64,000 bases of DNA, taken from assembly GCF_014490485.1 (NCBI RefSeq), contig NZ_JACTVA010000023.1, positions 19,112 to 83,111 on the forward strand. Direction: 5' to 3'. Position 1 is the stretch's first letter. Every line of letters starts with the position of its first letter. The notes under the pieces were generated by a model. It was not told where the DNA came from. It did no database searches and was given only the letters and a program-made list of their open reading frames with translations. Origin of the DNA: Teichococcus aerophilus (GTDB lineage Bacteria > Pseudomonadota > Alphaproteobacteria > Acetobacterales > Acetobacteraceae). Positions 1 through 64,000 of the stretch are shown piece after piece. Both the position numbers and the translations under genes were made by a program.

Positions 1-260
1 CCGGCCAGACCCAGGCCATCGGCGCCAGCAACACCATCCTGGCGCAGCTGACGGCCAACTACGCCCAGCTGCAGATCGAGCCGAAATTCACCCTGCGCGC
101 CCAGGCCAACGGCATGGCCTTCCGCAAGCAGGACGAAGCGCTGCGCGACTGGTCCAACACCTTCATCAAGACCATCACCGACAATGGCGAGCTGGGTAAG
201 ATCCACCAGCGCTGGTTCAACGTCGCCATGGACCCGCTGCCGCCCATGCCGCAGTTCTAA
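1..260 (+). CDS. Amino-acid ABC transporter substrate-binding protein, C-terminal part
   Basis: Only the last 85 codons are inside the window; the gene begins upstream of position 1. The readable part looks like the end of a family 3 (polar amino acid) periplasmic binding protein: a hydrophobic beta-alpha segment, then AFRKQDEALRDWSNTFI and a GELGKIHQRWF motif, which is how this family usually closes its second lobe (the last helix carries a G-x-x-x-x-I-x-x-(K/R)-W/Y pattern). It would bind an amino acid in the periplasm and deliver it to a membrane permease, but no permease or ATPase gene follows, so its partners must lie to the left or elsewhere. The family is fairly sure; the ligand cannot be told from this fragment. 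Confidence 0.8.
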   Translation, partial: GQTQAIGASNTILAQLTANYAQLQIEPKFTLRAQANGMAFRKQDEALRDWSNTFIKTITDNGELGKIHQRWFNVAMDPLPPMPQF

Positions 261-271
261 ACTTGCCGCAG

Positions 272-295
272 GATCGAGGGCGCCCGCCCTCGATC
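272..295 (+). terminator. Hairpin after the SBP gene
   Basis: A perfect 9-bp stem (GATCGAGGG / CCCTCGATC) with a 6-base loop starts 11 bases after the stop codon. It is followed only by TT, so it is a weak intrinsic terminator. Confidence 0.55.
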
Positions 296-394
296 TTCGG
301 CGTGGCATCAGCGCCGCGTGCATCCTTAATCTTTACAATCAACAGACTATAGGGCGATCTCTACCCACCTCGTGATCACCCCACGGGTGGGTTT

Positions 395-450
395 CCAAAG
401 GCCTCAGGCCTTTGGCGGGGAGAGTTTGAGAGGGGCAGCGCCCCTCTCAA
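395..450. repeat. Double-hairpin repeat, copy 1
   Basis: Two adjacent hairpins: CCAAAGGCC-TCA-GGCCTTTGG at 395-415 and an 11-bp stem TTGAGAGGGGC / GCCCCTCTCAA at 426-450 that overlaps the stop codon of the minus-strand ROK gene. The same pair, inverted and slightly diverged, occurs at 60291-60347. The position at the 3' end of a gene suggests a termination or mRNA-stabilising role. Confidence 0.7.
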
Positions 451-1706
451 TCCGCTGACGGCGCGGTCGTATCCTCGCCCGAAGGGCCCTGACCCGGACC
501 GCGCAGCATGTGCTCCAGTGCCCGCACCATCAATGGCCCTGCCGCGCCGGCAATGCCACGTGCGGCCGGCATCGGCTCGTTGCACAGCACTGGCATGGGC
601 AGGCCGCTGATGGAGCCCGCCGCGCGGAACAGCGCTTCCACATGCGCCCACAACGCCGCGTTGGCCAATAGCGGGCTGTTGATGACGATGCGGGCGGGAA
701 ACAGGATCAGGCTGAGATTGGCCATGGCCCGCACCATGTGGTGCGCGGCAACGCGGATGTCCGGCAAGGCCAGGAGGTCGAGGCGAGGCAGTTGCAGCAG
801 CAATTCGTCCTCATCCTCGCTCAACTCCGGCCAGCGATGCCGCAACGCGGGCAGCATGGCCCATAGCGCCGCCGAGGTTTCCAGGCAGCCAGAGCGCCCG
901 CAATCGCACCGCCGCTCCTCCAGCCCTTCGAGGCGCCAGTGGCCGATCTCGCCGAACGGCCCGGCGCCGACGCCGAACGGCTCACCGCCCTTGCCATAGG
1001 CCATGCCGATGCCCCAGCCCCAGTGCAGCAGCACCACAGCCTCCGCATAGGCAGCCGGATCAGCCAAGGCGCGGCTGCGGAACTCGGCATCCAGCTGCCG
1101 CACCACGTCGACAGGGCCGGCCACCGGGGCGATGGCCGCTGCGATGTCGAAATCGCGCATGCGCGGCCAGCGGGAGGCGATCAGCCAGCGCGGCCCGTCA
1201 ACGATGCCGGAGACGGAGGCTACCGTGCCGGCATGCAGCATCCCGGGTGGTGCCTGCGCCGCCAAGCGGCCTGCCAGCCCGGCCAGCGCCGCGCCGATCG
1301 CCTCGTTATCCGCGTCCTGTGAAACCGGCAGCATTTCCCGCGCCACCACCGAACCGTCCAGCCCCAGCAGCACGCCGATGAAGGCACGGCTAGCCGCGTG
1401 GATAACGGAGACGCCCAACCGATGCGGGTTGAGCGCCAGCGTGGCGGCAGGCCGGCCACGCCCCTGCTTTTCCCCCGAGGCCTCGACCAGCAGCCGCCGC
1501 TCCAGCAACGCCGCCACGGCGCGGGACGCGGTGGTGGAGCGCAGGCCCAGCCGTTCGACCAACTCGGGGCGGGAACGGACTCCGGCCGCGACCATCCGCA
1601 GCACCCGTGCGCGGTCCCTCTCGGGCGCTTCCGAGAAATGAGCCTCATCTGGCATGGCCAGTAGCGCCAGGGCCTGTTCCAACGGCGGGGTATTTATGAA
1701 CGGCAT
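447..1706 (-). CDS. ROK-family transcriptional regulator (NagC/XylR type)
   Basis: A 419-residue protein with an N-terminal winged helix-turn-helix (about residues 33-78, with STTASRAVAALLERR as the recognition region) and a C-terminal ROK sugar-kinase-like fold. The ROK zinc signature is visible near residues 255-280 as GEIGHWRLE...CDCGRSGCLET. It is divergent from nagB-nagA, so it most probably represses amino-sugar catabolism and is released by a sugar or sugar phosphate, as known for NagC. The ATG at 1706 has only a weak ribosome site. A second ATG at 1655 (residue 18) is possible and would put the conserved motif at 1708-1724 about 52 bases upstream, the spacing seen at another copy of that motif. 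The family call is firm; the effector is inferred. Confidence 0.88.
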   Translation of the reverse strand: MPFINTPPLEQALALLAMPDEAHFSEAPERDRARVLRMVAAGVRSRPELVERLGLRSTTASRAVAALLERRLLVEASGEKQGRGRPAATLALNPHRLGVSVIHAASRAFIGVLLGLDGSVVAREMLPVSQDADNEAIGAALAGLAGRLAAQAPPGMLHAGTVASVSGIVDGPRWLIASRWPRMRDFDIAAAIAPVAGPVDVVRQLDAEFRSRALADPAAYAEAVVLLHWGWGIGMAYGKGGEPFGVGAGPFGEIGHWRLEGLEERRCDCGRSGCLETSAALWAMLPALRHRWPELSEDEDELLLQLPRLDLLALPDIRVAAHHMVRAMANLSLILFPARIVINSPLLANAALWAHVEALFRAAGSISGLPMPVLCNEPMPAARGIAGAAGPLMVRALEHMLRGPGQGPSGEDTTAPSAD

Positions 1707-1707
1707 C

Positions 1708-1724
1708 TTTCAGAATCACGTTGC
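1708..1724 (-). promoter_or_regulatory. Shared 17-bp motif, site 1 (nag intergenic region)
   Basis: On the minus strand this reads GCAACGTGATTCTGAAA, directly in front of the ROK gene and inside the divergent ROK/nagB promoter region. It matches 16 of 17 bases of a site at 24582-24598 and 13 of 17 at 25977-25993. It is probably a binding site for a common regulator; which one is not known. Confidence 0.45.
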
Positions 1725-1801
1725 AACGAATGCGAAAGAGTTGTGTAGGATGCGGAAACGCCTGCGACAGACGGCGGCTGGGTATAGGATAGGTCTATAG
1801 C

Positions 1802-2557
1802 ATGATTGATGTTCGGATAACGGCTGATGCAGCCAGCATGGGCGCTGCCGCTGCCGCCCTGGGGGCGGAGGCCATCCGCGATGCGATCGCCACCCATGGC
1901 GAGGCGTGCATCATCGTCGCCACGGGTGCCAGCCAGTTCACCGTCCTGCAGAACCTGGTGGCTCAGCCGGATATCGACTGGAGCTGCGTGACCGCCTTCC
2001 ACCTGGATGAGTATGTCGGCCTGCCGGAGAGCCACCCGGCCAGTTTCCGCCGCTATCTGCGGGAGCGCTTCCTGGCGCCGCTGCACAACGCGCCCCGCTT
2101 CATCGACGTGGACGGCACGGCGCCTGACCCGGTGGCGGAGACGCGGCGGCTGGGTGCGCTGATCGCGGAGCGGCGCATCGACCTGTGCTTCGCCGGCATT
2201 GGGGAGAACTGCCACTTGGCCTTTAACGACCCCCCGGCCGATTTCGACGCGACCGAGCCCTATATCGTGGTGGAGCTGGATGAAGCCTGCCGCCGCCAGC
2301 AGCACGGCGAGGGTTGGTTCGAGAGCCTGGAGGCGGTGCCACGCCAGGCGATTTCAATGAGCATCCCGCAGATCCTGCGCAGCCGCCGCATCATCCTCTC
2401 CGTGCCGGACCAGCGGAAAGCCGCCGCCGTGCGCGATGCGCTGGAGGGGCCGGTGACCCCACTGCACCCTGCCTCCGTGCTGCAGGGGCACGCCGATACC
2501 GTGCTGTTCCTCGACCCGCCCGCTGCATCCCTGCTGCGCGGGACGCAAGCGGCATGA
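1802..2557 (+). CDS. nagB: Glucosamine-6-phosphate deaminase-like protein
   Basis: A 251-residue sugar-phosphate isomerase of the NagB/6-phosphogluconolactonase fold, slightly shorter than E. coli NagB (266). Expected activity is GlcN-6-P to fructose-6-P plus ammonia in the cytoplasm. Visible motifs are a phosphate loop VATGASQF (about residues 40-47), [11 protein letters not shown] (about 64-74) and [14 protein letters not shown] (about 132-145). In E. coli the last motif is GVGNDGHIAFNE, whose D141, H143 and E148 act in ring opening; here the aligned residues are N, H and D, so the chemistry may be altered or belong to the known GIGENGH subgroup. It overlaps nagA by four bases (ATGA) and is divergent from the ROK regulator, with AGGATAGG as ribosome site. 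Confidence 0.85.
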
Positions 2558-3624
2558 AGTCGGCCGGCCTGGTCGATCTGCAGGTCAACGGCTTCGCGGG
2601 CGTCGACTTCAATGCCGGGGATACACCCGGTGCCTTTGCCGGCGGGTGCATGGAACAGGCGCTGGAGGCCATATTGGCCACCGGCGTCACAACCCTGCTG
2701 CCCACCGTGATCACCGCCACGCCGGACCAGCTGGAAGCGCGGCTGGTGGCGCTGGACGCCGCCCTGGCCGCCACGCCGTTGGGCGCGCTGATGTGCCCGG
2801 GCTTCCACCTGGAAGGCCCGTTCCTCAACCCGGCCAGCGGCTATGCCGGCTGCCATCCCGCCGAAGCCATGACCACGCCGGATTACGCGCTGGTGGAACG
2901 GCTGGAGCGCCGGCTCAGCCGCCCGATCCTGCTGCTGACCCTGGCGCCGGAACTGCCGGGGGCGCAGGAGTGCATCCGCCGCGCCAAGGCCGCCGGCAAG
3001 CTGGTGGCCATCGGCCACAGCGCAGCCAATTTCGCCCAGATCGCCGAGGCAGCGACGAACGGTGCCCGCCTTTCCACCCATCTCGGCAACGGACTGCCGC
3101 AGATCCTGCACAAGCTGGATAATGCCATCTTCGCCCAGTTGGCGGAGGACCGGCTGGCCGCCGGGCTGATTGCCGATGGCATCCATCTGCACCCCGCCGC
3201 GCTGAAGGTGCTGATCCGCGCCAAGGGCAAGGGCGCGCTGCTGGTGACGGACGCGGTGGCCGCCGCCGCCGCACCGCCCGGCCGCTATCCGTTCGCCGGC
3301 ATGGTGGTGGAACGCGTAGCCGACGGCACAGTACGGCTGCCGGACGGCATCACCCTTGCCGGCTCCTCGCTGTGCCTGGATACAGCGGTGCGCAACCTCG
3401 TTGCCTGGAACATCGCCGATGCGGCCCTGGCGCTGGAAATGGCCTCCACCCGCCCCGCCGCCCTGCTGGCCCCTGCCCTGGCAGCCCACGGCCTCAGCCT
3501 TCCCAGCGCCGAGTTGCAGTGGTCGGACAGCCTGGCCCTGCGCCAGCTCCGGCTGGGCCCGCTGGTGCGTGACTACGCCGCCACCTTCAACGCCCCTCGC
3601 ATGGAGAATGATCATGCCGTTTGA
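2554..3624 (+). CDS. nagA: N-acetylglucosamine-6-phosphate deacetylase, short form
   Basis: A 356-residue amidohydrolase that would remove acetate from GlcNAc-6-P to feed NagB. The TIM-barrel motifs are present: [16 protein letters not shown] (residues 5-20, with the Q-x-N form used by E. coli NagA), HLEGPFLNP (about 84), GHSAAN (about 154), STHLGNGL (about 175) and LVTDAVA with the catalytic Asp (about 230). It is unusual in starting almost directly at the first barrel strand: the usual 45-residue N-terminal beta-sandwich part and the usual C-terminal strand (G-x-L-x-x-G-x-x-A-D) are missing. The ATGA overlap with nagB fixes the start, and upstream in-frame sequence is only the shadow of nagB. 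The last 11 bases overlap the next gene. Confidence 0.85.
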
Positions 3625-4801
3625 CCGGATCTCGCTGAACCGTCGCGCCGTGATGGGCGGGCTGGCTGCCGCGGCGCTGGGGGGGACCGCCGCGCGCGCG
3701 GCGATGCCCGCCATGCCCACCGCACCCGTCACGCTCAACCTGATGGATGTGGGCGGCGCGTTGGCACTGATGCAGCAGGCCTTCGAGGATTACCGCACGG
3801 CCAACCCGCAGCTCCTCTCCCGCATCAACTTCGTCAAGGCGCCGGCGCCGGAGCTGGCGGGCAAGCTACGCGCCCAGCAGCGGGCCAACCGCGCCGATAT
3901 CGACCTGGTGCTGACCGGCAGCGACGGCCTGGCCGCTGGCCTGAACTTCGACCTGTGGCAGCGCATCATGCCGGACTACGCCGAGAAATTCCCCAACATC
4001 GAGGCGAACTACGAACCGGCCGCGCTGGCGCTGCACAACGCCCAGGGCCAGGGCTTCGGCGTGGTGATGAACTATTACCCCTCCGGCCCCCTGCTGGAAT
4101 ACGCGCCGGACCGCGTGCCGCAGGCGCCCGGCAGCGCCGAGGACCTGCTGGAATGGGCCCGTGCCCACCCCAACCGCTTCATGTACGCCCGGCCCAGCAA
4201 TTCCGGCCCCGGCCGCACCTTCATGATGGGCCTGCCCTACATCCTGGGCGATGCCGACCCGCGCGACCCGGTGAAGGGCTGGGACAAGACCTGGGCCTAT
4301 CTGGAAGAACTCGGCAAATACATCGAGTACTACCCGGCAGGCACCGGCGCGACGATGAAGGAATTCGGCCAGGGCACGCGGGACATCATCGTCACCACCA
4401 CCGGCTGGGACATCAACCCGCGTGCCCTGGGCATCGTGCCGAAGGATGCGCGCATCGCCACGCTGCGGAACTTCCGCTGGATCTCGGACGCCTTCTTCAT
4501 GTGCGTGCCGAAGGGCCTGCCGGAGGAACGCCTGGCGGTGGTGCTGGACATCATGGCCTTCGTGCTACAACCGAAGATGCAGGCTTATTCCTACGACGAA
4601 GGCTACCTCTACCCCGGCCCGGCAGTGCGGAACGTCCCGCTCTCCCTCGCGCCGCAGCGCAGCCAGGACGTCATCGCCGAATTCGGCCGGCCGGAATACG
4701 CCGCGCTGATCGCCGACAACCCGATCGAACTGCCGTTGAAGCCCGACCAGATGGTGCTGGCCTTCCGCCAGTGGGACGAACGCGTCGGCGCCAAGAAGTA
4801 A
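3614..4801 (+). CDS. Extracellular solute-binding protein (orphan SBP)
   Basis: A 395-residue periplasmic binding protein of the family 1 type. The N-terminus carries a twin-arginine-like signal (NRRAVMGGLAAAALGGTAARA). It overlaps nagA by 11 bases and belongs to the nag operon; GGAG at 3603-3606 favours the ATG at 3614 over the one at 3608. It is clearly paralogous to the protein at 52003-53196: both contain LNxMDV near the mature start, KLRAQQxANRxDIDLVLTG, PSGPxxEYAP, NSGPGxTF, GWDKTWA, GWDINPRALGIVPKDA and a GRPEY near the end. No permease or ATPase is nearby. The context suggests an amino-sugar-derived ligand, but the paralogue sits with other enzymes, so the ligand is unproven. Confidence 0.82.
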   Translation: MPFDRISLNRRAVMGGLAAAALGGTAARAAMPAMPTAPVTLNLMDVGGALALMQQAFEDYRTANPQLLSRINFVKAPAPELAGKLRAQQRANRADIDLVLTGSDGLAAGLNFDLWQRIMPDYAEKFPNIEANYEPAALALHNAQGQGFGVVMNYYPSGPLLEYAPDRVPQAPGSAEDLLEWARAHPNRFMYARPSNSGPGRTFMMGLPYILGDADPRDPVKGWDKTWAYLEELGKYIEYYPAGTGATMKEFGQGTRDIIVTTTGWDINPRALGIVPKDARIATLRNFRWISDAFFMCVPKGLPEERLAVVLDIMAFVLQPKMQAYSYDEGYLYPGPAVRNVPLSLAPQRSQDVIAEFGRPEYAALIADNPIELPLKPDQMVLAFRQWDERVGAKK

Positions 4802-4870
4802 GGCCACTCGGTTTCCGGCTTGGTGTTGCGAGGCTCTCATTTCTTCGGAGCCTTGCCTTCTTGGGAAGAG

Positions 4871-5107
4871 AAGGCCGGGGAAGGAATTCCCCGGGCCCCT
4901 TCTTTTTCGAGTTATTCTGGTGTGGCCGTCGAATCGATGGCCTTGAGGGACGGCTGGGTGCGCCGGAGGTCCTAGACCTCCGGCGAATGACGGTTCAGCC
5001 CTGTTGGACCATTTCAAATATCATCAAAGCGCCCGCTCTCAGTCCTGCAGCGCCACGCCAAACTTGCAGAAAAAAGAAGGGGTCCGGGGAATACTTTCCC
5101 CGGCCTT
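4871..5107. repeat. Paired-terminator element, copy A (core type)
   Basis: A 237-bp element between convergent genes. The left end has hairpin CCGGGGAA...TTCCCCGG then CCCCTTCTTTTT; the right end is its inverse (AAAAAAGAAGGGG then the hairpin), giving inverted terminal repeats of about 45 bp that start AAGGCCGGGG. The centre holds a perfect 11-bp-arm hairpin CGCCGGAGGTC-CTA-GACCTCCGGCG (4961-4985). Each end resembles an intrinsic terminator facing inward, for the SBP gene on the plus strand and the M81 gene on the minus strand. Copies B (29211) and C (50621) share the whole core. No transposase gene or target duplication is visible. Confidence 0.85.
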
Positions 5108-5139
5108 TACCCCTCCCACCCCGCGAGCATCGGCCCGCG

Positions 5140-6636
5140 TCAGGCCGTGAACTCCGCCGGCCCGCCATACGGGTAGTAGTCGCCCAGCCGGAGGTTCTCG
5201 TAGCGCAGCCCATCCAGTCGCACCGTGCCCAGGAAGGGCTCGTCCGGCTCCACCAGCAGGATGGTTGGCGCGAAGCCGCTGTCGTCGAAACCGCGGCGGA
5301 AATGCACGCGGGACTTGATGGCAATGACATCGAACTCATCGGGCGTGAAGCCGAGTGCCCAGAGCTCGGAAGTCTCGATGATCTGCGCCAGGTAGGGACT
5401 GAGCACCAGGATGTTGCCGTCACCGAAGCGGATGCAGGCCCAGCTCTGCCCGCCGCCCATGGCGCGCGCGGTGGTGCTGGGCACGATGGCGTGCACGGTG
5501 CCGGTGATGCGTACCGGCGCGCCGGCGGATTCATCGGCCAGGCCGCCAATCTCCATGTCGAAGGCATCGCCCGGCTGGGCGCCTTGCGCCACCAGGGCTT
5601 CCAGCGCCTTCGGGTCCGCCACGGTGCAGACCAGCGTGCGGCGCAGCTTCTGCTCCAGGATCTCGCGCAGCAGCCAGGTGGCGAAGCCGGACCGGTCGCT
5701 ATGGTCGGCCAGGACGACGGGCGTACGTCCCTCCTCCACCGCCTGGCGGGCCAGCGCCACCCCGGCACCGATGCGGTGGATCTGCGCCGCGCCAAGCAGC
5801 TCCGCGCGACGGCGCCAGATGGTCATGGCCATGTCGCTGGCGACGGCCTCGGCCAGCTCCGGCTTGCCGTTGGTCAGCACCTGCACGGCCATGCCGGCAT
5901 CGGGCACGTCGCTCCAGGGAAAGCCGAAATACACGTTCACGAACAGGTCGGGCTCCCGCGCCTCCCAGGTCAGCGCGCGCTGGATCAGGTCGGACCAGGG
6001 CGAAGCGCCGATCCATTGCAGCACGGTGGGGGAGATGACGGGCACCTTGCGCGTGACATGCGCCGGCTTGAAGTCACCGCGGATGGTGCGCACCAGCATG
6101 CGCGCGGCGCGCTGGCCTTGCAGGTGCATGTCGTAATGCGGGTAGTACTTCACCGCGAAGGCCATGTCGGCGTGGCGGAGGAACTCTTCGTCCTCATTGC
6201 CATGCGGGTCGAAGGTGGCGGCGATGGGAATGCCGGTCCCAACGACGTCCCGCACGCGCCGGGCGATGTCGGCTTCCGGGCGCATCACGCCGCGCACCGC
6301 CATGGCGCCGTGTAACGCAAGATAGATGCCGTCGAACGGCCCTTCCCGCCGCAGCCCTTCCAGCATGGTGCCGAGCAGGGTCTCGTACGCCTCCTGCGTT
6401 ACCCAGCCGGAACCGGAGCCGGTCTTGGGCCAGAGCGGCGACTCGATGCCGACGAGTTCGACGCCGTCGAATTCCCGCGCCACCTGCACGAAGCCGCCAA
6501 TATAGCCCTTGGGGTCGCTGGCCAGCAGGGCCTCGCCAGCGGCAGGCGAGCCAGGATAACGGAAGTCCTCGAGCGTCGTGTCGTAGGACAGGAACGTCAC
6601 CGTCTCGTGCATGAATTGCAGTACCGCGATCCGCAT
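5140..6636 (-). CDS. M81 family metallopeptidase (MlrC-like)
   Basis: A 498-residue protein of the MlrC family, named after microcystinase C, which hydrolyses small linear peptides; most members have unknown natural substrates. The family N-terminus is clear (MRIAVLQFMHETVTF). Likely metal ligands are in DPHGN (about residue 143) and YYPHYD (about 166), and the C-terminal MlrC domain contains ADHSDRSG and KSRVHFRRGF. The frame is open for 24 more codons upstream, but the ATG at 6636 has GAGGGAG five bases ahead and gives the conserved N-terminus. It stands alone, with a repeat element at each end. The family is firm and the substrate unknown. Confidence 0.87.
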   Translation of the reverse strand: MRIAVLQFMHETVTFLSYDTTLEDFRYPGSPAAGEALLASDPKGYIGGFVQVAREFDGVELVGIESPLWPKTGSGSGWVTQEAYETLLGTMLEGLRREGPFDGIYLALHGAMAVRGVMRPEADIARRVRDVVGTGIPIAATFDPHGNEDEEFLRHADMAFAVKYYPHYDMHLQGQRAARMLVRTIRGDFKPAHVTRKVPVISPTVLQWIGASPWSDLIQRALTWEAREPDLFVNVYFGFPWSDVPDAGMAVQVLTNGKPELAEAVASDMAMTIWRRRAELLGAAQIHRIGAGVALARQAVEEGRTPVVLADHSDRSGFATWLLREILEQKLRRTLVCTVADPKALEALVAQGAQPGDAFDMEIGGLADESAGAPVRITGTVHAIVPSTTARAMGGGQSWACIRFGDGNILVLSPYLAQIIETSELWALGFTPDEFDVIAIKSRVHFRRGFDDSGFAPTILLVEPDEPFLGTVRLDGLRYENLRLGDYYPYGGPAEFTA

Positions 6637-6726
6637 CACTACTCCCTCGTGCCGCTGCGAGGCGTGAGCATAGACCCGCGGTAGGGCTACGGCGACCCGG
6701 TGTGGCATTCTTTGGAGCGGCGGAGG

Positions 6727-7040
6727 AAGGCCGGGGAAGGAATTCCCCGGACCCCATCTTTTTTCTACGAGTTAGGGTTTGGGTGGGGCGAGTAAGGCGG
6801 CGGCTGAGCGATGGTCAGCGTAAAGCGGGTTCGCTGCTACGGAGGTTTGAGGCCTCACCGGCCCTGGCCCGACGTCCGGCCAAGCGAAGCTCCGTCGAAG
6901 CCGATAAAGGATATCGAACAAGCCAGGAGTTTTGCGCACGTCGCAAAACCCAGAGGCGAGCCAACAGTGGAACCTCGCCGCAACCGGCAGGAGCCAGAAC
7001 GAAAAGATGCCAGGAGGAACCGTTCCCTCCTGGCAGCCTT
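6727..7040. repeat. Paired-terminator element, copy D (divergent)
   Basis: A 314-bp element between two minus-strand genes. The left end is a good match (AAGGCCGGGGAAGGAATTCC, then ACCCCATCTTTTTT). The right end keeps the fold but not the sequence: AGATGCCAGGAGGAA-CCG-TTCCCTCCTGGCAGCCTT forms the same size of hairpin with other bases and ends 45 bases after the stop codon of the OYE gene. The interior lacks the A/B/C core. The 449-base gap here holds nothing else I can identify. Confidence 0.65.
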
Positions 7041-7085
7041 GCCGTCAACCGCCGTCAGGCAGGAACAAAAGCCCCGCCCCAGGCT

Positions 7086-8186
<1,101 letters not shown>

Positions 8187-8291
8187 GCGATATCCTGGTA
8201 GCGAAAATGGGGAGGCCGATTTCTAGATCAGCCGTTATAAAAATGGGTAAGGGCTATCGCCAAGCCTGTCAAGAATTCTATATTGTCTGGT

Positions 8292-8915
8292 ATGGAATGT
8301 TCGCCCCCCCGCCGTGGCCGCCCGCCCAGCTTCGATCGGGAGACCGCCCTGCACCGCGCCATGGAGGTATTTTGGGCCGTCGGCTACGACGCCGCGACGC
8401 TATCCCAGCTGAAGGAAGCCATGGGCGGCCTGTGCTCGCCCAGCCTCTACGCCGCCTTCGGCTCCAAGGAGCAATTGTTCCGGGAGGCGCTGGACCTCTA
8501 CCAGGGCAGTGTCTGCCGCTGGGCCTCGGTGGCGTTGGCGAACGAAGATACGCGGGAGGCGATTGCCGGCCTGCTGCGGCAAGCCGCCTTGCAGTACAGC
8601 ATGCCGGACCAGCCCCGCGGCTGCATGCTGGACCTGGCCACCTTCAACTTCGCCCCCGCCAGCGCGCCGATCCGGGACCTGCTGCGCGAGCGGCGCCATC
8701 TGGGCGAGGCCGCGCTGCGCGCCAGGCTGGAACTCGGCATCACCCGGGGTCACCTGCCCCAGGGCACCGGCACGGCGGCGATGGCCGGCTTCTACCGCAC
8801 CGTCCTGGTCGGCCTCTCCATCCAGGCGCAGGACGGCGCGTCACGGGAACGGCTGCTGGCCATCGCCGACGGAGCGATGTTCGCCTGGGACGGCTGGCTG
8901 CGCGCCGCCGCCTGA
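8292..8915 (+). CDS. TetR family transcriptional regulator
   Basis: A 207-residue repressor with an N-terminal TetR helix-turn-helix (RGRPPSFDRETALHRAMEVF, then the recognition segment PSLYAAFGSKEQLF at about residues 40-55) and a C-terminal ligand domain with PRGCMLDLATF. A TTG three codons earlier (8283) could also start it; neither has a clear ribosome site, so the message may be leaderless or weakly translated. Divergent placement next to the OYE gene implies that it controls that gene and itself, probably released by a reactive electrophile, as for NemR. A second TetR at 49054 shares the PSLYAAFG recognition helix but sits in another context. Confidence 0.87.
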   Translation: MECSPPRRGRPPSFDRETALHRAMEVFWAVGYDAATLSQLKEAMGGLCSPSLYAAFGSKEQLFREALDLYQGSVCRWASVALANEDTREAIAGLLRQAALQYSMPDQPRGCMLDLATFNFAPASAPIRDLLRERRHLGEAALRARLELGITRGHLPQGTGTAAMAGFYRTVLVGLSIQAQDGASRERLLAIADGAMFAWDGWLRAAA

Positions 8916-9000
8916 GCGCGCGACACGTCCGGTTCACCACGGCTTGTGCCCTACGCAGCAAAGTCGTTTCCTGCCCCGTAGGACAGGAAGGAATCGGACC

Positions 9001-9990
9001 ATGGGAACACCCGGGCTTACACGGCGCGCCGCACTGCGCCTCGGCGCGCTGGCGCTGCCCGGCGCCGCCTGGGCCCCGCGGGCCTCGGCGCAGTCCTGGC
9101 CCAACCGGCCCGTGCGCATCGTGGTTCCCTATGCCGCCGGCGGCGCCACGGACACCATGGCCCGCATGGTGGCGGAACGGCTGACGCGCCGCCTTGGGCA
9201 GAATGTTATCGTCGAGAACCGCGCGGGCGCGGGCGGTGCCATCGGCGCCCAGGCCGTGGTGCAGGCGGAGCGCGACGGGCACACGCTGCTATTCTCCGGC
9301 GGCTCCCTGTTCGCCGCGGTACCGCTGATGCAGCGCCTGTCCTTCGATCCGGCGAAGGACCTGCAAGGCGTCAGCATCGTCGGCGTCAACGGCGTTGTCA
9401 TGGTCGCGTCGCCCGGCTTTGGCCCGAACAGCCCGGCCGAGGTCATCGCCTGGGCCAAGGCCAATCCAGGCAAGCTCAATTGCGCGGCGGCGGGCAACGG
9501 TACCTCCAGCCACATCGCAGGCGTCATTTTCCAGGAACGCGCTGGGCTGGACATGGTGATCGTGCCCTATGCCGGTGCCGCGGCGGCGAACTCGGATGTC
9601 ATCGCCGGGCGGGTGCATATCCACTTCGGCTCGGTGGCCGACCTGCTGCCCTATGCCGGAACCGGCTCCATGAAGCTGCTGGCCATCACCAGCCGGGAAC
9701 GCATCCCGCAGGCACCGGACCTGCCGGTGATGACCGACACGATCCCCGGCCTGGTCTACGAAGCCTGGAATGGGCTGATCGCCCCCAGCGGCGTGCCGGC
9801 GCCGGTCATCGCACTGCTCTCCCGCCACGTGATGGAGATCGCGCGGGAGCCGGATTTCGTGCAGCGCCTCGGCCTGCTCGGCATCCAGTCTACCGGCAGC
9901 ACGGTGCAGCAGGTGGAGGAGATGCTGGCCTATGAAAGGCCGCTCTACGCCGCCGCAATCCGTGCGGCCGGCCTGGGCTTCGCGCCCTGA
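9001..9990 (+). CDS. Bug/TctC-type tripartite tricarboxylate transporter SBP
   Basis: A 329-residue periplasmic protein of the Bug family. It has a Tat-like signal (LTRRAALRLGALALPGAAWAPRASA), then WPNRPVRIVVPYAAGGATDTMAR, the family ligand loop, followed by VIVENRAGAGGAIGAQAV. AGGAAGGA precedes the ATG at 9001. Bug proteins bind carboxylates or aromatic acids for TctAB permeases, and large orphan expansions are typical of some beta- and alphaproteobacteria. No TctA or TctB is present here. The gene ends against a convergent peptide-SBP gene with a strong shared hairpin between them. The family is certain, the ligand unknown. Confidence 0.92.
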   Translation: MGTPGLTRRAALRLGALALPGAAWAPRASAQSWPNRPVRIVVPYAAGGATDTMARMVAERLTRRLGQNVIVENRAGAGGAIGAQAVVQAERDGHTLLFSGGSLFAAVPLMQRLSFDPAKDLQGVSIVGVNGVVMVASPGFGPNSPAEVIAWAKANPGKLNCAAAGNGTSSHIAGVIFQERAGLDMVIVPYAGAAAANSDVIAGRVHIHFGSVADLLPYAGTGSMKLLAITSRERIPQAPDLPVMTDTIPGLVYEAWNGLIAPSGVPAPVIALLSRHVMEIAREPDFVQRLGLLGIQSTGSTVQQVEEMLAYERPLYAAAIRAAGLGFAP

Positions 9991-9995
9991 TCCTC

Positions 9996-10027
9996 GCGCA
10001 CCGGGCCGCAGCAACGGCCCGGTGCGC
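9996..10027. terminator. Bidirectional hairpin between convergent genes
   Basis: A perfect 13-bp stem (GCGCACCGGGCCG / CGGCCCGGTGCGC) with loop CAGCAA lies in the 44 bases between the Bug gene and the convergent peptide-SBP gene. There is no T-tract, but the stability and position fit a shared terminator. Confidence 0.6.
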
Positions 10028-10034
10028 AGGACCC

Positions 10035-11633
10035 TCAGGTCATCTTCATATTCCAGAAGACGATCAGCTGGTGCGCCACCACGTCCTTCACGCTGTCCCG
10101 GTGCGCGGAGACGACCTTGTAGGAACCGAGTGGAATGGCGAAGACATCGTCATAGGCCAGGCGCTGCATCTGCTCGACCAGCTGCATCTGCTTGCCCTGG
10201 TCCGGCTCCAGCGCAAAGGCGTCGCGCAGCTTCTCCATCTCGGCGCTTTCGGCCCAGCCGACATAGCCACGCCGGCCGCGCCCATCGACGTTGAGGTTGA
10301 TGATGGGGCTCATCAGGTCCAGGTCGCTCCAGATACCCCAGGCGATGCTCCAGCCGCCTTCGGCGATCGGCGCCGGGCGGGCGCGGCGGGCCAGCAGGCT
10401 GTTCCAGTCCATGCTGTCCACCTGCACGTTCATGCCGATGCTCTTCAATAGCTGCTCCGTCACCGGCGCCAGCGCGCTGCCCGAGGCAAGGTCGGCCGGA
10501 TGCAGGATCACCACCTTCTCGCCGTTATAGCCGCCTTCCTTCAGAAGCTGGCGCGCACGGTCGAGATTCTGCCCGGCGGGCGCGCCGACATCGGTGGCGT
10601 AGGGGGAGGCGCAGGTGAAGAAGGCCTTGCAGGGCTGGGTTAGGCTGTCATCGCCGACCTGCGCCGCCAGGTAGTCCGGCTGGCTGACCGCATTCAGCAC
10701 GGCCTGGCGGACCAGCTTGTTGTCGAACGGCGCATTCAGCCAGTTCAGCCGCATCAGCAGCGAGTTGCCGATGCCGCGCGGCCGCAGCACCACGCGCCGG
10801 TCGCGCTTAAGCAGTTCCATCATCTCGGCGGAGACATTCTCCATCACCTGGATCTCGCCGGTCTGCAGGGCGCTGGCGGCCGTCTGCACGTCCGAGATCT
10901 CCAGCCATTCCAGCCGGTCGAAATGCACCACCTTACCGCCGGCCAGGCCGCTGGCGGGTTCCTGCCGCGGCACGTAGCCCTCGAACTTCTCGTACACCAC
11001 ACGGTCGCCGGAACGGTACTCGCCTGCAATGAAGCGGAACGGGCCGGAGCCAACCACTTCGGTGATGCGCTGGTCCTCTGGGATCTGCACCAGCCGCGCC
11101 GGCAGGATGAACGGCACCGGGCCGCCCGGCTTGCCCAGCGTCTCCAGCACCAGCCCGTAGGGATGCTTCAACACCAGGCGGAAGCTCTGCGCGTCCACCG
11201 CCTCCAGCGTCTGGGTGGCGTTCATCAGCCGGGTGCCCATCAGGTCCCGCTTCCACCACCGCGTCAGGGAGGCAACGCAATCGGCGGCGGTGACCGGCGC
11301 GCCATCGTGGAACACCAGCCCCGGGCGCAGGCGGAACGTGTAGGTCAGCTTGTCGTCGGAGAGCGTCCAGTCCCGCACCATCTGCGGCTGCGGCCGCATC
11401 TGGTCATCCATGGCGAACAGCGTGTCGTAGACCAGGTAGCCATGGTTGCGGGTGATGTAGGCGGTGGTGGCGTAGGGGTCCAGCACGCCCAGCGTCGCAT
11501 GCATCACCGCCTTCAGCGTGCGCTTCTGGCCCGTACCCTGTGCCTGGGCGCGCGGCAGCGGCGCCACGGCCGCCGTCGCCATCCCGGCCAGGGTGGTCTG
11601 CATGATGCCGCGTCGTGTGCTGAGCAAAGTCAT
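10035..11633 (-). CDS. Peptide/nickel-type ABC SBP (family 5), orphan
   Basis: A 532-residue DppA/OppA-type binding protein. The signal region is STRRGIMQTTLAGMATAAVAPLPRAQAQ, with a twin arginine. Typical segments are TRNHGYLVYDTLFAMD, LRPGLVFHDGAPVTAADCVASL, VVGSGPFRF and a FWN near the C-terminus. It lies 46 bases downstream of the gamma-glutamyltransferase gene on the same strand and is likely co-transcribed, so a gamma-glutamyl or peptide ligand is possible. GGAGAACAGG precedes the ATG at 11633. It belongs to a local subfamily with the proteins at 22944 and 30846 (all share the RNH...YD.LF motif and a terminal FWN); none has a permease gene beside it. Confidence 0.9.
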   Translation of the reverse strand: MTLLSTRRGIMQTTLAGMATAAVAPLPRAQAQGTGQKRTLKAVMHATLGVLDPYATTAYITRNHGYLVYDTLFAMDDQMRPQPQMVRDWTLSDDKLTYTFRLRPGLVFHDGAPVTAADCVASLTRWWKRDLMGTRLMNATQTLEAVDAQSFRLVLKHPYGLVLETLGKPGGPVPFILPARLVQIPEDQRITEVVGSGPFRFIAGEYRSGDRVVYEKFEGYVPRQEPASGLAGGKVVHFDRLEWLEISDVQTAASALQTGEIQVMENVSAEMMELLKRDRRVVLRPRGIGNSLLMRLNWLNAPFDNKLVRQAVLNAVSQPDYLAAQVGDDSLTQPCKAFFTCASPYATDVGAPAGQNLDRARQLLKEGGYNGEKVVILHPADLASGSALAPVTEQLLKSIGMNVQVDSMDWNSLLARRARPAPIAEGGWSIAWGIWSDLDLMSPIINLNVDGRGRRGYVGWAESAEMEKLRDAFALEPDQGKQMQLVEQMQRLAYDDVFAIPLGSYKVVSAHRDSVKDVVAHQLIVFWNMKMT

Positions 11634-11679
11634 GGTCCTGTTCTCCGGGATGTTGGGACGTTCGGGTAGGCAGTCGCAG

Positions 11680-13389
11680 TCAGGCCGGCTTGCCGCGCCG
11701 CGGGTCCGGCCAGAAGGAAGTGCCCTCGCGGGCCAGCCCGCCGCCCAGGCCCATGGCCACGCCATCGGCACGCCAGCAGGCGGCACCGGTCATGGCCGTG
11801 CCGTCGAAGCCGATGGCGCCCATGCCGCCGGCCACATGGTCCACCGGCGTTACGTCATGGCCCTTCTCGCGCAGCGCCTCATGCACCGCCGATGCGAAGC
11901 CGCGCTCCACCTCCGCATCATGGCCGTGGGTGAAGACGCGCGGCGCTTCCACCGCTTCCTGCAAACCCATGCCGTGATCGACCACGTTGAGCACGAACTG
12001 GAACACCGCCGAGGGAATGCGGTGCGCGCCTGGCAGCCCGACGGCGAACGCCGGCCGGCCCTCGCGATAGCCGATCATCGCCGAGATGCCGCTGGTGATC
12101 CGTTTGCCCGGCTGCAAGGACAGCGCATGCCCCGGATGCGGGTCGAACAGATACATGTAGTTGTTGGGAATGATGCCGGTGCCGGGGATCATGATCCGCG
12201 CGCCGAACAGGCTGTTGATCGTCTGGGTCGAGGTGACGATGTTGCCGGCGCCATCGGCGATGGTGACATGGGTGGTATTGGCGGATTCCACGCTCAGTAC
12301 ACGCGACGTGAAGTCATGGCTGCGCGCCGGGTCGATCTCGGGCCGGCGCTCGTCGCCATAGGCCTTGGAGATCAGGCGCTCCACCGGCACCGTCACGAAG
12401 GCCGGGTCCGCCGTGGCGGCGCGCCGGTCGGCGGCGGCGATCTTCAGCGCCTCCAGCACCAGGTGCAGCGTATCCGCCGTGCCGAAGCCGCTGGCGCGGA
12501 TGTCGAAGCCTTCCATCAGGTTCAGCATCTGCAGCACATGCACGCCGCCGGAACAGGGCGGCGGCGGCCCGACCAGTTCCACGCCGCGATAGGTGCCGCG
12601 AACCGGCGCCCGCTCCACCGTGCGGTAGCCGGCGAGATCCGCCGCCGCGATGGTGGAACCCTTCGAGGCGAGGTACGCCGCAACCCTCTCGCCCAACGCA
12701 CCGCCATACAGCCAATCCGGGCCATGCTGCGCCAGGCCCCGCAGGGTGTTGGCATAGTCCGGCATCCGCAGCCAGTCCCCGGCGCGCAATGGCTGGCCGC
12801 CGGGCAGGAACAGGGCGGCGATCGTCTCATCCAGCTCCAGGTCCATCGCCGTCTCGGCGATGCAGGATGCCAGGTAGGGTGTCACCTTGAAGCCGTTGCC
12901 GGCGTGACGGATGGCCGGCTCCAGCACCGCCGCCAAGGGCAGCGTACCGAAACGCTCCAGCGCCTCGCACCACCCTTTCAGCGTGCCCGGCACGGCCACG
13001 GCCGAAGCACCGCGCCGGTTGGCCCGCCCCGCCGTCTCCATGTAATCGGGCCAGGTGTCGGCCACCGGGGTGTACATGTCCGGCCGCGCCGCCGCCGGCG
13101 CGGTGGAGAGGCTGTCGATCACCACCTCCCGCCCATCCGCCAGCCGGATGACGGCCACGCCCCCGCCGAAGAAGCCGACCATCATCGGCTCCACCACCGT
13201 CAGGGTAAACAGCGCCGCGACCGTGGCATCGATGGCGTTGCCCCCCATCGCCATCATCTCCATCGCCGCCGCCGAAGCGAGAGGATGGTTCGTCACCGCC
13301 ATGCCACGCTCCGCCGTTACCGGCGTCTTCTCGGTGGCAAAGACGCTGCCTGCGCGGCTGCGCCAATCGTGCGAGGGAGTCTGGGTCAT
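11680..13389 (-). CDS. ggt: Gamma-glutamyltransferase
   Basis: A 569-residue Ntn-hydrolase of the gamma-glutamyltranspeptidase family, which cleaves or transfers gamma-glutamyl groups (glutathione and related compounds) after self-processing. The N-terminal GGNAIDATVAALFTLTVVEP and PPPCSGGVHVLQMLNLMEG are typical of the large subunit. The processing and catalytic threonine is in ANTTHVTIADGAGN (about residue 371), and the small-subunit GxxxGGxGAIGFD-like end is present. No signal peptide is visible, so it may be cytoplasmic, unlike E. coli Ggt. The start at 13389 has AGGA ten bases upstream; ATGs at 13404 and 13416 are alternatives. It is the first gene of an operon with the peptide SBP. Confidence 0.88.
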   Translation of the reverse strand: MTQTPSHDWRSRAGSVFATEKTPVTAERGMAVTNHPLASAAAMEMMAMGGNAIDATVAALFTLTVVEPMMVGFFGGGVAVIRLADGREVVIDSLSTAPAAARPDMYTPVADTWPDYMETAGRANRRGASAVAVPGTLKGWCEALERFGTLPLAAVLEPAIRHAGNGFKVTPYLASCIAETAMDLELDETIAALFLPGGQPLRAGDWLRMPDYANTLRGLAQHGPDWLYGGALGERVAAYLASKGSTIAAADLAGYRTVERAPVRGTYRGVELVGPPPPCSGGVHVLQMLNLMEGFDIRASGFGTADTLHLVLEALKIAAADRRAATADPAFVTVPVERLISKAYGDERRPEIDPARSHDFTSRVLSVESANTTHVTIADGAGNIVTSTQTINSLFGARIMIPGTGIIPNNYMYLFDPHPGHALSLQPGKRITSGISAMIGYREGRPAFAVGLPGAHRIPSAVFQFVLNVVDHGMGLQEAVEAPRVFTHGHDAEVERGFASAVHEALREKGHDVTPVDHVAGGMGAIGFDGTAMTGAACWRADGVAMGLGGGLAREGTSFWPDPRRGKPA

Positions 13390-13525
13390 GCGCGCATCCT
13401 GCATCCGGGGCTGCACGAGTATTCATGCGCTCAGCTGGATCGGTCCAATACGCACTTCGCGGTATTTCGATCATTTGGACGTCTAGGTTGGGGAGCGGTT
13501 CGCTCTGGCGACGAGGACAGAAGAG

Positions 13526-13891
13526 AAGGCCGGGGAAAGAATTCCCCCCATCTTTCTTTTACGAGTTTTATGTTGGGCTTCGTTGAACGGGCGATCTGTG
13601 AAGATAAGGCGGAATACTCAAGATATTGTCAATAAATATACAATATTTTTGAAATATATCATATGTAAATATCTATCGGTCAGGAGGAATCCGATTATAT
13701 TTAACAATAATATTAAATATTATCATGACGATTACTTATCGCGCCAGCCCTGGCAGTACAGCCGGCATTCGGCAACATCAAGGACAGCTTCAGCGGCAGG
13801 CAGCCGCCTCCCCGGCACCAACCTCGCCAGTTCAAGCCCACCCAGACTCGAAGAAAAAAGATGGGGTCCGGGGAATTCCTTCCCCGGCCGT
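13526..13891. repeat. Paired-terminator element, copy E (AT-rich interior)
   Basis: A 366-bp element. The left end AAGGCCGGGGAAAGAATTCC lacks a few bases before the CATCTTTCTTTT tract; the right end AAAAAAGATGGGGTCCGGGG plus hairpin is intact and lies 48 bases after the stop of the LysR gene. In place of the A/B/C core it carries an AT-rich segment (see 13608-13735). The gap of about 550 bases between ggt and LysR holds only this element. Confidence 0.75.
13608..13735. other. AT-rich island inside element E
   Basis: About 125 bases of strongly AT-rich DNA in an otherwise very GC-rich window. It contains two dyads: ATATTGT-N10-ACAATAT (13623-13646) and the near-perfect palindrome ATAATATT-A-AATATTAT (13707-13723). 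An open frame through it (13583-13903) has atypical codons and runs into the repeat end, so it is not called a gene. Foreign origin, or a bendable protein-binding site, are both possible. Confidence 0.65.
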
Positions 13892-13939
13892 CCCGCACAT
13901 TGAAGCTTCAGCCGGCGGACCGGGCCGCCTGCGCCGAGC

Positions 13940-14869
13940 CTACCCCGGCCCCACCCGGAACCCCCGCGCATGCTGCGTGAAGTTGCGCGCGGCGGGCGAG
14001 GGCTCGGTACGCCGGTAGCCCAGGGCCAGTTCCGCCACGATGGCCGGCCCGGCGACCGCGCGGTAGACGATGCCCGGCAATTGGATGCAGCGGACCGATT
14101 GCGGCACCAGCGCGACACCCAGTCCCACGGCCACCATGCTGGCGATGGTGACGAAATCCTGCCCTTGCGGACCGAGAAGCGGGTGGAAGCCAGCGGCCTG
14201 GCAAGCCTTCACGGTGTGCCGGTGGAAGCTGACGCCGGTGCCGTGCCGCGGCGTGATGAAGGTATCCGCCGCCAACGCCGCCAGTTCCACGCTCTCGGCC
14301 TCGGCCAGGGCGTGGGTGTCCGGCAAGGCCAGCAAGACGCCTTCCTGCAACAGGGGAAAGCTGGTGATGCCGACCGGCAGGCTGACGGGCGGGCGGATGA
14401 AGCCGATATCCAGCCGGTCCTCGGCCAGGGCTTCCAATTGCCGCTGCATTTCCATCTCGGTGATCTGCAGCTCCACCTCCGGGTGGGCGCGGCGGAAACT
14501 GCCGACCAGGGAGGTCAGGATGCCGGTATAGGCGGCGGAGGCGACGTAGCCGATGGCGATGCGCCCGACTTCCCCCCGCCCGGCGCGCTGGGCGGCGACC
14601 AGGGCGGTATCGGCCTGCGCCAGGGTCTTGCGGGCTTCCACCAGGAACAGTTCCCCCGCCAGGGTGAGGCTGACGGTGCGGCGGGAGCGATCGAACAACA
14701 GGGTGCCGACGATCTCCTCCAACGTGCGGATCTGCTGGCTGAGGCCGGGCTGGGCGATCCGCAGCCGCTCGGCGGCGCGGCCGTAATTCAGCTCTTCGGC
14801 CACTGCCAGGAAGTAACGCAGGTGCCGGAGCTCGAGATTGCCGCGCGAAGGGCGTCGTCCACCAGTCAT
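13940..14869 (-). CDS. LysR family transcriptional regulator
   Basis: A 309-residue regulator with the LysR winged helix at about residues 14-72 (LELRHLRYFLAVAEELNYGRAAERL, IAQPGLSQQIRTLEE) and a two-lobed co-inducer domain (VGRIAIGYVASAAYTGIL...). It is divergent from the bisC operon with 97 bases between starts, so it most likely activates that operon in response to a substrate or intermediate. The frame is open far upstream, but the conserved N-terminus begins at the ATG at 14869, and the extra region is only the reverse of bisC. The gene ends beside repeat element E. Confidence 0.9.
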   Translation of the reverse strand: MTGGRRPSRGNLELRHLRYFLAVAEELNYGRAAERLRIAQPGLSQQIRTLEEIVGTLLFDRSRRTVSLTLAGELFLVEARKTLAQADTALVAAQRAGRGEVGRIAIGYVASAAYTGILTSLVGSFRRAHPEVELQITEMEMQRQLEALAEDRLDIGFIRPPVSLPVGITSFPLLQEGVLLALPDTHALAEAESVELAALAADTFITPRHGTGVSFHRHTVKACQAAGFHPLLGPQGQDFVTIASMVAVGLGVALVPQSVRCIQLPGIVYRAVAGPAIVAELALGYRRTEPSPAARNFTQHARGFRVGPG

Positions 14870-14906
14870 CGTGTCGATCCAGAACTCCAGCTTATTGAGA
14901 ATGGCC

Positions 14907-14929
14907 GCAAGGCATATTGGACTGCTTGC
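14907..14929. promoter_or_regulatory. LysR-type dyad in the LysR/bisC intergenic region
   Basis: An inverted repeat GCAAG-N13-CTTGC, the size and spacing of a LysR recognition site (T-N11-A class), lies midway between the divergent LysR and bisC starts. It is probably the binding site of the neighbouring regulator. Confidence 0.45.
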
Positions 14930-14966
14930 ATGCCCGGCTGCAATCTCCATGGCCGGAGGATCTCGC

Positions 14967-17273
14967 ATGCCCGACCAGCCCCTGCCCGCCGGACCGCAGC
15001 CCCACAGCGCGCATTGGGGGGCTTTCTCCGCGCAATGGGACGGAAAGCAGCTGGCGGTGACGCCGCATCCGGCGGACCCGGCACCCTCCCCCATCCTTGG
15101 CAACTTCACCGACACACTGCGCCATAAGGCGCGCATCCTGCGCCCGGCGGTCCGGCGCGGCTGGCTGGAACGCGGCCCAGGCCCGACCAACCGGCGCGGA
15201 CGCGAGGATTTCGTCGCCCCGCCCTGGGACGAGGTGCTGGACCGTCTGGCCGCCGAGCTGACCCGGGTGAAGGCGCAGCACGGGCCGCAGGCGGTATATG
15301 GCGGCTCCTATGGCTGGTCCTCCGCCGGGCGCTTCCACCATGCGCAGAGCCAGATCCACCGGTTCATGAACGTGGCGCTGGGCGGCTACGTCCGTTCGGT
15401 CAACAGCTACAGCGCCGGCGCATCGCAGGTGATCCTGCCACATGTCATGGGCTCGCTGGAGACGCTGTTCCGCCGCAACGTCACCTGGGCGCAGATCGAG
15501 CAGCATACCGATATCATCCTGTGCTTCGGCGGCATGGCACTGAAGAATTCCATGATCGCCAGCGGCGGTGTCAGCCGGCATCTGGAACCGGACGCCATCC
15601 GCCGCGCCCGCGCGCGCGGCACGCAGTTCGTGCTGGTCGGCCCGATCAGGGATGACCTGCCACCGCAGGCGGAGGCTGAGTGGCTGCCCGCCGCTGTCGG
15701 CACCGATGTCGCGCTGATGCTGGCACTATGCCACACACTGGCGGTGGAAGGGCTGCACGACACCGGCTTCCTGGCCACCCACACCACCGGCTACGCGGTG
15801 TTCGAGCGCTACCTGATGGGCCAGGACGATGGCCAAGCGAAAGATGCCGCCTGGGCCGCCTCCCTCTGCGGCATCCCGGCGGAGACCATCACCGGCCTGG
15901 CCCGACGGCTGGCGGCGGGGCGCAGCCTGATCACCGTGGCGCATGGGCTGCAGCGCGCCGAGTTCGGCGAGCAGCCGATCTGGGCCTCGGCGGTGCTGGC
16001 AGCGATGCTAGGGCAGATCGGCCTACCGGGCGGCGGCTACAGCTACGCGCTGGGCGCCATGGGCCATTATGGCCGCCAGGTGAATGCCGTACCGATCCCG
16101 ACGATGCCGCAGGGCACCAACGGCGTGCGCGATTTTATCCCGGTCGCGCGCATCGCCGACATGCTGCTGAACCCCGGTGCGCCTTTCGAATACAATGGCC
16201 AGCACCTGACCTATCCTGAGATCAAGCTGGTCTATTGGGCCGGCGGCAATCCGTTCCACCACCACCAGGACCTTAACCGGCTGCGCGAGGCCTTCGCGCG
16301 GGTGGACACGCTGGTGGTGCAGGACAATGCCTGGACCGCCTCCGCCCGCCACGCCGACATCGTGCTACCGGCCACCATGACGCTGGAGCGTGACGATATC
16401 GGCGCCGCGGCCACCGACCCGCTGCTGGTGGCCATGCGCGCCGCCGCGCCGCCGGCAGGCGAGGCACGGGATGACTTCGCCATCTTCGCCGGGCTGGCCG
16501 CCCGCATGGGCGTGGAGCACGCCTTCACCGAAGGCCGCGATGCCGCGCAGTGGCTGCGTCACCTCTACCGGCGCACCCAGGACGCGCTGGCGGCACGCGG
16601 GCTTGAGGCACCGGATTTCGCCACCTTCTGGGCCCACGGCGAGATCACGCTCCCCTCCGAGCCCGATGACGGCGGCCCGCTGCGCGCCTTCCGCACCGAC
16701 CCTGCCGCACATCCGTTGCAGACGCCGAGCGGCCGGATCGAAATCGCCTCCGAGGCCGTCGCCGGCTTCGGCTATGCGGATTGCCCCGGCCATCCCGCCT
16801 GGCTGCCAAGCACCGAGCAACCGGATGCGCGCCATCCGCTGCGCCTGATCGCCAACCAGCCGGCCACACGGCTGCACAGCCAGTTGGATTTCGGCGCCTA
16901 CAGCCAGTCCGGCAAGCGCGCCGGGCGGGAAGTGGTGCGGCTGCACCCGGAGGACGCCGCGCAACGCGGCATCGCGGAGGGCGACGTCGTCCGCATCTTC
17001 AACGATCGCGGCGCCTGCCTGGCCGCGGTGTGCCTCTCCGACGCCATGGCGCCCGGCGTCATCCACCTGCCGACCGGCGCCTGGTACGACCCGGAGCCGG
17101 ACCCCGGGGCGCAACCACTCTGCCGCCATGGAAACCCCAATGTGCTGACTCGCGACCTCGGCACCTCCCGCCTCGCCCAGGGTAGTTGCGGCCAGACCAC
17201 GGTGGCGCAGGTGGCGCGGTATGAGAGCACGCCGCCGCCCGTCGGCGCCCATATGCCGCCGGCAGGCGCCTGA
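14967..17273 (+). CDS. Molybdopterin-dependent S-/N-oxide reductase (BisC/TorA family)
   Basis: A 768-residue molybdenum enzyme of the DMSO reductase type III group (BisC, TorA, DorA), which reduces sulfoxides or N-oxides. There is no N-terminal Fe-S cysteine motif, as expected for this group, and no Tat signal, so it should be cytoplasmic like biotin sulfoxide reductase (777 residues). Landmarks are YGGSYGWSSAGRFHHAQSQ, VNSYSAGASQVILPHVMG (the Ser after Tyr is the probable Mo ligand), GNPFHHHQDLNRL, HADIVLPATMTLERDD and a C-terminal pterin domain with LHSQLDFG. GGAGGA six bases before the ATG at 14967 sets the start. It heads an operon with three CoA-linked genes, which is unusual for this enzyme. 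The substrate is unknown; methionine or biotin sulfoxide are possibilities. Confidence 0.88.
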   Translation: MPDQPLPAGPQPHSAHWGAFSAQWDGKQLAVTPHPADPAPSPILGNFTDTLRHKARILRPAVRRGWLERGPGPTNRRGREDFVAPPWDEVLDRLAAELTRVKAQHGPQAVYGGSYGWSSAGRFHHAQSQIHRFMNVALGGYVRSVNSYSAGASQVILPHVMGSLETLFRRNVTWAQIEQHTDIILCFGGMALKNSMIASGGVSRHLEPDAIRRARARGTQFVLVGPIRDDLPPQAEAEWLPAAVGTDVALMLALCHTLAVEGLHDTGFLATHTTGYAVFERYLMGQDDGQAKDAAWAASLCGIPAETITGLARRLAAGRSLITVAHGLQRAEFGEQPIWASAVLAAMLGQIGLPGGGYSYALGAMGHYGRQVNAVPIPTMPQGTNGVRDFIPVARIADMLLNPGAPFEYNGQHLTYPEIKLVYWAGGNPFHHHQDLNRLREAFARVDTLVVQDNAWTASARHADIVLPATMTLERDDIGAAATDPLLVAMRAAAPPAGEARDDFAIFAGLAARMGVEHAFTEGRDAAQWLRHLYRRTQDALAARGLEAPDFATFWAHGEITLPSEPDDGGPLRAFRTDPAAHPLQTPSGRIEIASEAVAGFGYADCPGHPAWLPSTEQPDARHPLRLIANQPATRLHSQLDFGAYSQSGKRAGREVVRLHPEDAAQRGIAEGDVVRIFNDRGACLAAVCLSDAMAPGVIHLPTGAWYDPEPDPGAQPLCRHGNPNVLTRDLGTSRLAQGSCGQTTVAQVARYESTPPPVGAHMPPAGA

Positions 17274-17276
17274 GCG

Positions 17277-18494
17277 ATGGGACCGCTGGAAGGCGTGCGG
17301 GTGTTGGACCTTACCTCGGTGGTGATGGGGCCGTACGCGACCTCGATCCTTGGCGACATGGGCGCCGACGTGATCAAGGTGGAAAGCCCGCAGGGCGACA
17401 TCATCCGCCAGGTCGGCCCCAGCCGCAGCGGCGAGATGGGCGGCATGTTCCTGCACGCCAACCGCAGCAAGCGCGGCATCGTCGTCGACCTCAAGGCCCC
17501 CGGCGGGCGGGAGGTGCTGCTGCGGCTGGCCGAAGGCGTGGACGTGCTGATCCACAATATCCGGCCGCAGGCCATGGCACGGCTGGGCCTGGGGTACGAG
17601 GACGTGGCGGCGGTCAATCCGCGCATCGTCTATCTCGGCGCCGTCGGCTTCGGTCAGGACGGGCCCTATGCGGCGCGCCCCGCCTATGACGACCTGATGC
17701 AGGGCATTGCCGGCATCCCGGCTCTGATGGCGGAAAGCGGCGATGGTGTGCCGCGCTACGTGCCGGTCAACATCGCCGACCGCGTGGTGGGGCTGCACGC
17801 CGTCACCGCCGTGCTGGGCGCGTTGCGGCACCGGGACCGCACCGGCGAGGGCCAGCGCATCGACCTGCCGATGTTCGAGACGATGGCGGGCTTCGTCCTC
17901 GGCGACCATCTCGGCGGCCTCAGCCACGAGCCGCCGCTGGATGGCGGTGGCTACCCGAGGCTACTGACGCCGCACCGCCGCCCCTACCGCACCGCCGACG
18001 GCTTTCTCTGCGTGCTGATCTACAACGACCGGCACTGGCAGTCCTTCCTGCGCGCGGTAGAGCGAGAGGACCTGCTGGCCGACCCGCGCTTCGCCAGTCA
18101 TGGCAGCCGCACCCGGCATATCGACGCCATTTATGCCGAGGCCGCCCGCCTGTTCACCACCCGCACGACCGAGGCGTGGATCACGCTGCTGGATGCGGCG
18201 GACATTCCCTACACCCCCATGCACGACCTGCCCGGCCTGCTGGCGGACCCGCATCTCAACGCCGTCGGCTTCTTCCAGCAGCAGCAGCATCCAGCCGAGG
18301 GCACGGTGCGCTCCATGAAGATCGCCGCCACCTGGAGTGCGAGCCAGCCGGAGCCCTCCCGCCTCGCGCCCCTGCTTGGGCAGCACACACGGGAAGTGCT
18401 GGCCGAGGCCGGCTACGCCCAGGCCGAGATCGACCGCCTGGCGGAAGCCGGCGCCATCCAGCAACACGCCGACATCGCAACAACGGCGGAGTGA
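17277..18494 (+). CDS. CaiB/BaiF family (class III) CoA-transferase
   Basis: A 405-residue CoA-transferase that moves CoA between acyl-CoA and a free acid. It begins with the family pattern MGPLEGVRVLDLTSVVMGPYAT and DMGADVIKVESPQGD, and continues with FLHANRSKRGIVVDLK. The catalytic aspartate is probably in PAYDDLMQGIAGI (about residue 139). It starts three bases after bisC and is followed ten bases later by a MaoC gene, so it is in one operon. With the CitE-like lyase downstream, it probably activates a hydroxy- or unsaturated dicarboxylic acid, as in citramalate, itaconate or mesaconate pathways. That role is inferred from context. Confidence 0.92.
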   Translation: MGPLEGVRVLDLTSVVMGPYATSILGDMGADVIKVESPQGDIIRQVGPSRSGEMGGMFLHANRSKRGIVVDLKAPGGREVLLRLAEGVDVLIHNIRPQAMARLGLGYEDVAAVNPRIVYLGAVGFGQDGPYAARPAYDDLMQGIAGIPALMAESGDGVPRYVPVNIADRVVGLHAVTAVLGALRHRDRTGEGQRIDLPMFETMAGFVLGDHLGGLSHEPPLDGGGYPRLLTPHRRPYRTADGFLCVLIYNDRHWQSFLRAVEREDLLADPRFASHGSRTRHIDAIYAEAARLFTTRTTEAWITLLDAADIPYTPMHDLPGLLADPHLNAVGFFQQQQHPAEGTVRSMKIAATWSASQPEPSRLAPLLGQHTREVLAEAGYAQAEIDRLAEAGAIQQHADIATTAE

Positions 18495-18504
18495 GGAGCC
18501 AGCC

Positions 18505-18960
18505 ATGCCAGGATTGTACTTCGAGGATTTCGAGCCCGGGCGCGTGATCGACGCCGAGTGGCGCCGCACGGTGACCGAGGCGGACAACGTGCTGTTCAGC
18601 GGCATGACCATGAATGTCGCCCGGCTGCACCTGGATGCCGAATACATGAAGGGCACCGAGTTCGGCCGCCCGCTGGTGAACTCGCTGTTCACCCTGGGGC
18701 TGATGATCGGCATGAGCGTGCACAACACCACCAACGGCACCGCCATCGCCAATCTGGGCATGAACGACGTGCGCTTCCCCGCCCCCGTCTTCGCCGGGGA
18801 TACGCTGCGGGTGCTGACCACGGTGAAGGAGGCACGCGCCAGCCGCTCCCGCGCCGATGCCGGCATCGTCACGCTGCTGCACCAGGCCTTCAACCAGGCG
18901 GATGCACTGGTGGCGACCTGCGAGCGGGCCGCGCTCGTCAGCCGGAGGCCGGCGGCATGA
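18505..18960 (+). CDS. MaoC family enoyl-CoA hydratase
   Basis: A 151-residue hot-dog-fold protein that would hydrate an enoyl-CoA, or dehydrate a hydroxyacyl-CoA. It begins PGLYFEDFEPGRVIDAEWRRTVTEADNVLFSGMTMN and contains GRPLVNSLFTLGLMIG and VRFPAPVFAGDTL, the family's central helix and strand. The usual D-x-x-x-x-H dyad is replaced by SGMTMNVARLHLD, the form seen in mesaconyl-CoA hydratase-like members. GAGGAG precedes the ATG. It lies between a CoA-transferase and a CitE-like lyase and overlaps the latter by four bases (ATGA). Hydration of a mesaconyl- or itaconyl-like CoA to a substrate for the lyase is a sensible guess. Confidence 0.85.
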   Translation: MPGLYFEDFEPGRVIDAEWRRTVTEADNVLFSGMTMNVARLHLDAEYMKGTEFGRPLVNSLFTLGLMIGMSVHNTTNGTAIANLGMNDVRFPAPVFAGDTLRVLTTVKEARASRSRADAGIVTLLHQAFNQADALVATCERAALVSRRPAA

Positions 18961-19811
18961 AGCTCCGCAGCCTGCTGTTCGCGCCGGCCGACCAGCCGCG
19001 CAAAATGGAGAAGGCGCTGGCCAGCACCGCCGACGCCGTGGTGCTGGACCTGGAGGACGCCGTCGGGCCCAGCGCCAAGGACGGCGCCCGCGCCGGCCTT
19101 GCGGGCCTGCTGCCGGCCCAGCGGCGCCCCGGCATCGTGGTGCGCGTCAACGCACGCGGCACGCCATGGTACCTGCACGACCTGGCCGCCGCCGTTGCCC
19201 TGCGTCCAGCGGCGGTCATGTTGCCGAAATGCACCGGCCCCGCCGACCTGCAGGCGCTGGACCACCACCTGGAAGCGCTGGAGGCGGCGGCCGGGCTGCC
19301 GCACGGAGGCATCGGCGTGCTGGCGCTGGCGACCGAGACGGCGGCCTCCCTGCACCACCTCGATTACCGGGGCGTGACCCCGCGCCTACGGGCGCTGTGC
19401 TTCGGGGCGGAGGATCTCTCGGCCGAACTCGGCGTACTGCCGCGCGATACCGGGGGTGGCTATGCCGCACCGGCCATCCAGGCCCGTGGCGCCATGCTGC
19501 TGGCCGCGACCGCTGCCGGGGTGCCGGCGCTGGATACCCCCTTCCCCGACCCGCGCGACGAAGCCGGGCTGCTGCGGGAGACTCAGGCAGCGGCGCGCGA
19601 CGGCTTCAGCGGCAAGATGTGCATCCACCCGGCGCAGCTCGCCCCGGTCAATGCCGCCTTCACGCCGGATGCGGCGCAGCTCGCCTGGGCCCGCGCCGTG
19701 CGGGATGCCTTTGCCCGGCAGCCCGAGGCCGGCGTGCTCTCGCTCGACGGGCGGATGGTGGAGCGGATGCATCTGCGCCTGGCCCAGCGGTTGCTGGCCG
19801 GGGCCGACTGA
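18957..19811 (+). CDS. HpcH/HpaI aldolase / CitE-like CoA lyase
   Basis: A 284-residue TIM-barrel lyase of the CitE, malyl-CoA and citramalyl-CoA lyase group. It starts MKLRSLLFAPADQPRKMEKAL, then VVLDLEDAVGPSAK (about residues 26-39), the substrate-binding arginine in VRVNARG (about 63), a metal-binding glutamate in LALATETA, and FGAEDLSAELG (about 142-152). The end SGKMCIHPAQLAPVN is also typical. It is the last gene of the bisC, CoA-transferase, MaoC operon and overlaps MaoC by ATGA. Together these would cleave a hydroxyacyl-CoA to acetyl-CoA or propionyl-CoA plus an oxoacid. The exact substrate is not readable. Confidence 0.9.
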   Translation: MKLRSLLFAPADQPRKMEKALASTADAVVLDLEDAVGPSAKDGARAGLAGLLPAQRRPGIVVRVNARGTPWYLHDLAAAVALRPAAVMLPKCTGPADLQALDHHLEALEAAAGLPHGGIGVLALATETAASLHHLDYRGVTPRLRALCFGAEDLSAELGVLPRDTGGGYAAPAIQARGAMLLAATAAGVPALDTPFPDPRDEAGLLRETQAAARDGFSGKMCIHPAQLAPVNAAFTPDAAQLAWARAVRDAFARQPEAGVLSLDGRMVERMHLRLAQRLLAGAD

Positions 19812-19902
19812 CGGAGGCGGCATTGCCGCGCCGGGCAACGCCGCCTGCATGGAGATGTCATCGTCGCGGTGGGATCGCGTTGGCGGCGCCTGTGGTAGAG
19901 CC

Positions 19903-21129
19903 ATGCCGATGCAGCACCCCGATTCCGCCCCGCCCCGCCGCCCGGCAGGCTCGCCCTGGGAAGTCTTTTTGGCCTTCCTGAAGCTGGGCCTGACCTCCTT
20001 TGGCGGACCCGTCGCGCATCTCGGCTATTTCCGGGCCGAGTTCGTCGAACGGCGCCGCTGGCTGAGCGAGCAAGCCTTCGCCGAGCTGGTCGGCCTGTGC
20101 CAGTTCCTACCTGGACCGGCCTCCAGCAAGGCGGGCTTCGCGCTCGGTCTGTTGCGGGGTGGCAAGCTGGGCGCGGTGGCGGCCTGGGCCGGCTTCACCC
20201 TGCCTTCGGCCCTGGCGATGCTGCTCTTCGCCCGTGGGGCGGCGGACCTCGCCGCCTCACCGCTGGGGGCTGGCCTGCTGCACGGGTTGAAGTTGGTGGC
20301 GGTGGCCATCGTCGCCCAAGCGGTCTGGGGCATGGCCCGGGCGCTGTGCCCGGACCGGGTGCGGGCGGGCATCGCACTGGCCTCGCTGGCGGTGGTCACG
20401 CTGCTCCCCGTCTCGGCCGGGCAGGTGGCGGCCATCGTCCTTGGCGCCGTGGCCGGCTGGTGGCTGTGCCGGGACAGCGCGCCCGCCGCCCCGGCCGAGT
20501 GGCTGGCGGTGCCGTTCTCCCGCAAGGCGGGGCTGTTGTGCCTGGCGCTGTTCGGCCTCCTGCTGGTGCTGCCGCCGCTGCTGGCCGGGGAGGCCGGCGC
20601 GCTGGCGATGTTCGATGCCTTCTACCGCGCCGGCGCGCTGGTCTTCGGCGGCGGCCATGTGGTGCTGCCGCTGCTGCGGGATGGCGTGGTGGCACCCGGC
20701 TGGCTCTCGGACGATATTTTCCTGGCCGGCTATGGCGCGGCACAGGCCATGCCGGGGCCGCTCTTCACCTTCGCCGCTTTCCTTGGCGCCAGCATCCAGC
20801 CGGCAGGCGCGGGGGTACCGGCCGCCGCCCTGGCGCTGGTGGCGGTGTTCCTGCCGGGGTTGCTGCTGTTGCTGGGCGTGCTGCCCTTCTGGGCCGCGCT
20901 GCGCGCCCGCCCCGCGGCGCAGGCCGGCATGCGCGGCATCAATGCCGCCGTGGTCGGGCTGCTGGGCGCCGCGCTCTACGCGCCGGTCTGGACCAGCGCC
21001 GTGCTGCGGCCGCTGGATTTCCTGCTGGTTGCCGCGGGCTTCCTGCTGTTGACGGTCTGGCGCGTCTCGCCACTCTGGATCGTCGTGTTTGGCGCCACGG
21101 CCGGACTGGGCATCGCCGTGCTCGGCTGA
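19903..21129 (+). CDS. chrA: Chromate transporter family protein
   Basis: A 408-residue inner-membrane protein of the CHR family. It has the two homologous halves expected of long-form ChrA: the first with FLKLGLTSFGGPVAHLGYF and LCQFLPGPASSK, the second with FYRAGALVFGGGHVVLPLL and AAQAMPGPLFTFAAFLG. About ten hydrophobic segments are visible. The known role is chromate efflux driven by the proton gradient. The start is not certain: ATG 19903 has only a weak ribosome site, 19909 is a near alternative, and an ATG near 19849 would add about 18 residues. It lies 91 bases after the CitE gene and just before an IclR gene. Confidence 0.9.
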   Translation: MPMQHPDSAPPRRPAGSPWEVFLAFLKLGLTSFGGPVAHLGYFRAEFVERRRWLSEQAFAELVGLCQFLPGPASSKAGFALGLLRGGKLGAVAAWAGFTLPSALAMLLFARGAADLAASPLGAGLLHGLKLVAVAIVAQAVWGMARALCPDRVRAGIALASLAVVTLLPVSAGQVAAIVLGAVAGWWLCRDSAPAAPAEWLAVPFSRKAGLLCLALFGLLLVLPPLLAGEAGALAMFDAFYRAGALVFGGGHVVLPLLRDGVVAPGWLSDDIFLAGYGAAQAMPGPLFTFAAFLGASIQPAGAGVPAAALALVAVFLPGLLLLLGVLPFWAALRARPAAQAGMRGINAAVVGLLGAALYAPVWTSAVLRPLDFLLVAAGFLLLTVWRVSPLWIVVFGATAGLGIAVLG

Positions 21130-21180
21130 ATTCGCCAACGGCCCTTGATGGCGCTGCCATCCAGGCGATAGACCTGTGGC

Positions 21181-21936
21181 ATGACACGCAAGCCAAGGGC
21201 CGTCCCCGCGCTGGAAGGCGTCGCCTCCGCCGAGCGGACGCTGGCCCTGCTCAGTGCCTTCCGCAAGGGCGATGCCACGCTGACCCTGGCGGAGCTCTCC
21301 GCCCGCACCGGGTTGGTGAAAAGCACCATCATGCGCCTGGCGGTGTCACTGGAAGCCTTCGGCTATCTCTCCCGCACCGGTGATGGCGAATACCGGCTGG
21401 AGGCGGAGCTGCTGCGCCTCGGCATGATCTACCAGCAATCCTTCCGGCTGGAGGCGCATGTAATGCCGGTGCTGGAAAAGCTGGTGGAAAAGACAGGCGA
21501 AAGCGCGTCCTTCTACATCCGGCGGGACGAGCAGCGCCTGTGCCTGTTCCGCGCCGATTCGCCGCACCGGTTGCGCCTGCATGTCCGCCAGGGCGACCTG
21601 CTGCCGATGGACAGTTCTGCCATCGCGCAGGTGCTGAGACTGTTCACCACGGTGCCGCTGCCGGCGGAGGCCGCGATGCTGGACTTCCCGCTCTATACCG
21701 GCGGGGTCAGCGATCCGCATGTCGCCGGCATGGCCTCGCCGGTCTTCGGGCCGGACGCGCAATTCGCCGGCGCGCTGACCCTGGCGGGCCCGCTGGCGCG
21801 GCTGACGGAAGAGACCGGCCGCAACATCGCGCCGCTGCTGCGGGATGCGGCCACCGCCCTCACCCGCAGCCTGGGCGGCCGCATGCCGGAGATTCCGACA
21901 CCGCCGCCCACCGCCGCGCCACGCAAGCCACGTTGA
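21181..21936 (+). CDS. IclR family transcriptional regulator
   Basis: A 251-residue regulator with an N-terminal winged helix (VASAERTLALLSAFRKGDATLTLAELSARTGLVKSTIMRLAVSL, about residues 12-56) and a C-terminal GAF-like effector domain (SASFYIRRDEQRLCLF, LLPMDSSAIAQVLRLF, ASPVFGPDAQFAGALTLAGP). It is transcribed in the same direction as chrA, 51 bases downstream, and converges on an oxidoreductase/SBP pair. IclR proteins often control neighbouring catabolic or transport operons, so the 22039-24530 pair is a candidate target. The family is certain; the target is inferred. Confidence 0.9.
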   Translation: MTRKPRAVPALEGVASAERTLALLSAFRKGDATLTLAELSARTGLVKSTIMRLAVSLEAFGYLSRTGDGEYRLEAELLRLGMIYQQSFRLEAHVMPVLEKLVEKTGESASFYIRRDEQRLCLFRADSPHRLRLHVRQGDLLPMDSSAIAQVLRLFTTVPLPAEAAMLDFPLYTGGVSDPHVAGMASPVFGPDAQFAGALTLAGPLARLTEETGRNIAPLLRDAATALTRSLGGRMPEIPTPPPTAAPRKPR

Positions 21937-21967
21937 GGCCGGCGCGCATTTTCTTCCGGTTTACGCG

Positions 21968-22001
21968 ATCACGCTCCCCGGCTTTCGCCAGGAAGCGTGA
22001 T
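21968..22001. terminator. Bidirectional hairpin between convergent genes
   Basis: Stem ATCACGCT / AGCGTGAT with an inner CCCCGGCTTTCGCCAGG loop lies between the end of the IclR gene and the end of the minus-strand oxidoreductase gene. It is followed by a short T-containing stretch on both sides. Confidence 0.5.
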
Positions 22002-22038
22002 TCGGCGTTCTGCAGATTTTAGCGCAGGTATTCCAGCT

Positions 22039-22947
22039 TCACGCGACTTCGGCCGGCTCCATCCGTGCCTCGATCGCCACCAGTGCCTCCTCCAGCGTCG
22101 CCGGCACCTTGCCGCCGAAATGCTCCTTCAGCCCCAGCGCCTCGACCCATTGCAACCGCGCCGCGGTGGAGCGGCTCATGATCGGCTCGATGCCGACATC
22201 GGCCAGCGCCTCGGCTGCCATGCCGGCTTCCTCGGACCGGCGGCGGGCATGAATGACGCCGGTGGTCAGCAAGCCCGCCGCGAAATCCTCGAACGGGCGC
22301 GACAGCGTCTTGGCGGCGGAGGCCAGGACGACGTCCTCCAGCCCGTAGCGGCGCGCGCCCAGCAGCATCTCGCCCGTCAGCGCCTCGATCCCCTTGATCA
22401 ACACCGAGCGCAGGATCTTGATGGCCGAGGCGGTGCCAAGCTTCTCGCCCACCGCGTCGATCTTCATGCCCCAAGGCACCAGCGCATCGCGCACCGCTTC
22501 CGCCGCCGGGCCGCTGGCCAGGATCGGCAGCGCTAGCCCATCTTTCGGCGTGCCGACGATGGAACCATCGGCCAGGATGGCGCCGCTGCCGGCCAAAGCC
22601 GCCGCCATCGCCTGCTTCACCTTCGGCGTGGCGGAAGCGATGTCGATGAACAGGTGCCGCGCGGAGAGATGCGGCGCGAAGGCCTGCGCGCTGGCCACCG
22701 AGGCGGAGCCGGGCGTGACGCCGATGATGACCTGCGCCCGTTCCGCCAACTCGGCCGGGCTGCGCACCAGCGTCACGCCGGCCGCCTTGGCGCGGCTCTG
22801 GATCAGGCTAGCATAGGGCCCGTCGAAGGCGCCGGTGTCATAGCTGAGAACCTGCTCAACCCCGCGGTCCCGCAGGCCCGCGCCCAGCGTGCTGCCGATC
22901 TCGCCATAGCCGATGAACCCGATGCTGATCTGCTGCGCCGTCATCAT
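22039..22947 (-). CDS. NAD(P)-dependent oxidoreductase, 6PGDH/HIBADH-like with DUF1932
   Basis: A 302-residue dehydrogenase of the 3-hydroxyisobutyrate/6-phosphogluconate dehydrogenase superfamily. The dinucleotide loop is ISIGFIGYGEIGSTLGAGL near the N-terminus, followed by IIGVTPGSASVASAQAF and a catalytic-type KILRSVLIKGIEALTGEML segment. The C-terminal half resembles the DUF1932 helical domain. The first ATG (22947) overlaps the stop of the peptide-SBP gene in the sequence ATGATGA, so the two are translationally coupled. Oxidation of a hydroxyacid imported via that SBP would fit, but the substrate is unknown. Confidence 0.85.
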   Translation of the reverse strand: MMTAQQISIGFIGYGEIGSTLGAGLRDRGVEQVLSYDTGAFDGPYASLIQSRAKAAGVTLVRSPAELAERAQVIIGVTPGSASVASAQAFAPHLSARHLFIDIASATPKVKQAMAAALAGSGAILADGSIVGTPKDGLALPILASGPAAEAVRDALVPWGMKIDAVGEKLGTASAIKILRSVLIKGIEALTGEMLLGARRYGLEDVVLASAAKTLSRPFEDFAAGLLTTGVIHARRRSEEAGMAAEALADVGIEPIMSRSTAARLQWVEALGLKEHFGGKVPATLEEALVAIEARMEPAEVA

Positions 22948-24530
22948 ACTCTCCGCACGTTCCAGAATTTCACGAAGCCATCGAGCACGCCGTCGATGGT
23001 GCGGCGCCAGGCCATGGGCTGGAAGATCTGCCCGGTGGGGATGAAGGTCGCATCCCGCCAGGCCTGGGCCTGCATCTGCTCGGCCAGCTTCTTCTGCGCG
23101 GCCGGGTCCTGCTCCTCCATCCACGCATCGCGCAGCCGCTCGGCCTCCGTGCTGGTCGGCCAGCCGTACCAGCCCTGCAGCCCATTGGCGCGCGCCACGC
23201 TGGTGACCGCCGGGTCCAGGATGTTCAGGCCGGAGACCATGGAGGGGAAGACGCTCCAGCCGCCCTTCTCCACCGGCTCACGCGAGTTGCGGCGCTGGAA
23301 CAGCGTGCCGGTATCCATCGCCTGGATATCGACGTTCAGGCCGATGCGGCGGAACAGGTCCATGCCCAGCTGGCCCAGCGGTGCGCTGACCGGGTGATCC
23401 ATCGGCAGCATGAATGCCACCTTCTCGCCCTTGTAGCCGGAGGCCGCGATCTCCTGCTTGGCGCGCTCGATATCCGTCTTGCCGAACAGTTCGTCGAAGC
23501 CGACATCGTTGGCCATCGGCGTACCCGGGCAGAACATGCCGAGCTTGACGTGCCAGGTATCGGGGTCGGAGCTGTAGGACTGCATGAATTCCGCCTGGTC
23601 CACCGCGCGCAGCACGGCGCGGCGTAGCGCCACGTTGTCGAATGGCGGCTGGATGCAGTTGAAGCGCAGGATCGGCGTCAGCCCCTGGCGGTCCTTCACC
23701 TCGACGCGCAGCTGGCGGTGCCGCCGCAGCATCTGAACGAGGTCCGGCGACGGGGTTTCCCACCAATCCACCTCGCCCACCTGCAGCGCGTTGGCGGCGG
23801 CGGAGACGTCCGGCATGGTGGTCCATTCCACCCGCTCGAAATGCGCCACCTTCGGGCCGGCGGTGCCGCCCGGCGTGCCGTCGCCGCGCGGCACGTAACC
23901 GTCGAAGCGCGCATAGGCGGCGCGGGCGCCGGCCATGTGCTGGTCCGGCAGCCAGCGGAACGGGCCGCTGCCCACCATCTCCGTCACCTGCCTGGTAGAT
24001 TCCGTCTTGGCCAGCCGCTCCGGCATGATGGCGCACATGCTGGGCGAGGCCTTGGCCAGCGCCGCCGGCAATAGCGGGAAGCTGCGGTTCAGGCGGAAGC
24101 GGATGGTCTTGTCGTCCGGCGCGTCCAGCTCATCCGTCGCCACCATCAGCGCCTGGCCGAAGGAATCGCGGGAAGCCCAACGGCGGATGCTGGCGACGCA
24201 ATCCCTGGCGGTGACGGCGCTGCCATCGTGGAAGCGCAGGCCGTCCCGCAATGTCAGCCGCCACAGCCTTCCATCATTCTCGATGACGTGGCCCTGCACC
24301 ATCTGTGGCTGTGGCTGGAAATTGGCGTCCAGGCCATAAAGCGTATCGAACACCATGAAGGCGTGGTTGCGCGTCGGCGTCGCCGTGGTCGCCACCGGGT
24401 CGAGCAGCGAGAGATCGACGAAGGGCACGAAGCGGAGGACGCTCTCCGTCTGCGCACGGGCGAGGCTCGGCATGGCGAGGGGCGCGAGGGCGGCGGCGGA
24501 GACCCCACCCAGAAAGTGGCGACGTTGCAT
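22944..24530 (-). CDS. Peptide/nickel-type ABC SBP (family 5), orphan
   Basis: A 528-residue periplasmic binding protein. The signal is short and Tat-like (MQRRHFLGGVSAAALAPLAMPSLARA). It shares with the proteins at 10035 and 30846 the segments TRNHAFMVFDTLYGLD, LRDGLRFHDGSAVTARDCVASIRRWASRD, PFDNVALRRAVLRAVDQ and a terminal VKFWNV. It is followed by a coupled dehydrogenase gene and no permease. The promoter region holds a copy of the shared motif 52 bases upstream of the ATG, suggesting joint regulation with the nag region. The AGGAGGAA ribosome site is strong. The ligand is unknown; homologues in such clusters are not necessarily peptide binders. Confidence 0.9.
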   Translation of the reverse strand: MQRRHFLGGVSAAALAPLAMPSLARAQTESVLRFVPFVDLSLLDPVATTATPTRNHAFMVFDTLYGLDANFQPQPQMVQGHVIENDGRLWRLTLRDGLRFHDGSAVTARDCVASIRRWASRDSFGQALMVATDELDAPDDKTIRFRLNRSFPLLPAALAKASPSMCAIMPERLAKTESTRQVTEMVGSGPFRWLPDQHMAGARAAYARFDGYVPRGDGTPGGTAGPKVAHFERVEWTTMPDVSAAANALQVGEVDWWETPSPDLVQMLRRHRQLRVEVKDRQGLTPILRFNCIQPPFDNVALRRAVLRAVDQAEFMQSYSSDPDTWHVKLGMFCPGTPMANDVGFDELFGKTDIERAKQEIAASGYKGEKVAFMLPMDHPVSAPLGQLGMDLFRRIGLNVDIQAMDTGTLFQRRNSREPVEKGGWSVFPSMVSGLNILDPAVTSVARANGLQGWYGWPTSTEAERLRDAWMEEQDPAAQKKLAEQMQAQAWRDATFIPTGQIFQPMAWRRTIDGVLDGFVKFWNVRRV

Positions 24531-24581
24531 GGTGGGCTGGTTCCTCCTGCAGCGCCCTCTGCCGGGGCGTCTGACTGGTCA

Positions 24582-24598
24582 TTTCAGAATGACGTTGC
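24582..24598 (-). promoter_or_regulatory. Shared 17-bp motif, site 2
   Basis: On the minus strand this reads GCAACGTCATTCTGAAA, 52 bases upstream of the peptide-SBP start. It differs from site 1 (1708-1724) at a single base. It is flanked by a T/A-rich TTTTTAA stretch that could be part of the promoter. Confidence 0.5.
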
Positions 24599-24979
24599 GT
24601 TTTTAACCTGGATGGTTGGGACCAGCCCTGTCAAGTGTCCGTTGGGTCCAGACTAGGCCTGGGCTGCACGCCTATGGGCGGCCGGTGCGCGGGTACAGGC
24701 CAGTTCTCACGGCAAAGCCGGCCCAGATTCCGCTCGCGCCAGAGCACAGACCAACTTCGCCGCTGCTTATTCACCGGCGCCGGGCTTAGCGAGCGCCCGG
24801 GTACCGCGTTGGCAAGTATCGAAGGTTCGTGCCGGCGCCTCGGTTCATCGCCCGGTCATGTCCCGATGATCCCGACCGTGTGATCGCCAATGACGGATGC
24901 TTGTGATGACTGATCCGCCAGCAGTCCCATTGCTGCCATGATTGAGCGCTTCAACGATCGTATCGATGGAGAGCACAGG
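24599..24979. other. Intergenic region without a recognised gene
   Basis: The region between the divergent SBP and small membrane protein genes. Apart from the shared motif at its left edge I see no gene or RNA. A short open frame (24635-24883) has arginine/serine-rich, shadow-like composition and no ribosome site, and was not accepted. Confidence 0.5.
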
Positions 24980-25312
24980 ATGGACATCGAGCGGGACGCG
25001 ATCGGCTGGCGGCAGATCCTGGTCGGTTACGGGCTGGTGGCACTGATCTTCGGCGGGATGGGGGCGGCGCTGCTGTCCACCCAGGCAGCCCAGAGCGGGG
25101 CGGATTTCGAAATGGCAGCCGCCGGCGTCGTCGTCGCGATCATCGTTCTGGACATGGTGTTCCGGCGGGCGCTGACGCGGGCATTCGTGTGGCTCGGGCT
25201 GTCGCCGATGGCGGAGTTCCGGCTGAAGGTCTGCTCGGTGTTCCTGTTATGCCTGCTCTCCCTCGCTGCCTGCGCGCTGGGCGTCGCCGTCAGCATGAGG
25301 ATCAATGCATGA
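24980..25312 (+). CDS. Small membrane protein of unknown function
   Basis: A 110-residue protein with three predicted membrane segments: QILVGYGLVALIFGGMGAALL, MAAAGVVVAIIVLDMVF and VCSVFLLCLLSLAACALGVAV. I do not recognise a family. GGAGAG six bases before the ATG at 24980 favours this start; an ATG at 24938 would add 14 residues. It overlaps the next gene by four bases (ATGA), so the two membrane proteins are translationally coupled and may form one complex. Codon use is like the neighbours, so it is likely a real gene. Confidence 0.7.
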   Translation: MDIERDAIGWRQILVGYGLVALIFGGMGAALLSTQAAQSGADFEMAAAGVVVAIIVLDMVFRRALTRAFVWLGLSPMAEFRLKVCSVFLLCLLSLAACALGVAVSMRINA

Positions 25313-25893
25313 ATGCCGGGCGCGCAGCGGACGCGACATTCACCGCCTATTCGTCCCGGTTGCAGCTGTTGGTGGTGACGGCGGGAGTGCTGCCACTCGT
25401 CGTCATCGGCGCGGTGTCCCTGCCGCTGCTACCGGGGGCGCCGCTGGCGGCGCGGTTGATCGGGCTGGTTATCCTGGCGCCGTTGCTGACCTGGCTGGCG
25501 ATCAATGTCCGCCTCGTCTTCTTCCGTAAGCCGATTATCGAAGTCGATGGCGAAGGGCTACTGTGGCGCCGATGGTCCCGCAAGCGGATCGGCTGGGATG
25601 CCGTGCAGCGCTGGCAGGCGAAGCGGCATATGGGCATTGCGTTCGTGACCCTGTGGCTGCACCAGCCATCGGAGTATCGGTCCACCACGATCCACCGCCT
25701 TCTGGCGCCGGCGAACAAGTGGCTCGGCATGGGTGACGTGACCCTGAACGCGGGCGGCACCAACCGCAGCTTCGAGGAGCTGGCGGCGGCCATCGGCCGC
25801 TACGCGCCGCCGCCCGAGCTGCCGGAAGACCCGCGGCTGGCGCGGCGTCTGCTGGCGGCGCGGGAGAAGCGCGGGCGGGCCGCGGGAAGCTGA
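25309..25893 (+). CDS. Membrane-anchored protein with PH-like domain, unknown function
   Basis: A 194-residue protein. Two hydrophobic segments near the N-terminus (LQLLVVTAGVLPLVVIGAV and ARLIGLVILAPLLTWLAINV) are followed by a soluble domain with the pattern FRKPIIEVDGEGLLWRRWSRKRIGWDAVQRWQ. That pattern resembles bacterial PH-like domains such as the STM3941 group: a strand, an (I/L)GWDxV motif, and a TFxELA-like helix near the end (NRSFEELAAAI). It is coupled to the preceding small membrane protein by an ATGA overlap. The role is unknown and the family suggestion is only a similarity by eye. Confidence 0.7.
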   Translation: MNAGRAADATFTAYSSRLQLLVVTAGVLPLVVIGAVSLPLLPGAPLAARLIGLVILAPLLTWLAINVRLVFFRKPIIEVDGEGLLWRRWSRKRIGWDAVQRWQAKRHMGIAFVTLWLHQPSEYRSTTIHRLLAPANKWLGMGDVTLNAGGTNRSFEELAAAIGRYAPPPELPEDPRLARRLLAAREKRGRAAGS

Positions 25894-25976
25894 AGCCAAC
25901 GGGCAGCGTCCCGCCTGGCCGACGGGCGCCCGGCCCCAGGCCCTGCCCAGGCGCATCGGTCCAGGGCGGTCAGCCA

Positions 25977-25993
25977 TTTTGAAATGCCGTTGC
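25977..25993 (-). promoter_or_regulatory. Shared motif, site 3 (upstream of rraA-like gene)
   Basis: The minus strand reads GCAACGGCATTTCAAAA, matching 13 of 17 bases of site 2, with further agreement in the flanking AACGC. It lies about 70 bases upstream of the RraA-family gene, in opposite orientation to that gene. Confidence 0.35.
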
Positions 25994-26063
25994 GTTCCCT
26001 CCCGCTCCGCGCAATCCTGCCGCCTCGCGGCCAGGATCGGCCGCTGCCGAGCAGGAGGAACGA

Positions 26064-26738
26064 ATGGGTACAGGCTTCAGGATCTTGCCGCGCCAGCGCG
26101 CCGCCAGCGCCGAGTGGGTGGAGCGGTTCCGCCCGCTGCCCGTGGCCAATGTCAGCGACGTCATGGCCCGCATCACCGCCGCCGGCCCGCGGCTGCGGCC
26201 GATGCACCGTGGCGGCGGCATGGTCGGCCCGGCCCTGACGGTCAAGACGCGCCCTGGCGACAACCTGATGATCCATAAAGCGCTGTCCCTCGCCGGGCCC
26301 GGCGATGTCATCGTCGTCGATGGCGGCGGCGACCTGACCAACGCCCTGATCGGCGAGCTGATGGTGGCGCAGATGGTCAAGCGCCGCGTCGGCGGCATTG
26401 TGCTGAACGGCGCCATCCGGGACTGCGCCACGCTACGGGAGCAGGACTTCCCGGTCTATGCCGCCGGCGTCACGCATCGCGGCCCCTACAAGGACGGCCC
26501 CGGCGAGATCAATGTGCCAATCGCCATCGACGGCATGGTCATCGCGCCCGGCGACCTCATCCTGGGCGATGATGACGGCCTGCTCTGCGTGCCGTTCGAC
26601 GAGATGGAAGCGATCCACGCCGCCGCCGCCGCCAAGCACGCGGCGGAGGTGAAGATGATCGCCGATATCGAGGCCGGCACGAACGATACCAGCTGGGTCG
26701 ATGCGGCTCTGCGCCGCCTGGGCTGCGAGGGTCTGTAG
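26064..26738 (+). CDS. RraA family protein (oxoacid aldolase/decarboxylase-like)
   Basis: A 224-residue protein of the RraA/HMG-aldolase family. Members include class II aldolases acting on 4-hydroxy-4-methyl-2-oxoglutarate and 4-carboxy-4-hydroxy-2-oxoadipate, as well as true RNase E inhibitors. Conserved parts are VANVSDVM, MVGPALTVKTRPGDNLMIHKAL, VVDGGGDLTNALIGELM (the metal/substrate loop G-x-x-x-x-A-x-x-G-x-x-x) and GGIVLNGAIRD with R-D. An AGGAGGAA ribosome site lies before the ATG. In a catabolic setting the aldolase role is likelier than RNase E control. It is followed by a hairpin and then the luciferase-like gene. Confidence 0.88.
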   Translation: MGTGFRILPRQRAASAEWVERFRPLPVANVSDVMARITAAGPRLRPMHRGGGMVGPALTVKTRPGDNLMIHKALSLAGPGDVIVVDGGGDLTNALIGELMVAQMVKRRVGGIVLNGAIRDCATLREQDFPVYAAGVTHRGPYKDGPGEINVPIAIDGMVIAPGDLILGDDDGLLCVPFDEMEAIHAAAAAKHAAEVKMIADIEAGTNDTSWVDAALRRLGCEGL

Positions 26739-26760
26739 CCACCGCGCCGATCCAGCCCGC

Positions 26761-26788
26761 GCCGCCGGAGGTCTTGGCCTCCGGTGGC
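26761..26788 (+). terminator. Hairpin after the RraA-family gene
   Basis: GCCGCCGGAGG-TCTTGG-CCTCCGGTGGC forms an 11-bp stem with one non-Watson-Crick pair, 22 bases after the stop. The arms resemble the central hairpin of repeat elements A-C. Confidence 0.5.
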
Positions 26789-26909
26789 CTATCCCTGCCC
26801 GGCCCCGCCGTGCTTCCAGCGTCGGGCAGGGTCCGCGATCCCCGGCGTGCGATTTCCGGTCCCAGCCTGTATCCTGCCTGCGACGTCCTTCCCCCGAGGC
26901 ATTGCGAGC

Positions 26910-27938
26910 ATGAGCATGACCACGAAGCGCCTGGGCTTTTTCTCCCGCGTCCTGGACCAGACCGGTCCGGCCGAGCGCTATCGCCTGCTGACCGAGCAGA
27001 TCCTGCATGCCGAACGGCTGGGCTTCGATGCCGCCTGGATCGCCCAGCACCATTTCGACTCCGAGGAAGGCGGGCTGCCGGCGCCGCTGGTCTACCTCGC
27101 CTCGCTGGCGGCCCGCACCAGCCGCATCCGCCTCGGCACTGGTATCATCACCCTGAGCCTGGAGAACGCGCTACGGGTGGCCGAGGATACCGCCGTGTTG
27201 GACCTGCTGAGCGAAGGCCGGCTGGAAATCGGCCTCGGCTCCGGTGGCTCCGCCGCCGCCTATACCGCCTTCGGGCTGGAGAGCAGCGCGCGCGGCGCCA
27301 TCTATGGCGAGAAGCTGGACCTGTTGCTGCGCGCCTGGCGTGGCGATCCGCTGGAAGGCGGCGCCCGTCTCTACCCCACCGCGCCCCGGCTGCATGAGCG
27401 CCTGTGGCAGGCCACCTTTTCCGTCGCCGGCGGCATCCGCGCCGGCCAGGCGGGGGATGGGCTAATGCTCTCCCGCACCCAGCCGAAGCCGGACGGCGCC
27501 ACGCTGTGGGACGTGCAGAACCCCATCATTGACGCCTATCTGCACGAGTTGCCCTCCGGCGCCACGCCGCGCATCCTCGGCTCCCGCAGCCTGTTCGTCG
27601 CCGATGACCGGCAGGAGGCGCTGCGGCTGACGGAAATCGGCCTGGAACGCGCCGCCGCCCGCGCGCGCAGCATCGGCCAGCACTACCCCACCGGCAGCCT
27701 GGCCGAGCTCATGGCCATCAACGACATGCATGTCGGCACGCCGGACGAGGTGATCGCCAGCCTCTCCGCCGACACCGCGCTGGCCAGGGCCACCGATTTG
27801 GTGTTCCAGGTGCATTCGGCCGACCCGCCGCACCCCTACATCCTGCGCTCGATCGAGCTGCTGGCCACCCGCGTCGCCCCGGCCCTGGGCTGGGCGCCCC
27901 CGGTGCCCGCACGGTCCCGCGCCGCCGCGACCGCCTGA
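26910..27938 (+). CDS. Luciferase-like FMN-dependent monooxygenase
   Basis: A 342-residue LLM-class flavin monooxygenase. Typical parts are KRLGFFSRVLDQTGPAERYRLLTEQILHAERLGFDAAWIAQHHF, SRIRLGTGIITLSLENALRVAEDTAVLDLLSEGRLEIGLGSG, and an LFVADD segment. The start is MSMTT at 26910; the second ATG (26916) is possible. From memory it resembles the KPN_01858 or CE1758 subfamilies, which occur next to the same pair of CMD and alkylhydroperoxidase-domain genes that follow here. It would oxygenate a small organic molecule with reduced FMN. The substrate of these clusters is not established. Confidence 0.85.
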   Translation: MSMTTKRLGFFSRVLDQTGPAERYRLLTEQILHAERLGFDAAWIAQHHFDSEEGGLPAPLVYLASLAARTSRIRLGTGIITLSLENALRVAEDTAVLDLLSEGRLEIGLGSGGSAAAYTAFGLESSARGAIYGEKLDLLLRAWRGDPLEGGARLYPTAPRLHERLWQATFSVAGGIRAGQAGDGLMLSRTQPKPDGATLWDVQNPIIDAYLHELPSGATPRILGSRSLFVADDRQEALRLTEIGLERAAARARSIGQHYPTGSLAELMAINDMHVGTPDEVIASLSADTALARATDLVFQVHSADPPHPYILRSIELLATRVAPALGWAPPVPARSRAAATA

Positions 27939-27975
27939 GCTCTCCCTCACCACGCCCACCACAGGATACCGCCTG

Positions 27976-28587
27976 ATGGCCTCCACGCCTGACGTCATCG
28001 ACCTGCTGGCCGGCATCACGCCCGGCTCGGCGCTTGATACCATCCGTGCCGCACGACAGCAGGCACGGGACAATGCCCAGGCCAGCTACCTGGCCCTGTT
28101 CGAGCCAGTCGATACCGCAGAGGCCTCGTTGCAGGAGCGCTTCGCCGTCGCCTGCTTCGTCGCCGGCCTGCACGCCCAGGCACCGGAGACCACCTTCTAT
28201 CGGGATGGCCTGGCCAAGGTGGCGCGGGACCCGTCCCTCCCCGACGCCATCGATGCTGAAATCACGCGGGGGCAAGCCGAAGGCCCGACCGGCCATTTCC
28301 CTGCCGGCCCGCTCAGCGCCGAGGACAGCGAGGGTACCGCCTACCGCATCCCGGACGATTCTCGCGCCAGGCTGGGCAACCGCCTGGCCGCGGCGCTGGA
28401 GCATGCCCACATGCTGGTCATCCACCCACGCGATGCCAGCGCCGACGCCTTGCAGGCGCTGCTTTCGGCCGGCTGGTCAGCCACCGGCATCGTCACCCTC
28501 TCCCAGCTCGTCGCCTTCCTCACCTTCCAGCTCCGCGTCATCCACGGTCTGCGCATCATGGCGAAGACCGCGCCCCACAGCGCTTGA
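27976..28587 (+). CDS. CMD domain protein, Avi_7170-like
   Basis: A 203-residue mostly helical protein of the carboxymuconolactone decarboxylase/AhpD superfamily. It begins DVIDLLAGITPGSALDTIRAARQQARDNAQASYLALFEP and has the helix LQERFAVACFVAGLHAQ. The canonical C-x-x-C is absent (only a lone Cys in VACF), so it is probably not a peroxidase by itself. It lies 37 bases after the monooxygenase and 16 before an AhpD-like gene, in one operon. My assignment to the Avi_7170 group is from memory of that conserved gene order. The function is unknown. Confidence 0.75.
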   Translation: MASTPDVIDLLAGITPGSALDTIRAARQQARDNAQASYLALFEPVDTAEASLQERFAVACFVAGLHAQAPETTFYRDGLAKVARDPSLPDAIDAEITRGQAEGPTGHFPAGPLSAEDSEGTAYRIPDDSRARLGNRLAAALEHAHMLVIHPRDASADALQALLSAGWSATGIVTLSQLVAFLTFQLRVIHGLRIMAKTAPHSA

Positions 28588-28603
28588 AGCAGGAGAGACC
28601 ACG

Positions 28604-29200
28604 ATGACCGACACAATCGTCGTCCAGCACGCCGAGAACCCGCCGCTGGTCTTCACCCAGGCGCAACTGGACTGGCTGCCCTGGCTGGAACCCCTCGCCG
28701 AGACCGACCTGACCGAGCGCCATTGGGACGGGCTGGTGGACAAGGCGCGCGCCAAATCCCCCTACTTCATGTTGCTGGCCCGCGACCCCGACATCCTTGG
28801 CGCCCGCACCAAGACCGACAAGGACATCTTCTACAACACCAAGGACGGCCTGCCGCGACCGGAGCGGGAGTTAGCCGCGACCGCGGCCTCCCGCTTCAAC
28901 GGCTGCATCTACTGCGCCTCCGTCCATGCCCGCTTCACCACGCAATTCTCCAAGCGCGAAGGGGACGTGCAGCGGCTGCTGGATGAAGGCGTCACCGTCA
29001 CCATCGATCCGCGCTGGGACGCCATCATCGCCGCCTCCGTCGCCCTGACGAAGACACCAACAGTCTTTGGCGAAGCCGAAATCACCCGCCTGCGCGAAGC
29101 CGGCCTCAGTGAACTGGAAATCTCCGACGTCATCCATGGCGCCGCTTTCTTCAACTGGGCGAACCGCCTGATGCTATCGATTGGCGAACCCTCGCTTTGA
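28604..29200 (+). CDS. Alkylhydroperoxidase-domain protein, Avi_7169-like
   Basis: A 198-residue AhpD-like protein. The peroxidatic motif is visible as FNGCIYCASVHARF (C-x-x-C-x-x-x-H, about residues 100-107), with the preceding helix RPERELAATAASR as in CMD proteins. AGGAGAG precedes the ATG. It is third in an operon with a flavin monooxygenase and a CMD protein lacking C-x-x-C, so the pair may act as one two-subunit oxidoreductase, reducing a peroxide or flavin product made by the monooxygenase. This is inference; the family call is good. The gene ends ten bases before repeat element B, whose left hairpin may terminate the operon. Confidence 0.82.
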   Translation: MTDTIVVQHAENPPLVFTQAQLDWLPWLEPLAETDLTERHWDGLVDKARAKSPYFMLLARDPDILGARTKTDKDIFYNTKDGLPRPERELAATAASRFNGCIYCASVHARFTTQFSKREGDVQRLLDEGVTVTIDPRWDAIIAASVALTKTPTVFGEAEITRLREAGLSELEISDVIHGAAFFNWANRLMLSIGEPSL

Positions 29201-29210
29201 GGGCCGGAGA

Positions 29211-29454
29211 AAGGCCGGGGAAGGAATTCCCCGGACCCCTTCTTTTCTTTTTTCGAGTTTTGGTCATGGCTGCTGAATGGATGGTCCCTGAGAGACGGCA
29301 GGGTGCGCAGGAGGTCTAGGACCTCCGGCGACTGACGGTTAAGCCCTCGCGGCTCATTTTTAATATCATCAAGCAGCGTCCGCTCTCAGTCCTGAGGCGC
29401 AACGCCAAACTTGCAGAAAAAAGAAGGGGCCTGGGGAATTCATTCCCCAGCCTT
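29211..29454. repeat. Paired-terminator element, copy B (core type)
   Basis: A 244-bp element between convergent genes, with about 45-bp inverted ends as in copy A and the same core, including the central GGAGGTCTAGGACCTCC hairpin and the stretch CGTCCGCTCTCAGTCCTGAG. Its left end starts ten bases after the stop of the plus-strand gene; its right end stops 56 bases before the pobA stop codon. Confidence 0.87.
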
Positions 29455-29510
29455 CCCTCTGCCCTGCCCAGCAAAGCGCTCCCCAAACCTCACCAAACAA
29501 ACCGCGCAGT

Positions 29511-30822
<1,312 letters not shown>

Positions 30823-30845
30823 CGTTGAATCGAGGGGCTTTCACC

Positions 30846-32486
30846 ATGCGTATTTCCCTGCCCGGGCGTATCTCCCTGCCCGGCCGGCGCGGCCTGTCGC
30901 GGCTCGCTGCCGCTGCCACGCTGGGCGCCGCCATCGGCACCACCCTGGCGGCCGCCCCCGCCGCCGCCCAGGCGCCGGCCCCCAACCAGACCCTGCGCGT
31001 GGTGCTGATCAACGACCTGACGGCCATCGACCCCGTGCTGTCCCAGGCCGCCTTCGTGCGCAACCATGGCTTCTTCGTCTACGACCAGCTCTTCGCCTTC
31101 GACAGTGAGGGCAAGGCGAAGCCGCAGATGGTGGACAGCTACACCGCCTCCCCGGACGGCCTGCGCTACAGCTTCACGCTGCGCGACGGCCTGGCCTTCC
31201 ATGACGGCCAGCCGGTGCGGGCGGCGGATGCGGTGGCCTCCATCAAGCGCTGGGCGCAGCGCGATATCGTCGGCCGCGCCCTGGCCGCCGCCACGGCCTC
31301 GATGGACGTGGTGGACGACAAGACCTTCACCCTCACCCTCTCCCGCCCCTTCGCCCTGGTGCTGGAGGCGCTGGCACGCCCCACCGGCAGCGCGCTGTTC
31401 GTGATGCCGGAGCGCGTGGCCAACACGCCGGCGAACGTCGCCATCACCGACCCGACCGGTTCCGGCCCCTTCACCTTCAGCACCAGCGACTGGCGGGCCG
31501 GCGACCGCGCCATCTACCGCCGCAACCCCGCCTACCGCCCGCGGGCCGAGGCCCCGGACGGGCTCGCCGGCGGCAAGGTGGTGAAGGTGGGCACGGTGGA
31601 ATGGCTGGCGATGCCGGACCCGGCCACCGCCGCCGCCGCGCTGCAGAACGGTGAGATCGACTTCATCGAGCAGCCTACGCCGGATGTGGTGCCGACGCTG
31701 GAGCGCAACCGCCAGGTGCGGACGATGGCGTACAACCCGGTCGGCTTCCAGGTCTGGCTGCGGCTGAACCATACCCAGCCGCCCTTCAATGACCCGCGCG
31801 CACGGCAGGCGCTGCTGCATATCATCAACCAGCAGGACGTGCTGGACGGGATGGGCGTGCGGCCTTCCGAGCAGATCGCGAACTGCCCGGCCTTCTTCTT
31901 CTGCGGCACGCCGCTGGAAAGCCGCGCCGGTGCCACCGGGCTCGGCGCGCCGAACCTGGACCAGGCGCGGGCCCTGCTGCGCGAGGCCGGCTATAACGGC
32001 GCCAAGGTGGTGTTCCTCAACGCCTCGGACAGCCCGCTGAACAACGCCTCCACCCTGGTGATGGCCGATGCCATGCAGCGCGCCGGGCTGAACATGGACG
32101 TGCCCTCGATGGACTGGGGCACGGTAACCCAGCGCCGCAACCGGCGGGAGGCGCCGGAGGCTGGCGGCTGGAACCTCTTCGTCACCGTGGCGAACGTGCT
32201 GGACGGGCAGAACCCGCTGACCAACCAGTACCTGGCCAGCACGGGCGATGCCGCGCCGGCCGGCTGGCCGAAGGACGAGCAGCTGGAAGCCCTGCGCCGC
32301 GCCTGGTGGGAGGAGAGCGACCCGGCCAAGCGCCAGGTCATCCTGGACCAGGTGCAGGCCCGCGCCTTCCAGGTACTGCCCTATATCCCGGCCGCGCAGT
32401 TCCGTACGCTGTCCGCCTATCGCAGCAATATCGAGGGCCTGCGGCCGACCACCGTGCCGGTGTTCTGGAACGTCGAGAAGAAGTAG
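30846..32486 (+). CDS. Peptide/nickel-type ABC SBP (family 5), orphan
   Basis: A 546-residue periplasmic binding protein, third member of the local subfamily (VRNHGFFVYDQLFAFD, LRDGLAFHDGQPVRAADAVASIKRWAQRD, PFNDPRARQALLHIINQ, terminal FWNVEKK). The signal region contains an 18-bp tandem repeat that duplicates six residues: MRISLPGRISLPGRRG. The cleavage site is probably after AAAPAAAQA. GAGGGG precedes the ATG at 30846. It is divergent from pobA, so it may serve aromatic uptake, but the permease must be elsewhere. Two hairpins follow the gene. Confidence 0.9.
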   Translation: MRISLPGRISLPGRRGLSRLAAAATLGAAIGTTLAAAPAAAQAPAPNQTLRVVLINDLTAIDPVLSQAAFVRNHGFFVYDQLFAFDSEGKAKPQMVDSYTASPDGLRYSFTLRDGLAFHDGQPVRAADAVASIKRWAQRDIVGRALAAATASMDVVDDKTFTLTLSRPFALVLEALARPTGSALFVMPERVANTPANVAITDPTGSGPFTFSTSDWRAGDRAIYRRNPAYRPRAEAPDGLAGGKVVKVGTVEWLAMPDPATAAAALQNGEIDFIEQPTPDVVPTLERNRQVRTMAYNPVGFQVWLRLNHTQPPFNDPRARQALLHIINQQDVLDGMGVRPSEQIANCPAFFFCGTPLESRAGATGLGAPNLDQARALLREAGYNGAKVVFLNASDSPLNNASTLVMADAMQRAGLNMDVPSMDWGTVTQRRNRREAPEAGGWNLFVTVANVLDGQNPLTNQYLASTGDAAPAGWPKDEQLEALRRAWWEESDPAKRQVILDQVQARAFQVLPYIPAAQFRTLSAYRSNIEGLRPTTVPVFWNVEKK

Positions 32487-32494
32487 CCGCTGGC

Positions 32495-32517
32495 GGCCTG
32501 GGGACGTCCCCCAGGCC
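32495..32517 (+). terminator. First hairpin after the SBP gene
   Basis: Nine-bp stem GGCCTGGGG / CCCCAGGCC with a 5-base loop, nine bases after the stop codon. There is no T-tract. Confidence 0.5.
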
Positions 32518-32551
32518 TGACTGGCCGGCCGATCGGCCTGGAAATGAGGAA

Positions 32552-32584
32552 GCGCGCCGGAGGCATAGCCCCCGGCGCGCTTTT
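32552..32584 (+). terminator. Rho-independent terminator
   Basis: Stem GCGCGCCGG / CCGGCGCGC followed directly by TTTT. This is the best-formed intrinsic terminator of the plus-strand SBP transcript. Confidence 0.7.
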
Positions 32585-32642
32585 CGTCCCAGAGCACCGC
32601 AAGGACTCGCGGCCGTGGCCGCCCGGGCGGTGCCGCGGAGGT

Positions 32643-33266
32643 TCAGGCCAACCCGGCCAGCCAGTTCTTGCTCAGCGCCACATCCATCTGCGTCAGGCCA
32701 TGGCCGGCAGGGAGTTCCTTCTGCGTCACCGTGGCACCGCCGGCCCGCAGTTGCTCCGCCAGCAATTGGCTGGAGGCAGGCGGGATGATCGGGTCCGCTA
32801 CGCCGGAGAGCATCAGCACCGGCTTCCCGCCCAAGGCCACCTCCGGGGGCTGCCGCAGCGGCGGCATGGCGCGCAGCAGCACGGCGCCGGCCAGCGCCTC
32901 CGGCCGCAGCAGCAGCAGCGCCGCCGCGATATTGGCGCCGTTGGAGAAGCCGAGCGCCACCGGGGCCGGCAGGCGGTATTGCTGCCGCGCAGCGGTGATG
33001 AAGTCGGCCAGTTCATGGGCCCGGCGGCGCACATCGTCCTCGTCGAACACGCCCTCCGCCATACGGCGGAAGAAGCGCGGCATGCCGTTCTCCAGCACTT
33101 GGCCGCGGGGCGAGAGCAGCGCGGCGCCCGGCGCCACAGCCTGGCCCAGCGGCAGCAGGTCGTTCTCGTCCCCACCGGTGCCGTGCAGCAGCAGCAGCGG
33201 CGGCAGGGCGGCGTCCCGTGCGGGTTCGAAGCGGTGGATGAAGGCCAGGTCTTCGGTCGTCGTCAT
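32643..33266 (-). CDS. Alpha/beta hydrolase, MhqD/carboxylesterase-like
   Basis: A 207-residue hydrolase of the phospholipase/carboxylesterase family. The oxyanion region LLLLHGTGGDENDLLPLG is followed by the nucleophile elbow GFSNGA (Ser about 108), Asp in SGVADPIIP (about 157) and His in PAGHGLT (about 187). It lies 57 bases downstream of the ring-cleaving dioxygenase gene on the same strand, the MhqO-MhqD pairing known from quinone and hydroquinone resistance in Bacillus. It would hydrolyse a ring-fission product or a lactone. The pairing makes the functional link likely. Confidence 0.85.
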   Translation of the reverse strand: MTTTEDLAFIHRFEPARDAALPPLLLLHGTGGDENDLLPLGQAVAPGAALLSPRGQVLENGMPRFFRRMAEGVFDEDDVRRRAHELADFITAARQQYRLPAPVALGFSNGANIAAALLLLRPEALAGAVLLRAMPPLRQPPEVALGGKPVLMLSGVADPIIPPASSQLLAEQLRAGGATVTQKELPAGHGLTQMDVALSKNWLAGLA

Positions 33267-33323
33267 GGGATCTCTCCTTCGCGCCCCGCCGCCTCGTCGG
33301 GCAGCGGGGCCGGGAATGGAAGG

Positions 33324-34247
33324 TCAGGCCAGCTCGGGCAGCGTCGCCTTGATGCTGTCGCGGTGCCGCTCCAGGAAGTCCGGCAGCTTCAGCGCCTGGC
33401 CCAGCGTCTCGGACGGCTCATCCACCGCGAAGCCGGGGATATCGGTCGCGATTTCGAACAGCACGTGGCCCGGCTCCCGGAAGTAGACGGAGCGGAAGTA
33501 GTTCCGGTCCTTCTGCTCCGTGGTTTCGATGCCGTGGTTGGCGGCCAGCTTGCGCACCATCTCGGCCTCCGCCGCATCATCGGCAGCGCGGAAGGCCAGG
33601 TGGTGCACCGAACCGCGCCCCAGCCGCGCCGGCAGGAAGCCACCGACACCCCGCAGGTCGACGATGCCGCCCACCTTGGTGCCGGGCGCCTGGTAGCGGA
33701 TGGTACCGTCTTCCCGCGCCGCCTCGGCGAAGCCGAAGATGTCCGAGAGGATGGCGCCGGTAGCCTCCGTCTTGTCCAGCATCAGGCTGACGCCGTGAAA
33801 GCCGCGCAGGGCGAACTCGGCGGGGATCTCGCCATTATCCCAGGCGGGCTCGGCCTCGACGCCGGGCAGGCCGACCAGGGCCAGGCGCATGCCGTCCGGG
33901 TCCTTGAAGGTCAGCACGGTCTCGCCGAAGCGCTGCACCCGGTCCACGCCATAAGCGGTCAAGCGCTGCATCCAGTAGCCGATCGCACCCTGCGGGATGC
34001 GGAAGCTCGTCTCCTGCAACTCGCCGGCGCCGGCACGGCCGGGCGCGGCGTTCTCCCAGGGGAAGAAGGTGAGGATGGTGCCCGGGCTGCCGGCGGCGTC
34101 GCCGTAATACAGGTGGTAGGCGCCGGGATCGTCGAAATTGACCGTCTTCTTCACCAGACGCAGCCCGAGGGTGCGGGTGTAGAAGTCGAGGTTCCGCCGG
34201 GCGCTGCCGGCGATGGCGGTCACATGATGGATGCCGTTCTGGGTCAT
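33324..34247 (-). CDS. Ring-cleaving dioxygenase, VOC family (MhqO/MhqA-like)
   Basis: A 307-residue extradiol-type dioxygenase built from two VOC modules. The probable iron ligands are His in GIHHVTAI (about residue 7-8), His in GSVHHLAFRA (about 214) and Glu in VLFEIATDIPGF (about 264). YTRTLGLRLVKKTVNFDDPGAYHLYYGD is the typical first module of the hydroquinone-type group. AGGAGA precedes the ATG at 34247. With the MhqD-like hydrolase it forms a two-gene operon for hydroquinone or quinone breakdown. A perfect palindrome 87 bases upstream probably is the operator. Confidence 0.9.
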   Translation of the reverse strand: MTQNGIHHVTAIAGSARRNLDFYTRTLGLRLVKKTVNFDDPGAYHLYYGDAAGSPGTILTFFPWENAAPGRAGAGELQETSFRIPQGAIGYWMQRLTAYGVDRVQRFGETVLTFKDPDGMRLALVGLPGVEAEPAWDNGEIPAEFALRGFHGVSLMLDKTEATGAILSDIFGFAEAAREDGTIRYQAPGTKVGGIVDLRGVGGFLPARLGRGSVHHLAFRAADDAAEAEMVRKLAANHGIETTEQKDRNYFRSVYFREPGHVLFEIATDIPGFAVDEPSETLGQALKLPDFLERHRDSIKATLPELA

Positions 34248-34333
34248 GGTCTCGGTCTCCTGTGATGCGCCGGTGGGGCGCTCTTGTCTGAACACAGCAA
34301 ATAGGCAAACTGCACACGGAAGATAGCGAAAAC

Positions 34334-34353
34334 CGATTGCATAAATGCAATCG
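34334..34353. promoter_or_regulatory. Perfect palindrome upstream of the dioxygenase operon
   Basis: CGATTGCAT-AA-ATGCAATCG has 9-bp arms and a 2-bp centre, the size of a MarR-type operator. It lies in the 409-base gap between the dioxygenase and lacI-type genes. MhqOD operons are commonly controlled by MarR proteins such as MhqR, but none is encoded in the window. Confidence 0.6.
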
Positions 34354-34601
34354 ACGCATTGCAAGCAGGTGCGGTGGCCGATAGACCACCGCAGTTCCTG
34401 CGGAACGGAAGCCAGGACCGGCGCACGCAGCCTACCGCAAAGACGAGATGAACCCGGCTTGGCTTGGAAGAGTATGGCGCTTGCCCGGCCGTGCTGAACG
34501 TCGGTCTGCTCCTGCGCTGCGCCGCAGGACGGCCCTCTCCAACCCATCGCTACCACCGTTCGCTGGATGCAGCGCGCAGGCTCGATACGCAGAACCCTCC
34601 C

Positions 34602-34630
34602 TTGACGCATCTATTAGAACGTTCCATTGT
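34602..34630 (+). promoter_or_regulatory. Promoter and operator 1 of the LacI-type gene
   Basis: A -35 TTGACG (34602-34607) and a possible -10 CATTGT (34625-34630) are 17 bases apart. The operator ATTAGAAC-GTTCCATT (34613-34628) fills the spacer. It is one of four like sites, which points to autorepression by the gene that starts at 34657. Confidence 0.7.
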
Positions 34631-34656
34631 CGGCGTCGGAAACCCAGACCTGAACG

Positions 34657-35667
34657 ATGCAACGTGTTAGAATCAAGGATGTCGCGCGCGAGGCAGGTGT
34701 AGCCCTGTCCACGGCCGCGTTGGCGCTGCGGGATGATTCGCGGCTTCGCGAGGAAACCCGCCGTGTGGTGCGCGAGGCCGCCGCCAGGCTTGGCTATGTG
34801 TATGACCGCTCGGCCGCCATGATGCGCTCCGGCAAGTCCCACACCATCGGCCTGCTGGTCTGCGAGATCACCAACCCCTTCTACGCGGAGCTGACCGCCG
34901 GCATCGAGGAAGCGCTCGACGCCGCCGGCTACGTGACGATGCTGGCCAACACAGCAGAATCACCGACGCGGCAGCGCCGCATGCTGGAACGCTTCCGGGA
35001 ACAGCCGGTCGATGGCGTCATCATGATGCCGGCCTCCGGCACGCCCCCGGGCCTCATCGACGAGCTGGAACACTGGGGCCTGCCGCATGCCACGGTGGTG
35101 CGCGGCTTCCGCCGCGGGGCGCATGCGGGCCCGGACAACCGTGCGGGCACGAAGATCGCGACCGAACATCTGCTGCGGCTGGGGCATCGGCGAATCGCCT
35201 TCCTCGGCGGTGCGGCAAAGAACTCCGTCAGCACCGGCAGGCTTGAAGGCTATTCCCGCGCCATGGCCAAGGCGGGGCTGACGCCGCAGCATCTCTCCTG
35301 CCCCACCGAGATCGGCGTCGCCGCCGCGCTGGCGCAGGCGCTGCCGCTCAGTGGCCCGACCGCGCTGGTCTGCTTCAACGATTCCGTCGCCTTCGGCGCC
35401 ACGCTGGGCCTGTTGCGCGGCGGCCGCCTGCCGGGCCGCGACGTGGCATTGACGGGCTTCGACGACGTCCGGGAAGCCGCGGTGTGGTATCCGCGGCTCA
35501 CCAGCGTCGGCGTCTCCTTGAAGGCATTGGGGCAGGCGGCGGCGCGGGTGCTGCTGCAACGCATCACCAATCCTGACAGCCCGCCGCAGCGGGAAATCCT
35601 GCGGCCCTCGCTCGTCATCCGTGAATCCTGCGGCGCATCCAGGATGGAGAATATGCGGATCGCGTAA
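34657..35667 (+). CDS. LacI family transcriptional regulator
   Basis: A 336-residue repressor. The LacI headpiece is at residues 5-50 (RIKDVAREAGVALSTAALALR, then hinge region), followed by a periplasmic-binding-protein-like effector domain: TIGLLVCEITNPFYAELTAGIEEAL, VDGVIMMPASG, RIAFLGG, ALVCFNDSVAFGA and LTGFDDV. Four operators of one type lie at its own promoter (34613), before the SBP gene (38193) and in the crotonase/dppB divergent region (41725 and 41771), so it is very likely the master regulator of the 34.6-49 kb catabolic cluster. The inducer is probably the imported substrate or a CoA intermediate. Confidence 0.93.
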   Translation: MQRVRIKDVAREAGVALSTAALALRDDSRLREETRRVVREAAARLGYVYDRSAAMMRSGKSHTIGLLVCEITNPFYAELTAGIEEALDAAGYVTMLANTAESPTRQRRMLERFREQPVDGVIMMPASGTPPGLIDELEHWGLPHATVVRGFRRGAHAGPDNRAGTKIATEHLLRLGHRRIAFLGGAAKNSVSTGRLEGYSRAMAKAGLTPQHLSCPTEIGVAAALAQALPLSGPTALVCFNDSVAFGATLGLLRGGRLPGRDVALTGFDDVREAAVWYPRLTSVGVSLKALGQAAARVLLQRITNPDSPPQREILRPSLVIRESCGASRMENMRIA

Positions 35668-35721
35668 GTCTGCCGTGCCTTGCCTGTCCAAGAAGAAGTA
35701 AAGAATCGGGAGAAACATCCG

Positions 35722-36873
35722 GTGCCAGACACCAACATGCCGGCTGGCGTGTCGGAGTGGCATGTCGCCCTGCGCGACGCCGCCCGCCGCTTCGCCGATG
35801 ACGAGATCGCCCCCCTCGCCGTCGAGCTCGATGAGACGGAGCAATATCCGGCGGAGCTGTACCGGAAGCTGGCCGAGGCCGGTTTGTTCGGCATCAGCGT
35901 ACCCGAGGAACTGGGCGGCGCCGGCGCCGACGTCCTTGCCTATGCGATGGTGATGGAGGAACTTTCGCGCGGCTACGCCTCCGTCGCCGACCAGGTCGGG
36001 CTGGTGGAGCTGCTGGGCACGCTGCTGACCCGCCATGGCACCCCGTCGCAGCAGGAGCGCTATCTGCGCCCGCTGCTGAAGGCCGAGCTGCGCTGCGCCT
36101 ATGCGCTGACGGAGGCCGAGGCGGGCTCCGACCTCGCCGGGCTGAAGACGCGTGCGCGCCGCACGGCGGATGGCTGGGTGCTGGATGGCGCCAAGCTGTG
36201 GATCCACAACGCACCCGTCGCCGATTTCGCCGCCGTACTGGCCCGCACGGACCCGGAGGCCGGGCATCGCGGCATGTCGATCCTGCTGGTGGATCTGAAC
36301 AGCCCCGGCGTGACGCGCGACCGCAAAGAACACAAGATGGGCCAGCGCGCCTCGCAGGTCGGCGGGCTGCGCTTCGACAACGTACAGGTGCCGGCCGACG
36401 CGCTGCTGGGCGAGGAGGGGCGCGGCTTCCACATGATGATGTCGGTGCTCGACAAGGGCCGCGTCGGCATCGGCGCGCTGGCACTCGGCATCCTGCAGGC
36501 GGCACTCGAGGACAGCATCGATTACGCCAAGCAGCGCCGGCAATTTGGCCAGGCCATCGGCGACTTCCAGGCGGTGCAGTGGATGATCGCCGACATGGCG
36601 AAGGATGCGCATGCGGCGCGGTTGATGATTCTGCACGCTGCGCAAATGCTGGATGGCGGCGGCCGCGCCACGTTGGAAGCCAGCATGGCGAAGTGCTTCG
36701 CTTCGGACGCCGCCGTTAGCCGCACCGCCGATGCGGTACAGATCCATGGCGGCTCCGGCTACATCCGTGGCGTGCGGGTGGAGCGGCTGTTCCGGGACGC
36801 CAAGATCACGCAGATCTACGAGGGCACCAACCAGATCCAACGCATGATCATGGCGCGGAGCCTGTTGGCATGA
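35722..36873 (+). CDS. Acyl-CoA dehydrogenase
   Basis: A 383-residue FAD-dependent dehydrogenase that introduces an alpha-beta double bond into an acyl-CoA and passes electrons to ETF. Seen are FGISVPEELGGAGADVLAYAMVMEELSRG, CAYALTEAEAGSDLAGLKTRA (FAD site), YAKQRRQFGQAIGDFQAVQ and the C-terminal IYEGTNQIQRMIMARSLL, whose glutamate (about 369) is the catalytic base. The start is taken as GTG at 35722 with GGGAGA eight bases ahead; ATG 35737 is the alternative. It follows the regulator by 54 bases and is coupled to an SDR gene by an ATGA overlap. It is the first oxidation step of the cluster's proposed beta-oxidation-like path. Confidence 0.92.
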   Translation: MPDTNMPAGVSEWHVALRDAARRFADDEIAPLAVELDETEQYPAELYRKLAEAGLFGISVPEELGGAGADVLAYAMVMEELSRGYASVADQVGLVELLGTLLTRHGTPSQQERYLRPLLKAELRCAYALTEAEAGSDLAGLKTRARRTADGWVLDGAKLWIHNAPVADFAAVLARTDPEAGHRGMSILLVDLNSPGVTRDRKEHKMGQRASQVGGLRFDNVQVPADALLGEEGRGFHMMMSVLDKGRVGIGALALGILQAALEDSIDYAKQRRQFGQAIGDFQAVQWMIADMAKDAHAARLMILHAAQMLDGGGRATLEASMAKCFASDAAVSRTADAVQIHGGSGYIRGVRVERLFRDAKITQIYEGTNQIQRMIMARSLLA

Positions 36874-37646
36874 GCGGCTTGTCCGGACACCGCCCGGTGG
36901 CGCTGGTCACCGGTGGCCGGCGCGGCATCGGCCGTGCCGCCTGCGTCGCCCTGGCCGGGCGGGGCTTCGACATCCTGATCGCCGACATCGCGGAGGATGG
37001 CGCGGCGGAGACGGCGGCCGAAGTGCGTGCGGCCGGTGGCGAATGCGCGTTCCGCCAGCTGGACATCGCCGACCAGGCCAGCCACACGACGTTCGTGGAG
37101 GATGCCTGGAGCCTGACAGGCGGCATCGACTGCCTGGTCAACAATGCCGGCGTCGGCGCCCTGAAGCGCGGCGACCTGCTGGACGTCACGCCGGAATCCT
37201 GGGACCGCGCCATGGGCGTCAATGCCCGTGGCAGCTTCTTCCTCACCCAGGCAGTGGCACGCCGGATGGTGGCGGGGGATGCGTCGGGGCCGCGCAGCAT
37301 CGTCTTCGTCTCCTCCGCCAATGCGGTGCTGGCCTCGCCGGACCGCGGCGAATACTGCGCCTCCAAAGCCGCCATCTCCATGCTGGTGAAGGTCTTCGCG
37401 CTGCGGCTGGCGGAGCACGGCATCGCCGTGCACGAGGTCCGCCCCGGCGTCATCCGTACCGACCTGACCGCCCCGGTGGCTGAGGCCTATACACGCCGCA
37501 TCGCGGACGGGCTCTCACCGATCCGCCGCTGGGGCGAAGCCGAGGATATCGGCCGCGCCATCGCCATGCTGGCAGCGGGCGACCTGCCCTTCAGCACCGG
37601 CGACGCCCTGCATATCGATGGCGGCCTGCATCTCGGCCGGTTGTAA
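36870..37646 (+). CDS. SDR family oxidoreductase
   Basis: A 258-residue short-chain dehydrogenase with the NAD(P) loop TGGRRGIGR (about residues 14-22), LVNNAGVG, the catalytic serine in VFVSSANA and YCASK (Tyr about 162, Lys about 166). The C-terminal PGVIRTD and GDALHIDGGLHLG are typical of FabG-like enzymes. An aspartate at the end of strand two (LIADIAED) suggests NAD preference. It overlaps the acyl-CoA dehydrogenase gene by ATGA. In this operon a 3-hydroxyacyl-CoA dehydrogenase role is likely. Confidence 0.9.
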   Translation: MSGLSGHRPVALVTGGRRGIGRAACVALAGRGFDILIADIAEDGAAETAAEVRAAGGECAFRQLDIADQASHTTFVEDAWSLTGGIDCLVNNAGVGALKRGDLLDVTPESWDRAMGVNARGSFFLTQAVARRMVAGDASGPRSIVFVSSANAVLASPDRGEYCASKAAISMLVKVFALRLAEHGIAVHEVRPGVIRTDLTAPVAEAYTRRIADGLSPIRRWGEAEDIGRAIAMLAAGDLPFSTGDALHIDGGLHLGRL

Positions 37647-37669
37647 CGCCCCTCCCGCAAGGAAGCACC

Positions 37670-38131
37670 ATGCCCGATACACGCTTGCACTTCGAGGACG
37701 TCGAAGTGGGGATGCGCTGGCAGACCAGCGGCGTCCAGGTCACCGAAGCGCATCTCTTCGCCTTTGCCGGCCTGTCCGGTGACTTTTACGAAATCCATGT
37801 GGATGACGAATACGCCCGCGCCCAGGGCTATCCCGGCCGCATCGCCCACGGCCTGCTCGGGCTGGCCATGGCGGACGGGTTGAAGAACCGGGCGGAGACC
37901 CGGCTGGCCGCCATCGTCTCCCTCGGCTGGCGTTGGCGCTTTACCGGGCCGATCTTCATCGGCGACCGGTTGCAGGCGGAGATCCACATCACCCAGCTGC
38001 GGCCGACCCGGCATGCCGAGCGTGGCATCGTCACCCTGGCTTTCGCTCTGCGCAACCAGCGGGACGAAACGGTGCAAGAGGGCGAGAACGATATGATGAT
38101 CCATCGCCGGCTGGCCAGGGCGGCTGAATAG
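37670..38131 (+). CDS. MaoC family (R)-specific enoyl-CoA hydratase
   Basis: A 153-residue hot-dog hydratase. It shows the hydratase dyad in SGDFYEIHVDDEYA (Asp about 38, His about 43), then the helix GRIAHGLLGLAMADGL and the strand WRFTGPIFIGDRL. It follows the SDR gene by 23 bases with AAGGAAG as ribosome site and ends before the operator-controlled SBP gene. It would hydrate the enoyl-CoA made by the acyl-CoA dehydrogenase. A second MaoC (47359) and a crotonase (40922) in the same regulon suggest either two branches or different stereochemistry. Confidence 0.88.
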   Translation: MPDTRLHFEDVEVGMRWQTSGVQVTEAHLFAFAGLSGDFYEIHVDDEYARAQGYPGRIAHGLLGLAMADGLKNRAETRLAAIVSLGWRWRFTGPIFIGDRLQAEIHITQLRPTRHAERGIVTLAFALRNQRDETVQEGENDMMIHRRLARAAE

Positions 38132-38192
38132 CAGAGGCCGGGAGGGCTGCGGCACCGGCCACCGCATTTCTCTGTCGTCGTACAACGGAATA

Positions 38193-38208
38193 ATTGGAAC
38201 GTTCCGAT
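38193..38208. promoter_or_regulatory. LacI operator 2
   Basis: ATTGGAAC-GTTCCGAT, nearly perfect dyad symmetry, 37 bases before the SBP start codon. A possible -10 (GATATC or TGATAT) lies just downstream. It is the most symmetric of the four sites. Confidence 0.72.
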
Positions 38209-38244
38209 GTTGCTGATATCGTCCTCCCTGTGGAGGAAACAAAC

Positions 38245-39858
38245 ATGACCATTATGGCGATAAGCCGTCGTGACCTGACACGCCTGCTGGCGGGTGGCGC
38301 CGCCGCGCTCGCACCCCTGGGCCATATCGCGGCACAAGCCCAGAGCCGGCGCGACACTCTGGTGATCGGCCTGGACACCAGCGACACGGTGACCTTCGAC
38401 CCGGTGCGCCAGGCGCAATACACACCGCCCATGACTCTCGCTGCGTGCTACGACACGCTGATGACCTTCGCGCCTGGGGACTACATCAATCCCCGCCCGC
38501 TGCTGGCGACGAAGTGGGAACGGCGCCCGGGCGGCAATGGTTGGCGCTTCACCCTGCGCCAGGGCGTCAAGTTCGCCAGTGGCGCGCCGCTGACGGCGGA
38601 GGACGTCAAGTTCAGCTTCGACCGGCTGATCGGCATGAAGGAACAGACGCAGGTCTACATCAAGTCGGTGGACCGGGCGGAAGTGGTGGACGACCACACG
38701 GTCGACCTGATCATGAACGCGCCCAACGCGCCGATCCTGCCTATCCTCTGCAATCCCGCCTGCGCCATCATGGAGAAAGCCGCCCTGCTCAAGAACGGCG
38801 CCGTCGGCGGCCCGGATGCGCGGGAGCAGGATAAGGCGACCGACTGGCTCAACGGCAACAGCGCCGGCAGCGGCCCGTTCCGCCTCGTCCGCTGGGAACG
38901 CAATTCGCAGATCATGCTGCAGCGCAACCCGAATTACTGGGGCACGCCCTCGCCGTTCGAGCGCGTCGTGATCCGCCACCTGTCGGACAGCGCCGCGCAG
39001 CTGCTGGCGGTCCGCCGTGGCGACGTGCATGCCGCCTTCAACCTGATCCCCGAGCACATCGCGGCGCTGCAGGCCGAAGCCAGCGTGCGCATCGACAAGC
39101 TGCCCAGCCTCGACCACGTCTACATGGCGGTGACCGAGAACCCGGCGGCCAACCCGGCGCTGGCGAAGAAGGAAGCCCGCCACGCCATCGGCCATGCCAT
39201 TGACTATGACGGCATCCTGAACGGCCTGCTGGGCGGCGCCGCCACCCGCGCGGCGCACTTCCTGCCGATCGGCGTCACTGGCAGCACGCCGGAAGTCGCC
39301 AAGGAAGTCGCGTTCCAGACCAACCTGGACAAGGCCAGGCAGCTGCTGCAATCCGCCGGCCTGGCTGATGGGTTCGAGATGGAGATCGCCTACGGCAATG
39401 CCGCCGTGGCCGGCGTGTCCTACCAGGTGCTGGCGCAGAAGATCCAGGCGGATCTCGGCCGCGTCGGCATCCGGGTGCGGCTGAACCCGATGGACCAGGT
39501 GAACCTGCGCACCACCTACACCACCGGCAAGATGCAGGGCGGCGTGCTGACCTTCTGGAACCCGCCCGCCGTTTCCAACGACCTCTGGGCCTCGGCGGTG
39601 GTCGAGCGCGTGGCGAAGCGCGTCGGCTGGGACGTGCCGGCGGACATGACCGCCCTGGTCAAGCGCGCATCGGAAAGCCAGAACCAGGATGAAGCCGCCT
39701 CGCTGTGGATCGAGTGGCAGAAGCGTGTGGTGGACCAAGCCAACCACTTCATCCTGTTCCAGCCGACCTACCAGATCGGTGTCCGCAAGACGATCAAGGA
39801 CTTCCCGCTGACGGCCGCCGGCTGGCAGCTGGACATGGGCGCCGTCACCCTGGCTTGA
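38245..39858 (+). CDS. Peptide-type ABC SBP (family 5) of the LacI regulon
   Basis: A 537-residue periplasmic binding protein with a twin-arginine signal (MAISRRDLTRLLAGGAAALAPLGHIAAQAQS). The family segments are VIGLDTSDTVTFDPVRQAQYTPPMTLAACYDTL, LRQGVKFASGAPLTAEDVKFSFDRL, GSGPFRLVRWERNSQIMLQRNPNYWG and FQPTYQIGVRKTI. It differs from the RNH-type SBPs elsewhere in the window. GGAGG precedes the ATG at 38245, and a LacI operator lies in the promoter. It is the likely ligand-binding partner of the DppBC-DF transporter encoded at 41830-45805. The ligand is probably an organic acid or conjugate rather than a peptide, judging from the enzymes in the regulon. Confidence 0.92.
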   Translation: MTIMAISRRDLTRLLAGGAAALAPLGHIAAQAQSRRDTLVIGLDTSDTVTFDPVRQAQYTPPMTLAACYDTLMTFAPGDYINPRPLLATKWERRPGGNGWRFTLRQGVKFASGAPLTAEDVKFSFDRLIGMKEQTQVYIKSVDRAEVVDDHTVDLIMNAPNAPILPILCNPACAIMEKAALLKNGAVGGPDAREQDKATDWLNGNSAGSGPFRLVRWERNSQIMLQRNPNYWGTPSPFERVVIRHLSDSAAQLLAVRRGDVHAAFNLIPEHIAALQAEASVRIDKLPSLDHVYMAVTENPAANPALAKKEARHAIGHAIDYDGILNGLLGGAATRAAHFLPIGVTGSTPEVAKEVAFQTNLDKARQLLQSAGLADGFEMEIAYGNAAVAGVSYQVLAQKIQADLGRVGIRVRLNPMDQVNLRTTYTTGKMQGGVLTFWNPPAVSNDLWASAVVERVAKRVGWDVPADMTALVKRASESQNQDEAASLWIEWQKRVVDQANHFILFQPTYQIGVRKTIKDFPLTAAGWQLDMGAVTLA

Positions 39859-39862
39859 AGCC

Positions 39863-39890
39863 TGTCCGCTGCATAACCGTGCAGCGGACA
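39863..39890. terminator. Bidirectional hairpin between convergent genes
   Basis: A 10-bp stem TGTCCGCTGC / GCAGCGGACA with an 8-base loop, five bases after the SBP stop, facing the convergent hydroxyacid dehydrogenase gene. Confidence 0.6.
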
Positions 39891-39947
39891 TCCTCTCAGT
39901 TCTCCAGGGCCGCGTGATCGTCCCCCGGTTGCTTCAACTTGAGGCGG

Positions 39948-40925
39948 TCACGCTTTCAGCAGGCGCTTCAAGCGGTGGGCAGCTTCGGCGTTCACCGCCC
40001 CCTCGGGCATCTGGCCCGCCGCCAGGGCGGCGATCTGCCGCACCGTGTCCATCGCCTGGTGCTCCGTCGCCGTCGGCGTCAGGCCGCCAATATGCGGCGT
40101 AGCGATGACGTCTCGCCTTCTGGCCAGGCTTGGCGGCGGCATCTGGTCCGGCGCCATGCCGACATCCAGCGCCGCGCCGGCCAGGTGGCCGGAATCCAGC
40201 GCCTCCTCCAGCGCCGCCTCATGCACCAACTGCCCACGGGAAAGATTGACCAGGAAGCTGCCGCGCTTCATCTGCGCGAACCGCGCCGCATTTAACAGCT
40301 TGTCCGTCTCCGGCGTCGATGCGGCAAGGCAGACGACGAAGTCCGCCGCGCCCAGCACTTCCTCCAGCGATGCGCTGCCTTCCGGCAGGCCGGGGTCGTG
40401 CACGACGATGCGCATGCCGACGCCGCGCGCCATCTCCGCCAGCCGCCGGGCGATGCGGCCATAGCCAATCAGCCCCAGCGTGCTGGCGCTCAGCTGGCGG
40501 CCCATCGCCGCCTCCGGCACCGTGCCGGCGTGGAACACTTCCGCCGCGCGGGTCATGCCCCGGGCGAGGTCGATCATCATGCCCAGCCCCAGCTCGGCCA
40601 CCGCGTCGGTGAAGCCGGGCGTCGCCCGCGTTACCAGCACACCGTGGGCGGAGGCGGCGTCGACATCGATGGTGCTGATATCGACGGCGCCGCGCAGGAA
40701 CGCCACCAGGTCCGGCGCATGCGCGAAGGTCTCCGCCGTGCCGGGCGTGGCGCGGAAGGCGACGATGGCCTGGCAACCGGCGGCGGCCTCGGCCAGCGCC
40801 TGGCCCTGCAGTACCTTGCCGCTGGTGTTGCGCACCACCTCGGCCACCTGTTGCAGGGCGGCCAGCGGTCGGTCACCGTAATAGCCGGCGAAGGCTTCTT
40901 CCGTATGGGTCAGGTACACCTTCAC
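39948..40925 (-). CDS. D-2-hydroxyacid dehydrogenase family protein
   Basis: A 325-residue NAD-dependent dehydrogenase of the phosphoglycerate/formate dehydrogenase family. The dinucleotide loop is LGLIGYGRIARRLAEMARGVGM, followed by VVHDPGLPEG. The catalytic arginine is in LVNLSRGQLVHE and the histidine in TPHIGGLT. The start is GTG at 40925, inside the crotonase stop (GTGA), with GGAG eight bases ahead; an open frame continues upstream but only over the crotonase gene. It is translationally coupled to the crotonase. It would oxidise a 2-hydroxyacid or reduce a 2-oxoacid released by the pathway. Confidence 0.88.
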   Translation of the reverse strand: MKVYLTHTEEAFAGYYGDRPLAALQQVAEVVRNTSGKVLQGQALAEAAAGCQAIVAFRATPGTAETFAHAPDLVAFLRGAVDISTIDVDAASAHGVLVTRATPGFTDAVAELGLGMMIDLARGMTRAAEVFHAGTVPEAAMGRQLSASTLGLIGYGRIARRLAEMARGVGMRIVVHDPGLPEGSASLEEVLGAADFVVCLAASTPETDKLLNAARFAQMKRGSFLVNLSRGQLVHEAALEEALDSGHLAGAALDVGMAPDQMPPPSLARRRDVIATPHIGGLTPTATEHQAMDTVRQIAALAAGQMPEGAVNAEAAHRLKRLLKA

Positions 40926-41689
40926 CGGGAGAACTCCGCCTGCCGCTTCTCGTTGAAGGCACGGATGCCTTCCAGATGGTCGCCCGCGCTGAAGCACAGC
41001 ACGTTCATCTCATTCTCATAGGTCAGGCCGGCACTCAGCGGCGTCTCCATCGCGGCGCGCAGCGCGGCCTTGACGGATTGCACCGCCACGGTGCTGAAGC
41101 CCGCCAAGCGCTGTGCCACAGCACGGGCGCGCGGCAGCAACTCCTCCGCGCTGACCACCTCGTGCACCATGCCGAGCTTCAGGGCCTCCGCCGCGTCGAT
41201 CTGCTCGGCCAGCATCAGCAGCCGCGTGGCCGCCGCATGGCCAATCAGGCGGGGCAGCAACTGGGAGGCACCGCCGCCGCCCACCCAGCCGCGCTGCACT
41301 TCAGGAAAACCGATCCGCGTATTGGTGGCGGCGATGCGGATATCGGCGCCCAGCGCCGTCTCCGCCCCGCCGCCCAGCGTCCAGCCCTGCAGGGCGACGA
41401 CGACCGGCTTGCGGATCATCCTGACCGCCGCCGCATACTCGATGCGGTTACGGAAATGCCAGGCGGAGGGATAGGCCGCGAGCGCGTTCAGGTCGCTGCC
41501 GGAGCAGAAGGCCTTCTCGCCCGCCCCATGCAGCAGTACGGCGCGGACCTCGTCGTCCTCGTCCACCGCGCGCGCATGGGCGGCGAGCTGGCGGGCCATC
41601 GCGGGCGTCATGGCATTGTGCTTTGCAGCACGGTCCAGCAGCAACTCCGCGATCCCGTCCACGACGGTCAAGCGCACTTCACCCTGCAT
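40922..41689 (-). CDS. Enoyl-CoA hydratase/isomerase family protein
   Basis: A 255-residue crotonase-fold protein with the oxyanion-hole segments AFCSGSDLNALAA and LQGWTLGGGAETALGADIRIA, then IGFPEVQRGWVGGGGASQLLPRLIG. The second glutamate-type position is replaced in part (PEVQRGWVGGGG), so it may be an isomerase or lyase rather than a simple hydratase. It is divergent from dppB. Its promoter carries operator 3, which overlaps a TATAAT on the minus strand. It belongs to the LacI-controlled CoA pathway. Confidence 0.9.
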   Translation of the reverse strand: MQGEVRLTVVDGIAELLLDRAAKHNAMTPAMARQLAAHARAVDEDDEVRAVLLHGAGEKAFCSGSDLNALAAYPSAWHFRNRIEYAAAVRMIRKPVVVALQGWTLGGGAETALGADIRIAATNTRIGFPEVQRGWVGGGGASQLLPRLIGHAAATRLLMLAEQIDAAEALKLGMVHEVVSAEELLPRARAVAQRLAGFSTVAVQSVKAALRAAMETPLSAGLTYENEMNVLCFSAGDHLEGIRAFNEKRQAEFSR

Positions 41690-41724
41690 ATGTTTCCTCC
41701 CCAGGCCCTCTGCGTGGCCGGCCG

Positions 41725-41740
41725 ATTATAACGTTCCAAT
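41725..41740. promoter_or_regulatory. LacI operator 3
   Basis: ATTATAAC-GTTCCAAT. On the minus strand it contains a perfect TATAAT (41726-41731 region), so binding would cover the -10 box of the crotonase promoter. Its centre is 46 bp from operator 4, which would allow looping or side-by-side binding. Confidence 0.7.
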
Positions 41741-41770
41741 AACACGCCGGGGAAGCCCACAAAGGGCTTG

Positions 41771-41786
41771 ATGAGAACGTTCCAAT
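41771..41786. promoter_or_regulatory. LacI operator 4
   Basis: ATGAGAAC-GTTCCAAT, directly after a -35-like TTGATG (41768-41773) and before a -10-like CACTAC, the same arrangement as at the lacI promoter. It controls the dppB operon. Confidence 0.7.
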
Positions 41787-41829
41787 CGGACACTACTTCC
41801 GGCAACGATAAAGCAGGAGGAACGCGCCG

Positions 41830-42840
41830 ATGTCACGCTACATCGCCAAGCGGCTGCTCGCCGCCGCGGTCATGGCGATCCTGGCCAGCGCCGTCATTTT
41901 CCTGATCGCCAACCTCGTTCCGGGCGATCCGGTGCTGGCGCAGCTGGGCGACATCGCGGCCAGCGACCCGGCGACCGTCGCGCGCTGGCGCGCGAAGTGG
42001 GGCCTGGATCTGCCGCTGTGGGAACGCTACGGCATCTTCCTCGGCGGGCTGGTCCAGGGCGACTTGGGCATGTCCATCGCCACGCGCCGCCCGGTGCTGG
42101 ACGATATCATCCAGTACGCGCCGGCGACGCTGGAACTGGCGACCGTCGCCTTCCTGCTGTCGCTCGCCATCGGTATCCCGCTCGGCATCGCCGCGGCGGT
42201 GTGGCGGGATGGCTGGGTAGATTCGCTGGCGCGCGGCCTGTCGCTGCTCGGCGTCTCCGCCCCCACCTTCTGGCTCGCCTTCATCATGCTCGCCATCTTC
42301 TATGGCGGGCTGGAATGGGCGCCCGGCCCGGGGCGGCTGGACCCCATCGCCTTCCCGCCGGAAGGCCCGACCGGCCTGTTCCTGTTCGACAGCCTCTGGG
42401 CCGGTGACTGGGAGACCTTCACGGATGCCGCGGCGCATCTCGTGCTGCCCTCCATCGTGCTTGCCGCCGCCACGATCGGCCTGATCACCCGCACCACCCG
42501 CGCCGCGATGCTGGACAGCCTGCAACAGGATTACGTCCGCGTCTCCCGCGCCAAGGGCCTGCGCGGCTGGACGGTGGTCATGCGCCACGCCCTGCCCAAC
42601 GCCCTGGTGCCGGTGGTGACGCTCGGCGGCCTCGCCTACGCCAACCTGCTGGCCGGCGCGGTGATGACGGAGACGGTCTTCGCCTGGCCCGGCCTCGGCC
42701 GCTACACCTTCCGCTCGGCGGCGGCGCTGGATTTCCCGGCCATCGTCGGCATCACCCTGGTCGTCTCCATCACCTACCTGCTGGTCAATCTGGTGGTCGA
42801 CATGTCCTACGCCATTCTGGACCCGAGGGTGCGTCGATGA
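41830..42840 (+). CDS. ABC transporter permease (DppB type)
   Basis: A 336-residue inner-membrane permease. The N-terminal segment RYIAKRLLAAAVMAILASAVIFLIANLVPGDP is the family mark, and the EAA-type loop RVSRAKGLRGWTVVMRHALPNALVPVVT contacts the ATPase. About six membrane segments are visible. AGGAGG lies ten bases before the ATG. It overlaps dppC by ATGA and is controlled by operator 4. With the next two genes it forms a complete importer, the only one in the window, presumably served by the SBP at 38245. Confidence 0.93.
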   Translation: MSRYIAKRLLAAAVMAILASAVIFLIANLVPGDPVLAQLGDIAASDPATVARWRAKWGLDLPLWERYGIFLGGLVQGDLGMSIATRRPVLDDIIQYAPATLELATVAFLLSLAIGIPLGIAAAVWRDGWVDSLARGLSLLGVSAPTFWLAFIMLAIFYGGLEWAPGPGRLDPIAFPPEGPTGLFLFDSLWAGDWETFTDAAAHLVLPSIVLAAATIGLITRTTRAAMLDSLQQDYVRVSRAKGLRGWTVVMRHALPNALVPVVTLGGLAYANLLAGAVMTETVFAWPGLGRYTFRSAAALDFPAIVGITLVVSITYLLVNLVVDMSYAILDPRVRR

Positions 42841-43709
42841 GCGCGACCACCGCCACGCCGGTCGTGCTGCCGCCGACCCGCTCCCGCCTGCGCCGCCGCT
42901 GGAAGCGCTACGGCCCCGCCTGGATCGGCGGCGCCATCGTCCTGGCCTGGATCCTCGTCGCCATCCTGGCGCCCTGGATCGCGCCGTATAAGCCCGACGC
43001 GGTGGATGTCACCATCCGCCTGCAGCCGCCCAGCTGGGCGCATTGGATGGGCACGGACACGCTGGGGCGGGACGTCTTCTCCCGCCTGTTGCACGGGGCG
43101 CGCCTGTCGTTGCTGGCGGGCTTCTCCGTCGTGCTGCTCGGCGCGGCGCTCGGCACCGCCATCGGCATCATCGCCGCCTGGGCGCGCGGTTGGTGGGATG
43201 AAGGGCTGATGCGCTTCACCGACCTGGTGCTGTGCTTCCCGCCCATCATTCTGGCGTTGGCCATCGCCGCCGCGCTGGGCATCGGCCCGGTCAACACCAT
43301 CCTGGCCATGCTGGTGGTGTGGTGGCCGAAATTCGCCCGCCTCGCCCGCGCCCTGGCGCTGGTGCAGCGCAGCCAGGAATATGTCGAAGCCGCCACGGTG
43401 CTCGGCCTGAAGCCGCGCCGCATCCTGGTGCGGCACATTCTGCCCAATACGCTCGGCCCCTTGGCCGTGCTGGTGACGCTGGATCTCGGCAACGCCATCC
43501 TGACCTTCGCCGGCCTGTCCTTCCTCGGCCTCGGCGTCGTGCCGCCGATCGCGGAATGGGGCTCCATGGTGGCCGAGGGGCGAGAGCTGATCGAACAATG
43601 GTGGGTCGCGGCCTTCCCGGGCCTGGCCATCCTCACCGTCGTCGTCGGCTTCAATTTCTGCGGCGACGGGCTGCGCGACTGGCTGGACCCGAAGGGCCGC
43701 AGCCGTTGA
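42837..43709 (+). CDS. ABC transporter permease (DppC type)
   Basis: A 290-residue permease, partner of the DppB-type gene. A cytoplasmic N-terminus is followed by WIGGAIVLAWILVAILAPWIAPYKPDAVD, the conserved HWMGTDTLGRDVFSRLLHGARLSLLAG, and the ATPase-contacting EYVEAATVLGLKPRRILVRHILPN. The final FLGLGVVPPIAEWGSMVAEGR is typical of DppC/OppC. It starts inside the dppB stop (ATGA). Confidence 0.93.
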   Translation: MSATTATPVVLPPTRSRLRRRWKRYGPAWIGGAIVLAWILVAILAPWIAPYKPDAVDVTIRLQPPSWAHWMGTDTLGRDVFSRLLHGARLSLLAGFSVVLLGAALGTAIGIIAAWARGWWDEGLMRFTDLVLCFPPIILALAIAAALGIGPVNTILAMLVVWWPKFARLARALALVQRSQEYVEAATVLGLKPRRILVRHILPNTLGPLAVLVTLDLGNAILTFAGLSFLGLGVVPPIAEWGSMVAEGRELIEQWWVAAFPGLAILTVVVGFNFCGDGLRDWLDPKGRSR

Positions 43710-43738
43710 GCCGCCTGCCAGACAAGGACCCGAAGCGG

Positions 43739-45805
43739 ATGGACGGCTTTATCCCGCCCCACGCCCTGCAGCCTGTGCCCGACGTGCCGGTGCTGGAGGT
43801 GAAGGACCTGCACACGGTCTTCATGACCGACAACGGTCCCATCCATGCCGTCGACGGCGTCTCCTTCACCGTCGGACCGGGGGAGACGCTCGGCATCGTC
43901 GGTGAGAGCGGCTCGGGCAAGAGCGTCACCGCCCTGTCGCTGATGCGGCTGCTGGAGGAGCCGGCGCGGATCGTCGGCGGCTCCATCACCTTCCAGGGCA
44001 AGGACGTGCTGGCCATGTCCCGCAGCGAGCTCGCCGATTGGCGTGGCGACCGCGCGGCGATGGTGTTCCAGGACCCGATGACCGGCCTGAACCCGGTCAT
44101 CCGCATCCTGAAGCAGGTGACGGAGCATATCGTCTCCCACGGCCGCATGAAGCCGGCGGCGGCGAGGACGCGCGGCATCGAGCTGCTGCGCCGCATGGGC
44201 GTGGCGGCGCCGGAGCGCGCGGCGGCCTCCTTCCCGCATGAATTCTCCGGCGGCATGCGCCAGCGCGTGATGATGGCCATCGGCGTCGCCAACGACCCGG
44301 CACTGCTGATCGCGGATGAGCCGACCACGGCGCTGGACGTCACCATCCAGGCGCAGATCCTCGACCTGCTGCGCGGGCTGAACGAGGAGTTCGGTACCGC
44401 CATCGTGCTGATCAGCCACGATCTCGGCGTCATCGGCACCGTCTGCCGTCGCGTCGCGGTGATGTATGCCGGCGAGGTGGTGGAGGAAGCCGTCACCGCC
44501 GAGGTGCTGGCCGACCCACGCCACCCCTATGCTTGGGCGCTGGTCAATGCCGTGCCGCGGCTGGATGCGCCCACCGGCGCCCGGCTGACCAGCATCGAGG
44601 GCACGCCGCCCGACGCGCTGAACCCGCCCAGGGGCTGCCGGTTCGAGCCGCGCTGCCCGTTCAAGATCGCCCGCTGCGCCACGGACCATCCGCCGCTGAT
44701 GGAAGTGGCGCCCGGACGCCGCGCCCGGTGCTGGGTGACGGCCGATGGCCGCAGCCTGCCGCGCCCAACCCTGCCCGCCGCCGCCGAAGCCGAAATCCCG
44801 CTCCTGGCGGAAGCGCCGCTGCTGGAAGCGCGCAACGTCGAGAAGCACTTCGTGCTGCGCCGGCCCTCCTTCATGAAACCGGGCCTGACCGTGCATGCGG
44901 TGAACGGCGTCGATATCGCCCTGCATAAGCGGGAAAGCCTGGGCGTGGTGGGGGAGAGCGGCTGCGGCAAATCCACCCTCGCCCGGCTGCTGACGCGGCT
45001 GCACGAGCCCACCGGTGGCAGCGTGACGTTCGAGGGGCAGGACATCACCCACGCCACCCCGGCGGCCATGCGGTCGTTGCGGCCACGGCTGCAGATGGTG
45101 TTCCAGGACCCCTACGCCTCGTTGAACCCGCGCATGACCATCGGCGACGCGCTGGCCGAACCGCTGCTGGCGCATGGCCGCGTGCCCAACCGCAAGGCGG
45201 CGGATGAACGGGTGCGGGAACTGCTCTCCACCGTCGGGCTGAAGACCAGCTTCGCCAGCCGCTATCCGCACGAATTCTCCGGCGGCCAGCGGCAGCGCGT
45301 CTCCATCGCCCGTGCGCTGGCGCTCAACCCTTCGGTGGTGGTGGCGGACGAGCCGGTCTCGGCGCTGGACGTGAACGTGCAGGCGCAGGTGCTGAACCTG
45401 ATGCTGGATTTGCGCCAGCGCCTCGGCCTCTCCTACCTGTTCATCGCGCATGACCTCGCCGTCGTGCGTGCCTTCTGCGACCGCGTGGCGGTGATGTATC
45501 TGGGCCGCGTGGTGGAGGAAGGGCCGGCGGACGACGTGCTGTCCCGACCCCTGCATCCCTATACCGTGGCGCTGACCAGCGCCATTCCCGAGCCCGGCCG
45601 GCAACGCGTCGTGCTGGGGGGCGAGCCGCCCTCCACCCTGCGGTTGCCGCGCGGCTGCGCCTTCAGCGCCCGCTGCCCGATCGCGCAGCCCGCCTGCGAG
45701 GAGCGTCCGCCTCTCGCCGAGGTGGCGTCGGGGCGCAAGGTCGCCTGCCATTTCCCCGGGGCCTTCGCGCCCCGCACCCTGTCGAGACTGGAGACTGTGC
45801 GATGA
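43739..45805 (+). CDS. Fused dipeptide-type ABC ATPase (DppD-DppF)
   Basis: A 688-residue protein that joins two ATPases usually encoded separately. Domain 1 has Walker A GESGSGKS (about 55-62), signature FSGGMRQRV (about 168) and Walker B LLIADEPTTALD. Domain 2 has GESGCGKS (about 404), FSGGQRQRV (about 513) and VVVADEPVSALD. Each ends with the oligopeptide C-terminal cysteine motif (CRFEPRCPF and CAFSARCPI), which suggests one Fe-S site or metal site per half. The ATG at 43739 has AAGGA upstream; a TTG at 43706, overlapping the dppC stop, is an alternative. Its last bases overlap the CoA-transferase start (ATGA). Confidence 0.93.
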   Translation: MDGFIPPHALQPVPDVPVLEVKDLHTVFMTDNGPIHAVDGVSFTVGPGETLGIVGESGSGKSVTALSLMRLLEEPARIVGGSITFQGKDVLAMSRSELADWRGDRAAMVFQDPMTGLNPVIRILKQVTEHIVSHGRMKPAAARTRGIELLRRMGVAAPERAAASFPHEFSGGMRQRVMMAIGVANDPALLIADEPTTALDVTIQAQILDLLRGLNEEFGTAIVLISHDLGVIGTVCRRVAVMYAGEVVEEAVTAEVLADPRHPYAWALVNAVPRLDAPTGARLTSIEGTPPDALNPPRGCRFEPRCPFKIARCATDHPPLMEVAPGRRARCWVTADGRSLPRPTLPAAAEAEIPLLAEAPLLEARNVEKHFVLRRPSFMKPGLTVHAVNGVDIALHKRESLGVVGESGCGKSTLARLLTRLHEPTGGSVTFEGQDITHATPAAMRSLRPRLQMVFQDPYASLNPRMTIGDALAEPLLAHGRVPNRKAADERVRELLSTVGLKTSFASRYPHEFSGGQRQRVSIARALALNPSVVVADEPVSALDVNVQAQVLNLMLDLRQRLGLSYLFIAHDLAVVRAFCDRVAVMYLGRVVEEGPADDVLSRPLHPYTVALTSAIPEPGRQRVVLGGEPPSTLRLPRGCAFSARCPIAQPACEERPPLAEVASGRKVACHFPGAFAPRTLSRLETVR

Positions 45806-47355
45806 GGCAAATGAGCGCGGCCGAGGCCGCCCTGTTGCTTCGCGATGGCGACACGCTGCTGATCGGTGGTTCCGGCGGCGGCCACGCGGTGCCCGATGCG
45901 ATCCTGGCCGCCATCGGCGACCGCTTCCGCACCAGCGGCGCCCCGCGCGACATCACCGCCGTGCACCCGGTGGGGCTGGGCGATGGCAAGACGCGCGGCG
46001 CTGGCCACCTGGCGCAGGAGGGCCTGTTGAAGCGCGCCGTCTCCGGCACCTTCGTCAACAGCCCCGCCGTCGCCCGCATGGCGATGGACGAGAAGATCGA
46101 GGCCTATACGCTGCCGCAGGGCTCGATGTCCCAATTGATGCGGGAAATGGCGGCGGGGCGCCCGGGCCTGCTGACGCGAATCGGCCTGCACAGCTTCGTC
46201 GATCCACGCCTGCAAGGTGGCCGGCAGAGCCAGCGCTCCAAGGAGGACCTGGTCGAACTGACCAAGTTCCAGGGCGAGGAATACCTGTTCTACCGACCCT
46301 TCAACGTCGACGTGGCGCTGGTGCGCGGTTCCGCCGCCGACGAGGACGGCAACATCTCGATGGAGCATGAGGCGGTGACACTGGAGATGCTCAGCATCGC
46401 CCAGGCGGCACGGCGCAGCGGCGGCATCGTCATCGCCCAGGTCAAGACCATCGTGCCGCGCGGCACGCTGCACCCGAAGATGGTGAAGGTGCCTGGCATC
46501 CTGGTCGATGCGCTGGTGGTCGAGCCCGAGCAGTGGCAGACCTTCGAGACGCAGGACAGCGCCGCCTATTCCGGCCATGTCCGCGTGGCGCTGGAAGATA
46601 TTCCGCGCCTGCCGGCCGGCCCGCGCCGCATCGTCGCCCGCCGCGGTGCCTGTGAGTTGTTCGAGGGCGCCATCTGCAACCTCGGTTCCGGCATCTCCAC
46701 CGGCATCGCCAATGTCGCGGCGGAGGAGGGCGTGCTGCGCCGGGTCTGCCTGACCAACGAACAGGGCAATATCGGCGGCGCGCCCGCCAGCGGCAACGAG
46801 GCCGGCGCCGCCCGCTCCCCGGATGCGCAGATCGACCAGCCCTACCAGTTCGATTTCTACGATGGCGGCGGGCTGGACCTTGCCTTCCTCTCCTTCGCCG
46901 AGTTCGACGCGGAGGGGAATGTCAATGTCTCCCGCTTCGGCGGCCGCATCGTCGGGCCGGGCGGCTTCGTCAATATCAGCCAGGGCGCCAAGGCGGTCAT
47001 CTTCGGCGGTACCCTCACCGCCAACGGCGCGCCGAAAGCGGTACGGCAGGTGGAGCAGGTGACCTTCTCGGGCCGCTTCGCGCGGGAGCGGCGGCAGCCG
47101 GTGCTCTATGTCACCGAACGCGCCGTGTTCCGCCTGGCCGAGGATGGGCCGGAACTGATCGAGATCGCGCCGGGGCTGGACCTGGAGGCCGACGTGCTCG
47201 GCGTCATGGCCTTCCGCCCCCGCGTCTCGCCCAATCTGCGGCAGATGGATGCGCGCATCTTCGCCGATGGCGCCATGGGGCTGGCCGACCGCCTGCCGCC
47301 CGCGGCACCCCGCGCAGCGCTGCGGCGCTTCGCCCCGGCGCAGGCGGCGGAGTAA
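45802..47355 (+). CDS. Fused-subunit class I CoA-transferase (YdiF-like)
   Basis: A 517-residue acyl-CoA:acetate/3-ketoacid CoA-transferase with alpha and beta parts in one chain. The N-terminal half has DGDTLLIGGSGGGHAVPDAIL and a GxGHLAxEGLLKR segment; the second half has ICNLGSGISTGIANVAAEEG and LTNEQGNIGGAPASGNE, whose glutamate (about 320) is the probable catalytic residue that carries CoA. It overlaps the ATPase gene by four bases. Its place directly behind the importer suggests that the imported acid is activated here before entering the dehydrogenase and hydratase steps of the regulon. Confidence 0.9.
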   Translation: MRQMSAAEAALLLRDGDTLLIGGSGGGHAVPDAILAAIGDRFRTSGAPRDITAVHPVGLGDGKTRGAGHLAQEGLLKRAVSGTFVNSPAVARMAMDEKIEAYTLPQGSMSQLMREMAAGRPGLLTRIGLHSFVDPRLQGGRQSQRSKEDLVELTKFQGEEYLFYRPFNVDVALVRGSAADEDGNISMEHEAVTLEMLSIAQAARRSGGIVIAQVKTIVPRGTLHPKMVKVPGILVDALVVEPEQWQTFETQDSAAYSGHVRVALEDIPRLPAGPRRIVARRGACELFEGAICNLGSGISTGIANVAAEEGVLRRVCLTNEQGNIGGAPASGNEAGAARSPDAQIDQPYQFDFYDGGGLDLAFLSFAEFDAEGNVNVSRFGGRIVGPGGFVNISQGAKAVIFGGTLTANGAPKAVRQVEQVTFSGRFARERRQPVLYVTERAVFRLAEDGPELIEIAPGLDLEADVLGVMAFRPRVSPNLRQMDARIFADGAMGLADRLPPAAPRAALRRFAPAQAAE

Positions 47356-47358
47356 CCC

Positions 47359-47796
47359 ATGGCCAGCGCCACGCGCCTCGCGGTGGGGGACACGGTGGAG
47401 TTCCACCGCGCCATCAGCGCCGCGGACATCGCCCAGTTCGCCGAGTTGAGCGGTGACCACGACCCGGTGCATGTGGACGAGGACTTCGCCCGCACCACCG
47501 CCTTCGGCCGCTGCATCGCCCATGGCGCGCATGTCATGGCACTGGTCTCCGCCGCCTCCTCCCTCATGTCCCGCCGGGCGTTCGAGCGCGGCTGCGACGG
47601 CACGCCGGTGTCCGCCGGCTATGACCGCATCCGCTTCACCCATCCCGTCTTCGCCGGCGATTCCCTGACCGCGCGCTACAGCGTGGAACAGGTGGACGAG
47701 GCTCCCGCCCGCACACGCTCCCGCTTCGAGGTGCTGAACCAGGACGGCACGCTGTGCCTGACCGGCACGCATATCCTGCGCTGGGTGCAGGGCTAG
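47359..47796 (+). CDS. MaoC family enoyl-CoA hydratase
   Basis: A 145-residue hot-dog hydratase with the dyad in LSGDHDPVHVDEDFA (Asp about 33, His about 38) and the helix FGRCIAHGAHVMALVSAA. Its first strand VEFHRAISAADIAQFAELSGD is typical of (R)-specific hydratases. It starts four bases after the CoA-transferase stop. It is the second MaoC protein of the LacI cluster and is clearly different in sequence from the one at 37670. Confidence 0.88.
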   Translation: MASATRLAVGDTVEFHRAISAADIAQFAELSGDHDPVHVDEDFARTTAFGRCIAHGAHVMALVSAASSLMSRRAFERGCDGTPVSAGYDRIRFTHPVFAGDSLTARYSVEQVDEAPARTRSRFEVLNQDGTLCLTGTHILRWVQG

Positions 47797-47809
47797 AAGG
47801 ACCAGACCG

Positions 47810-48976
47810 ATGCCCCAGATCATCCTGCCAGCCGAGGGCGGCACGCTGGCGCCCTACCGCCTGGTTGGGCAGCCGCTGCCCGCCGCCCTGCCCACCACCG
47901 CCTTCAACCGCACTGCCTACTCGGCCGCGCATGTCGTCGCCGACCCGCTGGCCGAAGGGCCACCCAGTGGCCGCGCCGCCGTGGACTGGGATGCCACCAT
48001 GGCCTACCGGCGCCACCTGGCCGGGCTGGGCCTGGGCATTGCCGAGGCGATGGACACCGCCCAGCGCGGCATGGGGCTGGACTGGCCGACAGCGCTGGAG
48101 CTGATCGGCCGCAGCATCGCCGAGACGCGGGACATCCCCGGCATCAATCTCGCCTCTGGCTGCGGCACCGACCATCTGGACGCCGCCGACGCGCGCAGCC
48201 TGGACGACGTGGTGCGCGCCTATCTGGAGCAGTTGCACGCCATCCAGCGCCTGGGCGGCCGTAGCATCCTGATGTCCAGCCGCGCCCTCGCCCGCGTCGC
48301 CCGCTCCGGCGCCGATTACCGCACCGTCTACCGGCGCGTGCTAGCCGAAACCGCCGAGCCGGTGATCCTGCACTGGCTGGGCGAGATGTTCGACCCTGCC
48401 CTCGCCGGCTATTGGGGCAGCGACGATTTCGACACCGCGATGCGCACCTGCCTGGAGATCATCGAGGAGAACCAGCAGAAGATCGACGGCATCAAGATCT
48501 CGCTGCTGGATGCGGGCAAGGAAATCACCATGCGCCGCCTGCTGCCGGCGGGCGTGCGGATGTATACCGGCGATGACTTCAACTATCCCGATCTGATCGA
48601 AGGCGATGCCGAGGGCTATTCGCACGCCCTACTCGGCATCTTCGACCCGATCGCACCGGCGGCGGCCAGCGCCCTGGCGGCCCTCTCGGCTGGCGACACC
48701 ACGCGGTTCCACGCCATCCTGGCGCCCACCGTGCCGCTCTCCCGCCGCATGTTCGGCGCGCCGACCCAGTACTACAAGACCGGCGTGGTGTTCCTGGCCT
48801 GGCTGAACGGCCACCAGGAGCATTTCATCATGGTCGGTGGCCAGCAATCCATGCGCCCCCTGGCCTATTTCGCCGACCTGTTCCGCATGGCCGACGCCGC
48901 CGGCCTGCTGCACGACCCGGACCAGGCCGTCACCCGCATGCAGCGCCTGCTGGCCCTGTACGGCGTGCAGGGCTGA
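47810..48976 (+). CDS. DUF993 / dihydrodipicolinate synthase-like protein
   Basis: A 388-residue protein that resembles the DUF993 family, annotated as distant relatives of dihydrodipicolinate synthase-type aldolases. Characteristic stretches are NRTAYSAAHVVADP near the N-terminus, NLASGCGTDHLD, VILHWLGEMFDPALAGYWG and DGIKISLLDAGKE, whose lysine (K in GIKIS) is where a Schiff-base lysine sits in that superfamily. The family has no firmly established reaction that I know of. It is the last gene of the importer, CoA-transferase, MaoC operon, so an aldolase or retro-aldol step on a CoA or oxoacid intermediate is a reasonable guess. GAAGGA precedes the ATG. Confidence 0.82.
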   Translation: MPQIILPAEGGTLAPYRLVGQPLPAALPTTAFNRTAYSAAHVVADPLAEGPPSGRAAVDWDATMAYRRHLAGLGLGIAEAMDTAQRGMGLDWPTALELIGRSIAETRDIPGINLASGCGTDHLDAADARSLDDVVRAYLEQLHAIQRLGGRSILMSSRALARVARSGADYRTVYRRVLAETAEPVILHWLGEMFDPALAGYWGSDDFDTAMRTCLEIIEENQQKIDGIKISLLDAGKEITMRRLLPAGVRMYTGDDFNYPDLIEGDAEGYSHALLGIFDPIAPAAASALAALSAGDTTRFHAILAPTVPLSRRMFGAPTQYYKTGVVFLAWLNGHQEHFIMVGGQQSMRPLAYFADLFRMADAAGLLHDPDQAVTRMQRLLALYGVQG

Positions 48977-49017
48977 CGTGCGCCCGCCCCCTCGACATCG
49001 GGGCGGGCCGCACATAC

Positions 49018-49031
49018 ATACTGAGTGGTAT
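49018..49031. promoter_or_regulatory. Short dyad in the TetR promoter
   Basis: ATAC-TGAGTG-GTAT followed by the AT-rich TTATAAC (possible -10) in front of the TetR gene. It is a candidate operator for autoregulation; the arms are only four bases. Confidence 0.3.
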
Positions 49032-49053
49032 TTATAACACGATTGCCACCGAC

Positions 49054-49638
49054 ATGGGACGCCCACGCGAGTTCGATACCGATGAGGCCCTTTGCAAGGC
49101 CCTGCAATTGTTCTGGAAGCAGGGCTATGAAGGCACGTCGCTGAACGACCTGACCGAGGCCATGGGCATCAACCGCCCCAGCCTCTACGCCGCCTTCGGC
49201 AACAAGGAAGAGCTCTTCCTGAAGGCGCTGGATCGCTATGCGGCTGGCCACATGGCATTCTTCGGCGAGGCGCTTGCGGCACCGACCGCGCGCGAGACGG
49301 TGTCTCGCCTGCTCTACGGTTTCGTCGATGCGCAGACGGATGCCAACTCGCCGGCTGGCTGCCTCGGCACCAATGGTGCCATTGCCTGTTCTGTCAGCGC
49401 CGATGCAGTGCGGCAGGAACTGATCCACCGCCGCGGCGCCGCCGAACACCGGTTGGAGGAACGTCTGCGCGCCGCGCAGGCGCAAGGCGACCTTCCGGCG
49501 GACCAGGACCCGGCGGACCTTGCCCGCTTCGTCATGACCATTGCCCAGGGCACCTCGGTCCAGGCGGCATCCGGTGCGGACCGGGAAAGCCTGCACCGCG
49601 TCGTCGAATCGGCCCTGCGCGCCTGGCCGTCCCGCTGA
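49054..49638 (+). CDS. TetR family transcriptional regulator
   Basis: A 194-residue repressor. The helix-turn-helix spans MGRPREFDTDEALCKALQLFWKQGYEGTSLNDLTEAMGINRPSLYAAFGNKEELF. The ligand domain contains PAGCLGTNGAIACS, the Cys-containing loop seen in the same group as the OYE-linked TetR at 8292. It lies 77 bases after the DUF993 gene and converges on an AroE-like gene. Its target is unclear. There is no obvious ribosome site at the ATG. Confidence 0.88.
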   Translation: MGRPREFDTDEALCKALQLFWKQGYEGTSLNDLTEAMGINRPSLYAAFGNKEELFLKALDRYAAGHMAFFGEALAAPTARETVSRLLYGFVDAQTDANSPAGCLGTNGAIACSVSADAVRQELIHRRGAAEHRLEERLRAAQAQGDLPADQDPADLARFVMTIAQGTSVQAASGADRESLHRVVESALRAWPSR

Positions 49639-49657
49639 CGGCCAGGCTAGCGCCGCC

Positions 49658-50464
49658 TCAGCGCCGCTCCAGCAACACGTCCACGATCAGCTCGCGTACC
49701 GCCGCAAACATATCCAGCCCGGTGCGGGTGCCGCAGCCACGTTCCCGCGCCGCCTGCAACAGCGGCGTCACCTCGGGCGCCGTGATGACATCGGCAACCC
49801 AACAGCCTGGTTCCAGCCTGTCTGCCTGCATCGGCAAGGGGTCCTCCGCCTGCATGCCCGCCGGGGTGGCGTTGACCACCACGTCATAGCCGGCGGGATC
49901 ATCGCTGCCCGCCACGGTCCGGTTGCCCAGCAAGGCCAGCAACCGGTCCCGCCGCCCCGCATCCGCGTCGTGGATGGCCAGGCTGGCCACGCCGGCTCCC
50001 AGCAGCGCATGCCCGATGGCGCTGCCCGCCCCGCCCGATCCGACCAGCAAGGCGCGCTTCCCCGCCAGGTCGCAGCCACCCTTCTGCAAGCTGGTGACAC
50101 AGGCCAGCCCGTCCACCATGTCGCCGTGCCAGGTGCCATCAGGGTTGCGGCGCAGCACGTTCACCGCCTCCAGCAGCCGCGCCCGCTCCGTCGCCGTGGA
50201 GCAAAAGGCATAGGCAGCAAACTTGTGCGGCACGGTGGCGACAATGCCATCCACATTCCGCGCCAGCGACAGACCCTGAACGAAGCCCGTCAGAGCCTCC
50301 GGCGTCACATGCGCCGGTACCATCACTGCATTCAGCCCCTCCCGCTGAAACGCCCCGGTGATGCCGCCTGGCGATTTCACCTGCGCGATCGGGTCGCCGA
50401 CAATGACATGCACCCGCGTGCTGCCATCCAACGGCCGGGGCCCCTGCCCGCTCAACGCACCCAC
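49658..50464 (-). CDS. Shikimate dehydrogenase family protein (AroE-like)
   Basis: About 268 residues. The substrate domain contains STRVHVIVGDPIAQVKSPGG, the catalytic lysine in TVPHKFAAY, the asparagine in LLEAVNVLR and the aspartate in GDMVDGLA; the NADP domain has KRALLVGSGGAGSAIGHALLGAG. The start is disputed. The best ribosome site (GAGGAGG) is followed at 50490 by an ATG in another frame that stops after 12 codons. In the gene's own frame only GTG 50464, TTG 50455 and TTG 50431, or a far ATG at 50545, are available. Either an uncommon start codon is used or a one-base indel has disturbed the 5' end. The role may be quinate/shikimate-like oxidation; it is not near other aro genes. Confidence 0.8.
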   Translation of the reverse strand: MGALSGQGPRPLDGSTRVHVIVGDPIAQVKSPGGITGAFQREGLNAVMVPAHVTPEALTGFVQGLSLARNVDGIVATVPHKFAAYAFCSTATERARLLEAVNVLRRNPDGTWHGDMVDGLACVTSLQKGGCDLAGKRALLVGSGGAGSAIGHALLGAGVASLAIHDADAGRRDRLLALLGNRTVAGSDDPAGYDVVVNATPAGMQAEDPLPMQADRLEPGCWVADVITAPEVTPLLQAARERGCGTRTGLDMFAAVRELIVDVLLERR

Positions 50465-50620
50465 CGCCCGGTTCCGTAGAATGTTGCCATGGCCTGGTTC
50501 CTCCTCAATTCGCCCTCTTACGCTTGGCGATGTTCCTGCGGGCATTCCATCGCGAAACGGCGCTGGCGTCGAGGGGGCTGGCGGCTTGCCTGCTGAGCTT
50601 TTCCGGGATGGAAGCGAAGG

Positions 50621-50863
50621 AAGGCCGGGGAAGGAATTCCCCGGACCCCTCCTTTTACTTTTCGAGTTTTGCGGCTGTGGATGTTGAGGGGTTGGACCTG
50701 AAGGACGGCTGGGTGCGCCGGAGGTCCTAGACCTCCGGCGACTGACGGTTCAGCCCTTGCGCCCCATATTTGAAATCGAAGCGGCGTCCGCTCTCAGTCC
50801 AGAAGCACCACACCAAACTCGCAGAAAAAAAGAAGGGGTCTGGGGAATTCATTCCCCAGCCTT
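50621..50863. repeat. Paired-terminator element, copy C (core type)
   Basis: A 243-bp element with the same ends and core as copies A and B (GGCTGGGTGCGCCGGAGGTC, then the central hairpin, then GTCCGCTCTCAGTCC). It lies between two minus-strand genes, so here only its right end would serve as a terminator, 49 bases after the epimerase stop. Its left end sits upstream of the AroE-like gene. Apart from this element, the gap 50491-50912 shows nothing else. Confidence 0.87.
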
Positions 50864-50912
50864 CCCTTCCCTCCATCGACCACGAAACAGAGCGGATACA
50901 GCACGCCGGCAC

Positions 50913-51824
50913 TCACCCTTGCCCGGAAACGAGCAACGCTTCCCGATAATGATTCACCGTCCGGGCCAGGCCATCCCGCAGCGAGGTATGCGGCAGTAGC
51001 CCCAGCACCGGCGTCGGGTCGTGCGCGGCGATGTGGGCGGCCACTGGCAGGCCGCCGCCCGCGGCGCTGATGCGCGCACTGGGGACCAGCGCCTCGATCT
51101 CCGCGATGATCCGCGGCACAGAGACTACTTCGCCCCGCAGGTTGAACACATGCGCGCCGCTGACCGGGCGCGTGGCGGCCGATGCGAAGGCGGCGGCGAC
51201 GTCATCGACGAAGATCATGTCGGTCTCGCCGGTGAAGGGAATGGTGTAGGCCTCGCCTTCCAGCGCCTTGCGGCAGGCAATGGTGGGCCCGGCGGAGCCG
51301 CCGACCTCCCGCCCCGGGCCGTAGATCACCAGCGGGCGGAAGCCAACGCTGCCGATCTGCTCATCTTGCCAGTAAGCGCGGGCGCTGCCTTCGCAGGCCA
51401 GCTTGAAGGCGCCGTAGAGGGTGGTGGGCAGCGGGAATTCGCCGTCACTCGGGCCGAACACGCCGGCGCTGCTGGCATAGGCCAGGCTGCGGATGCCGTG
51501 GCGCTTTGCCGCCGCGAAGATGTTGAGGGTACCGATCAGGTTCACCTGCGCCCCCAGCACCGGGTTGGCCTGGCAGGCGGGCGTCAGCATCGCCGCCAGA
51601 TGCGCGATGCCGCCGCAGCCCGCAACCGCGGCCTCCACATCGGCGGCGGAGGCGATGTCCCCGCTCTGCCATTCCAGCGTATCGGCGGCATCGCCGATGA
51701 TGGACCGTACCAGGGAGCGGTCGGTACTGCGGTCGAACACCCGCACCGTATGCCCCTCCGCCAGCAGCCGCCGCGCCAGCCAGGCGCCGAGAAAGCCCGC
51801 GCCGCCCGTGACCAGAACCTTCAT
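50913..51824 (-). CDS. NAD-dependent epimerase/dehydratase family protein
   Basis: A 303-residue extended short-chain dehydrogenase. The cofactor loop is MKVLVTGGAGFLGAWLARRLL at the N-terminus, SGDI follows strand three, the catalytic residues are Ser in YASSAGVFG and Tyr/Lys in LYGAFKLA (about 134-138), and FRPLVIYGPGREVG is the substrate-side loop. It is short for a UDP-sugar epimerase; related proteins act on various sugar or uronate substrates. A purine-rich GGGGGGAA precedes the ATG. It is divergent from the SBP operon at 52003, so it may be controlled with that operon. Confidence 0.88.
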   Translation of the reverse strand: MKVLVTGGAGFLGAWLARRLLAEGHTVRVFDRSTDRSLVRSIIGDAADTLEWQSGDIASAADVEAAVAGCGGIAHLAAMLTPACQANPVLGAQVNLIGTLNIFAAAKRHGIRSLAYASSAGVFGPSDGEFPLPTTLYGAFKLACEGSARAYWQDEQIGSVGFRPLVIYGPGREVGGSAGPTIACRKALEGEAYTIPFTGETDMIFVDDVAAAFASAATRPVSGAHVFNLRGEVVSVPRIIAEIEALVPSARISAAGGGLPVAAHIAAHDPTPVLGLLPHTSLRDGLARTVNHYREALLVSGQG

Positions 51825-52002
51825 GGTTTCATTCCCCCCTGAGCCGTGATGCTGGCTTATCCTGGAACCATTGCGGTGATTCGACAAACGGGGTGCCGCA
51901 CGATGCATTTTTGCTGTTGCGCCGGGAAGGTTACGGTTCTGGAATAGCCCTACCAGGGGCGCGCGCTGCGCGGACCCGGTCAATAAAGAGAAACTCAAAG
52001 GG

Positions 52003-53196
52003 ATGGACATGCAGGAATTCGCAATAGGCCGCCGCCATGTGCTGGCCGGGCTCTCAGGGCTGGCCGCCACGGCCACCGGGGCGCGGGCGCAGGACCTGCC
52101 GCTGCCCAGCCGGCCGGTGGCGCTGAACATCATGGACGTCGCCGGCAATCTCCAGCTGACGCAGGAGAGCATCACCCGCTTTGCCACGCAGAATCCGCAG
52201 CTGGTCTCTCGTGTCAGCTTCCAGCGTGCGCCGTCGCCGGAGCTGCCGAGCAAGCTGCGAGCGCAACAGGCCGCCAACCGCGTGGACATCGACCTGGTCC
52301 TGACCGGGCCGGGCGCCATGTCGGACGGCATCGGCATGGGCCTGTGGATCGATGTCTGGAAGCGCCATCCAGGCCAGTTGCCCGACGCCGCCAGCATCTA
52401 TCACGAGGGCGCGCTGATGATGCAGCGCAACTTCGGACGGGACCAGGGCGTCGCCGTGGTCTACTCACCCTCCGGCCCGATCTTCGAATACGCGCCGGCC
52501 CGCCTGCACACCGTGCCCAAGACCGCCGCCGAGCTGCTGGCCTGGGCCAAGGCCAACCCGAACCGCATGACCTATGCCCGCCCAGTGAATTCCGGACCCG
52601 GTTGGACCTTCCTGATGGGCATGCCCTACATCCTGGGCGACCGCGACCCGAAGGACCCGGTCAATGGCTGGGACAAGACCTGGGCCTGGCTGGCGGAACT
52701 CGGCCAGAACATTGACCACTATCCCGGCGGCACCGCCGCGATGATGAAGGAATTCGGCGACGGCAACCGCGACCTGATCGTCTCCACCTGCGGGTGGGAC
52801 ATCAACCCCCGCGCGCTGGGCATCGTGCCGAAGGATGCCGGCGTGTTCGTGCTGGAAGGCACGCGCTGGGTGCCGGACACGCAGTTCATGGCCATCCCCA
52901 AGGGCGTGCCGGACGACAAGGTGGCCGTGCTACTGCGGCTGATGTCCTTCCTGCTGCAGCCGGAGCAACAGGCCGCCACCTATGACCGCGGCTATTTCTA
53001 CCCCGGCCCGGCCGTGCGCGGCGCCACCCTCGCCATGGCACCGGCGGAAAGCCAGGCCGTCATCCGCGAATTCGGCCGCCCGGAATACGACCGCCTGATC
53101 GCCGAACTGCCCTTCGCCGAGCCGCTGACGCCCGACCGCCTGATCCTGGCCTTCCGCCGCTGGGATGAGCAGATCGGCGCCAAGGCCACCCGCTGA
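52003..53196 (+). CDS. Extracellular solute-binding protein (orphan SBP)
   Basis: A 397-residue periplasmic binding protein, the close paralogue of the one at 3614. The signal is Tat-like (IGRRHVLAGLSGLAATATGARA). Shared motifs include SKLRAQQAANRVDIDLVLTG, YSPSGPIFEYAPAR, NSGPGWTFLMGMPYILGDRDP, STCGWDINPRALGIVPKDA and the terminal RRWDEQIGAKA. The start is ATG 52003 or the second Met at 52009, with AAAGGG upstream. Its stop overlaps the next gene's start (TGATG), and four enzyme genes follow. No permease is present. The setting suggests a sugar, sugar-acid or amide ligand. Confidence 0.85.
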   Translation: MDMQEFAIGRRHVLAGLSGLAATATGARAQDLPLPSRPVALNIMDVAGNLQLTQESITRFATQNPQLVSRVSFQRAPSPELPSKLRAQQAANRVDIDLVLTGPGAMSDGIGMGLWIDVWKRHPGQLPDAASIYHEGALMMQRNFGRDQGVAVVYSPSGPIFEYAPARLHTVPKTAAELLAWAKANPNRMTYARPVNSGPGWTFLMGMPYILGDRDPKDPVNGWDKTWAWLAELGQNIDHYPGGTAAMMKEFGDGNRDLIVSTCGWDINPRALGIVPKDAGVFVLEGTRWVPDTQFMAIPKGVPDDKVAVLLRLMSFLLQPEQQAATYDRGYFYPGPAVRGATLAMAPAESQAVIREFGRPEYDRLIAELPFAEPLTPDRLILAFRRWDEQIGAKATR

Positions 53197-54209
53197 TGCG
53201 CTTCGCCGCCATCGGCCTCGACCACCGCCACATCTACCACATGGTGGGGGAACTCCTGGCAGCCGGCGCGCAATGCGCCGGCTATTGCCCGCAGACCTCC
53301 GACCCTCGCGTCCTGGCCGGCTTCCAGGAACGCTTCCCGCAATTGCAGGCGCGGGACCGGCAGGCTCTGCTGGATGCGGCGGATATCGACGTCATCCTCT
53401 GCGCCGCCATCCCGCGCGACCGCGCCGGCATCGCCATCGCCGCCATGCGGCGCGGCAAGGACGTGATGTGCGACAAGCCCGGCATCACCAGCCTCGAGGA
53501 TCTCGCCGCCGTCCAGGAGGTGGTGGCGGAGACGAGGCGCATCTTCTCCATCTGCTTCTCCGAGCGGTTCGTGGTGCCCTCCACCCTGGTTGCGGCCAAG
53601 CTGATCGCCGATGGCGCCATCGGCCGGGTGGTGCATACCACCGGGCTGGGGCCGCACCGGCTGAACCGCGCCATCCGCCCCGCCTGGCATTTCGATGCCG
53701 CCACCTATGGCGGCATCCTCGCCGACATCGCATCCCACCAGATCGACCAGTTCCTGTTCTTCACCGGCTCCGCGGATGCCCGTATCGTCGCCAGTTCCGC
53801 CGGCAATGTCGGCCACCCGGACCTGCCGCACTTCCAGGACCTGGGCGAGCTGACGCTGGAGAGCGCGCACGCGCGCGGCTTCGTGCGGGTCGACTGGTTC
53901 ACCGCCGACGGCCTGCCCACCTGGGGCGACGGCAGGCTGATCCTGCTGGGCACCGAGGGCACGATTGAGCTGCGCAAATACGTCGATATCGACGGCCGCC
54001 CCGGCACCGACCACCTGTTCCTGGTGAACGGCCGCGGCACCCGCCACATCGATGCCAGCACCGAGCCCCTGACGTATTTCCACGCCTTCGCCGCCGATGT
54101 GCGGGACCGCACCGAAACCGCCATGACCCAGCGCCACGTCTTCACCGTGACGCGCCTGGCCCTGGAAGCGCAGCGGGATGCCCGCCCGCCGCTTTCGCCG
54201 CAGGATTGA
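53196..54209 (+). CDS. Gfo/Idh/MocA family oxidoreductase (first)
   Basis: A 337-residue NAD(P)-dependent dehydrogenase. The N-terminal Rossmann segment begins RFAAIGLDHRHIYHMVGELL, unusual in having H-R-H-I in place of the G-x-x-x-H loop. The CDKPGITSLEDL segment holds the conserved E/D-K-P lysine, and HFDAATYGGILADIASHQIDQFLFF contains the catalytic-type D-x-x-x-H. The translation is coupled to the SBP by TGATG. The pair of Gfo/Idh/MocA enzymes implies two oxidation or epimerisation steps on a polyol or sugar acid. The substrate is unknown. Confidence 0.88.
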   Translation: MRFAAIGLDHRHIYHMVGELLAAGAQCAGYCPQTSDPRVLAGFQERFPQLQARDRQALLDAADIDVILCAAIPRDRAGIAIAAMRRGKDVMCDKPGITSLEDLAAVQEVVAETRRIFSICFSERFVVPSTLVAAKLIADGAIGRVVHTTGLGPHRLNRAIRPAWHFDAATYGGILADIASHQIDQFLFFTGSADARIVASSAGNVGHPDLPHFQDLGELTLESAHARGFVRVDWFTADGLPTWGDGRLILLGTEGTIELRKYVDIDGRPGTDHLFLVNGRGTRHIDASTEPLTYFHAFAADVRDRTETAMTQRHVFTVTRLALEAQRDARPPLSPQD

Positions 54210-54222
54210 GGATACGCCTACC

Positions 54223-55233
54223 ATGTCAAAGATCGGTGTCAGCATCATCGGGCTCGGCCCCGCCTGCCTGCCGCATGCGCGCAGCCTGCTCGACCTCGGT
54301 GATCAGGTGGAGGTCATCTGGGCCGCCACCCGGAGCCAGCAGCGCGCGGATGCCTTCGCCGCGCAGTTCCCCTTCCCCGTCACGACGGACCTGGAACAGG
54401 CCATCCACGACCCACGTGTCGGCGCCGTGCTGGTGCTGACGCCGCCGGCCGCGCATCTGGAAACCGCCGAGCGCTGCCTTGCCGCCGGCCGCCACATCCT
54501 GGTGGAAAAGCCGCTGGAACTGACCGTGGCGCGCGGCGAGCAACTGGTCGCCGCCGGGCACCGCGCCGGCCGGCAGGTCGGCGTCATGCTGCAGCACCGC
54601 TTCCGTCCCGCCAGCCTGCGGCTGCGGGCGTTGCTGGAGGCCGGTGCGCTGGGCCCGATCGAGGCGGCCTCGATGACCGTGCCGTGGTGGCGGCCGCAAA
54701 GCTATTACGACGAGCCCGGGCGCGGCACCATGGCGCGGGATGGCGGCGGCGTGCTGCTGACTCAAGCCATCCACACGCTGGACCTGTTCCGCTCCCTGGT
54801 CGGCATCTCCGCCATCACCGCTGCCGAAACCCGCATCACGAGCCTGCATCGGATGGAAACCGAGGATTTCGCCTGCGCGATGCTGCGCACCGCGAACGGC
54901 GCCCCCGGCCTGCTGATGACCACCACCGCCTTCCCGCCCGGGCATCCGGAGCGGATCGAGATCATCGGCGGCAAAGGCGCCGCCACCCTGGCCGGCGGCG
55001 GCCTGGAAGTCGCCTACGCGAATGGGGAACACGAGGTCCTGGCAGCCGAAGGCTCCACCGGCAGCGGCGCCAACATCATGGACTTCCCGCACGACGCCCA
55101 TCGCGAGCTGCTGCGGAACTTCTTCGCCGCCTGCGAGACCGGGCAGGGCCTGATCGTCACCGCCGAGGAAGCACTGGCGTCGCAGAAGGTGGTGGATGCC
55201 ATCCTGGCCAAGGCGCGCGAAAGCCGCGGCTGA
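54223..55233 (+). CDS. Gfo/Idh/MocA family oxidoreductase (second)
   Basis: A 336-residue dehydrogenase with VSIIGLGPACLPHARSLLDL as the cofactor loop, ILVEKPLELTVARGEQLV holding the E-K-P motif, and DGGGVLLTQAIHTLDLFRSLVG with the catalytic histidine. It differs clearly from the preceding member and follows it by 13 bases. TTGAGGAT precedes ATG 54223. Together with the first oxidoreductase, the amidohydrolase and the isomerase-like protein it forms one operon with the SBP. Confidence 0.9.
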   Translation: MSKIGVSIIGLGPACLPHARSLLDLGDQVEVIWAATRSQQRADAFAAQFPFPVTTDLEQAIHDPRVGAVLVLTPPAAHLETAERCLAAGRHILVEKPLELTVARGEQLVAAGHRAGRQVGVMLQHRFRPASLRLRALLEAGALGPIEAASMTVPWWRPQSYYDEPGRGTMARDGGGVLLTQAIHTLDLFRSLVGISAITAAETRITSLHRMETEDFACAMLRTANGAPGLLMTTTAFPPGHPERIEIIGGKGAATLAGGGLEVAYANGEHEVLAAEGSTGSGANIMDFPHDAHRELLRNFFAACETGQGLIVTAEEALASQKVVDAILAKARESRG

Positions 55234-55326
55234 CGGCACGATCCGCGTCGCGCGGCCTTGCCAGCGCCGCCGGACAGTGCCTTGCTGCTGCCGGCTTCAC
55301 TGTTGAAACAGCGTCAAGGGGAACCG

Positions 55327-56760
55327 ATGCCTCGTACCGTGATCCGCGCTTCGCACATCATCGCCTACCAGGATGGCGGCCACCGCCACCTGAAAGACGG
55401 CGTGGTGGTCTATGAGGGCGATACCATCGTGCATGTCGGCCAGGATTATGATGGGCCGTCCGACCATGTCATCGACGCCAAGGACAAGGTCGTCACGCCG
55501 GGCTTCATCAACACCCACGCCCACCTGTCCGAGTCGCCGCTCGACAAGAGCTTCGTGGAGGATCGCGGCCCACGGCAATTCTACCTCTCCGGCCTGTTCG
55601 AATTCCTCTCGGCACGCGACGGCGCCATCACCGATGCCGCACGCCGTGCCAGCATCGCCTATTCCATCCCGGAGCTGCTGCGCACCGGCACCACGACCAT
55701 CATGGAAATCGGTCGCTATGGTGACGTGGTGGCCGAGCACGCCGCGCGCAGCGGCATCCGTGCCTATATCGGCCAGGGCTACCGCTCCGGCCGCTGGTAC
55801 ACCGCCAATGGCCGTACGGTCGATTACGAGTGGGACGAGGATGACGGCGTCGGCGCCTTCAATGCCGCCGTCGACTTCATCGAACGCGTCGACGGGCAGG
55901 AGAACGGCCGCATCAAGGGCTTCCTGACGCCGATGCAGATCGACACCTGCTCGGAAGCCCTGCTGCGCCGCTCCGCCGACGCGGCGCGGGACATGAAGGT
56001 GCCGCTGGCGCTGCACGTCTCCCAGTCCGTGCCCGAGTTCCACGAGATGACGCGCCGCAACGGCTGCACGCCGATCGAGTGGCTGGAGAAAATCGACTTC
56101 CTCTCCGAGCGCTGCATCCTCGGCCACTGCATCATTCCCGGTGAGAGCAGCTGGGCCAACTACCAGGCCGACGATATCGGCATCCTCGCCGATACCGGCG
56201 CCAACGTCGCCCATGCGGTCTGGGTCTTCGCCCGGCGCGGCATCGCCATGGAGAGCTTCGCGCGGTACCAGAAGCGGGGCGTCAACATGACCATCGCGAC
56301 CGATACCTGCCCGCAAAGCATGATCGAGGCGATGCGCTGGACCTCTGTCGTCTCCAAGATCGTCGATCGGCAGACCCAGGTCGCCACGGCAGCGGATGTG
56401 TTCAACGCCGCCACGCTGAACGGCGCCAAGGCGCTGGGCCGCGAGGACCTCGGCCGCATCGCCGCCGGCGCCAAGGCGGACCTGCTGATCTGGAGCAGCG
56501 ACAGCCTGTTCATGACGCCGCTGCGCGACCCCATCCGCAACCTGGTGTTCTCCGCCACGGCCGAGGACCTGCAGACCTCGATCATCGACGGCCGGGTCGT
56601 GATGGAGGATCGCGTGGTCCCCGGCTACGACCCGGTGGAGCTGGGCCGCGCCGTGCAGGCGGGCGCCCAGGCCATGTGGGATGGCATGAAGGCCCGCGAC
56701 TGGGCCGGGCGGGATATCGAGCAGCTTTCGCCCTCCAGCTTCCCTGCCTTCCGCGCCTGA
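55327..56760 (+). CDS. Amidohydrolase (chlorohydrolase/cytosine deaminase-like)
   Basis: A 477-residue metal-dependent hydrolase of the AtzA/TrzA/guanine deaminase group. It has an N-terminal beta-sandwich part, then GFINTHAHLSESPLDKSF with the metal HxH, LALHVSQSVPEFHEM, LGHCIIPGESS (His), and ATDTCPQSMIEAM (Asp). The C-terminal ADLLIWSSDS is the end of the composite sandwich domain. AAGGGGAA precedes the ATG at 55327. It is in line with the Gfo/Idh/MocA pair, so deamination or ring opening of an imported cyclic amide or N-heterocycle is possible. Confidence 0.88.
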   Translation: MPRTVIRASHIIAYQDGGHRHLKDGVVVYEGDTIVHVGQDYDGPSDHVIDAKDKVVTPGFINTHAHLSESPLDKSFVEDRGPRQFYLSGLFEFLSARDGAITDAARRASIAYSIPELLRTGTTTIMEIGRYGDVVAEHAARSGIRAYIGQGYRSGRWYTANGRTVDYEWDEDDGVGAFNAAVDFIERVDGQENGRIKGFLTPMQIDTCSEALLRRSADAARDMKVPLALHVSQSVPEFHEMTRRNGCTPIEWLEKIDFLSERCILGHCIIPGESSWANYQADDIGILADTGANVAHAVWVFARRGIAMESFARYQKRGVNMTIATDTCPQSMIEAMRWTSVVSKIVDRQTQVATAADVFNAATLNGAKALGREDLGRIAAGAKADLLIWSSDSLFMTPLRDPIRNLVFSATAEDLQTSIIDGRVVMEDRVVPGYDPVELGRAVQAGAQAMWDGMKARDWAGRDIEQLSPSSFPAFRA

Positions 56761-56848
56761 GGGCAACACAGCCTGGCCCCGGCAACGGGGCCAGGCCACG
56801 ACATCCAGACGCCCAACCCATGGGCAGCCCGAGGAAGGAACCCGCGCC

Positions 56849-57694
56849 ATGGCCATCGCCCCTGATCCCACGGCCCTGGGGCTGGACCGGCTCTCGATGA
56901 ACCTCGGCACGCTGGGGCCGGGCCGCCCGGCGGACGAGGTGCTGGATGCCTGCGCCCGGGCCGGCATCCGAACCATCACCCCATGGCGCTACAGCTACGA
57001 GGCCGCCGGCGTCAGCGCCTTCGCCCGCTCCATGCGGCGGCACGGCATGGTGGCCAGCTCCGTCTGCCGCATCGCCCGGCTGGGCGGCGCCGATACCCCG
57101 CCCGCCTGGCGCAACGCCATCGAGGAAGGCCGCGCGGTGCTGGATGAAGCCGCCGAGCTCGGTGCCAGCTCCGTCACCGTCATCGGCGGCGGCATGGCCG
57201 ATGGCAGCCGCAGCCTGGACGACGCCCGCGCCCGCCTGCGGGACGGCGTGCAGCAACTGGCCGGGCACGCCCGCAGCGTCGGCGTCGCCCTGGCGCTGGA
57301 GCCGCTGCACCCGATGGTGGCCGCCGACCGCGGCTGCATCAGCACCCTCGCCCAGGCGCTGGAACTGGCCGAGCAGGCTGGCGACGACATCGGCATCATG
57401 TTCGACTGCTACAACAGCTGGTGGGACCCGGCCCTGCCCCGCTCCATCCCCGCCGCCGCCAGCCGCCTGCTGGGGTTTCAGGTAGCGGACTGGCTGGTAC
57501 CGACCCAGGACCTGGTGCTGGATCGCGGCCTGATGGGCGATGGCGTCATCGACTTTCGCCACCTGCGCGGCATGGCGGAAGCCGCCGGCTATGCCGGCTG
57601 CATCGAAGTGGAAATTCTCTCCAGCCGCTTCTGGCAACAGGAGACGGAAAGCATCGTGGCCCAGGTCGTCGAGCGCTTCACCGGCTGCTGCTAA
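56849..57694 (+). CDS. Sugar phosphate isomerase/epimerase family protein
   Basis: A 281-residue TIM-barrel protein of the xylose isomerase-like AP2 family. Landmarks are CARAGIRTITPWRYSYEAAG near strand one, SVTVIGGGMADGSRS, LALEPLHPMVAADRGCI with a metal-type glutamate, GIMFDCYNSWWDP and the final CIEVEILSSRFWQQE, whose glutamates would bind the divalent metal. AGGAAGGA precedes the ATG. It closes the SBP, oxidoreductase, amidohydrolase operon, 88 bases after the amidohydrolase. It probably isomerises or epimerises a keto intermediate. Repeat element F follows 21 bases later. Confidence 0.87.
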   Translation: MAIAPDPTALGLDRLSMNLGTLGPGRPADEVLDACARAGIRTITPWRYSYEAAGVSAFARSMRRHGMVASSVCRIARLGGADTPPAWRNAIEEGRAVLDEAAELGASSVTVIGGGMADGSRSLDDARARLRDGVQQLAGHARSVGVALALEPLHPMVAADRGCISTLAQALELAEQAGDDIGIMFDCYNSWWDPALPRSIPAAASRLLGFQVADWLVPTQDLVLDRGLMGDGVIDFRHLRGMAEAAGYAGCIEVEILSSRFWQQETESIVAQVVERFTGCC

Positions 57695-57715
57695 GGAGGC
57701 TAGCTCTGGGGAAGC

Positions 57716-58201
57716 AAGGCCGGGGAAAGAATTCCCCGGACCCCATCTTCTTTTTTCGAGTTTTGGCGGTATGGCTTCTGCGTGTGTGTGTATCTGCTTG
57801 GTGCAGGGTAACGGGGCGGCTTTGCTCGTGGCGGTTTGGAACGTGGTTGCTTGAGGTAGAATCACCACAAACCCTGAATGATGCAGGTAAAGATAGAAGG
57901 AAGGATGGTGCATGAATGAACATGACCGCATCGTTCCCCAGCATCAGCTTGAATGGCCCCATTTGGAAACCATCGTGGCGGGCGTGATTGGCGCGCGTTG
58001 AAACGGCGCTGCACGTGAGCAACGCGATCGAATATTATCGAAGAATCGGGCGCGTGTTTGCACCTGGCTTACTTCAAAGCAGGCGCGCAGCACCTGGCTA
58101 AACGACAGGTCGTCGAACCCTGCCCCAGGCGCGCACCCCCACCCCACGCCAAACTCGCAGAAAAAAGATGGGGGCCTGAGGGAATTCCTTCCCCCAGCCT
58201 T
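57716..58201. repeat. Paired-terminator element, copy F (long)
   Basis: A 486-bp stretch between convergent genes with the same left end (AAGGCCGGGGAAAGAATTCC, ACCCCATCTTCTTTTTT) and an inverse right end (GCAGAAAAAAGATGGGGGCC plus hairpin). Its interior lacks the A/B/C core and its central hairpin and shows no gene. The right end lies 14 bases past the dinB stop, the left end 21 bases past the isomerase stop. Confidence 0.75.
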
Positions 58202-58215
58202 CCTCCCCCAAACCT

Positions 58216-59313
58216 TCACCTCTCTAGGAACAGCGCCAGCTGAGCCGGCTCATCCCGTGCCTCGTTCTCGAAGCCTGACATGGTCACCCCCAGCAGCCGC
58301 ACCCCGCGCGGCGGGGGGAAGACCGGCCGCAGCAGGTCCAGCCCGATATCCTCCAGCGCTTCCTGGGCGGGCACGGGCTGAGGGTAGGACCGGCTGCGGG
58401 TGATCTGGCGAAAATCGGCGTATTTCACCTTCACGGTCACCGTGCGTCCGGCGCGGCCGGCCTTGGCGCAACTGTCCCACACCTTGGCGAAGAGCGGCGC
58501 CATGGCCGGGGGCACCGCTTCCCATTGCATCAGGTCTCGCTCAAAGGTGGTTTCGGCGCCGACGGATTTGCGGGTGCGGTCTGGATTCACCGGCCGGTGG
58601 TCCTCGCCCCGGGCGACGCCGTGGTAGTAGCCACCGGCCTTGCCGAACTGCTCGATCAGGAAATCCCGCGTCTGCCGCCGCAGATCCAGGCCGGTATGGA
58701 TGCCCAACCGGTTCATCTTCGCGGCCGTGGCCGGGCCAACGCCGTGGAATTTGCCGATCGGCAGCTCTTCGACGAAGCCCGGGCCCATGCGCGGGGTGAT
58801 GACGAACAGCCCGTCCGGCTTGCGGTGATCGGAGGCCAGCTTGGCCAGGAACTTGTTGTAGGACACGCCTGCCGAGGCAGTCAGCCCGGTTTCCGCCTTG
58901 ATGGCGGCGCGGATATCCTCGGCGATGGCGGTGGCCGACCCGCGGTCCAGCAGCGGCTCGGTGACATCGAGATACGCCTCGTCCAGCGAGAGTGGCTGGA
59001 TCAGCGCGGTGTAGCGGGCGAAGATGCCGTGGATCTGGCGGGACACCGCCTTGTACACCTCGAAGCGCGGCCGCACGAAGACCAGGTCCGGGCATTTCCG
59101 CTTGGCGATGACGGAGGGCATGGCGGAGTGCACCCCGAACTTGCGTGCCTCGTAGCTGGCCGCCGCCACCACGCCCCGTTCGCGCGAGCCGCCGACCGCC
59201 AGGGGCAGGCCGCGCAGGCTGGGGTCGTCACGCTGCTCCACCGAGGCGTAGAAGGCATCCATGTCCACATGGATGATACGTCGCGGCTTTGCGGGCTGGT
59301 CGGGCGTGGACAT
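58216..59313 (-). CDS. dinB: DNA polymerase IV
   Basis: A 365-residue Y-family translesion polymerase. The palm motifs are IIHVDMDAFYASVEQRDDP at the N-terminus and SLDEAYLDVT (about 107-116), which give the catalytic carboxylates. GIGK-type DNA-binding helices (LPIGKFHGVGPATAAKMNRLGI) and a little-finger domain follow. It ends in QLALF, a sliding-clamp binding motif. The start ATG 59313 gives the usual short lead before the palm. A near-perfect alphaproteobacterial SOS box lies 37 bases upstream, so it is probably LexA-controlled. Confidence 0.95.
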   Translation of the reverse strand: MSTPDQPAKPRRIIHVDMDAFYASVEQRDDPSLRGLPLAVGGSRERGVVAAASYEARKFGVHSAMPSVIAKRKCPDLVFVRPRFEVYKAVSRQIHGIFARYTALIQPLSLDEAYLDVTEPLLDRGSATAIAEDIRAAIKAETGLTASAGVSYNKFLAKLASDHRKPDGLFVITPRMGPGFVEELPIGKFHGVGPATAAKMNRLGIHTGLDLRRQTRDFLIEQFGKAGGYYHGVARGEDHRPVNPDRTRKSVGAETTFERDLMQWEAVPPAMAPLFAKVWDSCAKAGRAGRTVTVKVKYADFRQITRSRSYPQPVPAQEALEDIGLDLLRPVFPPPRGVRLLGVTMSGFENEARDEPAQLALFLER

Positions 59314-59349
59314 CAGGGCGGGGAGGTTAGCATTCCCTTCACCTTGTGA

Positions 59350-59364
59350 GAACAAAAAGAGATC
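59350..59364 (-). promoter_or_regulatory. Putative SOS (LexA) box for dinB
   Basis: GAAC-N7-GATC, one mismatch from the alphaproteobacterial LexA box GAAC-N7-GAAC (also written GTTC-N7-GTTC), 37 bases ahead of dinB. The spacer AAAAAGA is A-rich, as often seen. Confidence 0.55.
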
Positions 59365-59467
59365 GAGCCAGCGTCGCGCGCGAGAGGCTCACTGGCGAGG
59401 TGACCACGGGTACGTCAGCTTTGAGACGTACTTCATGGACGGATCGGCACAGATCACGCGGATGGGG

Positions 59468-60268
59468 ATGGAATGCGCGGGCCGGCTGCGCCAGATGGAG
59501 GCCATGCGCCCCGCCCTCGCCCGCCTGCTGCCCGCCGCCCTGCTCCTGCTTGGCCTCGGCACCGCCCAGGCCGCACCCGCCCTGGAGACCGACGATTGGG
59601 GCCGCTGCCGCCAGGCCATCAGCGCGGCCGAGGCCGGCTCCGGCATCCCGCCCGGCCTGCTGGGCGCCATCGCCCTGGTGGAAAGCGGCCAGCGCAACCC
59701 GCGCACCGGGGCGCCAACGCCCTGGCCCTGGGCCTACAACGTGGCCGGCGAAGGCCATTCGCCCGCGACCAAGGCGCAGGCCATGAGCGAGGTCTCGGCC
59801 CTGCTGGCGCGCGGGGTACGGTCAGTCGATGTCGGCTGCATGCAGGTCAACTTGATGCACCACCCACAGGCCTTCCGGGGGCTGGAAGAGGCGTTCGACC
59901 CGCAGGCCAACCTGCGCTACGCCGCCCGCTTCCTGAAGGAGCTGCGCAACCGGCACGGCGACTGGGGCCAGGCCATCGCCCGCTACCATTCGGGCGAGGA
60001 AGCACGCGGCGCGGCCTATAGCCGCCGCGTCGCCCTGGCGCGGATGGGCTCCGCCTGGAATGGCGGGGGCGGCGGCGTGCCGCTGCCGCCGCGCAGCATC
60101 CAGGGCATCTGTGCCGCGGGGCTGACCCCCATGCTGTTCTTCGGCGGCATGGCCGAGGCCCGCCGCTTCATGACGCCGGAGGCGCGCCGCTCCGGCCGCG
60201 CCGTGCCGGTGGCACCCGCCGGCAACCGCCCCCGCCTGGCCTGCATCCGCAGCACGGCGCGCCGCTGA
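59468..60268 (+). CDS. Lytic transglycosylase (SLT domain)
   Basis: About 266 residues, exported: a hydrophobic signal (RPALARLLPAALLLLGLGTAQA) is followed by an SLT/lysozyme-like domain. The catalytic glutamate is in GLLGAIALVESGQRNP, followed by the motif VDVGCMQVNLMHHPQAF and the closing IARYHSGE. It would cleave peptidoglycan between MurNAc and GlcNAc, for cell-wall remodelling or assembly of an envelope machine. The start is not decided: ATGs at 59435, 59462, 59468, 59495 and 59504 are all in frame, and none has an ideal ribosome site. It is divergent from dinB. Confidence 0.85.
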   Translation: MECAGRLRQMEAMRPALARLLPAALLLLGLGTAQAAPALETDDWGRCRQAISAAEAGSGIPPGLLGAIALVESGQRNPRTGAPTPWPWAYNVAGEGHSPATKAQAMSEVSALLARGVRSVDVGCMQVNLMHHPQAFRGLEEAFDPQANLRYAARFLKELRNRHGDWGQAIARYHSGEEARGAAYSRRVALARMGSAWNGGGGGVPLPPRSIQGICAAGLTPMLFFGGMAEARRFMTPEARRSGRAVPVAPAGNRPRLACIRSTARR

Positions 60269-60290
60269 AGATGGCCAGATGCGAACGTTG

Positions 60291-60347
60291 TTGAAAGGGG
60301 GCGCTCCCCCTCTCAAACTTTCCCTGCCGAAGGCCTGAGGCCTTCGG
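60291..60347. repeat. Double-hairpin repeat, copy 2 (inverted)
   Basis: TTGAAAGGGGGC...CCCCCTCTCAA at 60291-60316 and CCGAAGGCC-TGA-GGCCTTCGG at 60327-60347. This is the reverse complement arrangement of the pair at 395-450. It starts 22 bases after the lytic transglycosylase stop, again at a gene 3' end. The base changes keep the pairing. Confidence 0.7.
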
Positions 60348-60432
60348 GAACCCGCTTGCTTGATTTCCGCCTGGCTCTCAGCAGGTCATCCTACGGCCCA
60401 GGTGTGAGGCATCATATCCCCTGCCGGGGCCG

Positions 60433-60453
60433 CCAGGGGGCAGTGCCCCCTGG
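60433..60453. terminator. Hairpin before the MYG1 gene end
   Basis: CCAGGGGGC-AGT-GCCCCCTGG, nine perfect pairs, 41 bases past the stop of the minus-strand MYG1 gene. It is probably that gene's terminator and resembles the GGGGC-AGC-GCCCC hairpin of the double-hairpin repeat. Confidence 0.55.
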
Positions 60454-60493
60454 GTGACGCCCCAGACCTCAGCGCCGGCCGCTCAGGCGCGGT

Positions 60494-61441
60494 TCAGGCA
60501 GCCACCAGCCCGGCCAGCTTCATCGTCCGCCGCGCCATATCCACCGCCCCGGCGCGGGAACGGGCGGCACCGACGAAGCGACGCACATGCACGAACACCG
60601 CGTCCGCCACGCCGGAGGCCTGCGCCAGCGCGTCGTCCTGCAAGCCCGCCCAGGCTTCCGGCAGCGGCAGGCGCTGCGCGAAGGAGCCCGGCTCGGGCGG
60701 CATGGCATCGACCATCCAGTTGCCGTTCGGCACTGGATAGACGGCGAACAGCACCGGCATGTCATGCGCGAAGACGACGTTCTTCCACGGCATGCCGCGC
60801 TCCAGCTCCAGCACCCGCGGATCGGCCGAAGCGGCCTGCGCTGCCACCACCAGCGCGTCGGCCGACAGGCGCGAGCGCAGCGCCCGCACCCGGCGGCGCA
60901 GCACGCCGTCCAGCATCGCGACCGCTTCCAGGAAGGCCGCGTCCTCGGCAGCCTGGCGGCCTTCGGAAGGCGTGTCCCAGGTCAGGTTGCAATCGCCGAC
61001 CAGCGAGGCGAGGTCCAGCGGCTCCCGGCTGCTGGCGGTCCCGTTGTCGACCTCATCGATCCGGCGGATCAGCACCCGGTCCAGTTCCTTGGCGATGGCG
61101 GGCGCCAGTGCCTCGGCGCCTTCGGGCTGCAGCAGCGCGCGCAGCGCCGCCTCGCCATGGTGCTGCCAGATCAAGCCAGCGGCGCTGAAGGGCGTGCCGT
61201 CTTCCCGCGTGGGGGCGCCGCGCTGGTGGTGGTCGAAGCGCTGGGCCGCCGGGTCATAGGCCAGCCCGACATCCCAGACATAGTCGCCCTGCGCGATGGT
61301 GGCGGTGTCCCGGGTCCGGACCAGGCGATGGTCGACGCCCGGCTCCTTCAGACCCAGGGACAGGCGCAGCACGACATAGGCGAAGGCCTCGTCGCAATGG
61401 AAACTGCCGCTATGGGTGACGAGCAACGGGAGGTCGGTCAT
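60494..61441 (-). CDS. MYG1 family protein (UPF0160)
   Basis: A 315-residue protein of the MYG1 family, related to DHH-type phosphoesterases. The metal-binding N-terminal motif is VTHSGSFHCDEAFAYVVLR (residues 8-26). A second motif is FDHHQRGAP (about 67-75), and RRIDEVDNG follows at about 135. Eukaryotic MYG1 is a 3'-5' RNA exonuclease, so a nuclease or nucleotide phosphoesterase role is likely for the bacterial form, though not proven. AGGA lies seven bases before the ATG at 61441; the longer open frame upstream does not match the family. Confidence 0.88.
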   Translation of the reverse strand: MTDLPLLVTHSGSFHCDEAFAYVVLRLSLGLKEPGVDHRLVRTRDTATIAQGDYVWDVGLAYDPAAQRFDHHQRGAPTREDGTPFSAAGLIWQHHGEAALRALLQPEGAEALAPAIAKELDRVLIRRIDEVDNGTASSREPLDLASLVGDCNLTWDTPSEGRQAAEDAAFLEAVAMLDGVLRRRVRALRSRLSADALVVAAQAASADPRVLELERGMPWKNVVFAHDMPVLFAVYPVPNGNWMVDAMPPEPGSFAQRLPLPEAWAGLQDDALAQASGVADAVFVHVRRFVGAARSRAGAVDMARRTMKLAGLVAA

Positions 61442-61547
61442 GGAAGATCCTGGCATGGCGCGGCCCCTTATGTCGCCTTCCCAGAGCGACCACAACCTGC
61501 GCCCGGGCATGGGCGCCGTGCACGCATCCCGCAGCCACTGAACGCAT

Positions 61548-61582
61548 GATGAGGCACCCCAGGATGCGCAGGGCGCCTCATC
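61548..61582. terminator. Possible hairpin after the autotransporter gene
   Basis: GATGAGGC / GCCTCATC, 8-bp stem with a 19-base loop, between the MYG1 start and the autotransporter stop. There is no T-tract, so support is weak. Confidence 0.35.
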
Positions 61583-61647
61583 GGTCAGGCCGGCTGCCAC
61601 GATCCCCGGAGCACCGCGAGAGCGGCGCCCGGACCCGTCGGGAACGC

Positions 61648-64000
61648 TTACCAGTTCCAGCGCAGCCCGCCGCTGACGGCCTGCGACGCCACGTTCTGCC
61701 GCAGATTGGCGTCGTAGCCGATGAAGGCGACGATGCCGCCCGGCAGTTCCAGGTTGCTGCCCAGGCCCAGCAGCACGCCGTCCCGGCCGCCACGGGCGGT
61801 CTCCACCACCATCGGCGTCATGGCCGCGCCGCTGAAGCTGGCGGTCGTCCCCACGCCGACATCCGAGAGCTCATGGGCATAATGGGCCCGGATATTCGGC
61901 AGCAGGCGGTATTCCTCGCCCAGCGCCACGCTGGTCTCGCCGCGCAGGCCGATGGTGGCGCGCAGGCTGCTCGCCTGGCTGTCCTCCACGTTGAGAGAGA
62001 GCGCCTGGGCGCTGCTCTCGGTCAGCCGGTCGCGTGTCAGCTGGTCGAAGCGCAGGCCGATGCCCGGCTGCAGGCGCCAGCCGCCCGCATCGTGCCGCGT
62101 CCCGGCCTCCACCCCGGCATTGGCGCCGAGGCCAGACCCGTTGCCCCGCGCCGACATCTCATACATGCCCAGCTTGCGGCGGGCCCGCATCTCCGCATGC
62201 GTCAGGCCAGCCTGCGCATCGGCGTAGAAGAACCCATCCGTCCAGCTGCCATAGGCGGAAACATGCATCATCTCCCCGGTCACCCGGCTATCCGTCGCGG
62301 AGGAGGTGATCGGGCCACGGCTGACACCAGCCGCCGCACCGGCCAGGAACTCGCTGCCGATGCGCGCATCCGCGCCGGCGGCGAGGCCCGTCGTCGTGCT
62401 GCGGTAGTTGGTGTCGCCGGTCGCGCCGAAGCGGGCGCTGCGGCCCAACGCGGCGAACCATGCCGTCCGGGTGCCGTCCACCGCGCTGTCGGCGGCGGTG
62501 GACAGGCCACGGCGCGCCGCGCTCTGCTCGGCAATGACGCTGCCGAAGCCGCGGCTGCGGTCCAGCCCGACCATCAGCGCATCGCCGTAGATGGTGCCGG
62601 CCAGCGAGGTCATGGTGGTCGGCATCATGCCGGGCGTCTGCAGGAACAGCGGCTCCAGCGCGGAGGTCACCTCGGCACTGGCGCGCACGCCGGGCGACGG
62701 GCGCAGGGCGTCCAGGCCCGCGGCGACCGCGCGCTGGTTCGGCGTCAGCGCCACGCCGAAGGCGGAGGTGAGATCCCTGTAGCTGGACGGCGTGACATAC
62801 AGGGTAATGGCATTGGTGGTGTACAGCGCATCCACCCGGCTGCCCGGCAGCAGGCCGCTGGTAGGCTGCGCCAGGCCAGCGAAACTGCCGAAGACGCCGC
62901 CTTCCGCCTGCACGATGCGGAAGCTCTGCCCCACGGGCGGGATATAGCTGTTGGTGGCATTGCCGGTGATGCCGCGCAGCAGCGGCCGCAGCGTGCCGCC
63001 CTGCGCGGTGAAGGTATTGTTCGCTCCTTGCACAATGGCGCGGCTGTAGTTGCCGGCCCCCGTGCCAGTGCCGGGCCCGTCGACATCGATCTGCAGCGAG
63101 GACCCCGCCGCCATCGTGACCGGCGCGCTGAACACCAGCGTGCCCGGGCTGTTGCCCGGCGCCAGCGTGCCGGACACGGAGGTCCGCGTGTAGACCTGCC
63201 CCGTGCCGCGCAACGTGGCGTTGGAGAGCACCGTCAGGCCATTGGCGTCCACCACCAGCGGCCCATGCACCTGCGCGGTGCCGGAGAACATGGCGGTCTG
63301 CTGGTTGGCCCGCTGCAGGCTGATCGGCCCCGTCAGGTTCAGCGTATGGCCATTGGAGTCGATGATGCCTTGCAGGTTCACCACGATCGGCCGTGCCGAG
63401 TCGAAATCCGCCAGCGCGAGCAGCTTGCCGTCGTCGATGACCAGCAGCGCATCTGGCGCACCGAGCGCCGTGTCGGAGGCCACCGCGAGGGTGGTGCCGC
63501 CGATCACCAGCGTGCCGCCGCTATAGGTGTTGACGCCGGCCAGGGTCAGGCGCCCGCCGCCATCGGCCACCAGCGCGCCGGTACCGCCGATGGCGCCGGA
63601 CATCGTCATGCTGTGGCGGTTGGTATCCAGCGTACCGCGGCCCGTCAGCGCCAGGCTGCGCGGCGAAGCCAGATCCGCCGCCACCTTCAGGCGCCCGTCC
63701 GCCAGTACCACGCCGCCATTGGCCGCGCCCAGCGCCGTATCGGCGGAAACCAGCAGCGTCGCCTGGCCGCTGACGCGGGTGCCGCCGGCATAGGTGTTGG
63801 CCCCCGTCAGCACCTGCGTGCCACCGGTCACCGCCAGCCCGCCCGTGCCGTGGATGGCGCCGGCGAACTCCGTGCTGCCCTGCGTCACCGTCAGCACCTG
63901 TTGGCCCAGCGCCACCTGGCCGTTGCCCGCCAGCGTGGTGATCGAAGCACCCTGCGTCGTCGCCGCGATGTCGAACACGCCGTCCGCCCGCACCACCGAC
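61648..64000 (-). CDS. Autotransporter, C-terminal part (type V secretion)
   Basis: The gene enters from the right edge; about 784 residues are visible and the N-terminus is missing. The passenger consists of autotransporter-associated beta-strand repeats: GGTQVLTGANTYAGGTRVSG, LTLAGVNTYSGGTLVIGG and related blocks with DTALG. A GTLAPGNSPGTLVFS segment then leads to the linker, and the last about 270 residues form the outer-membrane beta-barrel (ASAYGSWTDGFFYADAQAGL..., FDQLTRDRLTESSAQAL) that ends in LRWNW, an aromatic end as required for Bam insertion. It is probably a surface adhesin or biofilm factor. The Met near 63996 is internal, not a start. Confidence 0.9.
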   Translation of the reverse strand, partial: SVVRADGVFDIAATTQGASITTLAGNGQVALGQQVLTVTQGSTEFAGAIHGTGGLAVTGGTQVLTGANTYAGGTRVSGQATLLVSADTALGAANGGVVLADGRLKVAADLASPRSLALTGRGTLDTNRHSMTMSGAIGGTGALVADGGGRLTLAGVNTYSGGTLVIGGTTLAVASDTALGAPDALLVIDDGKLLALADFDSARPIVVNLQGIIDSNGHTLNLTGPISLQRANQQTAMFSGTAQVHGPLVVDANGLTVLSNATLRGTGQVYTRTSVSGTLAPGNSPGTLVFSAPVTMAAGSSLQIDVDGPGTGTGAGNYSRAIVQGANNTFTAQGGTLRPLLRGITGNATNSYIPPVGQSFRIVQAEGGVFGSFAGLAQPTSGLLPGSRVDALYTTNAITLYVTPSSYRDLTSAFGVALTPNQRAVAAGLDALRPSPGVRASAEVTSALEPLFLQTPGMMPTTMTSLAGTIYGDALMVGLDRSRGFGSVIAEQSAARRGLSTAADSAVDGTRTAWFAALGRSARFGATGDTNYRSTTTGLAAGADARIGSEFLAGAAAGVSRGPITSSATDSRVTGEMMHVSAYGSWTDGFFYADAQAGLTHAEMRARRKLGMYEMSARGNGSGLGANAGVEAGTRHDAGGWRLQPGIGLRFDQLTRDRLTESSAQALSLNVEDSQASSLRATIGLRGETSVALGEEYRLLPNIRAHYAHELSDVGVGTTASFSGAAMTPMVVETARGGRDGVLLGLGSNLELPGGIVAFIGYDANLRQNVASQAVSGGLRWNW

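What the first reader, a model, noticed from the sequence alone, without database searches (positions are those of the whole stretch)
4871..58201. Six dispersed elements whose inverted ends are inward-facing terminators
Elements at 4871-5107, 6727-7040, 13526-13891, 29211-29454, 50621-50863 and 57716-58201 are each bounded by about 45-bp inverted repeats. Each end consists of a hairpin (CCGGGGAA...TTCCCCGG) followed on the inner side by CCCCTTCTTTTTT, so both ends look like intrinsic terminators pointing into the element. The right end lies 14-56 bp behind the stop codon of a minus-strand gene in all six cases, and three copies sit between convergent genes with the left end 10-69 bp behind a plus-strand stop. 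The elements could be MITE-like repeats that spread because they land harmlessly at gene ends, or a paired-terminator system the genome uses as its main 3'-end module. No transposase gene or target duplication is visible here.
Basis: seen in the sequence. Interest (0 to 1): 0.75.

Follow-up and report, generated by a model that had tools for sequence, protein, structure and literature searches.

The report
Paired triplex-hairpin repeats behind genes
Six copies of a repeat scattered through this bacterial genome sit just behind genes, and its two facing ends typically carry a hairpin followed by a tract that matches it as a third strand, so the ends are predicted to fold into triple helices and would likely stop transcription there.

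Summary
The repeat is real. In 853 kb of this Roseomonas-like genome, 225 ends form 101 inward-facing pairs; 47 pairs lie between convergent genes (15.5 expected), and stop-side ends lie a median 32 bp behind the stop. About 900 ends are estimated genome-wide. Hairpin arms covary. In a 200-kb sample of a congener without the element, convergent gaps are 20 bp and terminator-like signals at convergent ends are at chance level. One nested copy and three empty sites in relatives suggest spread; no target duplication (main class) or transposase partner was found.

The new result: the tract between hairpin and T-run is the parallel, not antiparallel, complement of the purine arm. Letter-perfect: 168 of 343 hairpins against 0. 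If an arm A may face T or A: 286 against 27, and for interrupted arms 58 of 71 against 0. That is the signature of an intrastrand triple helix, as in BoxC/PIT repeats. The motif also occurs in genomes of other classes, in outward-facing pairs.

Triplex folding, termination and transposition are inferred. The 10-nt hairpin-to-T-run gap is longer than usual for an intrinsic terminator.

The parts
4871..5107 (+). element 1 (237 bp, class A core) between convergent genes
4877..4902 (+). worked example of the three strands in one end: purine arm GGGGAA 4877-4882, loop GGAA 4883-4886, pyrimidine arm TTCCCC 4887-4892, linker GGG 4893-4895, third tract CCCCTT 4896-4901 (parallel complement of the purine arm), then C and the T-run
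   Evidence: sequence; rule tested
4962..4984 (.). core palindrome GCCGGAGGTCCTAGACCTCCGGC; in another copy the corresponding place is the site of a nested insertion
5059..5107 (-). right end of element 1, 32 bp behind the minus-strand stop at 5140
6727..7040 (+). element 2; left end 6727-6773 belongs to the family, right end is a different hairpin
13526..13891 (+). element 3; left hairpin damaged; AT-rich spacer with no other match in the 853-kb sample
29211..29454 (+). element 4 (244 bp, class A core) between convergent genes
50621..50863 (+). element 5 (243 bp, class A core) between two minus-strand genes; the orthologous genes overlap by 4 bp in G006 (my gene calls)
57716..58201 (+). element 6 (486 bp, spacer with no other match in the sample) between convergent genes; the orthologous gap in G006 is 3 bp (my gene calls)

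Best explanation
The six features are copies of a dispersed repeat with two inverted ends, typically a purine/pyrimidine hairpin followed by a tract that is the parallel complement of the purine arm and then a T-run; the repeat likely spread as a MITE-like mobile unit, and its ends, predicted to fold into intrastrand triple helices, would act as transcription-stopping 3' ends for the genes beside them. Shown by sequence: copy number, inward pairing, arm covariation, the three-strand relation, placement behind stops, one nested copy and three empty sites. Inferred: mobility, triple-helix folding, termination. The course I think most likely: a unit arrives, is kept mainly just behind stop codons, and there supplies a hairpin, clamped by its third strand, that stops RNA polymerase and separates convergent transcription units. 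Which strand and which nucleic acid carries the triplex is open. The A/T freedom of the third tract favours the purine motif on the DNA strand opposite the mRNA; the pyrimidine motif in the RNA remains possible.
For: 225 ends and 101 inward pairs in 853 kb, 0 close outward pairs, 0 ends inside called genes, 0 called genes inside pairs. Convergent gaps 47 observed against 15.5 expected, divergent 9 against 26.2; 74% of stop-side ends of pairs lie under 60 bp from the stop against 31% simulated. Gene ends bearing an element end carry a hairpin + T signal in 84 of 85 (convergent) and 39 of 40 (same-strand) cases, shuffled 36% and 20%; without one, 29 of 121 and 36 of 148, shuffled 9% and 16%. G008, a congener with no element in 200 kb: 4 of 54 convergent ends (shuffled 6%) and a 20-bp median gap; G007, with elements: 112 bp. 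Arm covariation: 94.7% of cells paired, 55 double-change cells against 17.0 shuffled, all four Watson-Crick pairs at one position. Third tract: the parallel reading is better in 56 of 60 ends chosen by arm, 0 of 2000 permutations reach the observed value; letter-perfect in 168 of 343 hairpins against 0 antiparallel; with A allowed to face T or A, 286 against 27, and for interrupted arms 58 of 71 against 0. Mobility: a class A copy is split at its core palindrome by a class B copy, the halves overlapping by 7 model positions that contain CCTGG; the three window sites that could be compared are empty in a relative.
Against: No transcript or folding data. Hairpin base to T-run is a median 10 nt, longer than a usual intrinsic terminator (recalled: 0-3 nt). 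Start-side ends keep hairpin and third tract as well as stop-side ends do (53 of 71 and 47 of 53, against 108 of 153 and 91 of 108), so conservation does not depend on a gene to terminate. In loci of other classes the 11 close pairs seen all face outward. BoxC/PIT elements were reported to have no terminator activity (PMC4666352, introduction). No Y1 transposase match in the genome, no flanking duplication. 57 of 343 hairpins lack a perfect third tract even with A allowed to face T or A, and two arm types have none. In the arm test two of five measures do not exceed the shuffles: pairs with a double change 3 against 2.2, further pair types 12 against 12.8. The copies are related, so counts of ends are not independent.
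Confidence: 0.55

Rival explanations
1. A plain MITE-like repeat: the ends are transposase-recognised hairpins and any termination is incidental. Placement behind stops only reflects where insertion does no harm.
For: Start-side ends as conserved as stop-side ends; the paired unit is the rule, 101 pairs and 23 unpaired ends; nested insertion; empty orthologous sites.
Against: No transposase partner among what was searched (Y1 family, class B box); no target duplication at the sampled pairs. Tolerance alone does not obviously predict a median 4 bp from the stop in G007 (27 stop-side ends), nor the third tract, for which a DNA-binding transposase has no obvious need (inference).
Confidence: 0.22
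2. A DNA-level triplex or cruciform barrier at gene ends (supercoil sink, replication or transcription block) rather than an RNA terminator.
For: Where an arm A is met by A in the third tract (49 of 198 positions), only the purine motif on the opposite DNA strand gives standard triads; the purine motif is said not to form in RNA (PMC4666352, introduction). In loci of other classes the close pairs face outward yet still sit between gene ends. Third tract equally kept at start-side ends.
Against: The T-run is conserved and, in this genus, lies beyond the hairpin as seen from the stop. [quoted passage not shown]
Confidence: 0.18
3. REPIN-type elements moved by a RAYT (Y1 transposase).
For: Two inverted palindromes at intergenic 3' ends, hundreds of copies.
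Against: No Y1_Tnp match in the own genome; one marginal match in 17 genomes of the genus; the foot is AAGG, not the GTAG/GGAG-type tag (tag recalled).
Confidence: 0.04

Closest known systems
BoxC / PIT / TM intrastrand triplex repeats (PMC4666352; outline with abstract, found passages, sections 3 (part 1 of 2), 15 and 16 read)
   Different: Different sequence. Third strand on the other side of the hairpin: class I on one strand and class III on the other by that paper's definitions, while the TM pattern is class II. Nearly always paired here, attached to a T-run, set at stop codons, with many covarying arm types. The TM was reported without terminator activity and without link to mobile elements.
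MITEs
   Same: Short, inverted ends, no called gene inside, many copies, a nested copy.
   Different: No target duplication at the sampled pairs, no parent transposon found, hairpin third tract.
REPIN / BIME (REP doublets; papers seen as search listing only)
   Same: Two inverted palindromes with a spacer, intergenic, near gene 3' ends.
   Different: No RAYT, different foot, T-runs and third tracts.
Convergent intrinsic terminators
   Same: GC hairpin then T-run behind stop codons.
   Different: About 10 nt between hairpin and T-run, filled by linker and third tract; the two ends go together as a unit that also lies at start sides.

Membership tests
Intrastrand triplex repeat (class I/III) | homopurine arm, homopyrimidine arm and a third segment matching by triplex rules, arms 6-15 nt, loops 1-6 nt | tested here: met
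   168 of 343 letter-perfect, 286 of 343 with A facing T or A; loop 4, linker medians by arm type 1-5, 3 for 14 of 17 types
Intrastrand triplex repeat (class I/III) | folds as a triple helix | not testable with these tools
   needs CD, NMR or chemical probing
BoxC/PIT (TM of E. coli) | consensus CCCTCNCCC-N3-6-GGGNGAGGG-N3-GGGNGAGGG | tested here: not met
   arm types compared by eye with the consensus in PMC4666352 section 16: different sequence and segment order
MITE | inverted repeat ends, short, no gene inside | tested here: met
   0 called genes inside 101 pairs
MITE | target site duplication | tested here: not met
   0 of 100 pairs with a flanking repeat of 4 bp or more; only class B shows CCWGG at some borders
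MITE | autonomous element with the same ends | tested here: inconclusive
   searches found none; only Y1_Tnp and the class B outer box were searched, other transposase families were not
REPIN | RAYT transposase in the genome | tested here: not met
   0 matches to PF01797; the control rings in 5 of 14 known genomes
Intrinsic terminator | GC-rich hairpin followed by a T-run | tested here: met
   123 of 125 element-bearing gene ends
Intrinsic terminator | T-run directly after the hairpin | tested here: not met
   median 10 nt, n = 140 ends with intact hairpin and a T4 run
Intrinsic terminator | stops transcription | not testable with these tools
   no RNA data held

The most novel reading that the evidence does not exclude
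Selection keeps an intrastrand triple helix at bacterial gene ends: across many arm sequences and more than one class of Proteobacteria the third strand changes in step with the hairpin, and a mobile repeat has spread these triplex hairpins through Roseomonas-like genomes as their main terminator-like 3'-end module.
Probability: 0.42. Interest if true: 0.92.

Novelty: new variant of a known kind. Interest (0 to 1): 0.77.

Why it matters
Whether intrastrand triplexes have a role in living bacteria has been open since BoxC/PIT elements were described. Here evolution itself seems to have run the test: the third tract follows the arm through some fifteen arm sequences. If right, this gives a natural, testable triplex motif with hundreds of copies per genome, a case of a repeat family bringing terminator-like 3' ends to a lineage in which an element-free relative shows few, and a ready set of compensatory variants for experiments.

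Tried and rejected
Rejected or weakened: (1) Antiparallel second pairing of the C tract with the arm: 0 of 343 letter-perfect; 27 of 343 when A may face T or A, none of them among the 71 interrupted arms. My first comparison scored the two readings by unequal rules; one search corrects that. (2) RAYT/REPIN. (3) Structured RNA in the core: RNAalifold on 70 oriented copies found only the two end hairpins; Rfam had no match in the window at gathering scores. (4) Orientation of the core relative to genes: ++ 11 against 6, -- 9 against 6, convergent 15 against 19, no strong bias. (5) Target duplication: aligned empty sites are too diverged; flank comparison gave none. (6) An autonomous element with the class B outer box: 35 genome places against 2 in the control; 30 were read as 3-kb loci for ends and boxes only, and no box-to-box unit larger than the small elements stood out; their genes were not searched. 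(7) Phage or plasmid origin: no exact match in viral contigs, none in phages (one 56-bp query); plasmid matches only in Pseudoroseomonas cervicalis. (8) Long spacers as a second repeat: 13 of 17 matched only themselves in the sample; two shared a 67-bp stretch (one of these also matched another place), and two had three further matches each. (9) In print: searches listed no paper that describes this family in the rows shown (several searches had more hits than rows), and the end letters had 0 papers; most subscription journals are not in the library.

Limits: the 853-kb sample is enriched, holding 77 of 316 and 54 of 217 pattern hits in 15% of the genome. Genes were called by my own codon-score script; those in the distant loci by a simpler ORF choice. 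nhmmer gave 226 hits; 1 under 15 bits was dropped. Of 130 prepared end references, 92 were aligned. Of 87 distinct places listed, 60 were fetched; further matches of that search were not listed. Searches scored at most 150 and 39 candidates a genome, so their match numbers are not copy numbers. The 20 loci were chosen with a pattern that includes the third tract, so most of their ends do not test the rule.
Full report
What was checked. The six elements are present as described, with two misfit ends: the right end of 6727-7040 and the left end of 13526-13891. The window is C57:19112-83111 of a 5.66-Mb, 140-contig genome. The only plasmid record matched by the first element is of Pseudoroseomonas cervicalis, and the best named relatives of a window gene are Acetobacteraceae, many Roseomonas-like, so I take the host to be a Roseomonas-like member of that family; its own name was not given.

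Census. I took 40 stretches plus the window, 852,900 bases, called genes with a codon-score script, and searched with a profile of the window's ends. There are 225 ends at 15 bits or more: 101 inward pairs, 23 unpaired ends, no close outward pair, none inside a called gene. 57 of 101 pairs are 235-250 bp long, range 163-755. 74 of 101 carry the recognisable class A core. The sample is enriched; scaled by whole-genome pattern counts the genome holds about 900-920 ends, some 450 elements. In the sample the pairs make up 27,253 bp, 22% of intergenic DNA.

Placement. Pairs occupy 47 of 103 convergent gaps, 24 of 229 ++, 20 of 272 -- and 9 of 100 divergent gaps. If dropped on intergenic DNA at random, 15.5, 25.9, 32.4 and 26.2 would be expected. 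Stop-side ends (153) lie a median 32 bp from the stop, start-side ends (71) a median 123 bp from the start. An end lies within 100 bp behind 85 of 206 convergent gene ends, 40 of 188 same-strand ends with a gap of 100 bp or more, and 0 of 313 with a shorter gap. In sister species G007 (200 kb) the 27 stop-side ends lie a median 4 bp from the stop.

Terminator-like signals. A simple hairpin-plus-T detector fires at 84 of 85 convergent and 39 of 40 same-strand gene ends with an element end (shuffled 36% and 20%), and at 29 of 121 and 36 of 148 without (shuffled 9% and 16%). So 123 of 188 such signals come from this family. In 200 kb of the congener G008, which has no match to the end model, the detector fires at 4 of 54 convergent ends (shuffled 6%) and 6 of 37 same-strand ends (shuffled 5%), and the median convergent gap is 20 bp. 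In 200 kb of G059, another genus with 11 ends, the gap is 15 bp; in G007, 112 bp. Inference: the family brought most terminator-like ends into a lineage with very short convergent gaps.

Hairpin covariation. On 92 ends of G000, G006 and G007 the 8-bp stem forms standard pairs in 94.7% of cells (shuffled 87.7), with 55 double-change cells (shuffled 17.0) and a covariation score of 0.208 (shuffled 0.082). One position shows CG 35, GC 25, UA 11 and AU 9. Two of the five measures do not exceed the shuffles (pairs with a double change 3 against 2.2; further pair types 12 against 12.8). The end model finds matches in 16 of 17 genomes of the genus and in 25 of 150 of the family, of which 10 have a single match.

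Third tract. The hairpin is followed by a short linker and a pyrimidine tract before the T-run. Its C-run follows the arm's G-run in length. Taking hairpins by arm and loop alone, 290 local hairpins match the parallel complement at 0.896 on average and the antiparallel at 0.648 (best offset); 0 of 300 permutations reach either value, since both share base composition. I then searched the genus for interrupted arms, requiring only a TTTT within 30 nt, and fetched 60 of the 87 listed places. Examples: GGGGGAGAA with CCCCCTCTT, GGGGGAAGAA with CCCCCATCAT, GGAGGGAGAA with CCTCCCTCAT, GGGAGGAAGAA with CCCTCCATCAT. At the best parallel offset G faces C in 321 of 334 positions; A faces T in 140 and A in 49 of 198. 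The parallel reading is better in 56 of 60, equal in 2 and worse in 2; 48 of 60 are perfect if A may face T or A; 0 of 2000 permutations reach the observed value. Over 343 local hairpins of 17 arm types, which include most of those places, 168 are letter-perfect in parallel and 0 antiparallel. With A allowed to face T or A under both readings, 286 are perfect in parallel, in 15 types, and 27 antiparallel. Of the 71 with interrupted arms (11 types), 58 are perfect in parallel and 0 antiparallel. The copies are related, so ends are not independent; the number of arm types is the safer measure.

Reading of the third tract. A parallel complement is what a pyrimidine-motif triple helix needs on this strand; on the opposite strand it is the purine motif (antiparallel third strand, G.G-C, A.A-T or T.A-T; rules from PMC4666352 section 3). 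The A-faces-A positions are standard only in the purine motif on the opposite strand, which that paper says does not form in RNA. So DNA is favoured on triads, RNA on the T-run. I know of no mutational process that makes a parallel complement (inference).

Mobility. Three sites of the window could be compared with a relative: the gap holding element 1 is 39 bp in AT-5844, that of element 6 is 3 bp in G006, and the genes around element 5 overlap in G006 (my gene calls). The 37-kb G006 stretch, much of which aligns with window 29.8-61.5 kb, has no end, while that part of the window has two elements. A class A copy on C97 is split at its core palindrome by a class B copy: its two halves cover model positions 107-245 and 1-113, the overlap holding CCTGG; the two border copies read ATTGG and CCAGG. 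A second nested case (L201) is less clear, as both outer halves are right halves. Class B copies carry an outer inverted box (GATCGACATTCGG, often preceded by CCWGG) 25-31 bp outside the hairpin foot; 35 genome places against 2 in the control at up to 3 mismatches. No flanking duplication at the sampled pairs, no Y1 transposase. Ends are better conserved than the core (mean pairwise identity 0.85 against 0.66), and start-side ends are as good as stop-side ends.

Beyond the family. The exact three-part pattern occurs in 11 of 398 phylum genomes: the own genome and 10 outside the class, with no control hit. In 20 loci of six of these 32 ends were found. The 11 close pairs all face outward. The T-run side meets a stop in 24 of 31 ends with a neighbour (median 23 bp, range -1 to 995); the hairpin side also meets a stop in 17 of 31, as expected between convergent genes. 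Of seven arms there that the pattern did not select (6 GGGGGA, 1 GGAGGA), four fit the rule. So the motif is older or more widely moved than the Roseomonas-like elements, and its direction relative to genes is not fixed. That weakens a purely directional terminator reading and strengthens the triplex one.

Verdict. A real, abundant repeat with a three-strand signature not found in the papers listed by my searches; likely a mobile unit used as a 3'-end module. Folding, termination and movement all remain to be shown.

Noticed in passing
G250, G222, G215, G230, G274, G204 (L322-L341): The same three-part motif in genomes of other classes, the close pairs facing outward, often between convergent genes, with recurring flanks (TCAAAAYCC before, CAATA/CAATG after the T-run).
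   Followed up: partly
L226 (G000 C97:26409-26913), L201: Class B copy inside a class A copy at the core palindrome (L226); a less clear case in L201. CCWGG-like borders, only partly a clean duplication.
   Followed up: partly
G000 C97:121151, 124266, 64366; C24:68277; L219: Variant ends in which a palindrome like CGTAAACGTATACGTTTACG stands in place of the first part of the C tract, followed by CATC and a T-run.
   Followed up: no
window 13526-13891, 57716-58201; long copies on C97, C66, C1, C54: Most long copies have spacers not found elsewhere in the sample (13 of 17 tested); the one at 13526 is strikingly AT-rich.
   Followed up: partly
window 6727-7040: Right end is an unrelated terminator-like hairpin that keeps the AAGGC foot.
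   Followed up: no
G008 C1:1-200000 (L242-L251): A congener with no elements, 20-bp median convergent gaps and few hairpin-plus-T signals.
   Followed up: yes
G000 C13:18044-18600: A heptamer tandem array (CTTGAGC) beside an element end, partly masked.
   Followed up: no
L032: A nested hairpin sits in the linker between pyrimidine arm and third tract of a weak end.
   Followed up: no
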